Assembly: GCF_004360145.1 (NCBI RefSeq)
Contig: NZ_SAIT01000003.1
Coordinates: forward strand, 62,001-126,000
Reading direction: 5' to 3'
Origin: Aliiroseovarius marinus
GTDB taxonomy: Bacteria; Pseudomonadota; Alphaproteobacteria; Rhodobacterales; Rhodobacteraceae
DNA: 64,000 bases
Shown in pieces: positions 1-64,000 of the stretch (its first letter is position 1; each line of letters opens with the position of its first letter). The position numbers and the translations under genes were made by a program. Under the pieces are notes generated by a model. The model saw nothing but the letters and a program-made list of their open reading frames with translations, had not been told where the DNA came from and did not search any database.

Positions 1-443
1 TTCCCGACGCCGCCATCGGCACGCAAGAGATGAGCTTGGACATGTCCAACGGCAATTTCGTGCGTGAGCTTTCGGATTGCCGGACCTTCTGCCGTCAGGC
101 GGATGTAGACGCGATGCACAAGGCTGGACTGGCCCTTGGTGGCACCTATGAGAACGCGGTCGTTGTCGATGGCGATCAGGTTCTGTCGCCCGGTGGTCTG
201 CGCCGCGACGACGAAGCTGTACGTCACAAGATGCTGGATGCTCTGGGCGATCTGGCCCTTGCAGGCGCCCCGCTGCGCGCCCGCTATGTCGGCCATCGTG
301 CCGGACATGCCATGACCAACAAGCTGCTGCGCACCCTGTTCGACACCCCCGGCGCGTGGCGTCTGGTGGAATGCTATGGTCAGGATGCGCGCAAGCTGCC
401 CGGTGTTGGCGTGTGCCGCTCCGACCTGCCGATGACGGCCTGA
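1..443 (+). CDS. lpxC: UDP-3-O-acyl-N-acetylglucosamine deacetylase, C-terminal part (LpxC)
   Basis: LpxC is the zinc deacetylase of the committed step of lipid A synthesis, acting in the cytoplasm. The gene enters from the left edge; the reading frame starts at base 3 and gives about 146 C-terminal residues. The fragment shows the family's zinc-ligand segment RHKMLDALGD (His and Asp ligands), the catalytic-histidine segment GHRAGHAMTNKLL, and the upstream RTF and GGTYENAVVVD signatures. The stop at 441-443 is at the family's usual place. The next gene, bamD, is in the same orientation about 210 bases on, so two outer-membrane biogenesis genes are neighbours. The N-terminal half and start lie outside the window. 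Confidence 0.95.
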   Translation, partial: PDAAIGTQEMSLDMSNGNFVRELSDCRTFCRQADVDAMHKAGLALGGTYENAVVVDGDQVLSPGGLRRDDEAVRHKMLDALGDLALAGAPLRARYVGHRAGHAMTNKLLRTLFDTPGAWRLVECYGQDARKLPGVGVCRSDLPMTA

Positions 444-652
444 TCGGCCCCCTTGGTGACCTCGCGAACTGGCGACGCCAACGGCTGTGGTCATAGATCA
501 TCAGCGGAAAGCCGTCGCTTTCAGATAAACTCTTCCAACATCGCTGAATTTTGCTGTGCAAACCATTTTGCCTACAAAATTTCTGTGCTAGGACTCGCTG
601 GAAGATGTCGGAATTATTCTATCGACAGAAAACAGTTGGGGTAGCACCGGTT

Positions 653-1561
653 ATGATCCGCGTGAAATTGGGCAAATCCGTTAGTATTGCACTGGTATCC
701 GGCTTGGTTTTGACAGGCTGTGGCGGTGGCTCGGGCAGCTTGGGATTCGGAAGCTTGGGATTCGGCGGCGACGGGACCGGCGGCGGCATTTTTGGCTCTC
801 GCATCGAAAAACGCCCGATCGATCAGTGGAGCGCCGAAGAAATCTTCAAGCGCGGTGAATACGATCTTGAAGCGGGCGATCCGTCCGAAGCAGCCAAATG
901 GTTTGGCGAGGTCGAGCGCCTCTATCCCTATTCGGAATGGGCGAAGCGCGCGCTGATCATGCAGGCGTTCTCGCATCACAAAGACCGGGAATACGAACTG
1001 GCCCGCTCGACGGCACAGCGCTATATCGACACCTATCCGGGTGACGAAGACGCGGCCTATGCACAGTATATTCTGGCCATCAGCTATTACGACCAGATCG
1101 ATCTGATCGGGCGCGACCAGGGTCTGACCTATCAAGCGCTGCAGGCCTTGCGCACCGTGATCGAGCGGTACCCCGACACGGAATACGCCAAATCCGCGAT
1201 CTTGAAATTTGACCTGGCCTTCGACCATCTGGCGGCCAAGGAAATGGAGATCGGGCGCTACTATCTGAAACGCAAGCACTATGCGGCCTCAATCAACCGC
1301 TTCCGCGTCGTGGTCGAGCAGTTCCAGACCACCACACATGTGGCCGAAGCCTTGCACCGCTTGGTCGAAGCCTATCTGTCGCTGGGGCTGGAGAGCGAAG
1401 CCCAAACGGCCGGCGCAATTTTGGGTCACAACTTCCAATCGACCGATTGGTATGAAGACAGTTATCGTCTGCTGACCAGTCGCGGGTTGAAGCCGGAAGC
1501 CAAGGGCAACAGCTGGCTGCGTCAGGTCTATCGCCAGATGATCAAGGGCGAATGGCTCTGA
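653..1561 (+). CDS. bamD: Outer membrane protein assembly factor BamD (lipoprotein)
   Basis: BamD is the lipoprotein subunit of the BAM complex that folds beta-barrel proteins into the outer membrane. From the ATG at 653 the product is 302 residues with a lipoprotein signal peptide ending in the lipobox LTGC (Cys at residue 23). Upstream in-frame starts would bury this signal, which decides the start. A Gly/Ser-rich linker follows, containing SLGFG twice, then TPR-like helical repeats (AAKWFGEVERLYPYSEWA, ALQALRTVIERYPDTEYA) typical of YfiO/ComL. Position between lpxC and recN is common in this group. A 15-bp tandem duplication lies in the linker. Confidence 0.95.
   Translation: MIRVKLGKSVSIALVSGLVLTGCGGGSGSLGFGSLGFGGDGTGGGIFGSRIEKRPIDQWSAEEIFKRGEYDLEAGDPSEAAKWFGEVERLYPYSEWAKRALIMQAFSHHKDREYELARSTAQRYIDTYPGDEDAAYAQYILAISYYDQIDLIGRDQGLTYQALQALRTVIERYPDTEYAKSAILKFDLAFDHLAAKEMEIGRYYLKRKHYAASINRFRVVVEQFQTTTHVAEALHRLVEAYLSLGLESEAQTAGAILGHNFQSTDWYEDSYRLLTSRGLKPEAKGNSWLRQVYRQMIKGEWL
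737..766 (+). repeat. 15-bp tandem duplication in bamD
   Basis: Two adjacent copies (737-751 and 752-766) of AGCTTGGGATTCGG plus one variable base. They encode SLGFG twice in the flexible linker just behind the lipidated cysteine of BamD. The copies differ only at the last base, which suggests recent slippage duplication. Confidence 0.85.
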
Positions 1562-1621
1562 TCGGGTGGGGCCACATGGCCCGCCTGACGGCTTTTGGGC
1601 CAAGCGCTGACGGGGCTTAGG

Positions 1622-3274
1622 ATGCTACGGTCTCTGGACATTCGGGATATGCTGATCATCGACCGGTTGGAGCTTGAGTTCCAGCCGGGCCTGAACGTGC
1701 TGACCGGTGAAACGGGGGCCGGTAAATCCATCCTTCTAGACAGTCTGGGATTTGTGTTGGGCTGGCGCGGCCGCGCCGATTTGGTCCGCGCAGGCGCCGA
1801 ACAGGGCGAGGTTGTCGCGGTGTTTGACCTGCCTGACGCACATCCCGCCCGTGCCGTGTTGGACGAGGCTGGGATCCCCGTAGAAGACGAGCTTGTGCTG
1901 CGCCGGATCAACCGCTCGGACGGGCGCAAGACCGCGTGGGTGAATGACCGCCGTGCCAGTGGCGAGGTGCTGCGCGCCTTGTCCGATACGCTGGTGGAAC
2001 TGCACGGACAGCAGGACGACAAGGGGCTTTTGAACCCGCGTGTGCACCGGCAATTGCTGGACGAATTTGCCGGGCTGGGCGGCTCGGTCGACGCGACGAA
2101 AACTACGTGGCGAGGCGTTGCTCAGGCGTCGAAGGCGTTGGACGAGGCGCGGGCGCGGATTGACGCTGCGAAGGCCGAGGAAGAGTTTCTGCGTCATGCG
2201 GTGGACGAGTTGGACACTCTGGACCCGCAGCCCGGAGAAGATGCCGAGCTGGACGCGCGCCGCCGTCTGATGCAAGGGGCCGAACGGATCGGCGAAGACA
2301 TCTCGCGTGCGCATCAGGCGCTTGGCGTGGGCGAGGGGGCCGAGGCGCGGCTTGGCGATGCGTTGCGTTGGCTGGAAGGCGCGGCAGAGCAAGCAGGCGA
2401 CGTGTTGGACGCCCCAATTGCCGCGTTAAGCCGTGCGTTGGATGAACTGGGCGAGGCCGTGTCGGGCGTGGAAGCCGCGATGGACAGCCTGTCTTTCAAT
2501 CCGCACGAATTGGAGCAGGCGGAGGAGCGCCTGTTCGCCATTCGTGCGATGGCCCGCAAGCACCACACAACTCCTGACGAGCTGGGCGTGTTTGCCGAAG
2601 ATCTGCGCGGGCGGTTGGCTGCTTTGGACGCAGGCGCGGACGAAATTGCGGGGCTTGAAGCGGCTTTAGCCGATGCCCGCGCGCGGTATGATGCTGCGGC
2701 GCAAGCGCTGTCTACGGCGCGCCATGACGCTGCCACTCGGCTGGATCAGGCGATGGGGGCGGAACTTGCGCCGCTCAAGATGGAGCGTGCGGTGTTTACG
2801 ACGGACATCACGCCAGCCGAGCCCGGCCCGGATGGTGTGGATGCGGTCACCTTCACCGTCGCCACCAACCCCGGTGCGCCCTCGGGACCGTTGAACAAAA
2901 TCGCCTCGGGTGGGGAACTCAGCCGCTTCCTGTTGGCTTTGAAGGTCTGCCTGACGCGCGATGCGACGGGACTGACCATGATCTTTGACGAGATTGACCG
3001 TGGGGTCGGTGGCGCGACAGCAGATGCCGTTGGCCGCCGTCTGGCCGATCTCGCCAGTGCCGGGCAGGTGCTGGTCGTGACCCACAGCCCGCAAGTCGCT
3101 GCCCTTGGTGGGCATCATTGGCGTGTTAGCAAAGCGGTGTTGGATGGGGTCACTCTGTCCACCGTATCGCCCTTGTCATCAGATCAGCGCGTGGACGAGA
3201 TCGCGCGGATGATCTCGGGCGATACGATCACCGACGCCGCCAAGGCCGCCGCGAAAGAGCTTCTGGCGGGCTGA
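1622..3274 (+). CDS. recN: DNA repair protein RecN
   Basis: RecN is an SMC-like ATPase acting in double-strand-break repair. The product from ATG 1622 is 550 residues, the usual family length. The Walker A motif GETGAGKS is at residues 29-36. The middle is a long helical, coiled-coil region rich in Ala, Glu and Arg. The signature ASGGELSRFLLALK and Walker B LTMIFDEID lie near residues 430-455, followed by the D-loop/H-loop segment VLVVTHSPQVAALG. The start was chosen because family members begin MLRSLDIRD; a TTG nine codons upstream is less likely. It lies 60 bases behind bamD and ends 2 bases from the convergent dehydrogenase gene. Confidence 0.95.
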   Translation: MLRSLDIRDMLIIDRLELEFQPGLNVLTGETGAGKSILLDSLGFVLGWRGRADLVRAGAEQGEVVAVFDLPDAHPARAVLDEAGIPVEDELVLRRINRSDGRKTAWVNDRRASGEVLRALSDTLVELHGQQDDKGLLNPRVHRQLLDEFAGLGGSVDATKTTWRGVAQASKALDEARARIDAAKAEEEFLRHAVDELDTLDPQPGEDAELDARRRLMQGAERIGEDISRAHQALGVGEGAEARLGDALRWLEGAAEQAGDVLDAPIAALSRALDELGEAVSGVEAAMDSLSFNPHELEQAEERLFAIRAMARKHHTTPDELGVFAEDLRGRLAALDAGADEIAGLEAALADARARYDAAAQALSTARHDAATRLDQAMGAELAPLKMERAVFTTDITPAEPGPDGVDAVTFTVATNPGAPSGPLNKIASGGELSRFLLALKVCLTRDATGLTMIFDEIDRGVGGATADAVGRRLADLASAGQVLVVTHSPQVAALGGHHWRVSKAVLDGVTLSTVSPLSSDQRVDEIARMISGDTITDAAKAAAKELLAG

Positions 3275-3276
3275 TC

Positions 3277-4653
3277 CTATCCGGCTTGCGGAACCAACTT
3301 GCCGGGGTTCAGGATGTTGCCCGGATCGAGCGTCGCCTTGATGTCCCCCATCAGCGCCCAGCCGTCCCCATGTTCCTCGGCCATCAGGTGCAGCTTTCCC
3401 ATACCGACCCCATGTTCCCCTGTGATGGTGCCCTCGTACTTCAACGCCCGGCGGCTCATCCGTGCGGCGATGGTCTTAGCCTCGGCCATCTCGATGGGGC
3501 AGGACGGGTCGATCAACAGGATGGCGTGAAAATTGCCATCGCCCACATGACCCAGAATGGGACCGGGCAGGATCGAGGCGGCGATGTCCGCGCGCGTTTC
3601 CTCGACCGCCTGTGCCAGCTGAGAAATCGGCACGCAGATATCTGTGACCAGCGTCCGTGCGCCGGGACGCAGGCTTTGCACCGCGTAAAAGGCGTGATGA
3701 CGGATCTTCCACAGTGCGTTGCGATCCTCGGTCTTGGTTGCGTGCTCATAGCCCGTCGCGCCGAAGTCGCGTGCGATCTCGCGGAAAATGTCACTGCCTT
3801 CCTTGACCGCGTTGACGCTGCCGTGAAACTCCACCAGCAGATGCGGGCATTCGTCCATTTCGGTCCCAGCATAGTGGTTGAACGCACGGGCGGTGGCTTC
3901 GTCGACGAACTCGATCCTCGCCACGGCAAGCCCCATCTGGATCACCTGCTGCACTGCCCCCACGGCTGAGGCCATGTTGGGAAATGGGCAGATCCCCGCG
4001 CGGATTTCTTCGGGCTGGCCATGCAGGCGAAGGGTCAGCTCGGTGATAATTCCCAAAGTGCCTTCCGAGCCCAGAAACAACGCCGTCAGGTCATAGCCGG
4101 ACGAGGATTTAGCTGCGCGTGATCCCGTGCGGATCACCCGCCCATCGGCCAGCACTACCGTCATGCCCAATACGTTCTGGCGCATCGATCCATAGCGCAC
4201 CGTCGTGGTGCCAGACGCGCGCGTGGCCGCCATGCCCCCAAGCGTGGCATTCGCACCCGGGTCCACGGGAAAGAATACGCCAAGACCGCGTAACTCATGG
4301 TTAAGCTCTTCGCGCGTTAACCCCGCCTGAACCACTGCAATCATGTCGCCTGGATCTTGCGATAGCACCCGGTTCATGCGCGTCATATCCAGACAAACGC
4401 CGCCCTTAGCCGCACTTGTATGCCCTTCCAAAGACGTTCCCGCGCCGAACGGGATCACCGGCAATCCCGCGTGGTTGCAAATTTTCAGGATCTTGCTGAC
4501 TTCATTGGTGTTCTCGGGCCAGACCACAATATCGGGCGGAGCAGGGCGAAAATGAGTCTCTGATCCACCATGTTGATCCAGAACAGGCTTGGACCGGCTG
4601 ATACGATCGCCTAGAAATGACGAAAGCTCGGTGAACGCGGTGTCGATGGCCAT
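3277..4653 (-). CDS. FAD-binding 2-hydroxyacid (D-lactate-type) dehydrogenase
   Basis: 458-residue flavoprotein of the GlcD / D-lactate dehydrogenase (cytochrome) type, which oxidises 2-hydroxyacids and passes electrons to a carrier. An N-terminal PCMH-type FAD-binding domain is visible: PPDIVVWPENTNEVSKIL, then PFGAGTSLEGHTSA, then DPGANATLGGMAATRASGTTTVRYG near residues 130-160. The C-terminal domain carries the active-site signature GEHGVGMGK near residue 425. The ATG at 4653 has a strong Shine-Dalgarno (AGGGGAGGA, about 6 nt upstream). The gene is divergent from the chloride-channel gene and convergent with recN. D-lactate is the most likely substrate because the FAD-domain motif matches eukaryotic and bacterial D-lactate dehydrogenases, but related hydroxyacids cannot be excluded. 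Confidence 0.85.
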   Translation of the reverse strand: MAIDTAFTELSSFLGDRISRSKPVLDQHGGSETHFRPAPPDIVVWPENTNEVSKILKICNHAGLPVIPFGAGTSLEGHTSAAKGGVCLDMTRMNRVLSQDPGDMIAVVQAGLTREELNHELRGLGVFFPVDPGANATLGGMAATRASGTTTVRYGSMRQNVLGMTVVLADGRVIRTGSRAAKSSSGYDLTALFLGSEGTLGIITELTLRLHGQPEEIRAGICPFPNMASAVGAVQQVIQMGLAVARIEFVDEATARAFNHYAGTEMDECPHLLVEFHGSVNAVKEGSDIFREIARDFGATGYEHATKTEDRNALWKIRHHAFYAVQSLRPGARTLVTDICVPISQLAQAVEETRADIAASILPGPILGHVGDGNFHAILLIDPSCPIEMAEAKTIAARMSRRALKYEGTITGEHGVGMGKLHLMAEEHGDGWALMGDIKATLDPGNILNPGKLVPQAG

Positions 4654-4729
4654 CCCATCCTCCCCTGAGAAACCGGAACAACTTATGGTAAATGACGAAC
4701 CTTGGGAAGGGTTCTACACGCGCAGCGCA

Positions 4730-6418
4730 ATGATAAAACAGATAAAATTCATATTGGGTAAGCGCATCCAAATTCTCGCTGCGAAAACGCGCGAGGCGTG
4801 GCGCGTGATGGTCGAGAAGGGCCCCAGCCAGATGCAGTTCTGGCTGATCGCGCTGATCATTGGGGTGGCCTCGGGGGCGGCGGCACTTGGCTTCCGCAAA
4901 GGGATCGAGATCCTGCAAGCGACGCTTTATGGCACCGATGATCTGACCCATCTGCATAGCTTTGCGGAAACGCTGCCGTGGTACTGGATTTTGCTGCTGC
5001 CTACTTTTGGCGGTTTGGTGGTCGGGCTGATCCTAAATTGGTTCACGCATGATGGCCGTGTGCGTGCGGTGGCAGACGTGATCGAAGGCGCGGCCCTTTG
5101 GGAAGGCCGTGTGGAAAAGCGCGCGGGTATTGGGTCGGCGCTCGCCTCGCTCATCACACTGTCGACCGGCGGATCGTCGGGTCGAGAAGGTCCCGTGGTT
5201 CACTTGGCCGCCGTGATCTCAAGCTGGATCTCGGCGCGGATCAACGCCAATGGCATCACCGGGCGTGACCTTCTGGGCTGCGCGGTGGCGGGCGCAGTCT
5301 CGGCCAGCTTCAACGCCCCCATTGCCGGCGCGCTCTTTGCGCTCGAGGTCGTGTTGCGCCACTTCGCCGTCCACGCTTTTGCCCCCATCGCCATTGCGGC
5401 GGTCTCGGGCACCGTGATCAACCGTTTGGAATATGGCGGCGTGACCGAATTCGTCTTGCCCGCAGAAGGTACGCTGGCCTTTTATATCGAGCTCCCCGCC
5501 TTCCTGATCCTTGGACTGGTGTCGGGCATCGTCGCGGTGATCCTGATGCGCTCGATCTTCTGGGCGGAAGACTTAGGTGACACGGTGCAAAATCGACTGC
5601 GCTTGCCACGCATTCTGCGTCCCGCACTGTCTGGGTTCCTGCTGGGCGCCATCGCGATCTTCTTCCCGCACATCATTGGCGTGGGCTACGAAACCACCTC
5701 GGCAGCGCTGACGGGAAGCCTGACCGCTGGGGTCGCCATTCTATTCGTCGCGGTGAAAGTCGCAGCGGTGGCCATCACCATGGCTGGCCGCATGGGCGGT
5801 GGCGTCTTCTCTCCCGCGCTGATGGTTGGCGCGTTGACCGGGCTCGCCTTCGGGATCATTGCCACGGCCATCTTCCCGGATGTGTCGGGGTCCGAAACCC
5901 TCTATGCCCTTGCCGGCATGGGTGCGGTCGCCGCTGCCGTGTTAGGCGCACCGATCTCGACCACGATGATTGTGTTCGAACTAACAGGGGACTGGCAGAC
6001 CGGGATCGCGGTGATGTCCGCTGTATCCTTGTCGACGGCACTTGCCAGCCAACTGGTCGACCGCAGTTTCTTCCTGACCCAGCTTGAGCGTCGCAACATT
6101 CACCTTGCGGCAGGCCCACAGGCCTATCTGCTGTCCACGGTCCGCGTGGCGCAGGTTATGCGGGATCGCGAACACGCGCGCAAAGCAGGTGAAGAACACT
6201 GCTGGGAACTGATCGAGGATGGCGTCTATGTGGATGGCAACACCACACTGGAAGTCGTCATGCCGATGTTCGAAGCCACGGGCGAACGCTATATCCCGGT
6301 CGTTACGTTGGGCGGCGAAGGCGACCCGCCCGAGCTGTGGGGCGCGATCTTCCATGTGGATGCGCTAAAAGCCTTCAATCGCGCGCTTGCGGACACGGCA
6401 GCAGAAGAGCACTCCTGA
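4730..6418 (+). CDS. ClC-family chloride channel/transporter with C-terminal CBS-like region
   Basis: Integral inner-membrane protein of the ClC family, about 562 residues from ATG 4730; an in-frame ATG at 4685 would add 15 residues and cannot be excluded. The second selectivity-filter motif SSGREGPVVHL, including the gating Glu, and the third, GGGVFSPALMVGA, are clear. So are the inverted-repeat helices (AGAVSASFNAPIAGALFALEV). The first motif, GSGIP in classical ClC proteins, is absent: the aligned stretch reads HDGRVRAVADVIEGAAL. A cytoplasmic C-terminal extension (about residues 470-562) resembles a CBS-type regulatory domain. It is transcribed divergently from the dehydrogenase and ends at a structured repeat. 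Confidence 0.85.
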   Translation: MIKQIKFILGKRIQILAAKTREAWRVMVEKGPSQMQFWLIALIIGVASGAAALGFRKGIEILQATLYGTDDLTHLHSFAETLPWYWILLLPTFGGLVVGLILNWFTHDGRVRAVADVIEGAALWEGRVEKRAGIGSALASLITLSTGGSSGREGPVVHLAAVISSWISARINANGITGRDLLGCAVAGAVSASFNAPIAGALFALEVVLRHFAVHAFAPIAIAAVSGTVINRLEYGGVTEFVLPAEGTLAFYIELPAFLILGLVSGIVAVILMRSIFWAEDLGDTVQNRLRLPRILRPALSGFLLGAIAIFFPHIIGVGYETTSAALTGSLTAGVAILFVAVKVAAVAITMAGRMGGGVFSPALMVGALTGLAFGIIATAIFPDVSGSETLYALAGMGAVAAAVLGAPISTTMIVFELTGDWQTGIAVMSAVSLSTALASQLVDRSFFLTQLERRNIHLAAGPQAYLLSTVRVAQVMRDREHARKAGEEHCWELIEDGVYVDGNTTLEVVMPMFEATGERYIPVVTLGGEGDPPELWGAIFHVDALKAFNRALADTAAEEHS

Positions 6419-6436
6419 CCGCAAATCTCGCATTTT

Positions 6437-6511
6437 CTTGCCTCAAGTATCCCGGGGTGAATGCGCAACGCGCAGAGGGGCAGCGCCCCTCATAGGCTCA
6501 CGACGTGAGCC
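6437..6511. repeat. Structured intergenic repeat, copy A
   Basis: Lies between the convergent ends of the ClC gene and rsmA. It starts CTTGCCTCAAGTATCCCGGG, then has a GC-rich variable part, the hairpin GAGGGGC-AGC-GCCCCTC (6475-6491) and the hairpin GGCTCAC-GAC-GTGAGCC (6495-6511). The same order recurs at 16274, 20113 and 42206. The lead segment is nearly identical to copy D. Confidence 0.9.
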
Positions 6512-6522
6512 ACCGAACGCCT

Positions 6523-7359
6523 TTATCCCAACGCCCGCGACAAGGCGCAGAACGCTTCCACGTCAATCTCTTCGGCGCGTGATGTGGGCTTGATCCCGAC
6601 CGAGGTCAGTACGTCCTCGATCTCGGGATGCATGCCCTTCAAGGACGCTCGCAGCATTTTGCGCCGCTGCCCGAAGGCCTTGGCGACCACCGCTTGCAGT
6701 TTGCCCGCATCCGCCTCGAAACGGGGTTCGGGCAGAGCCTCAAGATGCACCACGGCCGAGTGGATTTTCGGCGGGGGTGTAAAGGCTTCGGGGGGCAGTT
6801 CCATCACGACACGAGGCGTGGTGCGCCACTGGGCCAGTACTGCCAAGCGCCCATATTTCTTCGATCCCGGCTGCGCAACAATGCGCTCGGCCACTTCCTT
6901 TTGGAACATCAGGGTCAGGCTGGACCAGGCAGGCGGCCAGCTTGGCGGCGTCAACCACCGCACCAAGAGCTCGGTGCCTACATTGTATGGCAGGTTGGCG
7001 ACGATGCGGATGGGGGGCGTCAGGTGTTCAAGCGGGTCCAGCTCTAACGCATCCGCATTCACGACCTCGAGCCGTCCCGGATAGGCGTCGGCAATCTCGG
7101 CCAACGGCGCCATCGCACGGCTGTCTTTCTCGACCGCGAGCACCTTGCGCGCGCCTTCGACCAGAAGCCCACGGGTCAGGCCACCGGGGCCGGGTCCGAC
7201 CTCCAACACGTCGCAGCCCGATAGATCCCCGGCCATGCGGGCGATTTTGGCGGTCAAGTTCAGGTCCAGCAGAAAGTTCTGGCCCAGAGATTTCTTGGCG
7301 ACCAGCCCGTGGGTGTTAATCACCTCGCGCAGGGGGGGCAGCCCGTCGATCTGGCTCAT
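6523..7359 (-). CDS. rsmA: 16S rRNA (adenine1518-N6/adenine1519-N6)-dimethyltransferase RsmA (KsgA)
   Basis: 278-residue SAM-dependent methyltransferase that dimethylates two adjacent adenines in helix 45 of 16S rRNA. Visible motifs are [11 protein letters not shown] near the N-terminus, the SAM-binding loop [16 protein letters not shown], the acidic loop LAVEKD, and the catalytic NLPYNV motif near residue 122. The C-terminal substrate-recognition domain ([25 protein letters not shown]) is complete. The ATG at 7359 overlaps the stop of pdxA by 4 bases (ATGA) and has AGGAG 8-9 nt upstream. It is the last gene of the lptF-lptG-lptD-surA-pdxA-rsmA run, the same order as in many proteobacteria. 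Confidence 0.96.
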
Positions 7360-8360
7360 GTGGTGCTCTCCTGTCGGCGGGCAAGGCCCATTTGGTGGGC
7401 CATGCGCAGGGCGTTGATCAAGGATGTGGCATCCGCAGCGCCGGTGCCCGCGATGTCATAGGCTGTGCCATGATCGGGCGAGGTGCGGACGAAGGGCAGG
7501 CCCAAGGTGACGTTGACACCGCCCGCAAAGTCGATCGTCTTGATCGGGATCAGCGCCTGGTCGTGATACATGCAGACCGCCGCGTCATAGCCTGCGCGCG
7601 CGCTGGCGTGGAACATCGTGTCGGCGGGCAGGGGACCCAGCAGGTCCAGCCCCTGAGCGCGCAGATCGTCGAGCAGGGGGGTGATCATGTCGATCTCCTC
7701 CATCCCCATCGCGCCGCCTTCGCCCGCGTGCGGGTTCAGGCCAGCAACGGCGATGCGCGGAGCGGTGTGGCCGAAATCGCGGATCAACGCGGCGTGGGTG
7801 GTGCGGATGACCTGTTCCAGCGTTTCGCGGGTCAGTGCAGCGGGCACCTCGGACAGGGCGATGTGGATCGTGGCGGGCACGACGCGCAGTTCGTCGCAGG
7901 CCAGCATCATCACGACATCGGCGTCGCCTGCCAGATGCGACAGGTATTCGGTGTGGCCGGGAAACGGAAACCCCGCCCCGTCCTTCAGCGCTTTCTTGTT
8001 GATCGGGTTGGTGCAGACGGCAAGCGCCTCTCCTGTCTGCGTCAGCTCCACTGCACGGGCGATCACGTCGATCACGGCTTGCGCTTGTTCAGATTGCGCC
8101 ACGCCGGGAACGCGTGGGGTGTGAAAGTCATGCGGCAATACCGGCAACGCCTCGGCGCTATGCGCTTCGGTGGGATGGTCGATCTGCGTGAACGCGATAC
8201 CTTCGGGCAGGTGGCGCGGGTCGCCGATCAGAAAGAACGGCACCTCTTCCTTCAAAACCGCAAAGGCCTTGGCGGCGATCTCGGGGCCGACCCCTGCTGG
8301 TTCGCCCATGGTCAAAGCCACGGGCGGGACAGGGGCGGACGCGCTGCTGTCAGCGGTCAT
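7356..8360 (-). CDS. pdxA: 4-hydroxythreonine-4-phosphate dehydrogenase PdxA
   Basis: 334-residue NAD-dependent enzyme of the DXP-dependent pyridoxal 5'-phosphate pathway; it oxidises 4-phosphohydroxy-L-threonine. Family signatures are [11 protein letters not shown] at the N-terminus, the metal-ligand histidines in FPGHTEYL and [13 protein letters not shown], and [13 protein letters not shown]. The ATG at 8360 overlaps the surA stop by 4 bases (ATGA), and its own stop overlaps rsmA, so translation is likely coupled across the three genes. Confidence 0.96.
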
Positions 8361-9649
8361 TGCGCGTCAAATTCCTCGATAAACGCGGCGGAGCGAAGCT
8401 CTTCCAGATAGGCGGTCGAGAAAGCCTGCAAGCGCTGGTTCTGCAGGCGCAGTTTCAGCTGATCGCGGCTGACATCCTCGGGCAATTCGCGGCTGCGCGA
8501 ACACAGCATCAGATAGACAAGGTTCTGTCCATTGGCCGATGTCAGCGCGGTCGATGCCTCGCCTTCATCCAGCTGCGCCAGCTCTACCGCATAGCGGGTC
8601 GGCAGCTCGCCCACGGGCACAGCTTCTTTTGCGATTTGCGCTTCGGTCGAACCGGGGAACAGGCCGAACAGATCGTTGCAGCTGTCTGTTTTGGCGCGGA
8701 TCTCAGCGGCTTGCGCAAGGGCTTCGGCGCTACGCCCCCCCGGGATCATCATTGCGGCGTATTCGACAGTGACATCTGCCGGTGTGGGGCGGTCAACTTC
8801 TTCGATGGCCCGCAGCTGGAAGACGGCGACACCGTTCTGAACCGGCACCGGGTCGGTCACGTGGCCGGGCTCCAAAGCCACGACCTGCGCGGCAACGGCG
8901 GGCGGCAGATCTGACAGGTCGGTCCAGTTCAGACGCCCGGAACGGCCGCTAGAGGCAGAGACAGAAGAGCGACGGGCCTCGGCCGCGAAGGCGCCCAATG
9001 TGGTGATTTCCGAGAACTGCGAGGCACGTGCGTTGGCCTCTTGCATGGCTTCGGGGTTTTCGGCTGCCAGAACGATTTCGGACAGCAACACGCGGGCGTT
9101 CTGTCCCGGCGCGGTCAGAGACAGCTGGCGGTCAATCTCGTCCTCGGTCACGTTGATGCGGCCCTGCCAGCGTTTGCTGACCACAGCGCGCCAGGCCATG
9201 CCGTTGGACACGAAATCACGGAAGGTTTCCGGGGCGACACCCGCCTGCGCGATGATCTTGTTGAACTCTTCGACCTTCAGGTTGAAACGCCCGGTAAACT
9301 CGGACATGCCCGCCAAGACATCTTCGGCGGTCACCGATACATCCTCGGCTTTGGCGGCCTGCTGCTGCAAGGCTTCGTCCATCAGCTGTTTCAACGCCAG
9401 TTCACGCAGGTTCCCCGGCGCGCGCAGAACGGTCAGAAACGCCATGCGCTGCGACAGCTCGTACGAGGTGATCACGCTGTCGTTGATCTTGGCGACAGGT
9501 TCGAAAATGTTTTGTGCCTGCGCAGGTGCCGCGCCCAGTCCGACCAGAGACACCAGACCGAATACCAGACCGGACGTCGCGCAAGTCCATGCCGAAGCGG
9601 TCGCTTTGCGCTGTGAAGTTTGCGCTTTAGATTGGCTATGAAATCCCAT
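8357..9649 (-). CDS. surA: Periplasmic chaperone / peptidylprolyl isomerase SurA
   Basis: 430-residue SurA-like protein that escorts outer-membrane proteins, including LptD, through the periplasm. The N-terminal signal peptide ends at AAPAQAQ (about residues 40-46). The SurA N-domain follows (NIFEPVAKINDSVITSYELSQRM), then one parvulin-type domain (DLPPAVAAQVVALEPGHVTDPVP...GVAVFQLRAIEE), then the C-terminal helix. Start at ATG 9649 is preferred: AGGAAA sits about 8 nt upstream and the signal peptide then has a sensible length. An in-frame start 28 codons upstream has no such support. It lies 71 bases behind lptD and overlaps pdxA by 4 bases. Confidence 0.92.
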   Translation of the reverse strand: MGFHSQSKAQTSQRKATASAWTCATSGLVFGLVSLVGLGAAPAQAQNIFEPVAKINDSVITSYELSQRMAFLTVLRAPGNLRELALKQLMDEALQQQAAKAEDVSVTAEDVLAGMSEFTGRFNLKVEEFNKIIAQAGVAPETFRDFVSNGMAWRAVVSKRWQGRINVTEDEIDRQLSLTAPGQNARVLLSEIVLAAENPEAMQEANARASQFSEITTLGAFAAEARRSSVSASSGRSGRLNWTDLSDLPPAVAAQVVALEPGHVTDPVPVQNGVAVFQLRAIEEVDRPTPADVTVEYAAMMIPGGRSAEALAQAAEIRAKTDSCNDLFGLFPGSTEAQIAKEAVPVGELPTRYAVELAQLDEGEASTALTSANGQNLVYLMLCSRSRELPEDVSRDQLKLRLQNQRLQAFSTAYLEELRSAAFIEEFDAQ

Positions 9650-9720
9650 CGGTATTTTCCTGTATCGCATAACGCTCGTAATTTCTGATCTCGATCCCTG
9701 GCGGTCCAATTTCGCGGGCC

Positions 9721-11871
9721 TTAGCCGTTGCATTTATTCACCGCTGCCCCGCGGCCGCTTCCAAATCCGATCAATTCGAATTGCAGACCAAAATCAGTTG
9801 TTGGCTCTACATTAATAGAGGTTGTGAAACGACGCGAGAGGGAAAGATCAACCGAAAGACATTCATTTCGGTATTCCAACCCGAAACTGGCGCGGGTCGC
9901 TTGTTTTTCCTCGACGTCAAAGCTGCCATCGGCCGTAATTGTCCAGAAATCCCCGACCTTCCACGCGCTGTCCAGCCGCAGCTCGTGGGTGGGGGTGGAG
10001 CGGTTTTCGGCGGCATCCTCGATCACCCAGATATGCGCCGCTGCGATCTGGAACTCGTCGGTCAGCCAGGCAGCACGGGTTTCAGATTTGGTCAGCCCGA
10101 AATCATCATCCAAAAGCGCACGCCCCTGAACCGAGACATGGCCACCAAAATTGACCGCAGCCCCCAAGAGCCAGTCAGAGTTCTGGCCCGCAAGGCCCGA
10201 GGCGTCGGTGAACTGGCCAAGGTCGACTTCACGGAAGACGCGGCCTGCAGCCAAGGTGAACCCCCAGCCCGATGGTGTGTGCCGTGTCCAGCTGAGGCCT
10301 ACGGCGGCCCGCAGTCCTTCCTCGCGTCGGTCGCTGCCCGGGAAGCGGTTCAGGTCAAACAGGTTGCCTTGGTCAAACTCGACGAACTGGCTGTCTTCAT
10401 TGGGAATATCCGCCCCCACCTGTTCGGACCATGCCAGAGCGGCAACGGGTTCCAGCACGTCGACCGTTCCGTTGCCGCCCACACGCGACAGCGGCCAGCG
10501 CAGGGTGACGCCAGCCGACGGCGTGGCAAAGCTTTGCTCGGTCTGATAGCGGCTGTCCTGTTCGATCCAATAGATATCCGCGTCCAAAGCGGCCTGACCT
10601 TCGATGACCAGTCCCGCTGGACCGATCCAATCGCGCCGCCAGTCCAGCCCGGCGCCGATGCGCGCCACGTCGCGGCCCAGAATGTCCAACTGGCTTTCGC
10701 GGAAATGGGCCTGCCACGACAGGGTCGTGCGCAGCTCGCCACCGATAAAGCCACCGGGATGGAAGCGGCGCTCATAGAACGCATCAATCTGCGCAAAAGG
10801 AAGTTGGTCCGAGATCGGCAGCTCTGAGGCACGCAGCGTGTCGTAGCGGGTGATGCCCGCGAAGGCGAACTCGTCCCGGCGCGCGCGCATTACCTCGATC
10901 GCGTTGCGCAACCGGTCCTGATCGGAATAGCCGTAATCCAGCAGATATCCGGGGTCCGAGACCTCTTGCAGCTGGAAGGACAGGGTGAAGTCGTGCGGTA
11001 GCTGGAACTCACCTTCCCCGAATACATAGAAACGTGTTTCGTCTTCCAGAATGCTGTCGCGGCTGACGGCGCCGTCAATCTGGATGTCCCCAGCGCGGAA
11101 GGCCTGCCGATAGCGCAGCTCCAATGTGCGGGTTTTGTCAGCGATATAGGGCGAGACCGTGATGTCGGCGTGATCTCCAAGCTTGACGAAATAGGGAACC
11201 GAGATCCCGAAGCCAAGGGTCGTGTTGGTGCGGATCTTCGGCGTCAGAAAGCCGGTCGCGCGATCCAGCGTCGGGTCAGGCAGGCGCAGGCGGGGCAGGT
11301 AGAAGATCGGCACATCCGCCACGCGCAGTTGAGCGTGGTGGAAGTAAAGCTGGCGCTCTTTTTCATCGTGGACCACACGCTCGGCACGGATCTGCCACAG
11401 CGGCACCGGGTTCTTCGCGCAGACATGACACGAGGACGCCGCGACACGCGACAGCTGAGTATAGCGGTCCTGCACGCGATTGATCTGGGCGGCGGCGATC
11501 TGCAACTGCTGGTCCAGCACCAGACGCGCGCTGGTCAGGATGCCATTGCGGAGGTCTGCGGACAGGGTCGCCTCGTCCGCCACCAAAACCGTGCCGTCGG
11601 GGCGGGTGATGGTGATCGGGCCTATGATGGACAGTGTATTCGTGGCCTTATCATAGCTGACCTTGGTTGCGGTCAGACGCGTGCCTTCGAACAACACCAC
11701 GACATTGCCGTCGGCCACCAGGCCCCCATTGCCCACAACGCGCACATGGTCCGCGATCAAGCTGGCGGTCTGGGCCGCGACCGGGGCTGCTGTCAGTGCG
11801 ATGGTGCTGACAGACCCTGCAAGCAGGGCCAGCGCCAAACGTCCGGCGCGCAGGTGCTGTGACAGGCCCAT
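9721..11871 (-). CDS. lptD: LPS-assembly protein LptD
   Basis: LptD is the outer-membrane beta-barrel that inserts lipopolysaccharide into the outer leaflet. The product is 716 residues with a signal peptide (LALALLAGSVSTIALTAAPVAAQ). An OstA-like N-domain follows (SLIADHVRVVGNGGLVADGNVVVLFEG), then the LptD barrel with ARFLTPKI-like segment DRATGFLTPKIRTNTTLGF. Four cysteines are well placed for the family's inter-domain disulfides: a CHVC pair behind the N-domain, and two near the C-terminus (ECLS and KCNG). The ATG at 11871 shares bases with the lptG stop (TGATG), which fixes the start. surA, its chaperone, follows directly. Confidence 0.94.
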   Translation of the reverse strand: MGLSQHLRAGRLALALLAGSVSTIALTAAPVAAQTASLIADHVRVVGNGGLVADGNVVVLFEGTRLTATKVSYDKATNTLSIIGPITITRPDGTVLVADEATLSADLRNGILTSARLVLDQQLQIAAAQINRVQDRYTQLSRVAASSCHVCAKNPVPLWQIRAERVVHDEKERQLYFHHAQLRVADVPIFYLPRLRLPDPTLDRATGFLTPKIRTNTTLGFGISVPYFVKLGDHADITVSPYIADKTRTLELRYRQAFRAGDIQIDGAVSRDSILEDETRFYVFGEGEFQLPHDFTLSFQLQEVSDPGYLLDYGYSDQDRLRNAIEVMRARRDEFAFAGITRYDTLRASELPISDQLPFAQIDAFYERRFHPGGFIGGELRTTLSWQAHFRESQLDILGRDVARIGAGLDWRRDWIGPAGLVIEGQAALDADIYWIEQDSRYQTEQSFATPSAGVTLRWPLSRVGGNGTVDVLEPVAALAWSEQVGADIPNEDSQFVEFDQGNLFDLNRFPGSDRREEGLRAAVGLSWTRHTPSGWGFTLAAGRVFREVDLGQFTDASGLAGQNSDWLLGAAVNFGGHVSVQGRALLDDDFGLTKSETRAAWLTDEFQIAAAHIWVIEDAAENRSTPTHELRLDSAWKVGDFWTITADGSFDVEEKQATRASFGLEYRNECLSVDLSLSRRFTTSINVEPTTDFGLQFELIGFGSGRGAAVNKCNG

Positions 11872-12968
11872 CAGCCGTCCTCCAGATGCAATAGAATGCC
11901 CAGTGGCAAAAGGATCGCGGCGATCGGGGGCGCCCACGCGGCCAGAAGGATCGGGATTTGCCCGTTCTCTCCGAGGATCTGTGCGAAGTTACGAATGAAA
12001 TAGGCGCCAAAGCCCATCATCAGGGCAAAAAGAACCATGATCCCAGTGCGCCCAAACCGGGTATGGCGCATGGTAAAGCCCGCGCCAATCAGGACCATCG
12101 CGACCAAGAAGATCGGCATGGCCAGCTCCATATGCAGCCATACGCGGTGGGCACGGGCCGAAAAGCCTGCGGCCTCGAGTTGCCCAATGAAGCGCGGCAG
12201 ATCCCAGATCGAGATCGAGCTGGGTTTGCCAAAGCTGTCGCGGATCTGTTCTTGCGTCAGGTTCGAGGCCAGTGTGAACATCGGATATTCAATGGCGGTG
12301 TCTTCGGGATTGGCGTCGCTGATCAGATCCCAGACCTTCGCGCCACGAATGGCCCAATGACCGGGTTCCAGCTTGGCGCTTGCCGCTTCGATGCGCAGCG
12401 TGGGCGGACCTTCCGGTGCGAAGGAAAAGAAGGTGACGTCAAAAAGTTCGGTCCCTTCAAGATTAGAGCGATCTGCCCGGATCACGGTCTGGCCTGTTTC
12501 GTTGCCCTGACGCAGCCAGACGCCATCAGAGGCAATGGACAGAACAGAAGCGCCGCCGCCCTCGTATTGCGCTGCGATCCGTTCGTATTTCTTGGTCGTG
12601 CCCGCGGTGATCGGATTGCCGATGGCGACGGCCAGAATGCCAAACAGGAATACCGTAACCACAGGCGAGATAAGCGTCATCAGGGCCGAGCGGCCCGCTG
12701 CCCGTGTCACCACCATTTCCGAGCTGCGCGCAAGGCTCAGGAACATCCACAACGTGGACAGGATCACGATCAAGGGCAGGATGCGGTACATCCAGACCGG
12801 TGCATTCAGCAGCGTCAGCCCCAGCACGTTCGAAAACCCGACGGATGCGGCATCAAATTTGCGCATACTCTCGACCATATCCAGCAGCACAAAGATGATC
12901 GCCAGCACGACGAGCATGCTGAAGAAGGCGCGCAGGAAGCGGCGGGCGATATATAGATGCAGTCTCAT
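11871..12968 (-). CDS. lptG: LPS export ABC transporter permease LptG
   Basis: 365-residue inner-membrane permease of the LptB2FG transporter that pulls LPS out of the inner membrane. Six membrane segments are visible: three N-terminal (residues about 10-30, 55-80, 95-120) and three C-terminal (about 275-350), flanking a periplasmic beta-jellyroll domain. The segment SSEMVVTRAAGRSALMTLISPV is the family coupling region. Start codon overlaps the lptF stop by 4 bases (ATGA), and the stop overlaps lptD. Called LptG rather than LptF because it is the second of the pair and ends directly before lptD. Confidence 0.93.
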   Translation of the reverse strand: MRLHLYIARRFLRAFFSMLVVLAIIFVLLDMVESMRKFDAASVGFSNVLGLTLLNAPVWMYRILPLIVILSTLWMFLSLARSSEMVVTRAAGRSALMTLISPVVTVFLFGILAVAIGNPITAGTTKKYERIAAQYEGGGASVLSIASDGVWLRQGNETGQTVIRADRSNLEGTELFDVTFFSFAPEGPPTLRIEAASAKLEPGHWAIRGAKVWDLISDANPEDTAIEYPMFTLASNLTQEQIRDSFGKPSSISIWDLPRFIGQLEAAGFSARAHRVWLHMELAMPIFLVAMVLIGAGFTMRHTRFGRTGIMVLFALMMGFGAYFIRNFAQILGENGQIPILLAAWAPPIAAILLPLGILLHLEDG

Positions 12969-14128
12969 GCGCCCACCTCGGACATTTGACGGCTGCGCTC
13001 GCGCATCGTGCGTCGACGGCGGCGCAGGTCCGAAAACGAGGGCCGGGTGGCCATGTAGAGGACGACGATGTTGAAGACGACCCCCACAAGCGTCGCCAGA
13101 TAGACCAGCCAGACGCCGCCCTCGGTGCGGCGCGCCAGATCAAGCATGGTATTGTCGAACGATTGCAGCAGGGCCACGGCCGCAAGTGCAATGACAACCT
13201 GTCGCCAGAGACCAAACCGGCTGAAGCCTGCCACGATCAGCATGGAATAGCCTGCCATCGCCGTCACGATGGAATAGAGCGCTTGGGCATTGCGGAAATG
13301 CCCTTCGGCACGCAGGGCCGCGCGGGTTTCGCCGGTCTCGACCATGGTTGCGATCGGTGGGTTCAACAGCTCGGGCGTATAGATCTGCGTCACTGTGCGC
13401 ACACCTTCCTCGGCTCCGGTCAGAAGCGTGGCGATGTTGTAGGTGAAGTCCTCGAACCCGGTGGTGGTCAGGCGTTGGCTTTCGGTGTTGATCACCTGCG
13501 CCAACCCGTCAAACATCACAAGGCGGGGGCCAAGATCGGTCTTCACGATCAGGGCGCGACGGGCGGTGTAGGTATAGTGCTGTTCGTCATCCCGTTCGTC
13601 TGACAGGAAGATATCGAACAGCTCGCCCGCAGGGCTGATTTCACGGATATACAGCGTAATGCCATCTGCCGTGTGAACAAAGCTGCCTTCGGTCAGGAAA
13701 CGCGCGGTCACATTCTCGGCAATTTCGGCCTGACGTTCGGCAAAGCGCAACTGGCTCATCGGCACAAGGATGTGGGTCAAGACCAGCATAAACAGCGCGG
13801 TCAGCAGGCCAAAGACCAAGACCGGGCGGGCCAAGCGAAACGGGCCATAGCCCGCCGCCTGCGCCACCACCAACTCGCTTTCCGAATTCAGCCGGTTGGT
13901 GACAGACACCGCTGCCGCGAAGGACGCAATTGGGATGATGAACACGATCACACCGGGCAGGATCATCGCCGAGAATTCCAGAAAAACCAGCGCGGTCTGG
14001 CCATTGGCGATCAGCTGATCAAACAGCCGTACCGCCCGGTTGACCCAAAAGAGCAACACCAGGACAAGCCCGTAGAAGCCGAACAGCACCACAAGCTGCG
14101 ACAGCATATACCGGTCGAATCTGGCCAC
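12965..14128 (-). CDS. lptF: LPS export ABC transporter permease LptF
   Basis: 387-residue permease, partner of LptG. It starts FDRYMLSQLVVLFGFYGLVLVLLFWVNR, with the family's N-terminal membrane segments, and contains NSESELVVAQAAGYG, the coupling-helix region. A periplasmic domain of about 150 residues follows, then three C-terminal membrane segments. The start is a GTG at 14128 with AGGGGGG 4 nt upstream. The C-terminus is unusually basic (LRRRRRTMRERSRQM). It is first in the lpt operon and diverges from pepA, so the promoter should lie in 14129-14260. Confidence 0.93.
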   Translation of the reverse strand: MARFDRYMLSQLVVLFGFYGLVLVLLFWVNRAVRLFDQLIANGQTALVFLEFSAMILPGVIVFIIPIASFAAAVSVTNRLNSESELVVAQAAGYGPFRLARPVLVFGLLTALFMLVLTHILVPMSQLRFAERQAEIAENVTARFLTEGSFVHTADGITLYIREISPAGELFDIFLSDERDDEQHYTYTARRALIVKTDLGPRLVMFDGLAQVINTESQRLTTTGFEDFTYNIATLLTGAEEGVRTVTQIYTPELLNPPIATMVETGETRAALRAEGHFRNAQALYSIVTAMAGYSMLIVAGFSRFGLWRQVVIALAAVALLQSFDNTMLDLARRTEGGVWLVYLATLVGVVFNIVVLYMATRPSFSDLRRRRRTMRERSRQMSEVGA

Positions 14129-14260
14129 GTTCCCCCCTGTGAGCGCAACATCTTGTGGTCAGGTTTCTAAACCATCCGACCGGCGGGGAAAACTGCTATC
14201 TGGTCAAACCTGTACGGGGCGGCTACCAATGGCAGAAACCTGCCAAACAAAGGACCCGTC

Positions 14261-15733
14261 ATGACCTCTCCGATCCTTCCAAGTTTCACCGAGATCAACC
14301 TTGATGCGATCGGCACCCATAAGGGCCGCGTCACCGTGGTTCTGTCCGAACCCGGCAAGCTGCATCCGGCTGCGCGCCGCGTGAACAAGCTGATGCGCGG
14401 GGCGCTGGCGCGTTTTGCGGAAAGCGAGGCGTTTGAGAAGATGAAGGATGGCGACGCTCAGGATCTAGCGTGGCCCGTCGGGATGGAGGCAGAGGCCGTT
14501 CAAGTGCTGCGCCTGTCGCAGCGCGCCGATGAAACCACCGCCCGCAAAGCCGGTGGGAAAATTGGCAAAGCCCTGCTGGGCAAGGATGTTCTGGTTCTGG
14601 CCGGATCGCTGAAACATGCAGACGCACTGGCACTTGGGGCCAGCCTGCGCGCCTATGCGTTTGACGATCACCAGACCAATGACGATGCGCCCGAGGGCGG
14701 CAGCCTGTCGGTGATGGTCTCGAAACCCGAAAGCTTTGCGGCGTCGGCTGACAGCGTCAAAGCACTGGCCGAAGGTGTGTTCTTCACCCGCGATCTGGTG
14801 AACGAGCCCGCAAACGTCCTGACCACAACGGAATTTGCGGCGCGGCTGGAAGCCCTGAAAGATCTGGGCGTCACCGTGAAGGTGCTGGACGAACCCGACC
14901 TGGAAGCCCTCGGAATGCGCGCGCTTCTGGGCGTGGGACAGGGGTCGGAAAGCCCCTCGAAAGTCGTCATCATGGAATGGCTCAAGGGGGAAAAAGGCGC
15001 AGCTCCTCTGGCACTGGTCGGCAAGGGCGTCGTCTTTGACACTGGTGGCATCAGCCTAAAGCCCGGCGCGGGTATGGAAGACATGACGATGGATATGGGC
15101 GGGGCAGGCACCGTCTCGGGCGTGATGAAAACGCTGGCCTTACGAGGCGCCAAGGCCAATGTGGTCGGGCTGGTCGGGCTGGTCGAGAACATGCCGGATG
15201 GCCGTGCGCAACGCCCGGGCGATATCGTAACGTCGATGAAAGGCACCACGATCGAGGTGATCAACACCGACGCCGAGGGCCGCTTGGTCCTGTGTGATGT
15301 GATGTGGCACGCGCAGGAAGAATACAAACCCGCAGCAATGGTGGATCTGGCCACCTTGACCGGCGCGATCATTATCGGCTTGGGCCATGAAAACACAGGC
15401 GTGTTCTCGAACGACGACACGTTCTGCAACAACTTCCTGAAAGCCGCCGAGGCCGAGGGCGAAGGCGCGTGGCGCATGCCGATGGGGCCGGGCTATGACA
15501 AGCTGATCAAGTCACATAAGGCGGACATCAAGAATGTCGGTGGACGCGCGGCTGGGTCGGTGACCGCAGCGCAGTTCTTGGGACGTTTCGTGAAAGACGA
15601 CCAGCCATGGATCCATCTGGACATCGCAGGCACCGCCCAGCTGTCCGGCGAAAGCCCGCTGGCGCCCAAAGGCGCGACCGGCTGGGGAGTGCTGGCCCTA
15701 AACCGTCTGGTGAAAGACCAGTTCGAAGGCTAA
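14261..15733 (+). CDS. pepA: Leucyl aminopeptidase (M17)
   Basis: 490-residue cytosolic M17 metallo-aminopeptidase that removes N-terminal residues from peptides, typically as a hexamer with two metal ions. The catalytic domain shows VGKGVVFDTGGISLKPG (metal ligands and catalytic Lys), the family hallmark NTDAEGRLVL near residue 337, and VDLATLTGAI. The N-terminal macro-like domain is less conserved. The ATG at 14261 has AAAGGA about 6-7 nt upstream. holC follows after 4 bases, a pairing common in proteobacteria. Confidence 0.95.
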   Translation: MTSPILPSFTEINLDAIGTHKGRVTVVLSEPGKLHPAARRVNKLMRGALARFAESEAFEKMKDGDAQDLAWPVGMEAEAVQVLRLSQRADETTARKAGGKIGKALLGKDVLVLAGSLKHADALALGASLRAYAFDDHQTNDDAPEGGSLSVMVSKPESFAASADSVKALAEGVFFTRDLVNEPANVLTTTEFAARLEALKDLGVTVKVLDEPDLEALGMRALLGVGQGSESPSKVVIMEWLKGEKGAAPLALVGKGVVFDTGGISLKPGAGMEDMTMDMGGAGTVSGVMKTLALRGAKANVVGLVGLVENMPDGRAQRPGDIVTSMKGTTIEVINTDAEGRLVLCDVMWHAQEEYKPAAMVDLATLTGAIIIGLGHENTGVFSNDDTFCNNFLKAAEAEGEGAWRMPMGPGYDKLIKSHKADIKNVGGRAAGSVTAAQFLGRFVKDDQPWIHLDIAGTAQLSGESPLAPKGATGWGVLALNRLVKDQFEG

Positions 15734-15737
15734 GCGC

Positions 15738-16259
15738 ATGAGTGAGACTGCAGGGACCGGAGACAAAGTGGCAGAAGGCGCCGCGCAAGGCGAGGTCTTC
15801 TTCTATCACCTGACACGGTCCCCGCTTGAAGCTGCCCTGCCCATGCTGTTGGAGCGCAGCCTGCAAGCGGGTTGGCGCGTCTGCGTGCGCGGCCCCAATG
15901 CAGCGCGGCTGAACTGGCTGGATGAACGGCTGTGGCTGCACCCGGAAGACGGGTTTCTACCGCACGGGCTGGCGGGCGGACCGCAGGATGCGCATCAGCC
16001 GATCCTGTTGACGACGACACCCGACGCTCCAAACGGCGCCCAGGCGCTGATGGCCATCGACGGGGCCGAGATTTCCGAGGACGATATGCGCGGGCATACG
16101 CGCGTGTTCGTCGTGTTCGATGGCAACGATCCCGACGCAGTGGCCCATGCGCGCACGCAGTGGATGGCGGTGAAAAACGCGGGCGTCACAGCGAAATACT
16201 GGAGCCAGGAAAGCGGCCGGTGGGAGATGAAAGCCTCAACCGCGCCCGAGGACGCGTAA
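15738..16259 (+). CDS. holC: DNA polymerase III chi subunit HolC
   Basis: 173-residue protein of the HolC family, the clamp-loader accessory subunit that contacts SSB. Family features are the start EVFFYHLTRSPLEAALPMLLERSLQAGWRV, then RLNWLDERLWLHPEDGFLPHGLAG and the nucleotide-binding-like strand TRVFVVFDGNDPDAVAHARTQW. It begins 4 bases behind pepA, and co-translation is likely. A structured repeat separates it from the next, convergent gene. Confidence 0.92.
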   Translation: MSETAGTGDKVAEGAAQGEVFFYHLTRSPLEAALPMLLERSLQAGWRVCVRGPNAARLNWLDERLWLHPEDGFLPHGLAGGPQDAHQPILLTTTPDAPNGAQALMAIDGAEISEDDMRGHTRVFVVFDGNDPDAVAHARTQWMAVKNAGVTAKYWSQESGRWEMKASTAPEDA

Positions 16260-16273
16260 CCATACCTCTTCCT

Positions 16274-16343
16274 CTTGCCCAAAATACCTCGGGGTGAGGC
16301 CGCAGGCCGAGGGGCAGCGCCCCTTAGGCTCACCCCGTGAGCC
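16274..16343. repeat. Structured intergenic repeat, copy B
   Basis: Lies between the convergent ends of holC and the aspartic protease gene. The order is CTTGC lead, CTCGGGG, GGCC-GCA-GGCC hairpin (16298-16308), GGGGC-AGC-GCCCC hairpin (16311-16323) and GGCTCAC-CCC-GTGAGCC hairpin (16327-16343). It is nearly identical to copy C through the first hairpins. The final stem is perfect and has a different loop in each copy. Confidence 0.9.
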
Positions 16344-16369
16344 GCCGTAAGCATTGCCTATGTCTGCTG

Positions 16370-16951
16370 TCAGCGCGTCAGGACCAGTTGATTGCGGCTG
16401 ATCTCGATCTTCTCAAACCGTTGCAGATAGTCGTTGCCCAGAAGAGACCGCGGCATCTCGCCTTCATTCACCCAGACCTCAACCCCGAAATCCTGAACGC
16501 CCAGAAGCTCGACCTTAGCGATGCGGGCGGGCGCCGTGCGGACCTCGCCATTGGCGCTCATCGCGCGGCCATAGAAGCGCAGGGCGTTCATCTCGACGCC
16601 AATACGGGCTGCGTCCTCTTTCGTTAGGACGATATTGCTGGCCCCGGTATCCACTAAAAAATCAACGGGTTGTCCATTCATCCTGAGCGTCGCGTAGAAA
16701 TGCCCGTCAAAGGCGCGCGGCAATACGATCTGGCCCGTGTCTTGAATGACAGATTGCTTCGGAGAGATGTCGTCGCGAATGTCATGCCACACACCAACGC
16801 CCGCAAGCACACCTGCAAAAATCAACGCCCAGATCAGCGCATAGCGTAGGTTCTGCCCCAGATTGGCGCGGCTATTTGCAACGAAATAGCCGCCTACAAA
16901 TGTCAGCAGCAGGGCAAGATAGGCAAGTCTGGCGAAATCGTCTCCGGTCAT
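16370..16951 (-). CDS. Membrane-anchored retropepsin-like aspartic protease (clan AA)
   Basis: 193 residues. Two N-terminal hydrophobic segments (about residues 8-25 and 38-55) anchor it in the membrane. A single retropepsin-like domain of about 120 residues follows, with the catalytic motif VDFLVDTGASNIVLT near residues 97-110 and the second family signature SLLGNDYLQRFEKIEI near the C-terminus. One DTG motif per chain implies a homodimer, as in retroviral proteases. The domain is expected in the periplasm, and its substrate is unknown. It matches the bacterial clan AA family found across alphaproteobacteria. Confidence 0.85.
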   Translation of the reverse strand: MTGDDFARLAYLALLLTFVGGYFVANSRANLGQNLRYALIWALIFAGVLAGVGVWHDIRDDISPKQSVIQDTGQIVLPRAFDGHFYATLRMNGQPVDFLVDTGASNIVLTKEDAARIGVEMNALRFYGRAMSANGEVRTAPARIAKVELLGVQDFGVEVWVNEGEMPRSLLGNDYLQRFEKIEISRNQLVLTR

Positions 16952-17005
16952 AGGTCCGATATAGGAACGCCGGGCGGGAATGTCACCGGGTCAGCATGCC
17001 GCGTG

Positions 17006-17626
17006 TTATCCCATCAGCCCGAAATCACGCAGACCTTCGAGCACGAACTGCACCGCCAACGCGGCCAGCAACATGCCCAGAAGGCGGGTGACCACCTTGA
17101 TCCCGGTCTCGCGCAGCAGGCGTTCCAGCAGGGGGGCAGCGTTGAACAGGACAAAGGCGATGACCAGCACCAGTGACATAACGACCAGTGCCAATCCAAC
17201 ACCTTCCAACCCGTCCCCTTGGCCTGCCAGCAGGATTACCGTGGCGATCGAGCCGGGACCGGCAATCAGCGGCATGGCCAGCGGAAAGACGGACGGGTCA
17301 TCGTCGCTCTCGGTCTCTTCCGACTGATCCTTGCGGCGCTGTGTCCGCCGTTCAAACAGCATGTCCAACGCAGTCAGCAAAAGCAGGATCCCGCCCGCAA
17401 TTCGGAAGGCGGGCATCGAGATGCCAAGAAAGCCCAGTACGCCCTCGCCAAGGAAGGCGAAGAGGGTCAGAAGCACACCCGCGATCAGGCAGGCACGGAT
17501 CGCGACGGCCCGGCGTTTGGCAGCACTCATCCCTTGTGTCAACGCCATGAACAACGGCGAAATGCCGATGGGATCCATCACGACGAACAGGGTCACGAAG
17601 GACGGAACGAATAGATCAAAGTCCAT
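17006..17626 (-). CDS. MarC-family (UPF0056) integral membrane protein
   Basis: 206-residue protein with six predicted membrane segments. It starts with the family hallmark FVTLFVVMDPIGISPLFMALTQGMS and contains FRIAGGILLLLTALDML and the second repeat PLAMPLIAGPGSIATVILL. A charged loop (RRKDQSEETESDDDPS) separates the halves. The family has no firmly established transport substrate; the historic link to multiple antibiotic resistance was not upheld. The start lies 2 bases behind the ABC-F stop, so the two are probably co-transcribed. Confidence 0.9.
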   Translation of the reverse strand: MDFDLFVPSFVTLFVVMDPIGISPLFMALTQGMSAAKRRAVAIRACLIAGVLLTLFAFLGEGVLGFLGISMPAFRIAGGILLLLTALDMLFERRTQRRKDQSEETESDDDPSVFPLAMPLIAGPGSIATVILLAGQGDGLEGVGLALVVMSLVLVIAFVLFNAAPLLERLLRETGIKVVTRLLGMLLAALAVQFVLEGLRDFGLMG

Positions 17627-17628
17627 CT

Positions 17629-19494
17629 TTAAGCCTCAGCTTTTTCGAGGTTATCTTGCGCTTCCATCCACAAGTTCTCGGCCCGCTCAATGGCCTCCAT
17701 CACCTCGGCATGTTTCTTCTGCCAGACTGCAATATCATCCGATTTTCCCGCTTCGTACAAGGCAGGATCGGCGAGCTTCGCATCCAGCTTCTCGCGCATG
17801 TCTTCCAGTTTTTCGACCCGTGCTTCGGCTTTGCGCAGCTCGGACCGCAGGGCCAAAATCGTGTCGCGATCTGCGCGTTTGGCCTTGGCGTTTTCCTTGC
17901 GCGCTTCTTGCTTTTTCGCGGCCTGTTCGGCGCGTTCATCAGTCAGCAGCAGCTTGCGGTAGTCTTCCAAGTCGCCGTCAAACGGGGCGACGCGCCCGTC
18001 TTTCACCAGCCACAGGCGATCCGCCACAAGGCTCAGCAAATGCATGTCGTGGCTGACCAAAATAACCGCGCCAGTATAGGCAGTCAGCGCCTCAACCAGC
18101 GCTTCGCGGCTTTCGATGTCCAAGTGGTTGGTGGGTTCGTCGAGGATCAACAGGTGGGGGGCGTCGAGCGTCGCCAGCAACAGCGTCAGACGTGCCTTTT
18201 GGCCACCAGACAGGCGCCGAACCTCGGTCTCTGCCTGATCTGCGCCGAGCCCAAAGCCCGAGAGCCGCGCGCGGTGTTTGCCCGGAAGCTCATCCGGGCG
18301 CAGGCGTCGCAGGTGATCAATCGGGGTCTCATCAGGGTACAGCTCATCCATCTGGTGCTGCGCGAAATAGCCGATCCGCAGTTTAGATGACTTGGTCATG
18401 CGGCCAGACATCAGTTCAAGTCTGTCCGATAACAGCTTGGAAAGCGTAGACTTTCCCTGACCGTTCTTGCCCAGAAGCGCAATGCGGTCATCCTGATCGA
18501 TGCGCAGGGTCATGCGCGACAGGATCTCGGTCTCGCCATAGCCGGTGGCGGCGCCTTCCATGTTGATGATTGGCGGCGACAGTTCCTCGGGTACGGGGAA
18601 CGAGAACGCTTTCAGTGCGGCTTCCTGCGGGGTCGTGATCGTTTTCAAGCGATCAATCATCTTCAAGCGCGATTGCGCCTGCTTCGCCTTCGATTCTTTG
18701 TATCGGAACCGATCCACGAAGCTTTGCAGATGGGCGCGGCGGGCTTCGACCTTGCGGTTTTCCGCCTCGGCCACCGCCAGACGGGCCGCGCGCGTTTCTG
18801 CGAACGTGTCATACGGACCCTGATAGAGCGTCAGCTTGCGGTCTTCCAAATGCAGAATGCCACTGACCGAGCGATTCAGAAGCCCACGATCGTGGCTGAT
18901 CACGATCACGGTGTGCGGATACTTTGTCAGATATTGCTCAAGCCAGAGCGCACCTTCCAAGTCCAGATAGTTGGTCGGTTCGTCGAGCAGCAGAAGATCA
19001 GGCTGGGCAAACAGCACGGCCGCCAGTGCCACGCGCATCCGCCAGCCGCCCGAGAAATCAGCGCAGGGCAGGGCGTGCTGGTGATCATCAAACCCCAAGC
19101 CCTTCAGGATCGAGGCGGCGCGCGCCTCCGCGCTCCACGCATCAATATCGGCCAGCCGGGTCTGGATTTCGGCGATGCGGATGGGGTCGGTTGCGGTGTC
19201 GGCCTCGGCCAACAAGGCCGCGCGTTCGGTGTCCGCCTCCAACACCGTGTCCAGCAAGGATGTTTGCGAGGCCGGAACCTCCTGTGCCACCCCGCCAATC
19301 CGCGCGCCTTTGGGCACGGAAATGTCACCTGATTCCAGCGACAACTCGCCCCGGATCAGGCGAAACAACGTGGTCTTGCCGGTGCCGTTGCGCCCAACAA
19401 GGCCAATCTTATGGCCGTCCGGAATGGTGGCGGATGCCCCTTCAAAAAGCGGGCGGCCTTCAACGGCATAGGTGATGTCAGAAATCCTCAGCAT
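17629..19494 (-). CDS. ABC-F family ATPase (Uup/YheS type)
   Basis: About 621 residues with two ABC ATPase domains on one chain and no membrane segments, typical of ABC-F ribosome-associated factors. NBD1 has Walker [13 protein letters not shown] and a signature [13 protein letters not shown] with Walker [13 protein letters not shown]. The linker (about residues 235-300) is basic and helical. NBD2 has Walker [12 protein letters not shown], signature [16 protein letters not shown] and Walker [15 protein letters not shown]-terminal charged coiled coil (about residues 530-621) is present, as in Uup and YheS. Start at ATG 19494 is preferred because families begin MLRISDIT; a start 7 codons upstream is possible. 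It precedes marC and is divergent from ndk. Confidence 0.92.
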
Positions 19495-19626
19495 GGTTCC
19501 ATGTGCCTCACCCATCCGCGCCCGTCAATCGCGGCTTTTCAAAACACGCGCGCCATGCTACGGGGGCCGCAAATCACATCGCGCCCGGTAGCGTTCCGCG
19601 CGCCCAACCGAAAAAGAGAGACCATC

Positions 19627-20049
19627 ATGGCTATCCAACGCACTTTCTCGATCATCAAACCCGACGCCACCAAGCGTAACCTGACTGGCCAAATCATCGC
19701 CAAGTTCGAAGAAGCTGGCCTGCGCATCGTTGCGTCGAAGCGTATCCAACTGACCCTGGCCCAAGCTCAGCAGTTCTACGGTGTACACGCTGAACGCCCC
19801 TTCTTTGGCGAACTGTGCGAGTTCATGATCTCCGAGCCGATCGTTGTTCAGGTTCTGGAAGGCGAAGACGCCATCGCGAAAAACCGCGAAGTTATGGGCG
19901 CAACCAACCCGGCAGAAGCTGCCGAAGGCACCATCCGTAAAGAGTTCGCGCTGTCGATCGGCGAAAACTCGGTTCACGGTTCGGACGCTCCGGAAACCGC
20001 AGCAGAAGAAATCGCGTTCTTCTTCTCGGGTCTGGAACTGGTTGGCTAA
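19627..20049 (+). CDS. ndk: Nucleoside diphosphate kinase
   Basis: 140-residue enzyme that equalises NTP/NDP pools using a phospho-histidine. Family features are [18 protein letters not shown] at the N-terminus, [29 protein letters not shown], and the active-site segment [15 protein letters not shown] containing the catalytic His. Length is exactly as usual. The ATG at 19627 has a purine-rich AAAGAGAGA upstream, and codon use is strongly biased, as expected for a highly expressed gene. An intrinsic terminator follows at 20071, then structured repeat copy C. Confidence 0.97.
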
Positions 20050-20070
20050 GCCACGTTTCTATAAGACAAA

Positions 20071-20106
20071 AAGGCCGTTCGGGGAAACTCGGGCGGCTTT
20101 TTTTAT
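20071..20106 (+). terminator. Rho-independent terminator of ndk
   Basis: Stem AAGGCCGTTCG (20071-20081) pairs with CGGGCGGCTTT (20090-20100) using two G-U pairs; the loop is 8 nt. It is followed by TTTTTT at 20098-20104 and lies 22 bases behind the ndk stop. Confidence 0.9.
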
Positions 20107-20112
20107 TTTCCT

Positions 20113-20182
20113 CTTGCGAAAAATACCTCGGGGTGAGGCCGCAGGCCGAGGGGCAGAGCCCCCCAGGCTCACACCGTGAGCC
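20113..20182. repeat. Structured intergenic repeat, copy C
   Basis: Lies between the ndk terminator and the convergent TfoX-domain gene. It has a CTTGC lead, CTCGGGG, GGCC-GCA-GGCC hairpin, GGGGC-AGA-GCCCC hairpin (about 20150-20162) and GGCTCAC-ACC-GTGAGCC hairpin (20166-20182). It matches copy B closely except in the hairpin loops. Confidence 0.9.
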
Positions 20183-20193
20183 ACCAAAAACAG

Positions 20194-20529
20194 CTATGAT
20201 GATTGGCGAATGCCAATCTCGTCCAAGATCGCTTCCATTTTGTCTTCGGGGGGCTTGTTCGCTGTCGCCTCGGCCCTCAACGCGTCAAACCGCGCGCGCA
20301 GGGTGTCTTTTTCCTTGCCTTTGCAGTCATTCCACGGGCGACCCTGAAGGCCCATGACCATGGCGTAATAAGCGATGAAATGGGGGCGCGAGCCTGTGGC
20401 CAGCAGGCGACGATAGGCCTCGTCCGGGCCGAGGGTACGCAGCTCTTCGGCTGTATGGATGCCTGCGCGGGCATAGACCGCGTCTGAGGCTTCTCCGAGA
20501 TTGCGAATGGATGATACAGGATCGCTCAT
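20194..20529 (-). CDS. TfoX/Sxy C-terminal domain protein
   Basis: 111-residue protein consisting mainly of a TfoX C-terminal-type helix-hairpin-helix domain: VSSIRNLGEASDAVYARAGI, TAEELRTLGPDEAYRRLLATG, then HFIAYYAMVMGLQGRPWND. The TfoX N-terminal domain, needed in Sxy competence regulators, is absent, so a competence role should not be assumed. The remaining C-terminus (KEKDTLRARFDALRAEA...) is helical. The gene is convergent with ndk and stands alone. Confidence 0.8.
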   Translation of the reverse strand: MSDPVSSIRNLGEASDAVYARAGIHTAEELRTLGPDEAYRRLLATGSRPHFIAYYAMVMGLQGRPWNDCKGKEKDTLRARFDALRAEATANKPPEDKMEAILDEIGIRQSS

Positions 20530-20700
20530 GTGCCGAAGTTAATCGGTACAGAAAAATTCTTAAACCCGTATCGCGTTCAGATCTGTGTCATTCCTGACAG
20601 TCAATCGTTTCCAGTTCATATTGGATCGCTTCTTCGCTGCCTCTCCCTTCGGTCGAACGCGAAAATCGATGCTCAATAAACTATGTGAACCAGAAACGCT

Positions 20701-20850
20701 TTAGATGCTGGCCCAATCGGTAAATAGAACCGTCGGCTCTTTCGGCTCGTCCGTGCGGGTGCGATCCCGCTTGGGCGGTGCCTTGACATGCACGTAACGC
20801 GTGCCGCCAGACGGTGGTTTATGCTTTTCTTCGGTTTTTTCCCTAGCCAT
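20701..20850 (-). CDS. Small basic/charged hypothetical protein, 49 residues
   Basis: An open frame starting ATG at 20850 and stopping TAA at 20701. It begins MAREKTEEKHKPPSGG, continues TRYVHVKAPPKRDRTRTDEP and ends TVLFTDWASI. It is highly charged (many Lys, Arg, Glu, Asp), rich in Pro, and has no membrane segment or cysteine. GGAG and AAGGA lie just upstream. The composition is that of a real, probably partly disordered protein rather than a GC-frame shadow, and no other plausible gene occupies the stretch. It lies upstream of tamB on the other side of a 250-base gap. Function unknown. Confidence 0.65.
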   Translation of the reverse strand: MAREKTEEKHKPPSGGTRYVHVKAPPKRDRTRTDEPKEPTVLFTDWASI

Positions 20851-21098
20851 ATCCTTGCTCCGCTACTCATTAGACGCGCCACGAAATGGACGCACAAGTT
20901 CCCCACAGGAGCCTTTCGGCCTTCACATGTTAACATATCGCCGCGCAATAATCGTAAAAATTTGAACACAAATTGTTTCCAAAGTGAAAAGGTGTGGCTG
21001 AGGCGCGACATGTGCACGGCGGGCGAAAAACACGGCGCAGCCGTGGAGTGGAGCGCAAGGTGGCGTCGCAACCCACAGAAAATACGTGAAAATATCGG
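20851..21098. other. AT-richer non-coding gap between tamB end and small protein
   Basis: About 250 bases with lower GC than the surroundings, for example around 20930-20990. It should contain the promoter of the 49-residue protein, which reads leftward, and the 3' end of the tamB transcript. No tRNA, strong hairpin or convincing open frame was seen. Confidence 0.5.
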
Positions 21099-24000
21099 TT
21101 AGTAGTCGCGCTCGAAGTAGACACCCACGCCCGTTTCGCCATCCGACCCCAACGTGCCACGTGCGGTCAGGGATGGAGACAGGGTTAGGTTCAAATTCAC
21201 CTCGGCTGTGCCATCCGCGCCGACCGTGACGTCGGTATAGATGTTCTCAGAGATGTATTTCCCTGCCCGAACCGAGGCCGCGCCCGTTTCATCCGTCGTC
21301 ACGTCCAGATCATCCAGCGCGAAGCTGCCGCGCAGACGGCCCAACACACCTTCGCCGCCTTTGCCGGCCAGCGTGCGGACCGCAGCGGCCAGCCTGAGCG
21401 CCTGAATGGCCGAGATCTGGGTGATGTCTTTTCCGAACAGCAGGCGCGCCAGCACTTCGTCCTCGGGTAATTCGGGGGACGAGGTAAAGCTGATCTCTGG
21501 CTCCGAGACCGGGCCGGTCACGCCGATCCTGATGTCCGTATCTTCGGCGCGGGCTTCAGCCAAGAAGCGCAGATAGGCGTTGAAATCACCCTGCAGGCTT
21601 ACATCGCCCTCGGTCAGGGTTAGGCGCTTGCCCAGCATGTCCAGTCGCCCGCGGATCAGGGTAAACTCGCCTTGCGGAATGACGTTTGCACTGGTGCCCG
21701 TGACGCGCAGGGATCCGCCCAGTTCTGCATCCAGCCCCCGTCCGCGGACAAAGACTTGCCCCGGTGCATTCAGCGTAATGTCCAGCGGATAGGGGCGTCC
21801 GGTGGTCGTGGGGCTCGCCTCAACGATAAGTCCCGCGAACCGCCGCGTCTGGCGCACGGCTGCCGGTTCGCCCACATGTTTCAGGCCCTCCATGACGGGC
21901 AGGGTACCGGGGGCGGTTTCTGGCACGCGCAGTTCCGTGCGTCCTAGGTCGATCTCGGCGCGCAAAGTGGCGCCGCCCTGTAGCGGTCCGCGCAGATCGG
22001 CAGTGCCATTCACGGTGGTCTCAAACAGCGCACCGTCTGTCAGGCGCAACTGATCCAACAGAATTGACAGATCGGCCTGCATCGGCGCCGCCAACCCAAT
22101 TGTCCCACGCGTGCTGATTTGACCGCCCGCCGCGACCGAGCTTTGGATGTCCAGGGTTGCGGTCCCGCCCGCCAACGTGACCTGTCCGCTGTCGATGTCG
22201 ATGGCTTGTTTCAAACGCGGCAGGGCCACGCGTGCGTCCTGTGTGGTCAGCGTGCCCGAGAGCGACGCAAGGTCCAGTGGGCCGCGCAGGGCGAGGTCAT
22301 AGCTGGCGGTGCCCGTGGCCAGCCGGGGCCGGATCATCGGATTGGCCAGTGCAAGCGGCGCGGTGCCAGACAGGGTCAGATCGGCCTCTGTGCCATCCAC
22401 GCTGAGAGTGCCGTCCACGCGCCCATTCACGCCTGCGGGGCCGATCGCGTTCATCGCAACGCGCCAGTGATCCCCTGTCAGTTCCGCACTGCCTTGTGCC
22501 TCGGCCGGGCCGGATATGCCGTCGGCAATCAGGCCAAGATCCGTCAGGCGCGACTGGAACGTGACGCGGGTTCCCTGATCCGACGGCGTGCCCTCGGCTG
22601 TCAGGGTCAGCGCGTCGCTGCGCAGGGTCAGGTGATCCAGTTGCACCGGCGTGTCGCCGTCGCGCCGGGCCGCCACGCTCAGAGAGCTGTCCCCGCGTAG
22701 AAGCGCATCGACTTGTGCAATCCCGATGCCAAGGGACGCGCCGGTCGCATCCAGTTCAATTGTGAAATCCCCGCTTTCGGGGCGGATTTGGCCGCCCACG
22801 TCAAACTGCAGTCCGCCAGACAGGGCGCGCTGCGCTAAGCCGCTATAGGGGGCCAGCTGCGCGATGTCTCCGCGCAATGTGCCGTCGATTTGCTCCGCGA
22901 CACCGTCCGCAAAGCGCACATGGGTCGTGCCGTTCAACGTCGCCTCACCCGGGCCAGTGAAGTCCGTCTGAACCCGCATATCCGTCCCAATTTGCAGCAC
23001 AGATGCGGTCAAATGGGCAGGGCCGCGAAGCTGTGAATCGACGGCGCTGGCATCGGGCAGAAACAGCGAGATGTCCGCAACCGATTCACGGCTCGTCAGA
23101 TCCGCCGAGGCCGTCAGCAGCGCCTTCTCGGTCTTTAGTTCCAAGCCTTCAATCCGGGTGCCAGTTGTGTTACGCACCGCGCGCAGCGCCAGAGTGCTTT
23201 CCCCGCCGATCACTGCGTCCAGTTGCGGTTGGTTTACGCCCAGCCCAGCACCGCGCCCATCCAGACGCAGATCAAACGCACCGCCCAGAAGGTTGCTTTC
23301 CCCGGTCATATTAAGCGTCACGCGCCCTGACAATGGAGCACCTGCAAGGCCCGAAAAACGCGATAGATCACCCGCGCTTAGGCGTAGCGTATCGCTACGT
23401 GCGACCACGCCGTTGGCGAAGTCCGACAGGGTTACGTCGCCCGTCAGGTCGTAGTCCTCACCTGCCAGTGTCAGGTTTGAGATCGCCAGAACGTCATCGC
23501 TTTGCCAGTTGAACTGCAGCGCGCCGGTCAGATCCGTGCCGATGGCTGCAGCCAGCTCGGGGCGTGTGGGCAGGATGTTTTTGGCATCGAGACGCACGGC
23601 GCCGTCGATCAGCGGCGCAGACCCCTCCACACCGGCGCGCAATTGCCCCGACCCGGACAAGGTAGCGGCGTCGATGTTCAGGTCGCTCTGCGTGAGGCCG
23701 GCAAGATTTGCGCGTGCGGTCCAGAGGTCTCCGGTGGCGGCATCATAGGCAATGGTCAGGTCGGCAGAGGACACCAGCGTGCGTGGACCAGACAGGGGCA
23801 GGCGGACGGGCGAACCGTCTGGCGCCGCGATACGCCCGTTCAGCGCAATGCGCGTGGGCCAGCCATTTGGGGCCAGCTGCACATTTCCGGTGACGTTCAG
23901 AGCCTCAGATTGCATCGACAGCGTATCAATCCGTGTCGCGCCATCAGACAGCTGAGACGCCCGCGCGCTGACGTCGACATTGTCCCCGAAGAAGGTTTTG

Positions 24001-24875
24001 AAATCGGGATGGAGAAGAGGCGATATGTCTCCGGACAGCTCCAAGGCATATGTGCGGTCGAATTCGGGTGTGTCCGGCTGCGTAGAGGTGACAGGGCTTT
24101 CGATCAGGCGGACATGGCCCGCCAGCCGCGGTGCGCCGTCCGTTGCCAGCGCGATCTGCGCGTCGAAATCTGACAGAGGGCCGGTCCCGTCGAGCTTCAG
24201 ATCAAGGGCAGGTTGGCCGGGAATGCCCAGCAGTGTGGCTGCCATGCCGCCTGCATTTTCTTGAAGCGACAGAAGCAGCGACAGGATCCGGTCGGTGTTG
24301 TCATAGCTGCCCTTCAGCGCCAACGCGCCGGTCGGCCCATCCAGCCGGGTGATGGTCAAATCAGCCTTTCCGGCACCCGCTTCCAGCGCGGCAGACCCTT
24401 GAAGCGAAATCTCGGAGGCTTGCCCGATCACGTCTTCGCCAAGGTGGACCCGTGCCGCGCGGATCGTGCCGATGTTCAGGGACACGGGCAGCTCGGGCAG
24501 GGCAAAGCCGGTTGCCTCTGGGGCGGGCAAAGAGGGATCCGGGATCGGGCGACGGTAAAGGGCGATCTCCTCGGCCTCCAACGCGTCGATCTTCACGTTC
24601 CCGGTCAACAGCGCGCTGCGGGTCCATGTCAGGGTCAGGCCGCGTAGGGACAGCCAAACCCCCTCGCCATCCGCGATGGTGATCTCGTCGACGGTGGCTT
24701 CCGAGCTGAACGCACCCTGAAATCCGATGATTTTGATCTCGCGCCCTGTGTCCGACAGAGTGTCCTCTAGGAAGGCCTGAAGATAGCCGCGGTCATCCTG
24801 AGACGCGTCTTGTGACACCGCCGCGAGGGGGAGGGCAATTAGGGCGATCAGAAGCAGAAGAAAACGCTGGGTCAT
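21099..24875 (-). CDS. tamB: Translocation and assembly module subunit TamB
   Basis: 1258-residue AsmA/DUF490 protein anchored in the inner membrane, spanning the periplasm as a long beta-taco thought to move phospholipids and to help insert some outer-membrane proteins. The N-terminus MTQRFLLLLIALIALPLAAVSQ is a signal/anchor. The body has many repeated short strands with D/T/G-rich turns. The C-terminal DUF490 domain (about the last 330 residues) shows TLNAPGQVFVRGRGLDAELGG, FTLIRGRLDMLGKRLTLTEG, LPEDEVLARLLFGKDITQI and ends GVGVYFERDY. The ATG at 24875 shares bases with the tamA stop (TGATG), which sets the start. Confidence 0.92.
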   Translation of the reverse strand: MTQRFLLLLIALIALPLAAVSQDASQDDRGYLQAFLEDTLSDTGREIKIIGFQGAFSSEATVDEITIADGEGVWLSLRGLTLTWTRSALLTGNVKIDALEAEEIALYRRPIPDPSLPAPEATGFALPELPVSLNIGTIRAARVHLGEDVIGQASEISLQGSAALEAGAGKADLTITRLDGPTGALALKGSYDNTDRILSLLLSLQENAGGMAATLLGIPGQPALDLKLDGTGPLSDFDAQIALATDGAPRLAGHVRLIESPVTSTQPDTPEFDRTYALELSGDISPLLHPDFKTFFGDNVDVSARASQLSDGATRIDTLSMQSEALNVTGNVQLAPNGWPTRIALNGRIAAPDGSPVRLPLSGPRTLVSSADLTIAYDAATGDLWTARANLAGLTQSDLNIDAATLSGSGQLRAGVEGSAPLIDGAVRLDAKNILPTRPELAAAIGTDLTGALQFNWQSDDVLAISNLTLAGEDYDLTGDVTLSDFANGVVARSDTLRLSAGDLSRFSGLAGAPLSGRVTLNMTGESNLLGGAFDLRLDGRGAGLGVNQPQLDAVIGGESTLALRAVRNTTGTRIEGLELKTEKALLTASADLTSRESVADISLFLPDASAVDSQLRGPAHLTASVLQIGTDMRVQTDFTGPGEATLNGTTHVRFADGVAEQIDGTLRGDIAQLAPYSGLAQRALSGGLQFDVGGQIRPESGDFTIELDATGASLGIGIAQVDALLRGDSSLSVAARRDGDTPVQLDHLTLRSDALTLTAEGTPSDQGTRVTFQSRLTDLGLIADGISGPAEAQGSAELTGDHWRVAMNAIGPAGVNGRVDGTLSVDGTEADLTLSGTAPLALANPMIRPRLATGTASYDLALRGPLDLASLSGTLTTQDARVALPRLKQAIDIDSGQVTLAGGTATLDIQSSVAAGGQISTRGTIGLAAPMQADLSILLDQLRLTDGALFETTVNGTADLRGPLQGGATLRAEIDLGRTELRVPETAPGTLPVMEGLKHVGEPAAVRQTRRFAGLIVEASPTTTGRPYPLDITLNAPGQVFVRGRGLDAELGGSLRVTGTSANVIPQGEFTLIRGRLDMLGKRLTLTEGDVSLQGDFNAYLRFLAEARAEDTDIRIGVTGPVSEPEISFTSSPELPEDEVLARLLFGKDITQISAIQALRLAAAVRTLAGKGGEGVLGRLRGSFALDDLDVTTDETGAASVRAGKYISENIYTDVTVGADGTAEVNLNLTLSPSLTARGTLGSDGETGVGVYFERDY

Positions 24876-26677
24876 CAGAACGCCTGCCCAATCCCAAGAT
24901 AGATTTGCACACCGTCGCCGGTGTCTCCGGAAATCGGTCCGGCCACATCCAAACGCAGCGGCCCGATGGGCGTCTTGTAGCGCAGCCCCAACCCGGCGCC
25001 TGCGTGCCAACCGCCGTCACCTCCAAACAGGCTGTCATCGCTGATATGTCCGGCATCGGCAAAGGCCACCAGTCCGATAGTGTCGGTGATCGTCGCGCGG
25101 AGCTCGGTCGAGACGGCCAGATAAGACCGCCCGCCGCGCAGACCGCTTATGCCTTCAGGAATGCCTAAGGACTGATAGGGCTGCCCACGGACCGAGTTCC
25201 CACCGCCCGAGAAGAACAGGTATTCCGGCGGAATGTCCTGCACATCATCGGAATAGACTGTACCGGCTTGCACCCGGCCCGCCACTACGAAACGGTCGCC
25301 CGTACCCAGCCCGCGATAGGCGCGCGCGTCGGCAAAGGCGCGGGCCCCGCTGCCACCGCCATTCAGGGACAGGAACGGCGTGACCTCGGCGCGCAGGAAG
25401 GTGCCGGATGTGGCGTCCAGCAGGTCATTGCGCCGGTCCCAGGTCAGCCCAATCGGCAGGGTCAGCTGGAAGAAATTCCGATCGCCAAACACGTCGCTGA
25501 TGTTGGAATAATGCAGCCCCAACGCAATCTCGCCTGACAGGGTGTCCGAGAAAATCCGCGTCATCCCCGCCCCCAGATCAACGCTGCGCGAGATATAGGC
25601 GGGTTCGTCTTCATAAGCGGCATTGGCATAGCCGAAGGCGGTTGTGTCGGGGCCGAACGTGGCGGGCTGTTCCAGCCGCGCACCTAGGCGATAGTCGACG
25701 CCACCATGCTGGCCGCCAATCCCTGTGATCTCGCCTTCGACACGGAAGCGTTCCGCCCCGCCCAGAAAGTTCCGATGCAGCCAATAGGCGGACAGGCCGA
25801 TGCCTTCGAGCGAGGAAAGCTCTGCCCCCACGCCAAAGCGACGCGGCTTTTCATCGGCCAAGGCAAGCCCGACGTCCAACGTGTCATCTGGATTAAGCGT
25901 CTTGGCCTCGGTCACCGAGACCGAGGAAAACGCACCTGTACGGCGCAGACGGTTCACCACCTTGTCCAGCGCCTCGGGCGCGTAGGTTTCACCAGTTGGA
26001 AAGCCTGCGATCCGGGCGATCCGTTCAGCCCGCACGGCGCTGTTTGTCGTCTGGGTCATTTGGCCAAACCGAGCCTTCGGACCGGGCGAAAATTGCAGAT
26101 CCGCCGACAGGGTGTGGTCCCTGTGGTCTGCCGTGATGCTTTGACGGGTCAGATCGGCCTTGGGGTGGCCCGCCTGCCGCCATGCCAGATGGGCGGCATC
26201 CGCAGCCGCCTGAATTTGTGTGCTTTCCGCGCGTTCCCCGGTGCGAAACCCATCTGGCAGTTTGGTTCCCGGGGCTAAAGGGGCCACGCGCGCGGTGCCA
26301 AAGGTGAAGGGCGCGCCGGGGTCCACAGTGATCTCGATCGTGTTGATCTGGGCGGGCAGGTTGAACACGGGGATGCGTCCGGCCTCGCGCCCGTCCACAC
26401 GGATGCGGATCACACCGCCGTAATAGCCGTTGGCATAGAGCACTTCCGTCAGGCGGCCATATTCGGCCAGCGCGGCGGCCATCACGTCGCGGGGATCCGT
26501 CTCGCCATCGTCTTTGGCGGTCTGCACAAGCGATGCGGCTTTGATCGCGTTTTCCAGGCCGCCGTCAGTCCCCAGAACCGTGATTTGGACAGTGTCGAGC
26601 GCCCACGCAGATTGCCCGAAAAAGGCCAGCGCAACGGGCACGCACATCCGTCGCCACAGCGGCACGAAACTCAGCAT
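24875..26677 (-). CDS. tamA: Omp85-family autotransporter assembly complex protein TamA
   Basis: About 600 residues. The signal peptide ends at SAWA (about residue 26), followed by POTRA domains (ALDTVQITVLGTDGGLENAIKAAS; EGRIPVFNLPAQINTIEITVDPGAPF) and a 16-strand Omp85 barrel from about residue 280. The barrel includes the conserved loop region FFSGGGNSVRGQPYQSLG, the VRGF-like motif, and ends LDVAGPISGDTGDGVQIYLGIGQAF. It is TamA rather than BamA by length, the number of POTRA domains and coupling to tamB. The start is uncertain: ATG 26677 gives the best signal peptide, while ATG 26713 would add 12 residues. Confidence 0.9.
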   Translation of the reverse strand: MLSFVPLWRRMCVPVALAFFGQSAWALDTVQITVLGTDGGLENAIKAASLVQTAKDDGETDPRDVMAAALAEYGRLTEVLYANGYYGGVIRIRVDGREAGRIPVFNLPAQINTIEITVDPGAPFTFGTARVAPLAPGTKLPDGFRTGERAESTQIQAAADAAHLAWRQAGHPKADLTRQSITADHRDHTLSADLQFSPGPKARFGQMTQTTNSAVRAERIARIAGFPTGETYAPEALDKVVNRLRRTGAFSSVSVTEAKTLNPDDTLDVGLALADEKPRRFGVGAELSSLEGIGLSAYWLHRNFLGGAERFRVEGEITGIGGQHGGVDYRLGARLEQPATFGPDTTAFGYANAAYEDEPAYISRSVDLGAGMTRIFSDTLSGEIALGLHYSNISDVFGDRNFFQLTLPIGLTWDRRNDLLDATSGTFLRAEVTPFLSLNGGGSGARAFADARAYRGLGTGDRFVVAGRVQAGTVYSDDVQDIPPEYLFFSGGGNSVRGQPYQSLGIPEGISGLRGGRSYLAVSTELRATITDTIGLVAFADAGHISDDSLFGGDGGWHAGAGLGLRYKTPIGPLRLDVAGPISGDTGDGVQIYLGIGQAF

Positions 26678-26730
26678 TCTCAAACCCAGATTCCTTGTGA
26701 GCAGCACAATCATCCCCAATGGCCAAAGCC

Positions 26731-26748
26731 TAGCCCGTCGCTGGGCTA
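26731..26748. terminator. Weak hairpin between racemase-like gene and tamA
   Basis: TAGCCC (26731-26736) and GGGCTA (26743-26748) with a 6-nt loop. There is no T-run on either strand, so it is at best a Rho-independent-like element or a chance palindrome at the end of the catabolic operon. Confidence 0.3.
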
Positions 26749-26794
26749 AGCACCACCGGAAACACCGGGTCGGCAGCTTTCCGCTGTGCGGGCG

Positions 26795-27559
26795 TCAGGT
26801 GGACAGTTGCGTGCCGAACAGGCGGCAGATCTCGGGCCTTTCGTCGGTGATCCCGGCCAGACGCAGTATGTGCCACACAAGGGCGGTGTTGCTGGATAGA
26901 ACCGGGATGCCCAGCTCGGCCTCGAGCAGGGGAATGACATTCAGGCAACGCAGATTGGTGCAGGCAATCACAAGCGCATCGCATGGGGTCTCGGCGGTCT
27001 TGGCGACCCGCAGGGCCGCGTCGTGAATGGCGCGCTCAGAGATCCGCGCGACCACGCGGTCATCGCCTTCCTCGAACGATCCGCCCGCGGTGATGGTGAA
27101 GCCTGCATGTTCAAGCTTTTCGCGCATCTTAAGCGACACGTCCGGGATATAAGGCGTTATGAAACCGAGATTATTCACGCCCAAGGATCGACCCGCCGCG
27201 ATCATTGCAGCGAGCGGATCTGTCACTTTCGCCTCAGGGCGCACGCTTTGGATCGCCGCCGCGACATTGTCGGATCCGATCACGGTCGAGGCCGAGGTGC
27301 AACCATAGCCGATCACGTCGAACGAAAGCGAGGACGGAAACAATTTCGCCGAGGCCGGCATGTCATCCAGCATCCGCGCCAGAGTGTCTGCACGTATCTC
27401 GCTGACCATCGGGATGCGGCTGTGATAGCGGGCAACACCATCCAAATCCGCCATGCGGGCGAATTCGCTTTCCAGCGTTTCGTCGGTTTCCAGAACGATC
27501 ATGCCCAGATTGGCGCGCGTTCCGATCCCTTCGTCCGTGTCAAACTCAAGCTTCAGCAT
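26795..27559 (-). CDS. Asp/Glu racemase-superfamily protein (maleate isomerase / EutA-like)
   Basis: 254-residue protein of the Asp/Glu/hydantoin racemase superfamily. The two active-site cysteines expected for it are present, in VIGYGCTSASTVIG (about residue 87) and VIACTNLRCLNVIP (about residue 196). The start LGMIVLETDETLESEFARM resembles maleate cis-trans isomerase and EutA-type proteins. The reaction cannot be fixed: it could be racemisation of an amino acid, cis-trans isomerisation or decarboxylation. It is the last gene of the diaminopropionate operon, 7 bases behind the M24 gene, with GAGGG before its ATG. An amino-acid racemase role would fit, since ammonia-lyases may need a given enantiomer. 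Confidence 0.75.
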   Translation of the reverse strand: MLKLEFDTDEGIGTRANLGMIVLETDETLESEFARMADLDGVARYHSRIPMVSEIRADTLARMLDDMPASAKLFPSSLSFDVIGYGCTSASTVIGSDNVAAAIQSVRPEAKVTDPLAAMIAAGRSLGVNNLGFITPYIPDVSLKMREKLEHAGFTITAGGSFEEGDDRVVARISERAIHDAALRVAKTAETPCDALVIACTNLRCLNVIPLLEAELGIPVLSSNTALVWHILRLAGITDERPEICRLFGTQLST

Positions 27560-27566
27560 GTGGCCC

Positions 27567-28742
27567 TCAGATCACCGGCAATTCGGGTGCGGCGCGGATG
27601 GTCAAAAGCTGCGCCCCATCTGCCCGCACGACGATGTTTTCCTCGTGCACCATGATGCGCCCATCGCCGTAGGAAAGCGAGGGCTCCAGCGTCAGCACCA
27701 TGTTTTCCTCGATCACCGTGTCGTCAAACGCGGCATGCGATGGCCATTCGGTCAGTTGCATGCCCAGCCCGTGTCCCAGCCGCCCGACATCTCCGCCCTG
27801 ATCGTCCAGTTCGGCGATCACGGACTGCATGGCGTTGAACAGCTCGCGGCAGGTGGTGCCGGGGCGGGCAGTGGCGATCCCGGCTTCGGTCGCGCGCCAT
27901 AGTACGTCATAGGCACGGCGCGAGGCATCGTCGGCCTGACCCACGGCCCAGTTCCGGTCGAAGTCACAGTAGTACCCATCCCACGTGGCACCAGTGTCCA
28001 GCATGAAGATGTCGCCGCGCTGAAGAGGCCGGGGCGAGGGCGGTGAGATCACGTCATGATAGCCCCCTTGATCGGCACCGCCGACCAAGTAGGGCACGTC
28101 GTCTGCCCCTTGAGACAGCGCCTCGCGGCGGAACTGGCGAAACAGGTCTTCGAACGCCATACCTTCCCGCGCGATCTGCGGGACCGCGTCGAAAGTGCGT
28201 GAGCCGATGGCGCAGATATGTGACAGCTTCTCGATCTCGGCCTCGGATTTGACCATGCGCAGGGCGCGGATCAGGCCGGTTGCGTCCGCGATCTGAAGGC
28301 CGGGAAGGGCGGCCATCAGACGTTCATAGTCGCCCAAGGGCATACGCAGGCTGGTCTCATGGCCTTTCATCACGCCCAGATGGGCCCCGGTCGCGGCCAG
28401 CGGAGACAGAAGCTCGGTCAGCAGGCTGATCCCGTCATCCGCCGGGGCAGGGGCGCTCCAGGTGCGGATGTCGTCGATCCATGTCTGTCGCATCAGCTCC
28501 GCGCCGATCTCCGGGATGATCGCGATAGGTTTGCCTTGGGCTGGAACGAACAGAAACCACGGTCTCGTCGGGCTTTGCCAGAACAGCGTATGAAAGCCGC
28601 TGAAATAGCGGACTTCGGGTTCAGTCAACAACAGCATCCCGTCCAGACCTTGCTGCGCCATCAATCCTTGCGCCTTTGCGGTACGGGTGGCGAACTCGGC
28701 CACGGGAAAGCCCCGCGCAGGGGCAAGTGGTGCCTTAGACAT
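27567..28742 (-). CDS. M24-family metallopeptidase (Xaa-Pro dipeptidase-like)
   Basis: 391 residues. An N-terminal creatinase-like domain (TRTAKAQGLMAQQGLDGMLLL, YFSGF) precedes a pita-bread catalytic domain. All five metal ligands of active M24 peptidases are present: Asp in FMLDTGATWDGYY, Asp in CDFDRNW, His in GHGLGMQLTEWP, Glu in LTLEPSL and Glu in VHEENIVV. It is therefore a metal-dependent hydrolase rather than a creatinase. It lacks the N-terminal signature I associate with ectoine hydrolase DoeA. The start overlaps the ammonia-lyase stop by 8 bases. Its likely job in the operon is to cleave an amide or imidopeptide bond of the unknown substrate. Confidence 0.82.
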   Translation of the reverse strand: MSKAPLAPARGFPVAEFATRTAKAQGLMAQQGLDGMLLLTEPEVRYFSGFHTLFWQSPTRPWFLFVPAQGKPIAIIPEIGAELMRQTWIDDIRTWSAPAPADDGISLLTELLSPLAATGAHLGVMKGHETSLRMPLGDYERLMAALPGLQIADATGLIRALRMVKSEAEIEKLSHICAIGSRTFDAVPQIAREGMAFEDLFRQFRREALSQGADDVPYLVGGADQGGYHDVISPPSPRPLQRGDIFMLDTGATWDGYYCDFDRNWAVGQADDASRRAYDVLWRATEAGIATARPGTTCRELFNAMQSVIAELDDQGGDVGRLGHGLGMQLTEWPSHAAFDDTVIEENMVLTLEPSLSYGDGRIMVHEENIVVRADGAQLLTIRAAPELPVI

Positions 28743-29928
28743 GGTCGGCTCCGGCCATAATCGCCTCGTAGATCGCGGGGTCGGTCACACCTTCGGATCC
28801 GATCAGCAACACACGCGAGGTTTCGTCCAGCCCCAGTGTGTCGGAGAGCGCCGGATCCTGACGGGCCGCGATCACGGCGGCCAGCCCAGCGACAGCGCTT
28901 TCGCCAGCTTCGACCTCGTCGTCGCCGGTTTCCGCGTTGGCCAGAAGGCGCACGGTGGGGGCCACGATGCTGTCAGGAATGGTCAGGAAGTCTGAGGCCT
29001 CTTCGGACAGGATTTCCCACGCCATTTCAGAGGGTTCACCGCAGGACAGCCCCGCCATGATGGTTTCTTCAGCAATGGCGAACGTGGTGGCCTTGCCTGC
29101 CTTCGCGCTGTCAAACAGGCAGGCCGCGAGGTCTGGTTCCACGATGACCACGCGGGGGGCGTTATCCTTGTAGAACTGTCGCAGTCCCGCCGCGACCGAA
29201 GCCGCAAGACCGCCCACGCCGCCTTGCAGGAAGACATGGGTGGGGGCATCCGCAAGGGTCTCACAGACCTCGCGCGTCATCACGCCATAACCGGCCATCA
29301 CGTCGCGGGGCGGCTCGGTATAGCCTTCCCACGAGGTGTCGGACACAACGAACCAGCCGTTTTCCTCGGCCTCGGTTTTCGCCAGAACGACGGACTCGTC
29401 ATAGTCACCTTCAATGCGGATCACATCGGCACCCAAGTCGCGCATCGCCTCGGCGCGGCCTTCGCTGACCTCGGCGTGGATATAGATGCGGCAGGGGGCG
29501 CCGAACCGCTGACAACCCCACGCCAAGGACCGCCCGTGGTTGCCATCGGTGGCCGACACCAGTGTGATTTTGGCGCAGGCATCGCGGTGTTTGCCATTGC
29601 GGATGTCTTCTAGGCTCACGTCGCGGCCCAATAGCGCGCTTAGCTCGCGTTGAAGCACGCGCAGGGCCGCGTAGGAGCCGCCAAGCGCCTTGAAGCTGCC
29701 CAGCCCGAACCGCGGGCCTTCGTGTTTATAGTCGATCCGCGCAACGCCCAGCTGCTTGGCCAACCCAGCCAAAGACACAAGAGGCGTAGGTGCGTAGCCC
29801 TCCCACGCCATGATCTCGTTACAGGCATTTGCGAAGTCCTGTTCGGACAGAACGCTGAACGCGGCTTTCGCCGGGGCGGGGGAGCCTGCTGTGTGGTGCA
29901 GGGTCGCCGTGCTGAAAATATCCTTCAT
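28735..29928 (-). CDS. dpaL: Diaminopropionate ammonia-lyase
   Basis: 397-residue PLP enzyme converting 2,3-diaminopropionate to pyruvate and two ammonia. It aligns well with E. coli YgeX/DpaL over its whole length. The PLP lysine lies in FGLGSFKALGGSYA, and both acidic residues used by YgeX are kept: ATDGNHGRS (Asp120 equivalent) and VSDTSWEGYT (Asp189 equivalent). The loops GGVGGLAASVAAGL and GLSCGEPSEMAWEIL are also shared. The ATG at 29928 lies 2 bases behind the M20D stop with AAGGA about 6 nt upstream. A longer frame upstream only overlaps the M20D gene and is rejected. Threonine dehydratase is less likely because the two catalytic aspartates are specific. Confidence 0.88.
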   Translation of the reverse strand: MKDIFSTATLHHTAGSPAPAKAAFSVLSEQDFANACNEIMAWEGYAPTPLVSLAGLAKQLGVARIDYKHEGPRFGLGSFKALGGSYAALRVLQRELSALLGRDVSLEDIRNGKHRDACAKITLVSATDGNHGRSLAWGCQRFGAPCRIYIHAEVSEGRAEAMRDLGADVIRIEGDYDESVVLAKTEAEENGWFVVSDTSWEGYTEPPRDVMAGYGVMTREVCETLADAPTHVFLQGGVGGLAASVAAGLRQFYKDNAPRVVIVEPDLAACLFDSAKAGKATTFAIAEETIMAGLSCGEPSEMAWEILSEEASDFLTIPDSIVAPTVRLLANAETGDDEVEAGESAVAGLAAVIAARQDPALSDTLGLDETSRVLLIGSEGVTDPAIYEAIMAGADHV

Positions 29929-29930
29929 GA

Positions 29931-31064
29931 TCAGTCCTTTCGGGTGGGCAGGCGATCCTGCACAAGCTGGGTCCAGAACGCGGCCCCGATGGGCAAAAGC
30001 GCGTCGTTGAAGTCGTAATCTGCGGCATGCAGGGGCTGGCCATGCGCGCCGTCGGTGCCGTTGCCCAGAAGCAGGAAACAGCCCGGGACGGCCGCTGCAA
30101 AATGGGCGAAATCCTCCGAGAAGCTCATCGGTTGGCGGTCGGGGATCACGTCGCACCCGGCGGCCTTGGCCGCGCGACTGACGGCCTGTGTCGGTTCGTC
30201 TGCATTGATGGTTTCAATGAACTCGGTCTGGAACTGCACCGTGGCAGTCACCCCGTGCGCCGCCGCCACGCCATCGGTGATCTGACGCATGAAGCGTTCA
30301 ACAGCCAGACGATCCTCGGGCGCGCGGGCGCGGACATCGCCTTTTAGCACCGCTTGACCCGGCAACACATTGCGCTGCCCATCCGTTACGAATTCCGTCA
30401 CCGAGACCACAACGCCCGCTCCCGGTGCCAGCTTGCGCGCTACGATGGTTTGAAGGGCCGTGACCAGTTCTACCCCGACTGTGATCGCATCCACACCGAC
30501 TTGCGGCATCGAGGCATGTCCACCCTGACCGTGCACCGTGATTTCAAAAAGGCTTTCGCTGCTGCAGATCAGCCCGGGACGGGTCGAGACCTGACCAACC
30601 GGCGCACCGGGCAGGTTGTGGATGGCATAGACCTCGTCGACCGGGAAGCGCTCCAACACGCCTTCGTCAATCATCGCCCGCGCGCCCAAGCCGTGTTCTT
30701 CGTTCGGTTGGAACAGGAAGACGACGGTTCCATCGAAATCGGCATCCTTCGTCAGCTTTTCGGCCGCGCCCAGCAGCATGGTCATGTGCCCGTCATGGCC
30801 GCAGGCATGCATCACACCAGGTGTCTCGGACGCGTAGTCATGGGTGGTGTTTTCCAAAATCGGGAGCGCATCCATGTCCGCCCGCAGCCCGATCGCGCGG
30901 TTGCCCGTGCCCTTGCGCAAGACACCCACGACGCCCACGCCCTCATGCACCTCGATCCCGAGGTTGCGCAGATGCTTTGCCACCCGCGCTTTGGTGTGCT
31001 CTTCCTGAAAGCCCAATTCCGGCTGGCGGTGAAATTGTCGCCGCATCTCGGTCAAATGATTCAC
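29931..31064 (-). CDS. M20D-family amidohydrolase (N-acyl-amino-acid hydrolase type)
   Basis: 377-residue dinuclear metal amidohydrolase of the IAA-amino-acid hydrolase / hippurate hydrolase group, which deacylates N-acyl amino acids. Motifs are RRQFHRQPELGFQEEHT, GLRADMDALPI, MHACGHDGHMTMLLGAA (metal ligands), FLFQPNEEHGLGA, and the dimerisation domain GQGGHASMPQVGVDAI. The C-terminal metal-ligand segment appears as MSFSEDFAHF and GNGTDGAHGQPLHAADYDFN. The start is a GTG at 31064 with a strong AGGAGG 5 nt upstream. First gene of the diaminopropionate operon, it most plausibly removes an acyl group to release the amino acid for DpaL. Confidence 0.85.
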   Translation of the reverse strand: MNHLTEMRRQFHRQPELGFQEEHTKARVAKHLRNLGIEVHEGVGVVGVLRKGTGNRAIGLRADMDALPILENTTHDYASETPGVMHACGHDGHMTMLLGAAEKLTKDADFDGTVVFLFQPNEEHGLGARAMIDEGVLERFPVDEVYAIHNLPGAPVGQVSTRPGLICSSESLFEITVHGQGGHASMPQVGVDAITVGVELVTALQTIVARKLAPGAGVVVSVTEFVTDGQRNVLPGQAVLKGDVRARAPEDRLAVERFMRQITDGVAAAHGVTATVQFQTEFIETINADEPTQAVSRAAKAAGCDVIPDRQPMSFSEDFAHFAAAVPGCFLLLGNGTDGAHGQPLHAADYDFNDALLPIGAAFWTQLVQDRLPTRKD

Positions 31065-31126
31065 GCCACCCTCCTGATCTTCTTACGTGTATCCTAGTGC
31101 GTCAGGTGGGACTGTGAACGTCTAAG

Positions 31127-31186
31127 TTTTGCAAAAACGTTCCGAAATAGATTGCGTATTGTGCAGATTGCGATGATTTTCGGAAC
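31127..31186. promoter_or_regulatory. Candidate operator in the divergent AsnC / catabolic-operon gap
   Basis: The 122-base divergent gap holds a 10-bp palindrome TTTTGCAAAA (31127-31136) and a 9-bp inverted repeat GTTCCGAAA (31139-31147) / TTTCGGAAC (31178-31186). The right arm touches the ATG of the Lrp/AsnC gene. This is a good place for autoregulation and for control of the operon that leaves leftward. Binding is inferred only from position and symmetry. Confidence 0.6.
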
Positions 31187-31636
31187 ATGGATGACAAAGA
31201 CCTACATATTCTACGGCTGGTGCAAGAAAACGCCCGCCTGACTGCAGAGACGATCAGCGAGCGCGTCGGGCTGTCCCCCGCGGCCGTTCAGAAGCGATTG
31301 AAAAAGCTAAGAGAAGCTGGTGTGATCGAGCGCGAGATCGCCGTGTTGTCGCCAAAAAAGCTGGACCGAGATCTGACCGTGATCGTCGAGGTTTTGCTCG
31401 AACGGGAGAATCGCCAGCAACTTGAAGAATTCAAGAAAAGGATGCGCACCGCGCCATCAGTGCAGCAGTGTTATTACACCACCGGCGAGGCTGATTTCCT
31501 GCTGATCCTGTCGGTGCGCGACATCAAGGAATACGAGGCCTTTACGCAGGAGCATTTCTTTGATGCCTCCAACATCAGCCGGTTCAAGACGTCAATCGTC
31601 ATGGATCGGGTAAAGCGCTCACTGGACGTGTTGTAA
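31187..31636 (+). CDS. Lrp/AsnC-family transcriptional regulator
   Basis: 149 residues. An N-terminal winged helix-turn-helix (MDDKDLHILRLVQENARLTA, then SERVGLSPAAVQKRLKKLRE) precedes a RAM/AsnC ligand-binding domain (RTAPSVQQCYYTTGEADFLLIL; FDASNISRFKTSIVMDRVK). Feast/famine regulators usually sense amino acids and often control a neighbouring amino-acid catabolic operon. It is divergent from the M20D-DpaL-M24-racemase operon and its start abuts an inverted repeat. The effector is predicted to be diaminopropionate or a related amino acid. Its 3' end overlaps the convergent membrane-protein gene by 18 bases. Confidence 0.9.
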   Translation: MDDKDLHILRLVQENARLTAETISERVGLSPAAVQKRLKKLREAGVIEREIAVLSPKKLDRDLTVIVEVLLERENRQQLEEFKKRMRTAPSVQQCYYTTGEADFLLILSVRDIKEYEAFTQEHFFDASNISRFKTSIVMDRVKRSLDVL

Positions 31637-33334
31637 GGCGTCCTGCTGATCCGGTTTGCGCCGTCTACGTGCCGTGCCGATAAGATATGCAAAGGCGGCA
31701 ACGGACAGAAACGACAGGACCAAACTGATCTTCTCGCTGATATGATAGGGTAGGGTCAGATGGATCGACTGCCCGTTGAAGCCACCTTCCGGGGCAAGGA
31801 CTTCGATCACGCCGAAATCGGGATTTGCAGAAAGGTGAAGAGGGGTTCCATCGTCAAGTTGCCCCGTCCAGAACTGCCAATACTGGATCGGAAGCACCAG
31901 CTTCTGCTGATCGGGCATATTCTTGATGATGTAAGACCGGGACGCGCTTTCAATGACAACGCCATCGGGCAACTGCTTGCTCACGTCTTTCGCCATAAGA
32001 TCGAGGATCTCGGGGACGACCAATACGTATTTCTTGTGGGACAGCGTGATATGAAAGCGCTGTTCGATCGCTTTGCTTGTTTCGGGGCTGAGATACTCCA
32101 TCGCGGCATTGGGCATCGTTGCCTCGTCATACCCGGTCATAATGGCCTCGGCCGATGGCTGAAGGATCTTGTAGAACGGGGCCAGAGCCATGAATGTCAG
32201 TATGATCACCAGCCGCGAACGGGTGTGAACCGGTGTTCGTGCCAACACGGTCATCACGGCAATGCTGGCTGCAAAGTCATTGAACACCAGAAAACGCCAC
32301 GGAAACTGTACTTTCTGAATGATCCAGGCATCCCAAATGGGTGCCGAGACCACCGAGTTCATCAGCATTGTCAGAGCCACCGGGACTACAATCCAGACCA
32401 GCAGTGGGCCTCGTGCATAGATCAACGAGATCCCGACCACGGGAACAGTGGCCAGGAACGCACAAAGCATTATCCATGATGTCTCGGAATGCTGTGGGCT
32501 GGAAGTGGCCCCCCATAGCCACGTATTTGCCTCGAAGAATCCCGAGAACAGGATGTGAGGGGACACTGTGTCTAGTAACGAAAGTGCGGGAACCCAATAG
32601 AAGCTGGACATGAGCATGCCCAGAAGCCCCCAAAGCGAAAGCGAGAGCAAGAATGGCCTAATTGACTCGTTTGTGCGCCATTTTCGAACGGCGCTGACCA
32701 GCGCAACGGCCAAGAAAACATGCGCGGCCAGCAGGGTTGTCGGTAGATGGCACAGCGCAAGTCCTGCCACCCCGATTGCGACAATCCAGCCATGCCTGCC
32801 GTCGCTCCGAACCGAGTCAACGCCCAACGCAATAAGGGGCAGGAAGGCAAATGCTGCAAATTCGCCAATGGCCTGACGCATGAACCAATCCAGCCACAGG
32901 TGATACGGCAAGACGAGATACACAAGGCTTCCCAGCAGTGACATTTTGGGGCTGAAATAGCGGCGAGCAAACAGAAAGAACGTCGCGCCGCTGAACAACC
33001 AAAAGAACGCTGCCGTCAGAAGCAGTTCGGTACTGGTCGCGCATCCCGGGCAGAGCGGCGCGATCAATCCACCGGCGGTCCAGAAGGGCAATGGCCCATA
33101 GAAGAAGAAATCATGGCCACCCAAAGAACTCCAAAGACCGGGTAGGTGTTTTGGGTAGGGGCTGGAAAGCGTGAGTGTTGCGCCAAACTCCGCGGCCCAA
33201 GTGTGGTTGAAGCTTGCGCTCGCCCCATCGGACAATCCGGCGGCAAAGAACAGCACAAGACACAGTGCGCCGATGCCGACGACGAAAAACCGACGGGATA
33301 ACAGTTGCTTATTGATGGGCACGGTGACCAACAC
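31619..33334 (-). CDS. Polytopic membrane protein, PTPS-related / GT-C-like
   Basis: About 571 residues with roughly 10-11 membrane segments and one soluble C-terminal region (about residues 400-535). The segment VYLVLPYHLWLDWFMRQAIGEFAAFAFLPLIALG is characteristic of the large bacterial membrane family annotated as '6-pyruvoyl-tetrahydropterin synthase-related'. That family has a glycosyltransferase-C-like topology and no proven enzymatic role. The soluble part may be a carbohydrate- or lipid-linked-sugar domain. The start (GTG 33334, or GTG 33322) is uncertain because no clear Shine-Dalgarno is visible. Base composition is slightly poorer in GC than its neighbours. It overlaps the AsnC gene by 18 bases, tail to tail. 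Confidence 0.7.
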   Translation of the reverse strand: MLVTVPINKQLLSRRFFVVGIGALCLVLFFAAGLSDGASASFNHTWAAEFGATLTLSSPYPKHLPGLWSSLGGHDFFFYGPLPFWTAGGLIAPLCPGCATSTELLLTAAFFWLFSGATFFLFARRYFSPKMSLLGSLVYLVLPYHLWLDWFMRQAIGEFAAFAFLPLIALGVDSVRSDGRHGWIVAIGVAGLALCHLPTTLLAAHVFLAVALVSAVRKWRTNESIRPFLLSLSLWGLLGMLMSSFYWVPALSLLDTVSPHILFSGFFEANTWLWGATSSPQHSETSWIMLCAFLATVPVVGISLIYARGPLLVWIVVPVALTMLMNSVVSAPIWDAWIIQKVQFPWRFLVFNDFAASIAVMTVLARTPVHTRSRLVIILTFMALAPFYKILQPSAEAIMTGYDEATMPNAAMEYLSPETSKAIEQRFHITLSHKKYVLVVPEILDLMAKDVSKQLPDGVVIESASRSYIIKNMPDQQKLVLPIQYWQFWTGQLDDGTPLHLSANPDFGVIEVLAPEGGFNGQSIHLTLPYHISEKISLVLSFLSVAAFAYLIGTARRRRKPDQQDALQHVQ

Positions 33335-33474
33335 GAACGCTCGAAATCTAAAATCTATCTAAAATGGAGAAGATCTGATCTCGTTTGTCGCACAGCCCTG
33401 AAGGATGTGTCCATATAAAAGACCTTGGGCGCCGCGAACAGCACCACGGTGCGCTGGAAGTGGAAACTTGGGCC

Positions 33475-33517
33475 AAAACAACAAAAGCGCCCCAAGCTGG
33501 AGCGCTTTTGTTGTTTT
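33475..33517 (-). terminator. Long hairpin terminator behind tRNA-Asn
   Basis: Left arm AAAACAACAAAAGCGC (33475-33490) pairs perfectly over 16 bp with GCGCTTTTGTTGTTTT (33502-33517), with three further pairs inside an 11-nt loop region. It lies about 20 bases behind the 3' end of tRNA-Asn, which is transcribed leftward, and has T-rich flanks on both strands, so it could act in both directions. Confidence 0.8.
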
Positions 33518-33537
33518 TCAACCTCTTAGAGGAAGGT

Positions 33538-33612
33538 TGGCTCCGGCGGTAGGGATCGAACCTACGACCAATTGATTAACAGTCAACTGCTCTACCGCTG
33601 AGCTACGCCGGA
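33538..33612 (-). tRNA. tRNA-Asn (anticodon GTT)
   Basis: 75 nt with encoded CCA. The acceptor stem TCCGGCG pairs with CGCCGGA, the discriminator is G, the D-arm has GCTC/GAGC, the anticodon stem is TTGAC/GTCAA-like with loop TGTTAAT (anticodon GTT), and the T-arm contains GGTTCGATCC. A long hairpin terminator follows at 33475-33517. Confidence 0.97.
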
Positions 33613-33660
33613 ACATGGGGGGCTTATAGCCAGCGCGATTCCGGGCCGCAAGAGGCGAAA

Positions 33661-34587
33661 TTAATTTTTTTCACCCCTCATTCGAAAAATTGCGTTGGCC
33701 TCTAATTGGGGCGTGGCGGCGACGATTTCCCGGGTGGCCAGATCGATCAAGTGGGCAAAGACATTCCGCTCGGCAGCGGGGATCAGAGCGTCGGGGGTTT
33801 CGGTATAGATTTCGCGGGTCAGCGCGGGGACAGTGGCGTCTTCCAGGCGGGATAGGGTGGCCAGGATCTCGGCCTCGCGGGTCAGGCGGTGGTTGATCAG
33901 CCAGCTTAGCCGCTCGGCGGGCGTGTCGATTCTGTCGCCGTGGGCAGGGTAGTAGACGCGGTCCTGACGCGCTTGGAGCTTGCGACATGAGGCCATGAAT
34001 GCGGTCAGGTCACCATCGGGCGGCGAAACCAGAGAGCTGGCCCAGCCCATGATGTGATCCCCCGTAAAAACAACGCCTTGGGTCGCAAAGCTGATGTGGT
34101 TGGCGAAGTGGCCGGGGGTCCAGATCGTCTCGATCTTCAGTCCGCCCGCCGTGAAAACCTCGCCATCAGACAGGGTGATGTCACAGGTAAAACTGGCATC
34201 CACGCCTTCGCCGCCGGATTTCAGGCCACGCGCGACCAGATCGTGCATGACTGCGCTACGTCCAGCCATGGCATTGCCAAAGGCCAAAACAGGGGCGCCT
34301 GTGGCGTCGGACAAGGGGCGGGCCAGCGGCGAGTGATCCAGATGCGCGTGGGTCACAAGGATTTGGGTGATCCGTTCACCGGGCTGCAGCCCATCCAGAA
34401 TGGCCTGCATATGGGAGGGATCGGCAGGGCCGGGGTCGATCACCGCCACATCGCCTTCGCCCATAACAAACGTGTTGGTGCCCCAATAAGTCATAGGCGA
34501 GGGGTTGTGGGCGATGATCCGGCGGATGCCGGGCTCCATCTGCTGCATGATACCTGCGGCGGGGCGATCTTTCGGCTCGGATACCAT
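33661..34587 (-). CDS. MBL-fold metallo-hydrolase (LACTB2-like)
   Basis: 308-residue metallo-beta-lactamase-fold hydrolase. The metal-binding motif is LVTHAHLDHSPLARPL near residue 90, with additional ligands in WTPGHFANHISF and VVFTGDHIMGW, and the C-terminal His in VYYPAHGDRI. The C-terminal helical domain (about residues 220-300: LINHRLTREAEILATL, VFAHLIDLATREIV) is of the winged-helix type found in LACTB2/endoribonuclease-like members. The substrate is not known: nuclease, glyoxalase II-like thioesterase and phosphodiesterase are all possible. The ATG at 34587 has AAAGGA about 6-7 nt upstream, which decides the start over a frame 14 codons longer. Divergent from the histidine kinase. Confidence 0.85.
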   Translation of the reverse strand: MVSEPKDRPAAGIMQQMEPGIRRIIAHNPSPMTYWGTNTFVMGEGDVAVIDPGPADPSHMQAILDGLQPGERITQILVTHAHLDHSPLARPLSDATGAPVLAFGNAMAGRSAVMHDLVARGLKSGGEGVDASFTCDITLSDGEVFTAGGLKIETIWTPGHFANHISFATQGVVFTGDHIMGWASSLVSPPDGDLTAFMASCRKLQARQDRVYYPAHGDRIDTPAERLSWLINHRLTREAEILATLSRLEDATVPALTREIYTETPDALIPAAERNVFAHLIDLATREIVAATPQLEANAIFRMRGEKN

Positions 34588-34671
34588 CAGCTGTCCTTTC
34601 ACTGTGTTTCCACCTTCCTGACGCCGCACCCTGCGCTTGGCAAGCGCGTCGCCGCGTCATAGGGTCGGGCC

Positions 34672-36024
34672 ATGTCGCAGACGAACCGCCCCCACGGCGC
34701 CAATTGGCGCGATTTCGCATGGCTAAAGCAGTTCATGCCGCGCGGGCTGTACGGACGAGCGGCGCTGATTCTGATTGTGCCGATCGTGTCGCTGCAATTG
34801 GTGGTGTCCGTTGTGTTCATTCAACGCCATTTCAACCGGATTACAGTGCAGATGACGGATGCTGTGGTCGCCGAAGTGTCGCTGATTGTCAGTCAGGCCA
34901 ATGCCTCCAAGACGGTGGATCAAGCTCTTGAGGCTGCACGACGCATTGCCACGCCGCTGGACACCCGGGTCGCTTTGCCCAGCGATCCCGTCACCACACA
35001 ACGACAACTTTCTGATTTCACCGGGACTCGAGTCGTCAGCACGTTAGAGCAGGGGCTTTCTGACCTGATCGGGGTTGATCTGGAAACCAATCGGGCTTTG
35101 GTGACCATGGCTATCTCTACAGACCATGGCATCCTGCGCGTTGTGCTGAATCGCGACCGCGTCTCGGCCACCAACCCGCATCAATTGCTGGTCCTGATGG
35201 TTGTCACGGGATTTCTGATGACCTTGATTGCCTATCTTTTTTTACGCAACCAACTGCGTCCCATCCGCCGTTTGGCCCGCGCGGCCGAGGCCTTCGGGAA
35301 GGGGCAGGTGCTTCCGTACAGATTGGCGGGCGCGACCGAGGTCCGGGCGGCTGGCAAAGCCTTTTTGGACATGCGCTCGCGCATTGATCGGCAGATTGAA
35401 CAGCGCACCTTGATGCTGTCGGGCGTCAGCCACGATTTACGGACGCCTTTGACGCGGTTGCGTCTAGGGTTGTCGATGCTCGAGGATGACGCGCGCGATG
35501 ATCTTCAGCGCGACGTGGATGAAATGGAGCGTCTGGTCGACGGATTTCTGGGATTCGCGCAGGCCGATGCGCTGGAAGACGCGCCCGAGCAGGTGGATCC
35601 GGTCGAATTTGTGCATCACTTGGCTGAAAACGCCCAGCGGGCCGGAATGAATGTGACGCTGGGCGAGGTCGCGGATCTTGATGAACGTCCTCTAAGGCGC
35701 GCCTCTCTGGAACGGGCGTTGGACAATCTGCTAGGCAATGCCACACGCTATGGCTCTCGCGCGCGCCTGTCCTTGATCCAAGGGCGGGGCGATTTGCGGT
35801 TCGTGATCGAAGACGACGGACCGGGCATTGCCGTTGAAGACCGCGAGGAGGCGTTGAAACCCTTCGCCCGTCTGGACAAAGCCCGCAACCAGAACAAGGG
35901 GTCCGGCGTTGGGCTGGGTCTGTCTATCGCCAGCGACATTGCACGCGGCCACGGGGGGCATCTGCGGCTGGGGGACAGCGCGGATCTGGGCGGTTTGAAG
36001 GTCGAACTTGTGCTGCCGCTGTAA
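34672..36024 (+). CDS. EnvZ-like sensor histidine kinase (orphan in this window)
   Basis: 450 residues. Two membrane segments (about 29-50 and 166-190) flank a periplasmic sensor domain of about 115 residues. A HAMP domain follows (LRNQLRPIRRLARAAEAFGKG), then HisKA with phospho-accepting His in GVSHDLRTPLTRLRL near residue 253, and HATPase with N-box LDNLLGNATRYG, G1 EDDGPGI and G2 GSGVGLGLSIA. All catalytic motifs are intact. No response-regulator gene lies next to it, so its partner must be elsewhere. In this group EnvZ-like kinases often pair with an OmpR-type regulator that is separately encoded. Confidence 0.88.
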   Translation: MSQTNRPHGANWRDFAWLKQFMPRGLYGRAALILIVPIVSLQLVVSVVFIQRHFNRITVQMTDAVVAEVSLIVSQANASKTVDQALEAARRIATPLDTRVALPSDPVTTQRQLSDFTGTRVVSTLEQGLSDLIGVDLETNRALVTMAISTDHGILRVVLNRDRVSATNPHQLLVLMVVTGFLMTLIAYLFLRNQLRPIRRLARAAEAFGKGQVLPYRLAGATEVRAAGKAFLDMRSRIDRQIEQRTLMLSGVSHDLRTPLTRLRLGLSMLEDDARDDLQRDVDEMERLVDGFLGFAQADALEDAPEQVDPVEFVHHLAENAQRAGMNVTLGEVADLDERPLRRASLERALDNLLGNATRYGSRARLSLIQGRGDLRFVIEDDGPGIAVEDREEALKPFARLDKARNQNKGSGVGLGLSIASDIARGHGGHLRLGDSADLGGLKVELVLPL

Positions 36025-36093
36025 GGTGGTCGCAAACAAGCTCGACACGGCGCAATTTGACCTGTCTTCTGGACCAAATCGAAAGGAATGCCT

Positions 36094-36849
36094 ATGGCCG
36101 TCACTGCCTCTATGCCCAATATTGCCCACTGGAATGAACGTGTTGATATGGCCGCGGCCTTTCGCTGGACCGCGCGTCTGAACATGCACGAGGGCGTCGC
36201 GAACCATTTCAGCCTCGCGGTGAATGACAGCGGTACCAAGTTCCTGATGAACCCCAACCAGATGCATTTCGCGCGAATCCGGGCCTCGGATCTGCTGGAA
36301 ATCGACGCGGATGATCCCAGCACGATGGACCGCCCGGACGCGCCGGACCCGACCGCCTGGGGTCTGCACGGGGGCGTTCACCGCCACTGTCCCCACGCGC
36401 GCTGCGTGATGCATGTGCACTCGATCCACGCGACGGTTCTGGCGTCCTTGGCGGACAGCAATCTGCCGCCCATCGACCAGAACTGCGCGACGTTCTACAA
36501 CCGCTATGTGATCGACGATGGCTATGGCGGCTTGGCGTTCGAGGATGAGGGCGAACGCTGTGCCGCTTTGCTAACCGACCCCAAGGTAAAGGTCATGATC
36601 ATGGGCAATCACGGAGTATTGGTGATCGGAGACAGCGTCGCCGACACGTTCAACCGCCTCTACTATTTCGAACGCGCGGCCGAGACCTATATCCGTGCCC
36701 TGCAAACCGGCCAGCCCTTGCGTGTGCTGTCAGATGAGATCGCCGAGAAAACCGCGCAGGAGCTGGAAGAGTACCCCGAGCAGGGGGATCGGCACATGGC
36801 CGAGCTGCGGGCGATTTTGGACGAAGAAGGCAGCAACTACGCCACATAG
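36094..36849 (+). CDS. Class II aldolase/adducin-family protein
   Basis: 251 residues. The zinc-binding motif HVHSIHATVLASL (about residues 109-121) and the C-terminal metal ligand in MGNHGVLVIGD are present, and the start RWTARLNMHEGVANHFSLAV is typical of the family. The family covers fuculose- and rhamnulose-phosphate aldolases, ribulose-5-phosphate epimerases and many uncharacterised decarboxylases or dehydratases, so the reaction cannot be named. ATG 36094 is preferred because AAAGGA lies 6 nt upstream; an ATG two codons earlier sits too close to it. Confidence 0.8.
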   Translation: MAVTASMPNIAHWNERVDMAAAFRWTARLNMHEGVANHFSLAVNDSGTKFLMNPNQMHFARIRASDLLEIDADDPSTMDRPDAPDPTAWGLHGGVHRHCPHARCVMHVHSIHATVLASLADSNLPPIDQNCATFYNRYVIDDGYGGLAFEDEGERCAALLTDPKVKVMIMGNHGVLVIGDSVADTFNRLYYFERAAETYIRALQTGQPLRVLSDEIAEKTAQELEEYPEQGDRHMAELRAILDEEGSNYAT

Positions 36850-36867
36850 GCACCGTAGGGTAAATGG

Positions 36868-36901
36868 CCTTCGTGATGCGCAGGATGCGGCATCACGAAG
36901 G
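36868..36901. terminator. Hairpin between convergent aldolase and reductase genes
   Basis: Perfect 12-bp stem: CCTTCGTGATGC (36868-36879) and GCATCACGAAGG (36890-36901), with a 10-nt loop. It is placed to stop transcription from either side; no clear T-run on either strand. Confidence 0.65.
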
Positions 36902-36907
36902 ACCTTC

Positions 36908-37939
36908 TCAGGCGACCTTTACGACCACTTTGCCGAAGCTGTTGCCAAGCAAGACATCGTTCAGCGCTTGGGGCGCGTTCTCGATGCCGTCGACAACTTG
37001 TTCTTTATAGTGGACTTTTCCTTCCGCCAGCCAGCCAGTCATGTCCTTCACGAACTCCTGATACGTGCTGATCGGGAAGCTGTCGAAAATGATGAAACCC
37101 TGCACTTTGACCTTCATCCGCAGGATCGTGCTCATGATCATGGGGCCGAAATCCGGCCCGTCCGGCAGACCTGTCAGGTTGTACCACGCCACCACGCCGC
37201 AAACCGGCATACGTGCGAACGGGTTGAGCAAGGGCAGGACGCCATAGAGGACTTTTCCGCCCACATTGTCGAAATAGACATCAATGCCGTCGGGGCAGGC
37301 GGCCTTAAGCTGTTCGGCAAAATCGTCGGCTTTGTGGTCAATGCAGACATCAAACCCAAGGTTCTCGACAACGTGCGCGCATTTCTCGGCGCCTCCGGCG
37401 ATGCCGACGGTTCGGCACCCTTTGATCTTGGCGATCTGACCTACGGTGGCCCCAACCGGACCTGAGGCTGCCGCGACCACGACGGTTTCACCAGGCTTGG
37501 GCTCTCCGATCTTCAGAAGCCCGGCATAGGCGGTGTATCCCGGCATGCCCAGAATGCCCAATGCCCACGACGGATTGCTGGGGGTTGCGCCCAAATTAAC
37601 GACCTCGGTCCCGTCCGAGATTGCGTAATCCTGCCAGCCGCTGCCCGCGAGCACACGGTCCCCCACGACGAATCCGTCAAGATTCGAGGCCATGACCTCA
37701 GCAACCACCTGACCGGTCATCACCCCGCCGATTTTCACCGGCTCGGCATAGGATTTCGCGTCATTCATGCGACCACGCATATAGGGGTCGATCGACAGGA
37801 ACTCGGTCCGCAACAGCATTTCGCCGTCTTTCGGGGTTGGAATGTCGACGCTTTCAAGGCGCAGAGTATTTTCGTCGGGAAGCCCCACGGGGCGTTCTGC
37901 CAGGACGATGCGGCGGTTTTTGGTCGCGGTTTGTGGCAC
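36908..37939 (-). CDS. NADP-dependent medium-chain reductase (CurA / prostaglandin-reductase-like)
   Basis: 343-residue zinc-independent MDR protein that reduces activated double bonds (enones) with NADPH. Features are FLSIDPYMRGRM, the family segment GWQDYAI, GILGMPGYTAYAGL, the nucleotide-binding loop AAASGPVGATVGQIAKIKGCRTVGIAGG, and VDVYFDNVGG-like DVYFDNVGGKVLYG. The start is a GTG at 37939 with AGGAGC about 5 nt upstream. The frame is open further upstream through the tRNA gene, but that extension is an artefact. It lies about 100 bases downstream of the tRNA and may share its transcript. Confidence 0.88.
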   Translation of the reverse strand: MPQTATKNRRIVLAERPVGLPDENTLRLESVDIPTPKDGEMLLRTEFLSIDPYMRGRMNDAKSYAEPVKIGGVMTGQVVAEVMASNLDGFVVGDRVLAGSGWQDYAISDGTEVVNLGATPSNPSWALGILGMPGYTAYAGLLKIGEPKPGETVVVAAASGPVGATVGQIAKIKGCRTVGIAGGAEKCAHVVENLGFDVCIDHKADDFAEQLKAACPDGIDVYFDNVGGKVLYGVLPLLNPFARMPVCGVVAWYNLTGLPDGPDFGPMIMSTILRMKVKVQGFIIFDSFPISTYQEFVKDMTGWLAEGKVHYKEQVVDGIENAPQALNDVLLGNSFGKVVVKVA

Positions 37940-38037
37940 GGGTTGCTCCTGTCTTTGTGACAAAGATGCTAGCCGTGAACGCACGCCCGTGCGAGCGGAT
38001 AATCCGCTTTTTCTGCGCAGTTCCAGTAAGGGAATGA

Positions 38038-38113
38038 TGGTAGGCCCGGCAGGATTCGAACCTGCAACCAAAGCGTTATGAGCGCTCTGCTCTAACCGTT
38101 GAGCTACAGGCCC
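38038..38113 (-). tRNA. tRNA with CAT anticodon, probably tRNA-Ile2 (or elongator tRNA-Met)
   Basis: 76 nt with encoded CCA. The acceptor stem GGGCCTG pairs with CGGGCCT (with one wobble), the D-arm has GCTC/GAGC, the anticodon loop is CTCATAA and the T-loop is GGTTCGAATCC. The GGGCC acceptor stem resembles alphaproteobacterial tRNA-Ile2, whose C34 is changed to lysidine so that it reads AUA. Elongator Met is the alternative; initiator Met is excluded because the acceptor ends pair. Confidence 0.9.
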
Positions 38114-38248
38114 ACTGCTACTCTTGGTGGCGCTATTGCTAGCAAACTGGTCCGTGGGGTCAAGCAAGCCGTAGACTCTTTCTGCCCCTTACGCTATCGC
38201 AGGCGCAGAATTTTTGCCGCGCGACCACAGCCACCATGGGGGACAGAC

Positions 38249-39298
38249 ATGAGCGACGCATCCAAGGGCATCACATACGCAGACGCAGGCGTGGATATCG
38301 ACGCGGGCAACGCGCTGGTTGAGCGCATCAAACCAGCCGCAAAACGCACCAACCGTCCGGGCGTGATGGCCGGTCTTGGCGGCTTCGGCGCGCTGTTTGA
38401 TCTGAAGGGCGCGGGGTTCAAGGATCCGGTTCTGGTCTCGGCCACCGATGGCGTGGGCACCAAGCTGCGCATCGCGATTGACACCGGCAATGTGGACACG
38501 ATCGGCATTGATCTGGTGGCCATGTGCGTGAACGACCTTGTGTGTCAGGGTGCGGAACCTCTGTTCTTCCTCGACTACTTTGCGACGGGCCGTCTTGAGA
38601 CCGACAAAGCCGCGCGGATCATCGAAGGCATCGCCAAGGGCTGTGAACTGTCGGCCTGCGCGCTGATCGGCGGCGAAACCGCAGAAATGCCGGGCATGTA
38701 TGAAGATGGTGACTTTGACCTCGCCGGTTTCTCGGTCGGCGCGATGGAGCGTGGGACCGACCTGCCCAAAGGCGTCAAAGAAGGCGATGTGCTGCTGGGT
38801 CTGGCCTCGGACGGCGTGCATTCGAACGGCTATTCGCTGGTGCGCAAACTGGTCGAGGTCTCGGGCCTTGGCTGGGACGCAGATTGCCCGTGGGACGCCA
38901 ACATCACGCTGGGCGAGGCTCTGCTTGCCCCGACACGCTTGTACGTGCGTCAGGCGCTGGAAGCCGTGCGGGCAGGGGGCGTGCATGCGCTGGCCCATAT
39001 CACCGGCGGCGGCCTGACCGAAAACCTGCCACGCGTTCTGCCAGAAGGGCTGGGTGCCTTGGTCGATCTGGACGAATGGGAGCTGCCGCCCGTCTTCAAA
39101 TGGCTGGCTGCAACAGGTGGCATGGATCAGGCCGAGATTCTGAAAACCTTCAATGCCGGCCAAGGCATGGTGCTGGTGGTTGACGCGCAGGCCGCACAAC
39201 CGCTGACCGATCTGCTGACCAACGCGGGCGAGACCGTGACCCAGCTGGGCCGCATTCAGAAGGGCGAAGGCGTCAGCTATCTGGGATCGCTTCTGTGA
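38249..39298 (+). CDS. purM: Phosphoribosylformylglycinamidine cyclo-ligase PurM
   Basis: 349-residue enzyme of purine synthesis: FGAM plus ATP gives AIR. Family signatures are [21 protein letters not shown] at the N-terminus, [63 protein letters not shown] and [16 protein letters not shown]. Start at ATG 38249 matches the family; the longer frame upstream overlaps the tRNA region. purN follows with a 4-base overlap (GTGA), so this is a purMN operon. Confidence 0.96.
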
Positions 39299-39900
39299 GC
39301 GACACCGCCAAGAAACGGGTCGCCATCCTGATCTCAGGCGGCGGCTCGAACATGGTGACACTGGCTGAGTCGATGACCGGGGATCACCCCGGGCGTCCTT
39401 GCCTTGTGCTGTCGAATGTGCCCGACGCCGGGGGGCTGGCCAAGGCAAAGGCGATGGGCATTCCCACCGCTGTCGTCGATCACCGTGACTTCAAAGGCGA
39501 TCGCGAGGGGTTCGAGGCCGCTTTGAACGCCGTTTTGGAAGACGCTAACCCCGACATCATCTGTCTGGCCGGTTTCATGCGGATCCTGACCGAAGGATTC
39601 ACCGGCCACTGGGCTGGGCGCTGCCTGAACATCCACCCGTCGCTTCTGCCGAAATACAAGGGTCTTCACACCCATCAGCGTGCGCTGGATGCGGGCGATG
39701 CCGAAGCAGGGTGTTCCGTCCACGAGGTTACCGCCGAACTGGATGGTGGCCCGATCCTTGGACAAGCCCGCGTGCCGGTCGCGCCGGGCGACACGGCAGA
39801 CACGCTGGCCGCGCGGGTTTTGGTGCAGGAACACAAACTGTACCCTGCCGTGCTGCGCCGGTTTGCGGACGGGGACAAAACCCCGATCCTGCTGCCCTAA
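39295..39900 (+). CDS. purN: Phosphoribosylglycinamide formyltransferase PurN
   Basis: 201-residue enzyme transferring a formyl group from 10-formyl-THF to GAR. It shows the N-terminal phosphate-binding [11 protein letters not shown], the folate-site segment [26 protein letters not shown] with catalytic Asn and His, [15 protein letters not shown], and the catalytic Asp segment [18 protein letters not shown]. The start is a GTG inside the purM stop (GTGA). Confidence 0.95.
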
Positions 39901-40006
39901 AGTCGCAGTCGTTCGGCATCATGGCGCAAGGCTTCCCTTTCAAGGCGTTTCCCCTTAAACCCGGGCGAAACCCGTATCTGGTACGGTAAAGAGCAGGTAG
40001 AATTAT

Positions 40007-41167
40007 ATGATCACGATCACGACCACCGAGGCCCTGGAAGAATTTTGCATCCGCGCGACCTCGCACCCTTATGTGACCGTTGATACCGAGTTCCTGCGCG
40101 AACGGACCTACTACTCCAAGCTGTGCCTGATCCAGCTGGCTGTGCCGGGCAATGACGAACAGGACGCCGTTCTGGTCGATCCGCTGGTCGATGGCCTGTC
40201 GCTGGAACCGCTCTATGAGCTCTTTCGCGATGAACGCGTCGTCAAAGTGTTCCACGCCGCCCGTCAGGATCTGGAAATCTTCTTTGTCGAGGCTGGCGTC
40301 TTCCCACGCCCGCTGTTTGACACACAGGTCGCTGCGATGGTCTGCGGCTTTGGCGATCAGGTCGGCTATGAGACGCTGGTGCGCAAGATCGCACGGGCCC
40401 AGCTGGACAAATCCAGCCGCTTCACCGACTGGTCGCGCCGCCCGCTGACCGACGCCCAGAAGAAATACGCGCTGGGGGATGTGACCCACCTGCGTGGTAT
40501 CTACGAATATCTGTCGGACGAGCTGGACAAATCGGGCCGCGCCCATTGGGTGCAAGAAGAACTGACCAGTTTGACCAGCCCCGAGACCTATATCATTCAC
40601 CCGGAAGATGCGTGGAAGCGTTTGAAAACACGCACGAATTCAGGTCGTTTCTTGGGCGTCGCGAAAGAGCTTGCACGCTTCCGCGAAGGCTATGCCCAGT
40701 CGCGCAACATTCCCCGCAACCGGGTGATGAAGGACGATGCGCTGCTAGAACTCGCCTCGACCAAGCCGCGTTCCCTGCAGGAGCTTGGCCGCTCGCGCCT
40801 GCTTCTGCGCGAGGCGCGCAAGGGGGAAGTGGCCGAGGAAATCCTGCGCGCCATCGCAGTAGGGTTGGAGATGCCGCAAGATCAGCTGCCCAAGGCACCC
40901 GATCGCTCGAAGGAAAAGCTGCAAGTAAACCCGGCCTTGGCCGACCTGCTGCGCGTGCTGCTGAAAGCGCGCTGCGAGCAAGAGAAAGTCGCACAGAAAC
41001 TGATCGCCTCAGCCGCGGATCTGGACGCCTTGGCTGCCGGGAAACGCGATGTCGCGGCTTTGACCGGGTGGCGCGCCGAGGTCTTCGGCGACGACGCCCT
41101 GCGCCTGTGCGAAGGCAAGCTTGCGCTGGCCGCCAAGGGCCAACGCGTCGAGGTTTTCGAAGTCTAA
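40007..41167 (+). CDS. rnd: Ribonuclease D
   Basis: 386-residue 3'-5' exoribonuclease of the DEDDy type, acting in tRNA 3' maturation. The exonuclease residues are visible: VTVDTEFLRE (first Asp and Glu), VFHAARQDLEIFF (Asp), and the Tyr/Asp pair in KKYALGDVTHL. HRDC-type helical domains follow (NIPRNRVMKDDALLELASTKPRS and EVAEEILRAIAVG). The length matches the family. It stands alone, with 106 bases between purN and its start and 7 bases to the convergent lipoprotein gene. Confidence 0.94.
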   Translation: MITITTTEALEEFCIRATSHPYVTVDTEFLRERTYYSKLCLIQLAVPGNDEQDAVLVDPLVDGLSLEPLYELFRDERVVKVFHAARQDLEIFFVEAGVFPRPLFDTQVAAMVCGFGDQVGYETLVRKIARAQLDKSSRFTDWSRRPLTDAQKKYALGDVTHLRGIYEYLSDELDKSGRAHWVQEELTSLTSPETYIIHPEDAWKRLKTRTNSGRFLGVAKELARFREGYAQSRNIPRNRVMKDDALLELASTKPRSLQELGRSRLLLREARKGEVAEEILRAIAVGLEMPQDQLPKAPDRSKEKLQVNPALADLLRVLLKARCEQEKVAQKLIASAADLDALAAGKRDVAALTGWRAEVFGDDALRLCEGKLALAAKGQRVEVFEV

Positions 41168-41174
41168 GTAAGCC

Positions 41175-41654
41175 TTAGCGGCGCGCCGAACGGCTGCTAT
41201 TGGCGCCCACGACGCGGATCGTGCGAACGCCCTGAAGCTTGATGTCCGACACGAAGTGCCCGACATAGACCTCGCGCTGTTTCGGTCGACCGGTCTGGGT
41301 GCGATAATAGGGCTCGGTGATCCGGAACATATAGGTCAGCACACCGTTTTCAGCCCGCTCGAAGTTCTCGGGCACCAGTTCGGCATCCCAATATCCAAGG
41401 CGCGGCGGCAAACCTTTCGCGCGAATGATGGCGCCCCCCTGAGCGCGCAGAATCTCAAGCTCGACAACCTCGGCCACAAGCCCGCGGGTGTCCTGATCAT
41501 CCAAAAAGCCGCCTTCCGGGATCAGCGCGACTTCCTCGACGCCATCCGAACTAAACCAATTGAACGGATTGAGGTTCACACTTCCACCGCAGGCCGTCAG
41601 TGCCAGCAATGATGCGGTCAGCAAGGTAGGGGCAGCAAATCGGCGGAAATTCAT
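41175..41654 (-). CDS. Small hypothetical lipoprotein
   Basis: 159 residues. The lipoprotein signal MNFRRFAAPTLLTASLLALTAC ends at a lipobox Cys (residue 22). A short Asn/Ser region follows (GGSVNLNPFNWF), then a compact domain with EVALIPEGGFLDDQDTRGLVAEV and YMFRITEPYYRTQTGRPKQREVYVGHFVSDIKL. No known enzymatic motif was found. The strong AAAGGAG before ATG 41654 fixes the start. The domain recurs in Rhodobacteraceae without assigned function. Divergent from sufE. Confidence 0.75.
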   Translation of the reverse strand: MNFRRFAAPTLLTASLLALTACGGSVNLNPFNWFSSDGVEEVALIPEGGFLDDQDTRGLVAEVVELEILRAQGGAIIRAKGLPPRLGYWDAELVPENFERAENGVLTYMFRITEPYYRTQTGRPKQREVYVGHFVSDIKLQGVRTIRVVGANSSRSARR

Positions 41655-41784
41655 GTCGGCTCCTTTATCTATGCCCAAAGGGTTAGCCCATGTCAGCGCC
41701 TTTGAAAAGACAGCAATCCGCACCAAGGCTGGACCTTTGGCCGCGCAAGGCTTAGGTGATGGCAAAAGCACGAAAGGATCCCCC

Positions 41785-42195
41785 ATGGCCAGCCCAGCAT
41801 TTGAAGAGATTGTCGAGGATTTCGCCTTCTTGGATGACTGGGAAGATCGCTATGCGACGGTCATCGATATGGGTAAATCGCTGCCCGATATGGATCCGGC
41901 CCTGAAAGTGCCCGCCACCAAGGTCGAAGGCTGCGCCAGCCAAGTCTGGTTGCACCCGGAAATCACCGATGGAAAGTTCAGCTTTTCGGGCGACAGTGAT
42001 GCGATGATTGTGAAGGGCCTGATCGCTGTCCTGTCCGCGCTCTATACCGATCAGCCCGTGTCCGAGGTCGCCAAGATCGACGCTGCTGCCGAACTCGCGC
42101 GCCTTGGCCTGAACGAGGCCCTGTCCTCGCAACGCTCGAACGGGCTGCGCGCCATGGTCGAACGGATTCGCCAATACGCGTCAGAAGCGGCCTGA
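41785..42195 (+). CDS. sufE: SufE-family cysteine desulfuration protein
   Basis: 136-residue SufE-like sulfur-acceptor protein that receives persulfide sulfur from SufS for Fe-S cluster building. The active-site Cys lies in VEGCASQVWLHPEI (about residue 50), and family helices flank it (FEEIVEDFAFLDDWEDRYATVIDMGKS; IVKGLIAVLSALYTDQPV). The ATG at 41785 has AAAGGA upstream. No other suf gene is in the window, so this is a detached member. Structured repeat copy D follows. Confidence 0.92.
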   Translation: MASPAFEEIVEDFAFLDDWEDRYATVIDMGKSLPDMDPALKVPATKVEGCASQVWLHPEITDGKFSFSGDSDAMIVKGLIAVLSALYTDQPVSEVAKIDAAAELARLGLNEALSSQRSNGLRAMVERIRQYASEAA

Positions 42196-42205
42196 TCCTC
42201 TTTTT

Positions 42206-42333
42206 CTTGCCTCAAGTATCCCGGGGTTCGAAGGCTTCTTGGAAACTGTCCGGGGGACAGTTTCGCCTGAGAACGGGCGGAGCCCAAGCCGTAGGCGCGG
42301 GGGCAGAGCCCCCACAGGCTCACGCAGTGAGCC
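42206..42333. repeat. Structured intergenic repeat, copy D (extended)
   Basis: Lies between the convergent ends of sufE and the DUF1638 gene and reaches into the latter's last codons. The lead matches copy A. It carries an extra hairpin GAAACTGTCC-GGG-GGACAGTTTC (42242-42264), then GGGGGC-AGA-GCCCCC (42299-42313) and GGCTCAC-GCA-GTGAGCC (42317-42333). The TCA at 42320-42322 inside the last stem is the stop codon of the DUF1638 gene on the minus strand. Confidence 0.88.
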
Positions 42334-42958
42334 CGCTCAGTGCGGTTGCCAGATCCCCATACCCGGTGAAGCGGCGTTCATACGCCAGCCCAAGACGCTC
42401 AGCTGCGGTCTCGGCCATTTTGTCCAGCTCGGGATTGTCGGTCTGGGCCAGATACATCAGTTTGGTGTAATGGCCGAAATACATGTCGCGCAGTTGGGGA
42501 TGACGGTCCAAACCCAGCGGCTTGATGACGAAGCTTTCGAAGCCGCGCGCTAGGAAATCGGTCAGATAGAACACGTCAATCTCGCCTTCAGCGCGGGCGG
42601 AGAACGCGTCGTTGCCCTCGAAAAAGGAATAGCAATGCGGGCCGCGGATCATCTGGATCCCCAGTTCGTCACACAGCGCGTCAAGCTGCCCGCCAGTGCC
42701 GCAATCGGCGTAGGCTAGAAATACGTGGTCATAGTCGTCGCGATGCTTGCCCACGGCAGCGCGCACTGCATCAGGGATCTTTTCCGGCGAATTGTGCAGG
42801 ATCGCGGGCAGGCAGGTCAGGCTCATGTGATCCCAGCTGTTCAAGCGGATCAGAGCCAATATTTCATTGGCGAGCGCGCCACAGGCCAAGATCAGAACCG
42901 ATCCCGAGCCTTGGGTTACATCAAGCCCGTCATGGGTCAGTGCGTCGTCATTCAGCAT
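42320..42958 (-). CDS. DUF1638-family protein
   Basis: 212 residues. Family features are the start SVLILACGALANEILALIRLN, YADCGTGGQLDALCDELGIQMIRGPHCYSFFEG and DFLARGFESFVIKPLGLDRHPQL. Conserved Cys and His in the ACG, DCG and PHC segments suggest metal or corrinoid contact, but no function is proven for DUF1638. The gene is coupled (TGATG) to a 61-residue membrane-protein gene and lies downstream of a corrinoid-protein gene, which suggests a role in corrinoid methyl transfer. The C-terminus (SGLTA) is encoded within the structured repeat. Confidence 0.8.
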   Translation of the reverse strand: MLNDDALTHDGLDVTQGSGSVLILACGALANEILALIRLNSWDHMSLTCLPAILHNSPEKIPDAVRAAVGKHRDDYDHVFLAYADCGTGGQLDALCDELGIQMIRGPHCYSFFEGNDAFSARAEGEIDVFYLTDFLARGFESFVIKPLGLDRHPQLRDMYFGHYTKLMYLAQTDNPELDKMAETAAERLGLAYERRFTGYGDLATALSGLTA

Positions 42959-43143
42959 CAGTCGTCCCGTCCCGCATTCAAGGCCCGCCATGCGATCGAC
43001 GCCAGCATCACAAGCGGCAGCAGTGCCATCGCAACTTGACCATTTAACTGCCCAGCAGCCGCTGCCCACCCGGCAACCAGAACCGTCAAGCCGCCAGCGG
43101 TGATCACCATCGAGATCAGAAAGATGAAACGCGTTTTGCTCAT
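42958..43143 (-). CDS. 61-residue small membrane protein
   Basis: Starts MSKTRFIFLISMVITAGGLTVLVAGWAAAAG, with two membrane segments (about residues 5-25 and 33-50), and ends with the charged tail WRALNAGRDD. Its ATG at 43143 lies just past the corrinoid-gene terminator, and its stop overlaps the DUF1638 start (TGATG), so both are translated from one message. No family recognised. Confidence 0.75.
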   Translation of the reverse strand: MSKTRFIFLISMVITAGGLTVLVAGWAAAAGQLNGQVAMALLPLVMLASIAWRALNAGRDD

Positions 43144-43170
43144 AGGATCAATCTGGGGGTGGGCGGGGAA

Positions 43171-43201
43171 AAAGAAAAGGCCCCGCCAGATGGCGAGGCC
43201 C
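43171..43201 (-). terminator. Terminator of the corrinoid-protein gene
   Basis: On the minus strand GGCCTCGCC-ATCT-GGCGGGGCC (43200 to 43179) is followed by TTTTCTTTTT. The 9-bp stem has one wobble. It lies about 30 bases behind the corrinoid-gene stop and before the small membrane-protein gene. Confidence 0.88.
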
Positions 43202-43229
43202 AAAATCTCGGACTAAACCCGCATCGGGA

Positions 43230-43934
43230 TCAGTGCGCGGCCAGCTGGTTGTGCTTGCTCGCCATGTATTCCTTGGCGGTTTCAACGGCGACAGCTGCAT
43301 CACGGCAATAGCTGTCAGCGCCGATGGCCTTGCCGAACTCTTCGTTCAGCGGTGCGCCGCCAACCAGAACAGTGTAATCGTCGCGGATGCCTTTTTCGAC
43401 CAGCGTGTCGATCACCACTTTCATGTAGGGCATGGTGGTGGTCAGCAGGGCCGACATGCCAAGGATATCGGGCTCTTCTTTTTCCAGAGCTTCCAGATAG
43501 GCTTCGACCGCGTTGTTGATGCCGATGTCCACGACCTCGAACCCGGCGCCTTCCATCATCATCGACACAAGGTTCTTGCCGATGTCGTGGATGTCGCCCT
43601 TCACGGTGCCGATCACCATCTTGCCCATGCGCGGCGCGCCGGTTTCGGCCAGCAGCGGCTTCAGGATTGCCATGCCGGATTTCATCGCGTTCGCGGCCAG
43701 CAGAACTTCGGGAACGAACAGGATGCCGTCACGGAAGTCGATGCCCACGATGGTCATGCCGCCGACCAGCGCATCGGTCAGAACGTTGTACGGCTGCCAG
43801 CCACGTTCCAGCAAAATGTTGACGCCTTCTTCGATCTCTTCAGCGAGACCGTCATAGAGGTCGTCATGCATCTGCTGCACCAACTCTTCATCGTTGAGTT
43901 CGCTCAGGATGATATCTTCTTCTTGATCAGACAT
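43230..43934 (-). CDS. Corrinoid (B12-binding) methyltransferase protein
   Basis: 234-residue corrinoid protein with two domains: an N-terminal helical cap domain (LVQQMHDDLYDGLAEEIEEGVNILLERGW) and a Rossmann-like B12 domain with the cobalt-ligand motif KGDIHDIGKNLVSMMM (DxHxxG), plus SALLTTTMPYM and VGGAPLNEEFGKAIGAD. Such stand-alone corrinoid proteins either pair with methylamine or glycine-betaine methyltransferases or form the B12 module of a split methionine synthase. The latter fits the homocysteine methyltransferase gene 1.5 kb away; the folate-binding module is not in this window. Divergent from the radical SAM gene. Confidence 0.9.
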   Translation of the reverse strand: MSDQEEDIILSELNDEELVQQMHDDLYDGLAEEIEEGVNILLERGWQPYNVLTDALVGGMTIVGIDFRDGILFVPEVLLAANAMKSGMAILKPLLAETGAPRMGKMVIGTVKGDIHDIGKNLVSMMMEGAGFEVVDIGINNAVEAYLEALEKEEPDILGMSALLTTTMPYMKVVIDTLVEKGIRDDYTVLVGGAPLNEEFGKAIGADSYCRDAAVAVETAKEYMASKHNQLAAH

Positions 43935-44043
43935 GTGCGTCTTTCCCTGGCTGGAGGTCTATTTCATATCCCCTAATGCGACATCTTGGCGCTTTGGGTC
44001 TGGGCAATTTGCGACATGGAGTGCCCTTTCACCGACCTGAAGG

Positions 44044-44097
44044 CAAATGAATATTCTGCGCCATAATAGTGAATTTCATTTGATTGTTCTGCAAATG
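44044..44097. promoter_or_regulatory. Three CAAATG half-sites upstream of the corrinoid and radical SAM genes
   Basis: CAAATG at 44044-44049 (as CAAATGAA), CATTTG at 44077-44082 (as TTCATTTG) and CAAATG at 44092-44097. The first two form an 8-bp inverted repeat; the last two are a 6-bp inverted repeat with 9-nt spacing. The same half-site forms an inverted repeat before the homocysteine methyltransferase gene. Confidence 0.45.
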
Positions 44098-44113
44098 TTC
44101 CTATTTTGACCCC

Positions 44114-45199
44114 ATGGAAAAGGTGGGTTCCGACAGAATTGATGCAGATTGCCGTCGCGGCAGAGGGGCGGCTACTAATGCCACGGGTCGATTCGAGGAA
44201 TTTCAGCGCGAACGCGTTGATGATGGCTGGACCGAAGAACCTTTGCCACCGTTCCGCACCGAGGTATCTATCGAGCGTCCGCGCTCTGTCATCACCCGCA
44301 ACAGCTCGCCCGATCTGGCCTTTGACCGTTCCTTGAATCCCTATCGGGGCTGCGAGCATGGATGTATCTATTGCTATGCGCGGCCGACCCATGCGTGGCT
44401 GGGCTATTCCGCTGGATTGGATTTTGAGACCCGCCTGATTGCGCGTCCCGATGCGGCCACGCAGCTGGAAAAAGAATTGCGGCGGAAGAGCTATCAGGTG
44501 GCCCCGCTGGCCCTAGGAACGAACACAGATCCGTATCAGCCGATCGAAGGGCAATACCGGATCATGCGGCAGGTGCTCGAGGTGCTCGAGGCATTTCAGC
44601 ATCCGGTTCTGATCATCACCAAAGGCACGCTGATCGAGCGGGATCTGGACATCCTGTCGCGGATGGCGGCCAAGGGGTTGGCGCAGGTGGGGATCTCGGT
44701 CACGTCGCTGCAAGCCGATCTGTCCCGCAAGATGGAGCCCCGCGTGCCAAGCCCGGTGCGGAGGTTGCGGATGATCGAGGCGCTGTCCAAGGCCGGGGTG
44801 CCGGTGCGCGTCATGGCCTCGCCCATCGTGCCGGGACTGACGGATCACGAGCTGGAACCGATTCTCGAGGCTGGGCGTGATGCGGGTGCGGTGGCCGCAA
44901 GCTATATCTTGCTGCGTTTGCCCGGTGAGGTTGCACCCTTGTTTCAGGATTGGCTGGACGAGCACTATCCAGACCGCGCCGCCCGCGTCATGAACCGCGT
45001 CCGCGAGATGCGTGATGGCAAGGACTACACGTCCGAGTTTGGCGCGCGTTTTGTCGGGCGGGGTGTGGTGGCGGACCTTCTGAAGCAGCGATTTCAGAAA
45101 GCCTGTCAGCGGCTTGAGCTGGTCAAGGATCTGCCGGATATGCGCTGTGATCTGTTCGAACCGCCCTTGCAGCAAGGGGATCAGCTAAGCCTGTTTTAA
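44114..45199 (+). CDS. PA0069-family radical SAM protein
   Basis: 361 residues. The radical SAM cluster motif CEHGCIYCYARP (CxxxCxxC) is near residue 85, behind NPYRGCEHG. It continues with the SPL-like features LALGTNTDPYQPIEGQYRIMRQVLEVL and LIITKGTLIERDLDIL. Members of this PA0069 / spore-photoproduct-lyase-like family are of unknown function, possibly DNA repair. ATG 44114 is preferred over a start ten codons upstream. It diverges from the corrinoid gene and ends 194 bases from bmt. Confidence 0.85.
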   Translation: MEKVGSDRIDADCRRGRGAATNATGRFEEFQRERVDDGWTEEPLPPFRTEVSIERPRSVITRNSSPDLAFDRSLNPYRGCEHGCIYCYARPTHAWLGYSAGLDFETRLIARPDAATQLEKELRRKSYQVAPLALGTNTDPYQPIEGQYRIMRQVLEVLEAFQHPVLIITKGTLIERDLDILSRMAAKGLAQVGISVTSLQADLSRKMEPRVPSPVRRLRMIEALSKAGVPVRVMASPIVPGLTDHELEPILEAGRDAGAVAASYILLRLPGEVAPLFQDWLDEHYPDRAARVMNRVREMRDGKDYTSEFGARFVGRGVVADLLKQRFQKACQRLELVKDLPDMRCDLFEPPLQQGDQLSLF

Positions 45200-45265
45200 A
45201 AGGTTTCAACAGACGGTTGAGGCGGGAAGATTAGTCGATATGCGTGTACGCAGCTGACGTTGCGG

Positions 45266-45308
45266 GCGTTTCGAAATGGACTTGTGCCACAAGTTCATTC
45301 CGAAACGC
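45266..45308. repeat. Near-perfect 43-bp palindrome
   Basis: Two 21-base arms (45266-45286 and 45288-45308) around one base. Each arm starts or ends GCGTTTCG / CGAAACGC and meets at ACTTGTG-C-CACAAGT; only two positions are mismatched. It is the first of three hairpins in this convergent gap. Confidence 0.85.
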
Positions 45309-45311
45309 TTT

Positions 45312-45370
45312 GGGTCCGTAGAAGGACCCGCGCCTGCGGCGGGCAGGGGGCGCGCGCTGCGCGCGCGCCC
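45312..45370. terminator. Two further hairpins behind bmt / radical SAM
   Basis: GGGTCC-GTAGAA-GGACCC (45312-45329) and a very GC-rich stem GGGCGCGCGC-TGC-GCGCGCGCCC (45348-45370). Together with the palindrome at 45266 they fill the gap between the convergent genes and probably end transcription from both sides, though no T-run follows. Confidence 0.55.
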
Positions 45371-45393
45371 GGTCTGTTTGGAATTGGTGTCGA

Positions 45394-46410
45394 TCAGCTG
45401 CGACGGCGGCGGGTCCGGCGCGCGGGCTGGTTTGAATCGTCACCGGTGCCGTCCGACGCAGACGAGAACCCGCCAATCGCGTCCGAGATCTGGTCCAATG
45501 TGGGGCGCGTGCCGCTTGCGGGGCGGGTTTCGAGCGCTTCGCGCATGGCGCGCAGGTGCTCGGGCGTCGTACCACAGCAACCACCGATAATTTTGGCGCC
45601 ACAGTCGCGGGCCAGAACGGCGTAATCCGCCATCAGCTCGGGCGTGCCATCATAGTGGATATGGCCGTCCACATATTGAGGAATGCCTGCGTTGCCTTTC
45701 GCAATAATCGGGCGCTCTGATCCTTGGGCGGCGAAGCCCAGCACCGTGCGCAGAAGGTCAGCCGCGCCCACGCCACAGTTGGCGCCGAAGGCGATCGGCG
45801 GGTTCGGCAGGGTTTCCACCATCTTCGCCAGATCGGCCGAGGTCACGCCCATCATGGTGCGTCCGGCAGTGTCAAAGCTCATCGTACCACACCACGGCAT
45901 GCCGGCCAGTTCGGCAGCACGCGCAGCGGCTTTGTATTCTTCAGGCGCCGAGATGGTTTCGACCCAGAGCACATCTGCACCGCCTTCTTTCAGGCCTTCG
46001 GCTTGCTCGTGGAACATCTCTACCGCGCCGTCGAAGGTCAGCGAGCCCATCGGCTCCATGATTTCGCCGGTTGGACCGACCGAGCCTGCCACGATGACGG
46101 TCCGGCCCGAGGCATCAGCCACTTCGCGGCCAAGCTCAGCGCCTACGCGGTTCAGCTCGCGCACGCGGTCCTGTGCGTCGTGCAGTTTCAGACGCGAGGC
46201 ATTGCCGCCGAAGGTGTTGGTCAGGAAGATATCCGACCCGGCCTCGACCGGGCCACGATAGAGCGCGCGGATGTTGTCCGGCTTGTCGACGTTCCACAGT
46301 TCCGGCGCATCGCCCGAGGTCAGGCCCATATTGAACAGGGTCGTCCCGGTGGCGCCATCCGCCATCAGCCAATCGCGTTCGTTCATCAGTTTCGTCAGGG
46401 CATCTGTCAT
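45394..46410 (-). CDS. bmt: Homocysteine S-methyltransferase domain protein (betaine-homocysteine methyltransferase-like / MetH homocysteine module)
   Basis: 338-residue zinc homocysteine methyltransferase. Features are LMADGATGTTLFNMG at the N-terminus, the homocysteine-binding LTNTFGGNASRL, FGANCGVG (first zinc Cys) and the paired zinc ligands GGCCGTTPEHL. In Rhodobacteraceae methionine synthase is often split over separate proteins, and this may be the homocysteine module, with the corrinoid protein at 43230 as partner; a betaine-dependent enzyme is the other reading. A basic C-terminal tail (RRTRRRRS) is present. Start at 46410 has GGAGAC 6 nt upstream. Confidence 0.85.
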   Translation of the reverse strand: MTDALTKLMNERDWLMADGATGTTLFNMGLTSGDAPELWNVDKPDNIRALYRGPVEAGSDIFLTNTFGGNASRLKLHDAQDRVRELNRVGAELGREVADASGRTVIVAGSVGPTGEIMEPMGSLTFDGAVEMFHEQAEGLKEGGADVLWVETISAPEEYKAAARAAELAGMPWCGTMSFDTAGRTMMGVTSADLAKMVETLPNPPIAFGANCGVGAADLLRTVLGFAAQGSERPIIAKGNAGIPQYVDGHIHYDGTPELMADYAVLARDCGAKIIGGCCGTTPEHLRAMREALETRPASGTRPTLDQISDAIGGFSSASDGTGDDSNQPARRTRRRRS

Positions 46411-46467
46411 GGGTGTCTCCGTTCACCGCTGGTCTTGGCGCTACCTGCCACGTAACGCCGCCCGGCG

Positions 46468-46495
46468 CAAATGCAATACGCTCATGTTGCATTTG
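46468..46495. promoter_or_regulatory. Inverted repeat upstream of the homocysteine methyltransferase gene
   Basis: CAAATGCAA (46468-46476), 10 nt, TTGCATTTG (46487-46495): a perfect 9-bp inverted repeat about 60 bases before the bmt start codon at 46410. It is a good candidate operator; it includes the CAAATG half-site also seen before the corrinoid gene. Confidence 0.6.
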
Positions 46496-46565
46496 AATGG
46501 CGTTCACATGCGCATCATGTTGCGTGGGTGCAGGTTCGGGCTGCCGACCATAGGCGTAAGTTGGA

Positions 46566-48530
46566 CTATGGCCGTCGCTTGAGGCGTCCGATCTCAAACT
46601 TTCGGCAGATTTCGCGTGAGACATCAAGGGCGCCGAAGGCCAGCGCCAGACGTGACGGCGCTGCCGCATAAAGTGTTTCCCAACTGGGCGCGAATGACGT
46701 CTTGAACTGGCGCAGACCTGCAGCACCGCTGATCTTGTCCAGTTTTAGTCGGGCATGGTGAAACGCCCAGGGTTCGCCTGATTGTTCCTCCAACGGAACG
46801 GCGGCCAAAGACAGCCGTGTGCAGCCTTCGGATGCCGCCTGTGCGATGGCGTAATTCAAGAGCGCGTGCATCGTGCCGTCAGGGGCATTGGGGCGCATGC
46901 GCATCAAGTCCAGTACCTGTTCGGCAGCGTTCTCGTGAAGGGTCAGGAAGCCAACAAGGGCATTGTTCTGCCACGCGAGATAGACACGCGCGTGGGGCAG
47001 GTGGTCGGGATGCCATTTGCCCATCGAGAAGCCACGCTCGCCGCCGCGCGCCTTGCGCCAATCGTCAGCGATCTGCTGCATCTCGCCAAGCGGGAGGTCC
47101 GCGCCGGCTTCGTTTAACGAGAGCCCTGCAGCCTCGGCTTGTCGGAGTTTTCGGCGCAATTGGCGTTTGGTCGATCCGTTCAGCGAAAACGTCGTCGGGT
47201 TGATCCAGCCTTCGCGGGCGATCGGCAAGACCTGCCATCCGGCTTGGCGCGCAGCGGCAGCCCAGCGGCCCCCGGCTTTGTAGAGAAACGGTGTCAGGAA
47301 GCTGTTTTTTGCCAAACTGCTGATATCGGCGAGCAGGGCTTGTCGTTCGGTCGCCGTTGACAGGGGATCGGACAACACAAGCAGGCTTTGTCCCGAGGCT
47401 GCCGCCATCGCGGCAGGTGCCCCGTGCGCCGATGTCAGCAAGGACAGCCGGCCTTGGCGCAGCAGCCCGGCCTCAGCGCGTGGGGCTTCGGCGATAACCT
47501 GTTCCACATGCGCGGGCAGGTTGGGAGCCGATTTCAGGGAAACGAGGGCGGGGCCAGCGGTGTCTGCCTCGGCCTGCGATTTGGTCAAGGGACCCCGGAT
47601 CGTCACGACCGCGGCGATCAGCGCGGGCAGGGCATAATATACGGCACGGAAGGCCAGAATGGCGGCCAGAAGGGGTTCGGCATCAAGCGCGGGCAGAAGG
47701 GCCAGCAAAGTCACTTCGAACGCGCCCATGCCGCCGGGGGCGCTGCTGATCAGGCCTGCGCCCAAAGCCAGAAGATAGGCCGCGATCAAGGGCAGAAGGG
47801 CGACCTCGCACCCCTCGGGCAAGACCATCCAGAGGGCGGCGCCTGCGGCCGCGGTGTCAATCAGAGCCAGTGCCAGAAAGGCTCCCATAGCGCGTAAGGG
47901 CGGGATGTGCAGCGCTGCCATGATCGAAGGGCGCAGTACGGACAAAGCTGCGAATACCGCTGCGCCCGCCAGAACAACCCAGGCGATCCAGCCCGCCCAG
48001 GGCAAAGTCATCGGGACTGTCAGGGCAATGAGAGACGCAACAACGGCCCAAGCGGACAGGAACGACGCGGCCACGATGGCCGATATCCGCATTGATTGCA
48101 TCAAGGACAGGTCCGGCAGCATGCGCCAGCGCACGAAAGCCGACGAGATCACGCCCAGCCCGACGGTTTGCGACAGGGCGATTGCGGTGATCCCCGCCCG
48201 TTCGGCCGCTTTGGATGAAACATCAGTGCCGATCAGACGATGGACGACGCCATCATATTTGCCCAAAGCCCAGAACGAGATCACGGAAAATAGTGCAGCA
48301 CCCAGCCATTGCAGGGGAGATACCGTTTTCAGCGAGGCATAAATATAGGGCAGATCCAATCCGCCCGCCCGCTGCCACAACAGAACGACAAGGCCGATGG
48401 TCAGGCCAACAGGCAACAGCTGGCGCAGCACGGCTCGGCGCAGGTCCAGACCGTTCTCTGCGCTGCGGGATAGAGCAGTTGACAGCCCACGATTGGCCGT
48501 TCTACCTGATGTGTCCTTGGCGTGTTTCAT
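46566..48530 (-). CDS. MprF-like protein: flippase-type membrane domain plus DUF2156 aminoacyltransferase domain
   Basis: 654 residues. The N-terminal half (about residues 35-310) has about eight membrane segments of the UPF0104/LPG-flippase type (AGLISSAPGGMGAFEVTLLALLPAL is the clearest signature). The C-terminal half (about 340-654) is a DUF2156/GNAT-like domain, as in MprF lysyl-phosphatidylglycerol synthases (WINPTTFSLNGSTKRQLRRKLRQAE, DDWRKARGGERGFSMGKW, YLAWQNNALVGFLTLHENA). MprF modifies membrane lipids with amino acids and so gives resistance to cationic peptides. The donor aminoacyl-tRNA cannot be read from the sequence. It ends about 155 bases from the bmt start. Confidence 0.82.
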   Translation of the reverse strand: MKHAKDTSGRTANRGLSTALSRSAENGLDLRRAVLRQLLPVGLTIGLVVLLWQRAGGLDLPYIYASLKTVSPLQWLGAALFSVISFWALGKYDGVVHRLIGTDVSSKAAERAGITAIALSQTVGLGVISSAFVRWRMLPDLSLMQSMRISAIVAASFLSAWAVVASLIALTVPMTLPWAGWIAWVVLAGAAVFAALSVLRPSIMAALHIPPLRAMGAFLALALIDTAAAGAALWMVLPEGCEVALLPLIAAYLLALGAGLISSAPGGMGAFEVTLLALLPALDAEPLLAAILAFRAVYYALPALIAAVVTIRGPLTKSQAEADTAGPALVSLKSAPNLPAHVEQVIAEAPRAEAGLLRQGRLSLLTSAHGAPAAMAAASGQSLLVLSDPLSTATERQALLADISSLAKNSFLTPFLYKAGGRWAAAARQAGWQVLPIAREGWINPTTFSLNGSTKRQLRRKLRQAEAAGLSLNEAGADLPLGEMQQIADDWRKARGGERGFSMGKWHPDHLPHARVYLAWQNNALVGFLTLHENAAEQVLDLMRMRPNAPDGTMHALLNYAIAQAASEGCTRLSLAAVPLEEQSGEPWAFHHARLKLDKISGAAGLRQFKTSFAPSWETLYAAAPSRLALAFGALDVSREICRKFEIGRLKRRP

Positions 48531-48663
48531 AAATCAAGGCCCCCATCTGATCCCACATGCCTTGATGCAGCATGGAGATTTGCGACGAAGGAAGTCTTAA
48601 TGTCTCCAGTTTTAAGCACTTTTGCGATCCGTCCACTCTGGGTAGCGGAGCAAGAGCCTCTTG

Positions 48664-48694
48664 AGAAAAAGGCGCGTCTTGCGGACGCGCCTTT
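48664..48694 (-). terminator. Rho-independent terminator of the DUF1476 gene
   Basis: Perfect 11-bp stem: AAAGGCGCGTC (48668-48678) and GACGCGCCTTT (48684-48694), with a 5-nt loop. On the minus strand it is followed by TTTTTCTC and lies 25 bases behind the stop codon at 48720. Confidence 0.9.
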
Positions 48695-48719
48695 CAAAAT
48701 TTCGACATGAAGTAGAGGT

Positions 48720-49031
48720 TTAGACCTCGTTCATGATCTCTTCTTTGGCTTCGATCAGCAGTTCGGCGCGTTTGGCGCGAACCTCGTCAGCGGTGACGCT
48801 GCTCAGGTCGCCGGTCACTTTGCGCACCACGTCTTCGTGGCCAGCTTCTTCAAAGTCCGACACGATCACTTCGCGAGCATAGGCTTCGGCGTCGTCACCG
48901 GTCTTGCCCAGCTTTTCCGCTGCCCACAGGCCAAGTTTCTTATTCGCGCGGGCTTCAGCCTTGAACTTCATTTCTTCGTCATGCGCAAACTTGTTTTCAA
49001 ACGCGTTTTCGCGATCGTCAAATGTGGTCAT
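48720..49031 (-). CDS. DUF1476 protein, F1F0-ATP synthase zeta inhibitor subunit
   Basis: 103-residue protein of the DUF1476 family. In Paracoccus this protein is the zeta subunit that blocks the F1-ATPase in the hydrolytic direction. The N-terminus MTTFDDRENAFENKFAHDEEM is the inhibitory part and is well kept. It is followed by KAEARANKKLGLWAAEKLGKTGDDAEAYAREVI and the helical FEEAGHEDVVRKV. ATP synthase genes are not adjacent. ATG 49031 has AAGGGAA upstream, and a strong terminator follows, so it is monocistronic. Lineage marker for alphaproteobacteria. Confidence 0.92.
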   Translation of the reverse strand: MTTFDDRENAFENKFAHDEEMKFKAEARANKKLGLWAAEKLGKTGDDAEAYAREVIVSDFEEAGHEDVVRKVTGDLSSVTADEVRAKRAELLIEAKEEIMNEV

Positions 49032-49313
49032 TGTGTTCCCTTATCACCTGGAGGGGTCTTGGTCTTACCGTGCGCAAGCGTCAGGCGCCTGCGTCCGCAT
49101 TCCTGTCTGATATGCCAATCACGGGCGCGCATCGCAACCCCGCTAGCGCTCTCACAGGGGTGATTTCCTGTATTTATGGTTTCCATGGTGTTTCTTGGGG
49201 GTGATATTCTTGCCCCACATGGGCCTTTACCGTATAGGGCGGGCAACGACGGAGTCGCGACCGGGCAGGGGGCCCGGGACGCGCAGACCCGTCTCACCTG
49301 ATGCGAGGGACCC
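49032..49313. promoter_or_regulatory. Divergent upstream region of the zeta inhibitor and purC, with leader hairpins
   Basis: 282 bases without a gene. Close to purC there are two hairpins: CGAC-GGA-GTCG (49247-49257) and CCGGGC (49261-49266) / GCCCGG (49272-49277), the latter ending 36 bases before the purC ATG. They may lie in the purC leader. No recognised riboswitch or PurR box was seen. Confidence 0.35.
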
Positions 49314-50078
49314 ATGGCACGGCGCAAGAAGCTTTATGAAGGCAAGGCAAAGGTTCTGTATGAAGGCCCCGAGCCCGGAACCATCGTTCAGTATTTCAAG
49401 GATGACGCAACCGCGTTCAACGCGGAAAAGAAGGACGTGATCGACGGCAAAGGCGTGCTGAACAACCGCCTGTCCGAGTTCTTTATGACCGGCCTGACGC
49501 AGATCGGCGTTCCGAACCACTTCATCAAGCGCCTGAACATGCGCGAGCAACTGGTCCGCGCGGCCGAGATCGTGCCGCTGGAAGTAATCGTGCGCAACTA
49601 CGCTGCCGGATCGATGGCGAAACGTCTGGGTCTTGAGGAAGGCACCCGCCTGCCGCGCCCGATTGTCGAGTTCTCGTACAAAGACGACGCACTTGGCGAT
49701 CCGCTGGTGCCGGAAGAATACATCATCGCTTTCGGTTGGGCCTCGCAGCAGGATATGGATGATATCGTTGCCATGGCCTTGCGTGTGAACGACTTCATGT
49801 CCGGCACCATGTTCGGCGTCGGCATCAAGCTGATCGATTTCAAGATCGAGTTCGGCCGCGTCTACGAAGGCGATTTCCCGCGTCTGATCGTGGCCGACGA
49901 AATCAGCCCCGACAGCTGCCGCCTGTGGGACATCGAATCCGGCCAAAAGCTGGACAAAGACGTGTTCCGTCACGACCTTGGCAACCTGAACGATGCTTAT
50001 ACCGAGGTCGCGCGTCGTCTGGGGGTTCTGCCCTCGAACGTGACCCACGCCCCTACCAAACCGACCCTGATCAACTAA
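49314..50078 (+). CDS. purC: Phosphoribosylaminoimidazole-succinocarboxamide synthase PurC
   Basis: 254-residue SAICAR synthetase of purine synthesis. Signatures are [36 protein letters not shown]-like [72 protein letters not shown] 49314 has GAGGGA 3-4 nt upstream. purS and purQ follow, so this is a purCSQ operon, while purM and purN lie 10 kb away in their own operon. Confidence 0.96.
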
Positions 50079-50090
50079 GGAAGTGTACCG

Positions 50091-50321
50091 ATGAAAGTAC
50101 GTGTTGATGTGATGCTGAAAACCGGCGTTCTGGACCCTCAGGGCGAGGCCGTGCGCCACGCGCTTGGCAACCTGGGTTTCGAAGGCGTCGAAAAAGTCCG
50201 TCAGGGCAAAGTGATCGAGCTGGACGTGGCTGAAGGCACGTCGGAAGAGCAGATCAAGGATATGTGCGAGAAGCTTCTGGCCAACACCGTGATCGAAAAC
50301 TACGCCATTCAGGTGCTGTGA
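50091..50321 (+). CDS. purS: FGAM synthase subunit PurS
   Basis: 76-residue PurS, the small bridging subunit of the three-part formylglycinamide ribonucleotide amidotransferase (PurL-PurQ-PurS). Typical segments are MKVRVDVMLKTGVLDPQGEAV, ALGNLGFEGVEKVRQGK and VIENYAIQVL. Its stop shares bases with the purQ start (TGATG), so translation is coupled. purL is not in the window. Confidence 0.95.
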   Translation: MKVRVDVMLKTGVLDPQGEAVRHALGNLGFEGVEKVRQGKVIELDVAEGTSEEQIKDMCEKLLANTVIENYAIQVL

Positions 50322-50989
50322 TGAAGGCCGGTGTCATTGTCTTTCCGGGTTCGAACTGTGACCGCGATCTGGCGGTCGCGTTCGAGCGCGCGGGTGCACA
50401 GGTCCAAATGATCTGGCACAAGGAAACCGAGCTGCCCACCGATCTGGACATCGTCGGCGTTCCCGGCGGGTTCTCGTTCGGGGATTACCTGCGCTGCGGG
50501 GCGATCGCGGCCCAGTCGCCGATCACCCGTTCGCTGATCAAGCACACGGAACGTGGCGGCTATGCCATCGGCATCTGCAACGGCTTTCAAGTGCTGACCG
50601 AAACCGGCATCCTGCCCGGTGCCCTGATGCGCAACGCGAACCTCAAGTTCATCTGCAAACCCGTTGGTTTGAAAGTGGAAACCACCGAATGTGACTTCCT
50701 ATCGGGCTACGCGCAAGGTCAGGAAATCACCGTTCCGGTGGCGCACCACGACGGCAACTACAACGTCACGGATGAAAAGCTGGCGCAACTGCGCGACGAG
50801 GGCCGGATTGCCTTTACCTATACCGACAATCCCAACGGCTCGACCGGTGACATCGCAGGCGTGATTTCCAAGAACCGTCGCGTTCTTGGCATGATGCCGC
50901 ACCCGGAACGCTGCGTGGACGCGCTGCATGGCGGCACGGATGGAGTGGCAATGTTCCGCTCGCTCGTAGACACCGTGGTGGCTGCCTGA
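50321..50989 (+). CDS. purQ: FGAM synthase glutaminase subunit PurQ
   Basis: 222-residue class I glutamine amidotransferase supplying ammonia for FGAM synthesis. The catalytic Cys is in AIGICNGFQVL (about residue 87); the catalytic His-Glu pair is in MMPHPERCVDALHGG. The N-terminus VIVFPGSNCDRDL and the loop GVPGGFSFGDYLRCG are family features. The start is fixed by TGATG coupling to purS. Confidence 0.96.
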   Translation: MKAGVIVFPGSNCDRDLAVAFERAGAQVQMIWHKETELPTDLDIVGVPGGFSFGDYLRCGAIAAQSPITRSLIKHTERGGYAIGICNGFQVLTETGILPGALMRNANLKFICKPVGLKVETTECDFLSGYAQGQEITVPVAHHDGNYNVTDEKLAQLRDEGRIAFTYTDNPNGSTGDIAGVISKNRRVLGMMPHPERCVDALHGGTDGVAMFRSLVDTVVAA

Positions 50990-50994
50990 TTGTG

Positions 50995-52803
50995 ATGGGG
51001 CGTGATGCGCCCTATCTTTCCCCTATGGGGGATGAGACCACACACACCTTGCCTGACCCGCGGCCACCGCGCCCTGGGGTCAGCATTCGCGCACGGCTGG
51101 TGCTGATCGCCCTGATCTCGTTGGCCGTGGCGGTGGTCTATATCTCGAACCAACTGCTGACCGAACGCTATACGGAAACGACTCGCAACCGGGCCGAACT
51201 GCGGGTCGCGCTGTATTCTGGTAACCTGATCAGCGAGTTACAGCGAAATTCCGTCGTTCCGCTGCTGCTGTCGCGCGATCCCGCGCTGATCTCTGCACTG
51301 AACACGTCGGACTATTCGCAAAGTACTGCTCGCCTGATCTCGTATCTGGACGAGATCGAGGCCGCGTCGCTTCTGCTGCTGGACCGGGACGGGCGCGCCG
51401 TGGCGGCGAGCAACCGCGAAACGCTGGGGTCCCAGCATCGCACCGATCCCTATTTCGTCAGCGCCCTGCGCAGCAATGACACCGTATTTACGACGGTCCA
51501 GACCGAAGCGGGGCAATACGCCTTCACCTATTCGCGCAAGATCGAACAGGCAGGCAATTTGCTGGGCGTAATTGTCGTTGGCGTCGACCTACGCAAGTTT
51601 GAAGACAGCTGGGCGGGGATCTCGGACGCGGTTTTGGTGACCGACAGCGAAGGCAACGTGATTTTGGCAACGGAATCGCGCTGGCGCGGCAAGCCTGAAG
51701 GCGAGGCGCTGGCAACCTTGTCCGCGCCCGAAGCGATCCGCCGCTCGGCCCGTCAGGCGATTGACTGGTCCGGCCTGCCTGCCGAAGTGCTCTATCTGGG
51801 CGAGGCGGTGATGCGCCATGAAACGCGCGTACCGTTTCAAGGCTGGCGGATGACCTCGTTCACCTCATACGCGTCTGTGCGCGAGAAGGTGAATACGGTT
51901 TTGTCTTTGGAAATCATGACCTTCGCCATGCTTCTGTCGCTGCTTTTCTACGTGATCAGTCGCCGCGCCCAATGGCGCAGCGCCGAATTCGCACAAGAAT
52001 CGGCCGAGCTGCGCCAGCTGAACCTTGCCCTTCAGCGCGAGATTGCGGAACGCAAACGGGCCGAGGAAAACCTGCAAGTGGCCGAGCAAACTCTGGCGCA
52101 AAGCTCGAAACTGGCGGCGTTGGGCGAGATGTCGGCGGCGGTGAGTCACGAGCTGAACCAGCCGCTCGCCGCGATGAAGACCTATCTGGCCGGGGCGCGT
52201 CTGCTGTTGCAGCGCAAACGACCTGACGAGGCGCTGTCGAGCTTCCAGCGGATCGACGATCTGATCGGTCGCATGGGCGCCATCACCCGCCAGCTGAAAT
52301 CCTATGCCCGCAAAGGCGGCGATTCCTTTGAACCGATGGACGTGCGCGACTGCGTGTCGTCGGCCCTGTCGATGATGGAACCGCAGCTGAAACGCCGCGA
52401 AGTTCGCATCACGCGCAATATTCCGCGCGATCCGGTGATGGTCATGGGCGATCGCTTGCGCTTGGAACAAGTCCTGATCAATTTGCTGCGCAACGCACTG
52501 GACGCGACCAAGTCGGTCGAGCTGCCGCAGGTGGACATCATTGTCAGCCTTGGCGACTACGCCTTGATCACGGTGCGGGACAACGGAAACGGCGTGGACG
52601 ATTTGGACAGTCTTTTTGAACCCTTCTACACCACGAAGGCCCCGGGCGACGGGGTTGGGCTGGGTCTGGCGATCTCGTCAGGCATCGTATCTGACCTCGG
52701 CGGGCGGTTGATTGCGCGCAATGGTCAGGACGGAGGGGCTGTATTTGAGGTCGAACTTCCTATCTTGAAAGAGGAAGACGCCGATATTGAAGCTGCGGAA
52801 TAG
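50995..52803 (+). CDS. dctB: DctB-like C4-dicarboxylate sensor histidine kinase
   Basis: About 602 residues. Two membrane segments (about 36-58 and 300-322) flank a large periplasmic double-PAS (dCache-like) sensor domain of about 240 residues, as in DctB. A linker coiled coil (about 330-370) leads to the HisKA with His in GEMSAAVSHELNQPLAAMKT and the HATPase with LEQVLINLLRNALDAT, RDNGNGV, FEPFYTTKAPGDGVGLGLAIS. DctD follows. Start is uncertain: ATG 50995 lies 5 bases behind purQ, and ATG 51025 is an alternative. C4-dicarboxylates are the expected ligand, but no dctP/TRAP gene adjoins the pair. Confidence 0.85.
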   Translation: MGRDAPYLSPMGDETTHTLPDPRPPRPGVSIRARLVLIALISLAVAVVYISNQLLTERYTETTRNRAELRVALYSGNLISELQRNSVVPLLLSRDPALISALNTSDYSQSTARLISYLDEIEAASLLLLDRDGRAVAASNRETLGSQHRTDPYFVSALRSNDTVFTTVQTEAGQYAFTYSRKIEQAGNLLGVIVVGVDLRKFEDSWAGISDAVLVTDSEGNVILATESRWRGKPEGEALATLSAPEAIRRSARQAIDWSGLPAEVLYLGEAVMRHETRVPFQGWRMTSFTSYASVREKVNTVLSLEIMTFAMLLSLLFYVISRRAQWRSAEFAQESAELRQLNLALQREIAERKRAEENLQVAEQTLAQSSKLAALGEMSAAVSHELNQPLAAMKTYLAGARLLLQRKRPDEALSSFQRIDDLIGRMGAITRQLKSYARKGGDSFEPMDVRDCVSSALSMMEPQLKRREVRITRNIPRDPVMVMGDRLRLEQVLINLLRNALDATKSVELPQVDIIVSLGDYALITVRDNGNGVDDLDSLFEPFYTTKAPGDGVGLGLAISSGIVSDLGGRLIARNGQDGGAVFEVELPILKEEDADIEAAE

Positions 52804-52832
52804 CAGATAAGAAGCGCACGCAGGAGGGCGCC

Positions 52833-54167
52833 ATGGCACAGGCAATTAAAGTCGCAATCGTCGATGACGAACAGGATATGCGACAGTCCATTTCTCAGTG
52901 GCTGTCCCTGTCAGGGTTTGAAACCGACACCTTCCCCTCGGCCGAAGAGGCCTTGAAAAGCATCGGGCAGGACTATCCGGGCATTGTGGTGTCCGATATC
53001 CGTATGCCGGGTCTGGATGGGATGGGCTTTCTGAAGAAGCTGATGAGCCAGGACAGCAGCCTTCCCGTTATCATGATCACCGGCCACGGCGACGTGCCCA
53101 TGGCGGTCGAGGCGATGCGCGTCGGTGCCTATGATTTCCTTGAAAAACCCTTCAACCCGGATCAACTGACCAAGCTGGTGAAAAGCGCGACGCACAAACG
53201 GCGTATGGCGATGGACGCCCGCGCGCTGCGGCGCGAATTGGGGGATGGTTCGACCATCATGAAAAAGCTGATCGGTGCCTCGCCGGTCATGTCGCGCTTG
53301 CGCGAAGATATTCTGGATATCGGTCAGTCCGACGGTCACGTGCTGATCGAAGGTGAGACCGGCACCGGTAAAACCCTTGTGGCCCATGCGCTGCACGCTG
53401 TGGGGGCGAAGGCAGGGAAGCGCTTCGTTGTCACCTCCTGCGCCGGTGTGGACGAGGATGAACTGACCCGTCGATTCTTCGGCCCGATTGACGAGGGCGG
53501 GGTGCTGCCTTTGGTCGAAGAGGCGCGTGGCGGGACGCTGGTGCTGGAAGACATTGAAGGCATGCCGATGGGTCTTCAGGCACGGCTTCTGGCGTGGATG
53601 AACGATCAAGGCAGCCCTGCAGAGACGCGCGTGGTGGCGATCTGCAATCTGCAAGAACAGGGCAAAACCTGCGAGGATTGCCTGCGTCCCGACCTGTTTT
53701 ATCGCCTTGCGGCCATGAAGATCACCCTTCCGCCGCTGCGTCAGCGGGGCGAAGACATTTTGATGTTGTTCACGGTCTTCGCGGACCAGTTCGCCGATGA
53801 ATATGGCTGCGCCGCCCCCGGCGTCAGCGCGCAAGAGGCTGCCCAGCTTCTACAAGCGCCGTGGCCGGGGAACATTCGCCAGCTGGAAAACATCGCCGAG
53901 CGCGCTGTGCTTCAGTCACGTCGCGGCTCGGGCACGATTTCGTCGCTTCTGATGTCGGACCATGAAGAGGTTCAGCCCGTCATGACGACCGAGGGTAAGC
54001 CCTTGAAAGAATACGTAGAAGCGTTTGAGCGGATGCTGATCGACAACACGATGCGCCGCCACAAGGGGTCTATCGTGGGGGTGATGGAAGAGCTGTGCCT
54101 GCCGCGCCGAACCTTGAACGAAAAGATGGCGAAATACGGGTTGCAGCGGTCGGATTACCTGAACTGA
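52833..54167 (+). CDS. dctD: DctD-like response regulator lacking the GAFTGA loop
   Basis: 444 residues. A receiver domain with phospho-acceptor Asp in VVSDIRMPGLDG (about residue 55) is followed by an AAA+ domain with Walker A GETGTGKT, the signature PWPGNIRQLENIAERA, and a C-terminal helix-turn-helix (HKGSIVGVMEELCLPRRTLNEKMAKYGL). Two things differ from classical sigma-54 activators. The GAFTGA contact loop is replaced by a shorter FFGPIDEGGVLPLVEEA, and Walker B reads LVLEDIE instead of LFLDEIE. It probably does not open sigma-54 promoters. Start ATG 52833 has AGGAGG 5 nt upstream. Confidence 0.85.
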   Translation: MAQAIKVAIVDDEQDMRQSISQWLSLSGFETDTFPSAEEALKSIGQDYPGIVVSDIRMPGLDGMGFLKKLMSQDSSLPVIMITGHGDVPMAVEAMRVGAYDFLEKPFNPDQLTKLVKSATHKRRMAMDARALRRELGDGSTIMKKLIGASPVMSRLREDILDIGQSDGHVLIEGETGTGKTLVAHALHAVGAKAGKRFVVTSCAGVDEDELTRRFFGPIDEGGVLPLVEEARGGTLVLEDIEGMPMGLQARLLAWMNDQGSPAETRVVAICNLQEQGKTCEDCLRPDLFYRLAAMKITLPPLRQRGEDILMLFTVFADQFADEYGCAAPGVSAQEAAQLLQAPWPGNIRQLENIAERAVLQSRRGSGTISSLLMSDHEEVQPVMTTEGKPLKEYVEAFERMLIDNTMRRHKGSIVGVMEELCLPRRTLNEKMAKYGLQRSDYLN

Positions 54168-54241
54168 TCGCCTGAAAGGGTTGATGCGCGGGCAGGGATG
54201 CTCTAGCCTTATTGTTGCGATGTTAAGCAATGGAGGGCGCA

Positions 54242-55021
54242 ATGCCGGCATCACCCAATACGCTAAGGAAAAATTTGGCCGCAGGCGACATGCAGGTCGG
54301 CCTGTGGTTGAACCTTGGCGATGTCTCGGCGACCGAGATCGCGGCGGCAGCGGGTTTTGACTGGTGCCTGATCGACGGCGAACACGCGCCTTATGACCCG
54401 GTGACAATCCAGAATCAGCTGCGCGCCATGACGGGCTATGACAGCCACCCCATCGTGCGTGTGCCGATTGGCGAGGACTGGGTGATCAAGCAAGTCCTTG
54501 ATCTTGGGGCGCAAAGCGTTCTGGTGCCGATGGTCGACACGGCCGATCACGCCCGCCAGATGGTGGCAGCGACCCGCTATGCCCCCGAAGGGCGGCGCGG
54601 GATGGGCGCGATGGTGGCACGTGCCTCGGGCTGGGGGCGCGTTGCGGATTATGGCAGCAATATCAATGACGAGATCTGCCTGATCGTGCAGGCTGAAACC
54701 CGCGTGGCGATGGAGAACCTTGACGAGATCGCCGCCGTCGAGGGCGTTGATTGCGTGTTCATCGGCCCAGCGGATCTGTCCGCCGATATGGGGCATCGTG
54801 GCAACCCGGGCCACCCGGATGTGAAAGCCGCCATTGCCGAGGGCGTTGCCAAGATCCGCGCCGCCGGAAAGGCGGCGGGCATTCTGCATTACGACAGCAC
54901 CAACTTCGCCTATTACCGCGATCTTGGCGTGACCTTCCTTGGCGTCGGGTCCGAGGCCTCGCTTTTGCGGGCAGCGGTGCATCAGACGCTCTCGGACGCG
55001 CGAAAGGCCGTTACGGGCTGA
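54242..55021 (+). CDS. HpcH/HpaI-family class II pyruvate aldolase
   Basis: 259-residue metal-dependent aldolase related to 4-hydroxy-2-oxoheptanedioate aldolase. Catalytic and metal residues known from HpaI are present: His in LIDGEHAPYD, Arg in VRVPIGEDWVIKQVLDLGA, Glu in VQAETRVAMENLDEI and Asp in CVFIGPADLSADMG. It cleaves or forms 2-keto-4-hydroxy acids; the natural substrate is not clear. The start at ATG 54242 has GGAGGG 5 nt upstream. It is 74 bases behind dctD, in the same direction. Confidence 0.88.
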   Translation: MPASPNTLRKNLAAGDMQVGLWLNLGDVSATEIAAAAGFDWCLIDGEHAPYDPVTIQNQLRAMTGYDSHPIVRVPIGEDWVIKQVLDLGAQSVLVPMVDTADHARQMVAATRYAPEGRRGMGAMVARASGWGRVADYGSNINDEICLIVQAETRVAMENLDEIAAVEGVDCVFIGPADLSADMGHRGNPGHPDVKAAIAEGVAKIRAAGKAAGILHYDSTNFAYYRDLGVTFLGVGSEASLLRAAVHQTLSDARKAVTG

Positions 55022-55116
55022 TATAGGCGTGAACGGATGCGACAATAGCGCGCCTCGGCTGGGCTTTCGCAATGGCCAAGCGCGCGTTACATCAGGGCAA
55101 GCCGAAAGGATCCCGC

Positions 55117-56115
55117 ATGAGCAAAAAGCCCTATTTCCCGCCTCCGCCCCCCATTCCTGAAAAGACGCGCCTGTTCCAGCGCACGCCGCCCGCGATCTTT
55201 CCGCCGATCATGGGCCTGTTCGGGCTGGGTCTGGCGTGGCGCCGTGCGGTGGATGGGTTTGGTGTGCCGAGCGCATTCGGAGACATGATCCTTGGGGCCG
55301 TGACGCTGCTTTATCTCTTCTGTCTGGTGGCTTACGTCGGGAAGTTGATGCAAAGGTCCGCCACGTTCAAAGAGGATTTGAAGATCCTTCCGGGCCGCGC
55401 GGGCATCATTGCGATGGCGCTGTCAGGCTATCTGATGGCGGCGACCGTCGTGCCGTTCTCGACCACATTGGCGACTGTCATCTTTGGCCTCGCGTTGGCG
55501 GCCCATGTCATCGTGGTGCTGCGCGTGGCGCACAGCCTGATCACCGGCCCGGTCGAGGCGCGCTCGGTCACGCCGGTCTGGCACCTGATCTTCGTTGGCT
55601 TCATCCTAAGCCCGCTGGCGGCGTTGCCCCTTGGTTTCCACACCTATTCCACGGCGGTTTTCTGGGTCAGCCTCGCCATCGCGCTGGCCATCTGGGGCGC
55701 GAGCCTTGCGCAGTTCATCCGGGCTGATGTCCCGCCGCCCTTGCGCCCGCTTCTGGCCATCCATCTGGCCCCGGCAAGCGTGTTGGGAACCATCGCCTTC
55801 CTGATCGGCGAGGTCCAAGTCGCCTATGGTCTAAGCGTTCTGGCCGTGGCGCTGCTAAGCCTTCTGGTCCTGCGCGCGCGCTGGCTAACCGTATCCGGGT
55901 TCAGCCCGCTTTGGGGCGCGTTCACCTTCCCGCTGGCCGCGTTCTCGACCGTGATGCAAATCGCCGCTGTGCACACGGGATCGGACGTTTTGCGGATCAT
56001 CGCGGGCCTCAGCCTTGTGGCGGCCAGCCTGATCATCCCGCCCATTGCCTATAAGGTCCTGATGATGTGGTCCAAAGGGGTGCTGGCGGTGAAAACCAAC
56101 GCCGCTCAGGCCTGA
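55117..56115 (+). CDS. TDT-family (TehA/SLAC1-like) membrane transporter
   Basis: 332 residues with ten membrane segments and a Pro-rich cytoplasmic N-terminus (KKPYFPPPPPIPEKT). Features are FQRTPPAIFPPIMGLFGLGLAWRRA, PVEARSVTPVWHLIFVGFILSPLAALPLGF and HLAPASVLGTIAFLIG, typical of TehA-like members of the tellurite-resistance/dicarboxylate-transporter family. The family carries anions such as malate, chloride or formate-like acids. ATG 55117 has GAAAGGA upstream. Its 3' end overlaps the convergent YjbR gene by 10 bases. Confidence 0.82.
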   Translation: MSKKPYFPPPPPIPEKTRLFQRTPPAIFPPIMGLFGLGLAWRRAVDGFGVPSAFGDMILGAVTLLYLFCLVAYVGKLMQRSATFKEDLKILPGRAGIIAMALSGYLMAATVVPFSTTLATVIFGLALAAHVIVVLRVAHSLITGPVEARSVTPVWHLIFVGFILSPLAALPLGFHTYSTAVFWVSLAIALAIWGASLAQFIRADVPPPLRPLLAIHLAPASVLGTIAFLIGEVQVAYGLSVLAVALLSLLVLRARWLTVSGFSPLWGAFTFPLAAFSTVMQIAAVHTGSDVLRIIAGLSLVAASLIIPPIAYKVLMMWSKGVLAVKTNAAQA

Positions 56116-56459
56116 TCGTCGAATGCAGGTAGGGCGGCTTGAGCCTTCTTGCTCAGGCTGCCCCGCACCAGCGCGTAAGATCGGCGGATCCGGTGGGTCA
56201 ATTCCTCTGGGTCCGTGACGAAGGGCAGGTTCACCCATGAGCGGTGAAAGTAAGGCGCTTTGACGCCGATGCCCGCCTCGATCAGCATGGATGCGGTCTC
56301 GATATCCGGTGTTTTCACAGACACACCTGGCGTCTTCGCCCCCATGGCCGCGAAGATTTTGTGGCCCACTTTCCACACATCATGCCCCGGCCCAAACGGC
56401 TCGGACCAGACCGCGCCGGGCAGCGCGCCGCAGATCTTATTTACATTCTCACGTGTCAT
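56106..56459 (-). CDS. MmcQ/YjbR-family DNA-binding-like protein
   Basis: 117-residue protein with the MmcQ/YjbR CyaY-like fold. The start MTRENVNKICGALPGAVWSEPFGPGHDVWKVG and the body HKIFAAMGAKTPGVSVKTPD, APYFHRSWVNLPF are family features, with helices at the end. The role is unproven. ATG 56459 matches the family start; no clear Shine-Dalgarno is visible. Confidence 0.88.
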   Translation of the reverse strand: MTRENVNKICGALPGAVWSEPFGPGHDVWKVGHKIFAAMGAKTPGVSVKTPDIETASMLIEAGIGVKAPYFHRSWVNLPFVTDPEELTHRIRRSYALVRGSLSKKAQAALPAFDDQA

Positions 56460-56651
56460 GGGGGCACGATAACCTGCTTGGCAGGCCCGGGGAAGAGTGC
56501 TAGCGTCGCGCCCATGAAACGGAAAAGCATCATCATTATCTGCTGCATTACCCACTGAGATACTCAGGCGGGCCGTTCTTCTATTCCATACATGTCAAGA
56601 AGTTGCTAAGTCCGCCGCGAGGACACGTGTGCGCAGACTTGCGAGGACAAC

Positions 56652-58133
56652 ATGACGGATATCAAGCTTTACAACACGATGGCGCGGGCGAAGCAGGACT
56701 TCACCCCGATCGACCCTGAAAATGTTCGCATGTATGTCTGTGGGCCGACGGTCTATGACCGCGCCCATCTGGGCAATGCGCGCCCCGTGGTGGTATTTGA
56801 CGTGCTCTATCGCCTGCTGCGCCATGTCTATGGGCCGGACCACGTGACTTATGTGCGCAACTTCACCGACGTGGACGACAAGATCAACGCGACCGCACTG
56901 GCGCGTAAGGAAGCGGGCGCCGAAGGTACGTTGGAGGAACTTGTCCACGAACGCTCGAACGAGACGATCGACTGGTATCTGAACGACATGCGCGCGCTGG
57001 GGGCGATGGACCCCAATGAAATGCCCCGCGCGACCGAGTTCATTCAGCCGATGATCGACATGATCGAGGATCTGATTGCCAAGGGGCATGCCTATCCTGA
57101 CGGAGCGGGGCATGTGCTATTCTCGGTCAAAAGCTACGACGATTACGGCCAACTGTCGGGCCGCTCGGTCGATGACATGATTGCTGGTGCGCGCGTTGAA
57201 GTGGCGGATAACAAGCGCGACCCGATGGATTTTGTGCTGTGGAAGCCCTCGACGGATGATCTGCCTGGTTGGGATAGCCCATGGGGCCGAGGCCGCCCCG
57301 GTTGGCATATCGAGTGTTCAGCCATGAGCCACGACCTGCTGGGCGCGTCCTTCGACATCCACGGTGGCGGCAACGACCTGCAATTCCCGCACCATGAAAA
57401 CGAGATCGCTCAAAGCTGCTGCGCCCACCCGGAAGGGCAGTTCGCGCGCTATTGGCTGCATAACGAGATGCTGCAGGTCGAGGGCAAGAAGATGTCCAAG
57501 TCGCTGGGGAACTTCTTCACCGTGCATGACCTGCTGGAACAAGGCGTACCTGGCGAGGTGATCCGGTTTGTGTTCTTGGGAACGCATTATCGTAAGCCGA
57601 TGGACTGGACGGAAGAAAAGTCTCGCCAAGCTATGAGGCAGCTTGAGGTTTGGTCTCTTGAGATAGCGCCAAGCCATTGGGTGATTGAAGAGTTTGAGAA
57701 TGATCCGGTTGGATTTGCCCGAGCTTATGCCGAGCAAGAGCTTGTGGATGCATTAGCGGATGACCTGAACACGCACGCTGCACGAGATACTCTAGCGCGG
57801 GTAGCGAAGCGACTTAGCGGACTTGCGCGTGCTCAGCTTAGCAGTGATGAAGTCGAAACTGAAATCCGCCGGTTGCTGGCAGGTAGCTACCTTTTGGGAA
57901 TTGACTTGGTGGCATATGGAAAGCGCCTGCTTGAAAACAAAGTTGATCTCTCGGAGCTTGCCAACAAACTCCACGACACCCGCGTGGCCGCGATGCAAAC
58001 CAAAGACTTCTCGGCCGTTGACGCGCTGAAAGCTTCACTGACCGAAGCAGGTGTTCAAATCCGCATGTCCAAAGAAGGGGTCGAACTTGAGCCCGGTCCG
58101 GGGTTTGATGCCACGAAGTTGGAGGGCCTGTGA
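56652..58133 (+). CDS. cysS: Cysteinyl-tRNA synthetase
   Basis: 493-residue class I aminoacyl-tRNA synthetase. The zinc site begins at [19 protein letters not shown] (Cys and HIGH-like HLGN), with further ligands in WHIECSAMS and HHENEIAQS. The KMSKS motif is [11 protein letters not shown]. The last third is the DALR/anticodon-binding region. Bases about 57590-57960 have about 52 percent GC and unusual codons (AGG, ATA, CTT, TCT), while bases on both sides have 57-60 percent. This suggests an imported segment, although the frame is intact. ATG 56652 has GAGGAC upstream, and cimA overlaps the stop by one base. Confidence 0.95.
57590..57960 (+). other. Low-GC mosaic patch inside cysS
   Basis: About 370 bases with about 52 percent GC (47-58 by line), against 57-60 percent in the neighbouring parts of the same gene. 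Codons rare in the rest of the window cluster here. It spans the region linking the catalytic core to the anticodon-binding domain. Likely an allele segment acquired by homologous recombination. Confidence 0.6.
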
Positions 58134-59752
58134 TGACCGATCGCCTTTACATCTACGACACCACCCTGCGCGATGGGCAGCAGACCCAAGGCGTGCAGTT
58201 CTCTCTGGCTGAAAAGCAGCAAATCGCGACCGCTCTGGACAAGCTCGGCGTGGACTATATCGAAGGCGGTTGGCCCGGGGCGAACCCCACCGACAGCGAC
58301 TTTTTCGATGCGGCCCCCAAGACCCGCGCGACCTTCACCGCCTTTGGGATGACCAAGCGGGCAGGGTACTCGGCAGAAAACGATGACGTGCTGTCGGGCG
58401 TGATGAACGCCGGCACGTCTGCCGTTTGTCTTGTGGGCAAAAGCCATGATTTCCACGTCACCACCGCGCTTGGTATCACGCTGGACGAGAACGTGGAAAA
58501 CATCCGCGCGACAATGACTTACATGGTCAAGGAAGGGCGCGAGGCGCTCTATGATGCCGAGCATTTCTTTGACGGCTACAAGGCCAATCCCGACTATGCG
58601 CTGACCTGCGTGAAGGCCGCCTATGACGCGGGTGCGCGCTGGGTGGTGCTGTGTGACACCAATGGCGGCACGCTGCCGCACGAGGTCTATGAGATCACCA
58701 AAGCCGTCATTGCCGCGGGCATCCCAGGCGATCATTTGGGGATCCACACCCATGACGATACGGGCAACGCGGCGGCCTGTTCTCTGGCCGCCATCGACGC
58801 GGGCGTGCGGCAGGTGCAAGGCACGCTGAACGGGCTGGGTGAACGCTGTGGCAACGCGAACCTGACCACGCTAATCCCGACGCTCTTGACCAAGGAACCT
58901 TATGCCAGCCAGTTCGACACGGGCGTCAGCCAAGAGGCGCTGGCCGGCCTGACCCGCCTGTCGCGGCAGCTCGATGACATCCTGAACCGCGTGCCAAACA
59001 AATCCGCGCCCTTCGTTGGGGCCTCGGCCTTTGCGCATAAGGCGGGGCTGCATGCCAGTGCCATTCTGAAAGACCCGACGACCTATGAACATATCCCGCC
59101 CGAGACCGTGGGCAACACCCGCATCGTGCCGATGTCCAATCAGGCCGGGCAATCAAATCTGCGCGCCCGTCTGGGCGATGCCGGGATTGCGGTCGACAAG
59201 GGCGACCCGCGCCTGAGCGAGATCCTGAACCGCGTGAAAGAACGCGAGGATCAGGGGTACGCCTATGATGGCGCCCAGGCCAGTTTTGAGCTGGTCGCGC
59301 GGGACGTGTTGGGCCAACTGCCGCAGTTCTTTGAGGTGAAGCGCTATAAGGTCACGGTCGAGCGGCGCAAAAACAAGCGGAACCAGATGATCAGCCTGTC
59401 CGAGGCGATCGTGGTGGTGAAAATCGGCGAGGAAAAGAAGCTGTCTGTGTCTGAAAGTATGGATGCCTCGGGCACCGATCGTGGCCCGGTGAATGCGCTG
59501 GCCAAGGCGCTGGCCAAAGATCTGGGGCCGTATCAGGACATCATCGAAGACATGCAACTGGTCGACTTCAAGGTGCGTATCACCCAAGGCGGGACCGAGG
59601 CACAGACCCGCGTCATCATCGACAGTGAAGACGCGTCCGGGCATCGCTGGTCGACCGTGGGTGTCAGCCCGAACATCGTCGACGCCTCGTTCGAGGCGCT
59701 GCTGGACGCGATCATTTGGAAGCTTCTGCGAGACGGGGCGACTGCCGCATGA
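58133..59752 (+). CDS. cimA: Citramalate synthase CimA
   Basis: 539-residue acyltransferase of the isopropylmalate/homocitrate/citramalate family; it condenses pyruvate and acetyl-CoA into citramalate, the entry to threonine-independent isoleucine synthesis. N-terminal catalytic TIM barrel: YIYDTTLRDGQQTQGVQFSL (general base region), GGWPGANPTDSDFF, CDTNGGTLPHEV, HTHDDTGNAAACSLAAIDAG (metal His pair). C-terminal regulatory domain with isoleucine-type fold (about 400-530). Length and the IEGGWPGANPTD signature favour CimA over LeuA. The start overlaps the cysS stop and GGAGGG lies 7 nt upstream. Confidence 0.9.
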   Translation: MTDRLYIYDTTLRDGQQTQGVQFSLAEKQQIATALDKLGVDYIEGGWPGANPTDSDFFDAAPKTRATFTAFGMTKRAGYSAENDDVLSGVMNAGTSAVCLVGKSHDFHVTTALGITLDENVENIRATMTYMVKEGREALYDAEHFFDGYKANPDYALTCVKAAYDAGARWVVLCDTNGGTLPHEVYEITKAVIAAGIPGDHLGIHTHDDTGNAAACSLAAIDAGVRQVQGTLNGLGERCGNANLTTLIPTLLTKEPYASQFDTGVSQEALAGLTRLSRQLDDILNRVPNKSAPFVGASAFAHKAGLHASAILKDPTTYEHIPPETVGNTRIVPMSNQAGQSNLRARLGDAGIAVDKGDPRLSEILNRVKEREDQGYAYDGAQASFELVARDVLGQLPQFFEVKRYKVTVERRKNKRNQMISLSEAIVVVKIGEEKKLSVSESMDASGTDRGPVNALAKALAKDLGPYQDIIEDMQLVDFKVRITQGGTEAQTRVIIDSEDASGHRWSTVGVSPNIVDASFEALLDAIIWKLLRDGATAA

Positions 59753-60552
59753 CGGACGCACCTGAAGATTATGATCCGATTGCCGCCTGCGCCGAGCAGG
59801 TGTTGAAAGGCGATCCGGATCGTTTTCTGGCCGCAATGAGCGGCACGGTGGAAGAGCGGAAACGTCTGTTCCCGCTTTACGCGTTCAATTTGGAAGTCGC
59901 CCGTGCGCCCTATATGTCGCAAGAACCGATGGTCGCCCTGATCCGGCTCCAGTTTTGGCGCGACGTGATCACGGGCGCCGTCGACGGGGTTGAGGCGCCG
60001 CGCCATGATGTGGCCACGCCGCTGTCTCAGCTGGTGATTTGGGGTGATATGCGGGCTGAGCCGCTCTTGCGGATCATCGAAGCACGCGAGGGGGACGTTC
60101 AGGGAAGCCAACCCCAAGGCGTTGACCAAATCCGCGCCTATCTGCGGGCGACCTCTGGCGCGTTGATGTTGGCCGGGGGGCAGCTCTGCGGCATGACGGA
60201 ATATGCAGGCGATTACGAGATCGACACGGCGCTGGAGGATCTGGGCGAAGCCACGGGTCTGGCCAATTGGTTGCTAGCACAACCCGCGCTGGCCAAGGCT
60301 GGGCGCGGGCATGTGGTGCCGGATGCGGATACCATCCAGTCGCTCTGTGCGAGTGGTCTTGAGCAGCTAAGCAACGCCCGTGCGGCGTTGGGGCGCCACG
60401 GCAACCCCGCCTTGCGCAGCGCGTGGCGGGTGCGCGGTATCCTGAAACAGGCGGCCAAACAGCCTGCGCTGGTGGCAGAAGGGGCGCTTGGCAGCGCCGA
60501 GGTGACCCGGCGCGGCCGTATGTTGTGGTTGGGGCTGACAGGCGGCTGGTAG
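59749..60552 (+). CDS. Squalene/phytoene synthase-family protein (NDUFAF6-like)
   Basis: 267 residues with the all-helical squalene/phytoene synthase fold: RKRLFPLYAFNLEVARAPYMSQEPMVALIRLQFWRDVI, then DYEIDTALEDLGEATGLANWLLAQ. The two aspartate-rich motifs needed for prenyl transfer (DxxxD in the first and second clusters) are not recognisable; only an ED pair remains. This matches the alphaproteobacterial relatives of the mitochondrial complex I assembly factor NDUFAF6 rather than carotenoid enzymes. The ATGA overlap with cimA decides the start, so it is the last gene of a cysS-cimA-synthase-like operon. Confidence 0.8.
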   Translation: MTDAPEDYDPIAACAEQVLKGDPDRFLAAMSGTVEERKRLFPLYAFNLEVARAPYMSQEPMVALIRLQFWRDVITGAVDGVEAPRHDVATPLSQLVIWGDMRAEPLLRIIEAREGDVQGSQPQGVDQIRAYLRATSGALMLAGGQLCGMTEYAGDYEIDTALEDLGEATGLANWLLAQPALAKAGRGHVVPDADTIQSLCASGLEQLSNARAALGRHGNPALRSAWRVRGILKQAAKQPALVAEGALGSAEVTRRGRMLWLGLTGGW

Positions 60553-60561
60553 GCCGCGCGA

Positions 60562-60726
60562 TTACCCAGCGAACCATCTCCGCTGCCAATGGCGCAACTC
60601 CTCCTTTGCACGGGTCTTGTCGTCGTTCTGGATTTTCCGTTCATCCCGAAAGACAGGTTTCTGACCGTCGGTTCGGTGATCCATCCGTGTGGCGGTGCGA
60701 AACGAATTTGATAGTATCGAGATCAT
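60562..60726 (-). CDS. Small highly charged hypothetical protein, 54 residues
   Basis: An open frame from ATG 60726 to TAA at 60562. The product begins MISILSNSFRTATRMDH, has GQKPVFRDERKIQNDDKTR in the middle and ends AKEELRHWQRRWFAG. It is rich in Arg, Lys, Asp and Glu, with two Trp near the end and no membrane segment. A strong Shine-Dalgarno (AAGAGGAGA, 7 nt before the ATG) supports translation. It sits tail to tail with the synthase-like gene (9-base gap) and is divergent from the LysR gene. Function unknown; an internal ATG at codon 15 is an alternative start. Confidence 0.7.
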   Translation of the reverse strand: MISILSNSFRTATRMDHRTDGQKPVFRDERKIQNDDKTRAKEELRHWQRRWFAG

Positions 60727-60827
60727 GTTTTTTCTCCTCTTGTCTTATGTCTCGCTAAGAAAATAAGGTTGATTAGTCGATTCAGGCAAAGCAGTATGAT
60801 TTTCATAATGTAAGTAGAGGTAACAAT

Positions 60828-61715
60828 ATGGATTGGAGGTCTCTGCCATCCCTCGCCACCTTGCGCGCCTTCGAGGCCGCCGCGCGACATCAGAAACTAT
60901 CCCAAGCCGCACGCGAACTGAACGTGACCCATGCGGCGATCAGCCAGCATGTGCGCAAGCTGGAAGAGGAGCTGGGCGAGCCTTTGCTGCTGCGGCAGGG
61001 GCGTGGCATGGCGGTGACCGATGCGGGACGTCTGCTCGCGGACGCACTTGGGTCCGGATTTGCAACCATTGCTGACGGCGTCGCGCAGATCCGACAGCGG
61101 GGGCAGGAGCGCGCGGTCCAGATCTCGGTCACGCCCGCCTTTGCGTCCCATTGGTTGATGCCGCGGATCGGATCGTACTGGGCCGAGCATCCTGAGATCA
61201 AGATCAACATCAATCCCAGCGCGGATCTGGTGGATCTACGTCGCGACGGGGTGGATCTGGCGGTACGCTATGGCGACGGCAACTGGCCTAATGTCGACAC
61301 CGAGCTTTTGACCGATGGCGAGTTCGTTGTGGTCGCCCATCCAGATCTGGTGCAAGGGCGGCAGGTGACGTGCTTGTCAGATCTCGTGGATCTGCCCTGG
61401 GTGATGGAAGATCACATGATGGAGCGTCGCCGGATCGTCGAAGAGGAAGGCATCGACCTGAACGATGTGAAGCTGACCACCATGCAGACCAGTGATCTGG
61501 TGTCGTCCGCTGTTGCCGCTGGGCTGGGCGTGTCAGTGCAGCCTAGATCGTTGGTCGACGCTCAGATCGACGCCGGGGCAGTGGTCTCGCTCTATCGCAT
61601 TTCCCAGTCCGAGCTTGGTTACTACATCCTAACCCGCCCGGGCGCGGTGACCCAGAACACCGCGACGTTCCGCGATTGGTTGCGGCGTAAAGGGGCGGAG
61701 GGGGCAACGCACTAG
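60828..61715 (+). CDS. LysR-family transcriptional regulator, GcvA-like
   Basis: 295 residues. An N-terminal winged helix-turn-helix (LPSLATLRAFEAAARHQKLSQAARELNVTHAAISQHVRKLEEELG) precedes a periplasmic-binding-type effector domain. The segment FASHWLMPRIGSYWAEHPEIKININPSADLVDLRRDGVDLAVRYGDGNWP is typical of the GcvA/TrpI subgroup. The start has AGAGG upstream. Neighbours are the divergent 54-residue gene and the convergent Dabb gene; its targets cannot be read from the window. Confidence 0.9.
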   Translation: MDWRSLPSLATLRAFEAAARHQKLSQAARELNVTHAAISQHVRKLEEELGEPLLLRQGRGMAVTDAGRLLADALGSGFATIADGVAQIRQRGQERAVQISVTPAFASHWLMPRIGSYWAEHPEIKININPSADLVDLRRDGVDLAVRYGDGNWPNVDTELLTDGEFVVVAHPDLVQGRQVTCLSDLVDLPWVMEDHMMERRRIVEEEGIDLNDVKLTTMQTSDLVSSAVAAGLGVSVQPRSLVDAQIDAGAVVSLYRISQSELGYYILTRPGAVTQNTATFRDWLRRKGAEGATH

Positions 61716-61772
61716 CGCGCCGTTCCGGCAAGGTCTGGGTTTGTTAAATTGGTGGTATGTTTGTGGGTTGGA

Positions 61773-62081
61773 TCAACACTCGAGGTCAAACACGATAATG
61801 CCATCGGCGCCTCCGACGCACAGCTGACACAGGCGCTGACCCAATGCCTGATGTTTCGGATGATCCGCATAGTGTTGAAGCGCAGACTGATCGGCAAAGC
61901 GAATGACGAAGCCCGCGTTGAAGGCTTGAGATTTCTGTTCGAAATCGCGGTTGGGCCCGTGCTCAAAGCTCAGAACACCCGGGAGATCTGTACATAATTC
62001 AGCGAGGTCCCGCAGGACCTCTGCTGTTTCGGCTGGATCGGCATCCGAGCGAAATTGGCAAAAAACGCAGTGTATGATCAT
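61773..62081 (-). CDS. Dabb-family (stress-responsive alpha/beta barrel) protein
   Basis: 102 residues with the dimeric ferredoxin-like fold of Dabb proteins: MIIHCVFCQFRSDADPAETAEVLRDLAEL, PGVLSFEHGPNRDFEQKSQAFNAGFVIRFADQSALQHYADHPKHQALG. The catalytic role, if any, is unknown. It is 24 bases downstream of eda and in the same direction, so it may be the last gene of an edd-eda operon. Confidence 0.88.
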   Translation of the reverse strand: MIIHCVFCQFRSDADPAETAEVLRDLAELCTDLPGVLSFEHGPNRDFEQKSQAFNAGFVIRFADQSALQHYADHPKHQALGQRLCQLCVGGADGIIVFDLEC

Positions 62082-62105
62082 ATGTTCTTGCCTTGAGGTA
62101 ATCCG

Positions 62106-62747
62106 TCACGAGGTCAGTGCTGCAGCCTCCGCCGCGAGTTTACTGATTTCGCCCCAGTTTCCTGCTTCTACCAAATCACCCGGTGCGACCCACGATCCGC
62201 CCACGCAGAGCGTATTGGGCAGGGACAGGTAGTCCATGGCGTTCTGCAAGCTCACACCACCGGTCGGGCAGAAGCGGATCTGCGGGAGGGGCGAGGCCAG
62301 AGATTTCAGGAAGGGCGTGCCGCCTGCAGCTTCGGCCGGGAAGAACTTCTGCACGGAATAGCCGCGTTCCAGCAGCCGCATGCTTTCTGTGGCTGAAGTC
62401 GCGCCGGGCAAAAGCGGTAGGTCGTTGGCTTCGCAGGCGTCGAGCAGCCGATCCGTTGCGCCGGGAGAGACACCAAAGGTCGCGCCAGCTTTCTTGGCAT
62501 TTTCGACGTCCTTCGTGGTCAAAAGCGTCCCCGCACCAACCACGCCGCCTTCAATTTCGGACATTTCGCGGATCACATCCAATGCCGCCGGGGTGCGCAG
62601 GGTTACTTCCAGCGCGGGAAGCCCGCCGTTGACCAAGGCCTCTGCCAGCGGGGCCGCGTGGGCCACCTCTTTCACCACAAGCACCGGCACGACGGGGGCC
62701 AGGCGGCAGATCTCTTCAGCGAGGTGGCTTGCCATTTCAGGTGTCAT
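62106..62747 (-). CDS. eda: 2-dehydro-3-deoxy-phosphogluconate (KDPG) aldolase Eda
   Basis: 213-residue class I aldolase of the Entner-Doudoroff pathway: KDPG gives pyruvate and glyceraldehyde 3-phosphate. Features are VPVLVVKEVAHAAPLAEALVNGGLPALEVTLRT (base Glu), GAGTLLT, the Schiff-base Lys in VQKFFPAEAAGG and the phosphate site FCPTGGVSLQNAMDYL. The ATG at 62747 has AAGGAGA about 8 nt upstream. Follows edd after 12 bases. Confidence 0.95.
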   Translation of the reverse strand: MTPEMASHLAEEICRLAPVVPVLVVKEVAHAAPLAEALVNGGLPALEVTLRTPAALDVIREMSEIEGGVVGAGTLLTTKDVENAKKAGATFGVSPGATDRLLDACEANDLPLLPGATSATESMRLLERGYSVQKFFPAEAAGGTPFLKSLASPLPQIRFCPTGGVSLQNAMDYLSLPNTLCVGGSWVAPGDLVEAGNWGEISKLAAEAAALTS

Positions 62748-62759
62748 GTCGCGGTCTCC

Positions 62760-64000
62760 TTAGAAAATCGAGGTTGCGCCTTCGGTCGCCGGACGGGCGG
62801 CGCGGCGGAAGGTTTCAAACAGTTCACGGCCACAGCCATCGGCGTTACCGCTCAGGTCCACCTGCACGGCGGGGCGATCGGTGGCGCCGTCTGTCAGCAC
62901 CTCAAGCGTTCCGTTGGTGGCATCCAGTCGGACGATATCGCCGTCCCGAATGCGCGCGATGGGGCCGCCATCGGCGGCCTCGGGGGCCACATGAATGGCC
63001 GCGGGCACCTTGCCCGACGCGCCGGACATGCGCCCGTCGGTGACCAACGCCACTTGTTGGCCGCGTCCTTGCAGGACGGACAGGATGGGGGTCAGACCGT
63101 GCAATTCCGGCATGCCGTTGGCGCGCGGGCCTTGGAAGCGCACCACGAAGATGATGTCGCCGGTCAGCTCTCCGGCCTTAAACGCGGTTTTGACGCTTTC
63201 TTGATCATGGAAGATGCGGGCAGGGGCCTCGATCACATGGCGCTCGGGGTCCACGGCGGAAATCTTGATCACGCCTTGACCCAGGTTGCCCGAGAGCTGT
63301 GACAGGCCTCCGGTCTTCTGGAATGGATCGCTGGCGGGGCGCAGGATCTTGTCGTTCAGGCTGTCGCGCGGCGCGGGCTCCCAGTATACACGGTCGCCGT
63401 CCAGTTTCGCCTCTTGCGCATAGGCGGTCAGATCGCCTGCATTGGTGGTCGCGTCTGGGTGCAGCAGGCCTTCTTCCAGAAGGTTGCCGATCATGTAGCC
63501 CAGACCGCCGGCAGCGTGGAAATGGTTCACATCCGCCAAACCGTTGGGATAGACCCGCGCCATCAGCGGCACCAAGGCTGAGATGTCGGCGAAATCTTCC
63601 AGCGTCAGAATGATACCTGCAGCCCGCGCCATCGCGGGCAGGTGCAACACGAGGTTCGTCGAGCCGCCTGTTGCCATCAAACCCACAAGCCCGTTCACAA
63701 AGGCCTTTTCGTCGAGCACATGTCCGACGGGCGTGAACTGCTCCGTCCCATGGGCAATTTCCAGCACACGACGGGTACCCTCGGCGGTCAGCGCATCGCG
63801 CAGGGGCGTGCCGGGCGTTACAAAGGAGGCGCCGGGCAGGTGCAGCCCCATGAATTCCATCAGCATCTGGTTGGTGTTCGCGGTGCCGTAAAAGGTACAG
63901 GTGCCCGGCCCGTGATAAGCGGCCATCTCGGACGCCATCAACTCTTCCCGCGTGGCGTCGCCGGTCGCAAACCGTTTGCGGGTCTCGGCCTTTTCGTCAT
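62760..64000 (-). CDS. edd: Phosphogluconate dehydratase Edd, C-terminal part
   Basis: Part of the [4Fe-4S] dehydratase that converts 6-phosphogluconate to KDPG. The gene enters at the right edge; the N-terminal part is missing, though the frame is open to the last base. Visible features are [32 protein letters not shown] (cluster Cys), [60 protein letters not shown] and the C-terminal [14 protein letters not shown]. It is Edd rather than IlvD by the adjacent eda and by the family-specific segment [20 protein letters not shown]. Confidence 0.95.

Follow-up and report, generated by a model that had tools for sequence, protein, structure and literature searches.

A set of short, copied and folded elements is found at the 3′ ends of genes throughout the Rhodobacteraceae in the broad sense. 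A role of the elements as a two-sided 3′-end block for gene messages is the preferred reading, judged to have an even chance of being right. Four copies lie in the window, i.e., the whole stretch of 64,000 nucleotides that was analysed. Based on these four copies, a sequence-only reading had proposed a dispersed family of structured repeats, and stem conservation indeed extends far beyond them. If the proposed role is true, the whole family, to which model phototrophs as well as marine roseobacters belong, would end messages with an unannotated, copyable cassette where intrinsic terminators are missing. Terminator prediction in Rhodobacteraceae would then be incomplete, and copies that are present or absent at known junctions would be natural experiments.

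Family size and distribution

Scanning with a covariance model yielded 68 matches in the 3.13 Mb genome to which the window belongs (hereafter the own genome) and 25–145 matches in each of 15 congeners. Matches were obtained in 60 of 80 family genomes, the own genome included, with Rhodobacter capsulatus, Sinirhodobacter and Marivita among the carriers. As at most 66 candidates were scored per genome in this survey, the high counts are lower bounds. Plasmid matches add Cereibacter sphaeroides and Paracoccus as carriers. In nine genomes of other families and a wider sample of the class, matches were limited to one genome, where they form a weak pair. The copies are spread unevenly, as a 400 kb sample contained three lead-like gaps compared to approximately nine expected from the genome mean.

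The element matches no known RNA family in Rfam 15, which recognized only two tRNAs in the window at the gathering threshold. Nine element loci gave two sub-threshold matches, and the match of mir-193 to the L116 element (32.4 bits, with a threshold of 55) was taken as chance. A description of the element was not found in open-licence papers, a restriction that makes this weak evidence of absence.

Anatomy of the element

The element consists of a lead of approximately 27 nt ending in YGGGG, followed by a variable hairpin 1, a fixed hairpin 2 (AGGGGCARMGCCCCT) and an optional hairpin 3 with the stem GGCTCAC/GTGAGCC. For all four window copies, the previously reported coordinates and order of parts were recovered (Table 1). 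The lead pattern CTTGCNNNAANTAYCYCGGGG has four matches in the window, even with three mismatches allowed, while 0.52 are expected and none of 100 shuffles reaches four. The parts that had been listed, i.e., a CTTGC lead, a CGGGG segment and the GGGGC and GGCTCAC hairpins, are all present, whereas a further hairpin, the variable one that follows CGGGG and precedes the GGGGC hairpin, had been overlooked. The last stem is the same in all four copies, with the loops GAC, CCC, ACC and GCA, as had been noticed. In the family, on the other hand, this hairpin is optional, being present in 41 of 143 parsed copies from own, genus and family loci. Its stem occurs 23 times in exact form in the own genome, with many different loops, and also changes by compensation, e.g., GGCTCGCGAAGCGAGCC.

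Table 1. Positions in the window of the four element copies, their parts and associated features.
Feature	Position	Strand	Lead and coupled base Y	Hairpins and coupled base R	Called flanks
Copy 1	6431..6511	+	pre-lead CATTTT 6431-6436; lead CTTGC..CGGGG 6437-6457; Y=C 6453	hairpin 1 6458-6475; hairpin 2 AGGGGCAGCGCCCCT 6476-6490, loop R=G 6483; hairpin 3 6495-6511	stops 6418 (+) and 6523 (-)
Copy 2	16268..16343	+	pre-lead CTTCCT; lead 16274-16294; Y=C 16290	hairpin 1 16295-16309; hairpin 2 16310-16324, R=G 16317; hairpin 3 16327-16343	stops 16259 (+) and 16370 (-)
Terminator-like hairpin and T-run of the + gene, just 5′ of copy 3, outside the element	20068..20109	+
Copy 3	20107..20182	+	lead 20113-20133; Y=C 20129	hairpin 1 20134-20148; hairpin 2 20149-20163, R=G 20156; hairpin 3 20166-20182	stops 20049 (+) and 20194 (-)
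Copy 4	42200..42333	+	lead 42206-42226; Y=C 42222	extended hairpin-1 region 42227-42298, containing the nested repeat; hairpin 2 GGGGGCAGAGCCCCC 42299-42313, R=G 42306; hairpin 3 42317-42333	overlap with called end (42320) of - gene
Nested hairpin repeat of about 60 nt, TTCGAAGGCTTC...GGAGCCC, in the hairpin-1 place of copy 4	42227..42290	+

Hairpin 1 is the most diverse part of the element, with nearly perfect stems. Its pairing is kept while the sequence varies, as illustrated by 583 Watson–Crick pairs out of 608 (95 of 104 distinct sequences). In further copies of the own genome, the place of hairpin 1 is likewise taken by the nested repeat of copy 4 or by a variant of it. G-U pairs are scarce in hairpin 1, with 13 out of 608 in the lead sense and 6 in the other sense under symmetric scoring. 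This is unusual for selection at the RNA level and counts against a 3′-end role. The same wobble pairs (13 G-T and 6 A-C in the lead sense) are too weak to be used for the choice of strand. A structural linkage of the lead flavours, TTCCT with ACCT and ATTTT with ATCC, was rejected, as it breaks in congeners.

Two coupled bases across the variable hairpin

The variable hairpin separates the lead base Y from the base R in the loop of hairpin 2. Of 143 copies, 142 have complementary bases at these two places, with no wobble pair among them; this count presupposes that R is A or G. A separate count on 155 copies, which does not presuppose this, gave five misfits. Four of these are misparses caused by the nested repeat, with true loops carrying A, and one is real (L067). 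Seven rows in which the second G-tract has three bases, and which all begin with TTC, were taken as nested-repeat misparses as well, and only misparses showing the CGGAG loop of the nested repeat were dropped from the set of 143. Such a near-complete, wobble-free coupling across a hypervariable hairpin provides a clean handle on an RNA versus a single-stranded DNA fold.

The coupling suggests a tertiary contact in a folded strand. The bases do not belong to an ordinary helix, as the neighbouring columns are uncoupled: when the partners are slid by 1–3 columns, there is no change on both sides, and the score is at most 0.479 compared to 0.958. A mere history of two subfamilies is disfavoured, since six hairpin-1 sequences are each found, in identical form, together with C-G as well as with T-A; one of these six is also the hairpin 1 of the only exception, G-A. 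Each of the two main lead flavours is likewise combined with C-G and with T-A. Copies with T-A, on the other hand, cluster in the own genus, for which reason few origins are possible. Kink-turn, quadruplex and kissing-loop readings were dropped after inspection by eye. A tentative and rather unlikely model is a three-stranded knot, in which the G-tract of the lead would run along the GGGG-CCCC stem of hairpin 2, with the variable hairpin serving as a turn only and Y pairing with the loop base R. With such a knot, gene ends across the family would carry a compact folded motif, made of RNA or of single-stranded DNA, that blocks enzymes from both sides and holds a swappable hairpin cassette in its turn.

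Position relative to genes

In the window, a codon-based gene caller found 11 convergent gene pairs, one fewer than the 12 counted before. Four of these 11 gaps contain a copy and none is present in the tandem or divergent gaps of the window, in agreement with the sequence-only reading. A rule that the element lies only between convergent genes fails at the genome level, where 42 of 64 own copies are convergent, 20 tandem and 2 divergent. This count is based on 67 lead matches, from which three called inside a gene were left out. Two of these lack the hairpins, and the third, L046, is a complete element that overlaps a gene at its called 5′ end. When own, genus and family loci are combined, 77 of 126 copies are convergent. 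Copies inside genes, or scattered irrespective of gene orientation, had been named as findings that would refute the sequence-only reading. None of these 126 hairpin-bearing copies was called inside a gene, while one plasmid match does lie in the annotated bchB.

Compared to gap frequency (60 of 311 non-overlapping gaps are convergent), convergent enrichment in the own genome is strong (p 8e-16). Compared to transcript 3′ ends, where the observed convergent share is 42 of 62, the size of the enrichment hinges on which tandem gaps are counted as ends: 54% is expected if tandem gaps of at least 60 nt count (p 0.02), 48% for at least 20 nt (p 0.0015) and 36% for all (p 4e-7). The excess of convergent gaps relative to gap frequency would also fit a double-stranded DNA site, in which the lead would bind a nucleoid or topology protein at the meeting point of supercoils from convergent genes, the hairpins being extruded or incidental. 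Gyrase binds some E. coli REP arrays. The lead is also found with other hairpin classes behind it, and different species can have different lead flavours at one and the same site, as if tracking a trans factor, although this is based on few copies per congener. Such a DNA site is nevertheless improbable, as the Y-R coupling and the equal lengths of the G-tracts are easiest explained by a folded strand, the pairing of hairpin 1 is kept despite sequence change and 20 of the 64 own copies lie in tandem gaps.

The main placement rule is read as a position after a stop codon. In the 42 own convergent copies, the median distance from the stop of the plus gene to the lead is 16 nt, with 29 copies at 20 nt or less. 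From the last parsed hairpin to the stop of the minus gene, the median is 10 nt (38 convergent copies with a parsed hairpin). In tandem gaps of all loci, the hairpins adjoin the upstream stop in 24 copies and the lead does so in 20 (p 0.65). Instead of the single polarity of a canonical terminator, both polarities are thus found, which is what a block acting on two sides would require. For the own genome taken separately, the distribution is 14 to 6 (p 0.12).

This lean would suit a conventional intrinsic terminator that works in one direction and belongs to the gene next to the hairpins, with the order stop, hairpins and CCCC..GG-TATTT. Likewise, the hairpins of all four window copies lie at most 27 nt from the stop of the minus gene or overlap it. 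At copy 3, the plus gene has its own terminator-like hairpin (a 16-pair stem and a T-run in a consensus scan, unflagged by the stricter terminator rule of the gap survey), and a weak 5-pair stem directly before ATTTTT is terminator-like on the minus strand (0.6 sites expected when this stretch is shuffled). A one-way terminator is disfavoured, and very improbable, given the opposite polarity in 20 of 44 tandem copies, a T-run that is usually only TATTT, four bases beyond the CCCC tract, and conserved lead bases that run on beyond this T-run.

Seven of 10 annotated plasmid places are between same-strand genes, two are convergent and one is in an annotated gene. Several of the same-strand places are apparently co-transcribed, namely cbb gap-fba in Cereibacter sphaeroides, iolC-iolD and acsF-puhE. 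Full termination would be harmful there, which argues against a 3′-end block. The Rhodobacter puf operon contains an intercistronic mRNA-stabilizing hairpin that halts 3′ exonucleases; such hairpins are single sites and are not known to form a repeat family. In their placement, the plasmid copies between apparently co-transcribed genes in other genera resemble this type of hairpin.

Probable replacement of canonical terminators

Among convergent gaps of 40–260 nt, a canonical terminator, i.e., a hairpin plus T-run, is present in 5 of 39 gaps with the element compared to 19 of 29 element-free gaps (Fisher p 9e-6). For convergent gaps of at least 21 nt, the numbers are 6 of 42 and 23 of 42, respectively (p 2e-4), with the window and twenty 20-kb stretches as background. 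As gaps with the element are usually without a canonical terminator, it probably replaces such terminators as a two-sided 3′-end block, a function that we infer. Elements entering short gaps that never had a terminator could account for part of the deficit. The element itself does not resemble a canonical terminator: in the lead sense, the last hairpin is followed by ACCGAACGCCTT, GCCGTAAGCATT, ACCAAAAACAGC or CGCTCAGTGCGG, without a T-run directly 3′, and in the opposite sense there is usually TATTT only, after a spacer.

Transcription barriers, 3′-end stabilizers and protein-binding sites had been proposed as roles, from which a two-sided 3′-end block fits best. The element would be transcribed from either side, and its two or three stacked GC hairpins would then act as a barrier at which the message ends. 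RNA polymerase would be released at the element, probably with Rho, the help of which is proposed because no proper T-run follows. Additionally or instead, 3′ exonucleases may halt at the hairpins, leaving a stable 3′ end. In this way, one element could serve both genes of a convergent pair instead of a canonical terminator.

Gain and loss of the element

Between species, the element is gained or lost at the same junction. Canonical terminators are found by the same rule in 0 of 11 element-free orthologous junctions of two loci, including L154 and L184, which were flagged by a lax lead test, have no hairpins and were counted as empty by eye. Nothing thus replaces the missing element, and for two own junctions no intervening sequence lies between the matches. 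The element is therefore dispensable, which is an argument against the 3′-end role.

Presence and absence at orthologous junctions would also be expected from a selfish or domesticated REP/MITE-like miniature mobile element, surviving mainly after stop codons, where insertion harms least. Some enzyme would move it, and its structure would be needed for mobility and not for gene expression. Of 28 congener loci, only 11 have an own element at both orthologous flanks, and of 27 other-genus loci (29 family loci minus the unparsed L126 and L127) only 3 do. Modules differ at the same site, as hairpin 1 of copy 4 is long in the own genome and in congener G002 and short in G010, and head-to-head pairs of elements occur. 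A structure of single-stranded DNA would agree with the nearly perfect palindromes and with a Y-R coupling free of wobble. Nevertheless, a mobile element is a possible but somewhat unlikely explanation. A Y1/RAYT transposase (PF01797) is absent from the own genome, and of the 80 family genomes only 7 contain one; these have 1, 0, 0, 25, 0, 1 and 10 elements. Copy 1 has two plasmid records and no phage match, so that a phage origin was rejected for this copy. Moreover, random insertion should strike long, terminator-bearing gaps no less often than junctions without a terminator, and the opposite is seen. As for the MITE criteria, the two ends of one element differ, and no close empty site was found in which a target-site duplication could be compared.

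Comparison with known systems

Bidirectional Rho-independent terminators likewise lie between convergent genes and consist of a GC hairpin, one element serving two genes. In contrast to these, the present element has several hairpins without flanking A-tract and T-tract, and a sequence-conserved lead, and it is dispersed as a repeat family.

REP sequences in general are described as occurring mostly between convergent or same-direction genes, and the CGTC-tagged palindromic repeats of Alphaproteobacteria as intergenic and without a dedicated transposase (PMC3733652). The words Rhodobacter and Paracoccus do not occur in the text of that paper. The present element differs from the CGTC-tagged repeats in having no CGTC tag. 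Among 35 aligned copies, neither GTAG nor CGTC forms a conserved column; for this reason, and given the absence of a PF01797 match in the own genome, membership of the REP/RAYT system was rejected. The element is high-copy, intergenic and near gene ends, as REP/RAYT repeats are, and resembles REP, BIME and REPIN sequences as a short palindromic repeat with tens to hundreds of copies that are mosaic and sometimes head-to-head. It differs from them by its long conserved lead, after which two or three hairpins follow, and by its Y-R coupling.

Anatomy and internal couplings

In the direction in which the element is read, a pyrimidine-rich stretch (CATTTT, CTTCCT or CTTCTT, among others) precedes a lead made up of T[TG]G, a variable stretch, AAATA, mostly TCC or CCT, a base Y and a G-tract. 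Hairpin 1 follows directly and is highly diverse (104 distinct sequences in 155 copies). A stem was detected in 95 of the 104, and 583 of 608 stem pairs are Watson–Crick in the lead sense, next to 13 G-T, 6 A-C and 6 other mismatches. This near absence of wobble leaves open a folded form in single-stranded DNA; that the element is a site for a DNA-binding protein is considered rather unlikely. Hairpin 2 is AGGGGC-ARM-GCCCCT, and hairpin 3, usually GGCTCAC-NNN-GTGAGCC, is present in 41 of 143 parsed copies.

The base Y is coupled to R, the middle base of the hairpin-2 loop, in two states, C-G or T-A. With neither base constrained, 150 of 155 copies fit. Of the five that do not, four were misparsed because of a nested repeat and have A in their true loops; in the cleaned set 142 of 143 copies fit, with no T-G and no C-A. 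In a 35-copy alignment, the Y-R covariation is 0.958, a score that none of 500 shuffles reaches (0.469 in shuffles), and with the partners slid by 1–3 columns it reaches at most 0.479, with no two-sided change. A comparison of 126 copies, confined to the lead, loop and tail columns, showed no other pair outside the lead that approaches Y-R. Although T-A occurs mainly in the own genus, linkage through descent alone is unlikely, because six identical hairpin-1 sequences and both main lead flavours are found with both states. In addition, the lead and hairpin 2 have G-tracts of equal length in 136 of 143 copies; among the 39 copies other than 4/4, 32 show this equality. This is weaker evidence because the lengths in part follow two spacer classes (TGA..GA versus A..). 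Both couplings would result if the lead G-tract ran alongside the stem of hairpin 2 and brought Y to its loop.

Other hairpin classes also stand behind the same lead, chiefly the CGCCGGAGGC class. A search for TTGYNNNAAATAYCY gave 60 matches versus 1 for the reversed control, and one junction has the GGGG class in another genus and the CGCC class in the own genome (L125 versus L228). Such exchangeable hairpins behind one lead suggest a larger superfamily. At loci L243, L247, L248, L250, L259, L262 and L083, the lead is followed by CGCCGGAGGC or similar and further hairpins. In several copies the place of hairpin 1 is taken by the nested repeat, a hairpin some 60 nt long (TTCGAAGGC..GGAAACTGTCCGGGGGACAGTTTCG..GGAGCCC, in some cases possibly a variant), which looks like an inserted element in its own right.

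Family size and distribution

A sequence check and a lead-pattern search show that the four window copies claimed by the sequence-only reading are real and non-random. In the own genome, Aliiroseovarius marinus (3.13 Mb, 33 contigs; window at C2:62001-126000), the exact lead pattern occurs 18 times versus 0 for the reversed pattern, and with at most three mismatches 77 times versus 14. A covariance model built from 35 aligned copies extends the family to 68 matches in this genome and 25–145 per genome in 15 congeners. Of 80 family genomes (one per genus, own included), 60 have one match or more; in this last set high counts are lower bounds, as up to 66 candidates were scored per genome. Nine genomes from other families of the class gave no match. 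In a class-wide scan, only 3 of 190 genomes matched: the own, one of two other listed family genomes, and one from another family with two weak matches only. At the best locus of the latter (L239), two leads stand head to head and form a roughly 25-base inverted repeat, and loop base A stands behind TGGGG; no element was found in the two family mates of this genome. The names of exact-pattern carriers, taken from 10 stretches (Rhodobacter capsulatus, Rhodobacter viridis, Sinirhodobacter and Marivita), point to Rhodobacteraceae in the wide sense.

Plasmid matches comprise 28 rows from 27 distinct records (Paracoccus, Cereibacter, Salipiger, Leisingera, Loktanella, Ruegeria and others). No annotated feature lies beneath 26 rows in the gene table used, which is incomplete; the remaining rows are a record without annotation and a match inside bchB. 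The element matches no Rfam family, and no published description was found in open-licence literature. A sub-threshold mir-193 match on locus L116 (32.4 bits, threshold 55) is taken as chance.

Position relative to genes

Placement between convergent genes is an enrichment and not a rule: outside genes, 42 of 64 own copies are convergent, 20 tandem and 2 divergent, counts limited by their reliance on best-scoring copies and on a simple gene caller that took its codon usage from the window. Hairpin-bearing copies of own, genus and family loci (n = 126) are distributed as 77, 44 and 5. Regarding occurrence inside genes, named by the same reading as contrary evidence, none of these 126 was called inside by codon usage; among the plasmid matches, the bchB one lies in an annotated gene.

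Convergent gaps make up 67 of the 376 gaps in twenty 20-kb stretches of the own genome and contain 21% of the intergenic bases there, and the enrichment over gap frequency has a p of 8e-16 (versus 60/311 non-overlapping gaps). As each convergent gap has two 3′ ends, a 3′-end yardstick is needed too. Against 42 of 62 observed, it predicts 54% convergent when the tandem gaps counted are those of 60 nt or longer (p 0.02), 48% with a limit of 20 nt (p 0.0015) and 36% with all (p 4e-7). The enrichment thereby shrinks, and part, perhaps most, of it therefore reads as placement after a stop codon; an extra preference for convergence is possible. Where own copies lie in convergent gaps (n = 42), the median distance is 16 nt between the + strand stop and the lead, and 10 nt between the last parsed hairpin and the − strand stop.

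Neither polarity is exclusive among tandem copies: the split is 24 to 20 when all loci are pooled and 14 to 6 for the own genome. Two of 12 plasmid regions examined have no annotated features; the other ten hold seven matches between same-strand genes (hairpins facing the upstream gene in three, the lead in four), two convergent ones and the bchB match. On Cereibacter sphaeroides plasmid e, a match (L273) lies between gap and fba in a same-strand gene run, near a ribulose-bisphosphate carboxylase gene.

Terminators and turnover at junctions

Within convergent gaps of 40–260 nt, a canonical terminator, defined as a hairpin plus TTTT, is present in 19 of 29 element-free gaps versus 5 of 39 with the element (p 9e-6); 7 of the 19 have terminators in both senses. 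For gaps of at least 21 nt the counts are 23/42 versus 6/42, the latter being at least 7/42 since the rule misses a hairpin next to copy 3 that resembles a terminator. Taken together, the scarcity of canonical terminators near the element, its two polarities and its placement after stop codons argue for a two-sided 3′-end block of gene messages, a function given about an even chance. The stacked hairpins would release polymerase, probably with Rho, and/or form an exonuclease barrier. A one-way intrinsic terminator is probably not involved, given both tandem polarities, the sequence after the last hairpin and the terminator scan, and is the least probable reading.

At the copy 1 junction, compared between the own genome and 10 congeners, the element is present in 5 of 11; of the empty junctions, four are only a few tens of bases long and two hold longer unrelated sequence. 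For copy 4 it is present in 6 of 11 (one degenerate) and absent in 5. The hairpin-plus-TTTT rule detects no canonical terminator at any of these 11 junctions that lack the element. Elements thus come and go, and nothing visible replaces them. In two cases of an element in a congener, the two tblastx matches at the corresponding own junction have no sequence between them. This pattern of presence and absence implies that copies also arise through a copying mechanism, or are lost repeatedly; that the element is mainly selfish is a less probable but serious alternative to the 3′-end block. Matches to an own element on both flanks were obtained for 11 of 28 congener loci and 3 of 27 parsed loci of other genera, and lead flavour and hairpin 1 can differ entirely between species at the same site.

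A REP/RAYT system was ruled out, as aligned copies have no conserved tag column and no Y1/RAYT transposase match was found in the own genome. Contig C6 (239 kb) holds 14 of 65 copies versus 5 expected (p 0.0003 before correction, in a per-contig tally by hand). Elements or leads also stand head to head in the own genome.

Coordinates of individual features (G000, own genome; L, individually handled loci)
Feature	Sequence	Positions
Nested repeat or variant	window	42227-42290
Nested repeat or variant	L008, L061, L069, L070, L071, L075	
Rfam mir-193 match	L116	1528-1602
Match between gap and fba	L273	1475-1555
Head-to-head elements or leads	G000 C1	412585/412633
Head-to-head elements or leads	G000 C3	99471/99519
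Head-to-head elements or leads	G000 C6	5607/5751
Head-to-head leads	L239
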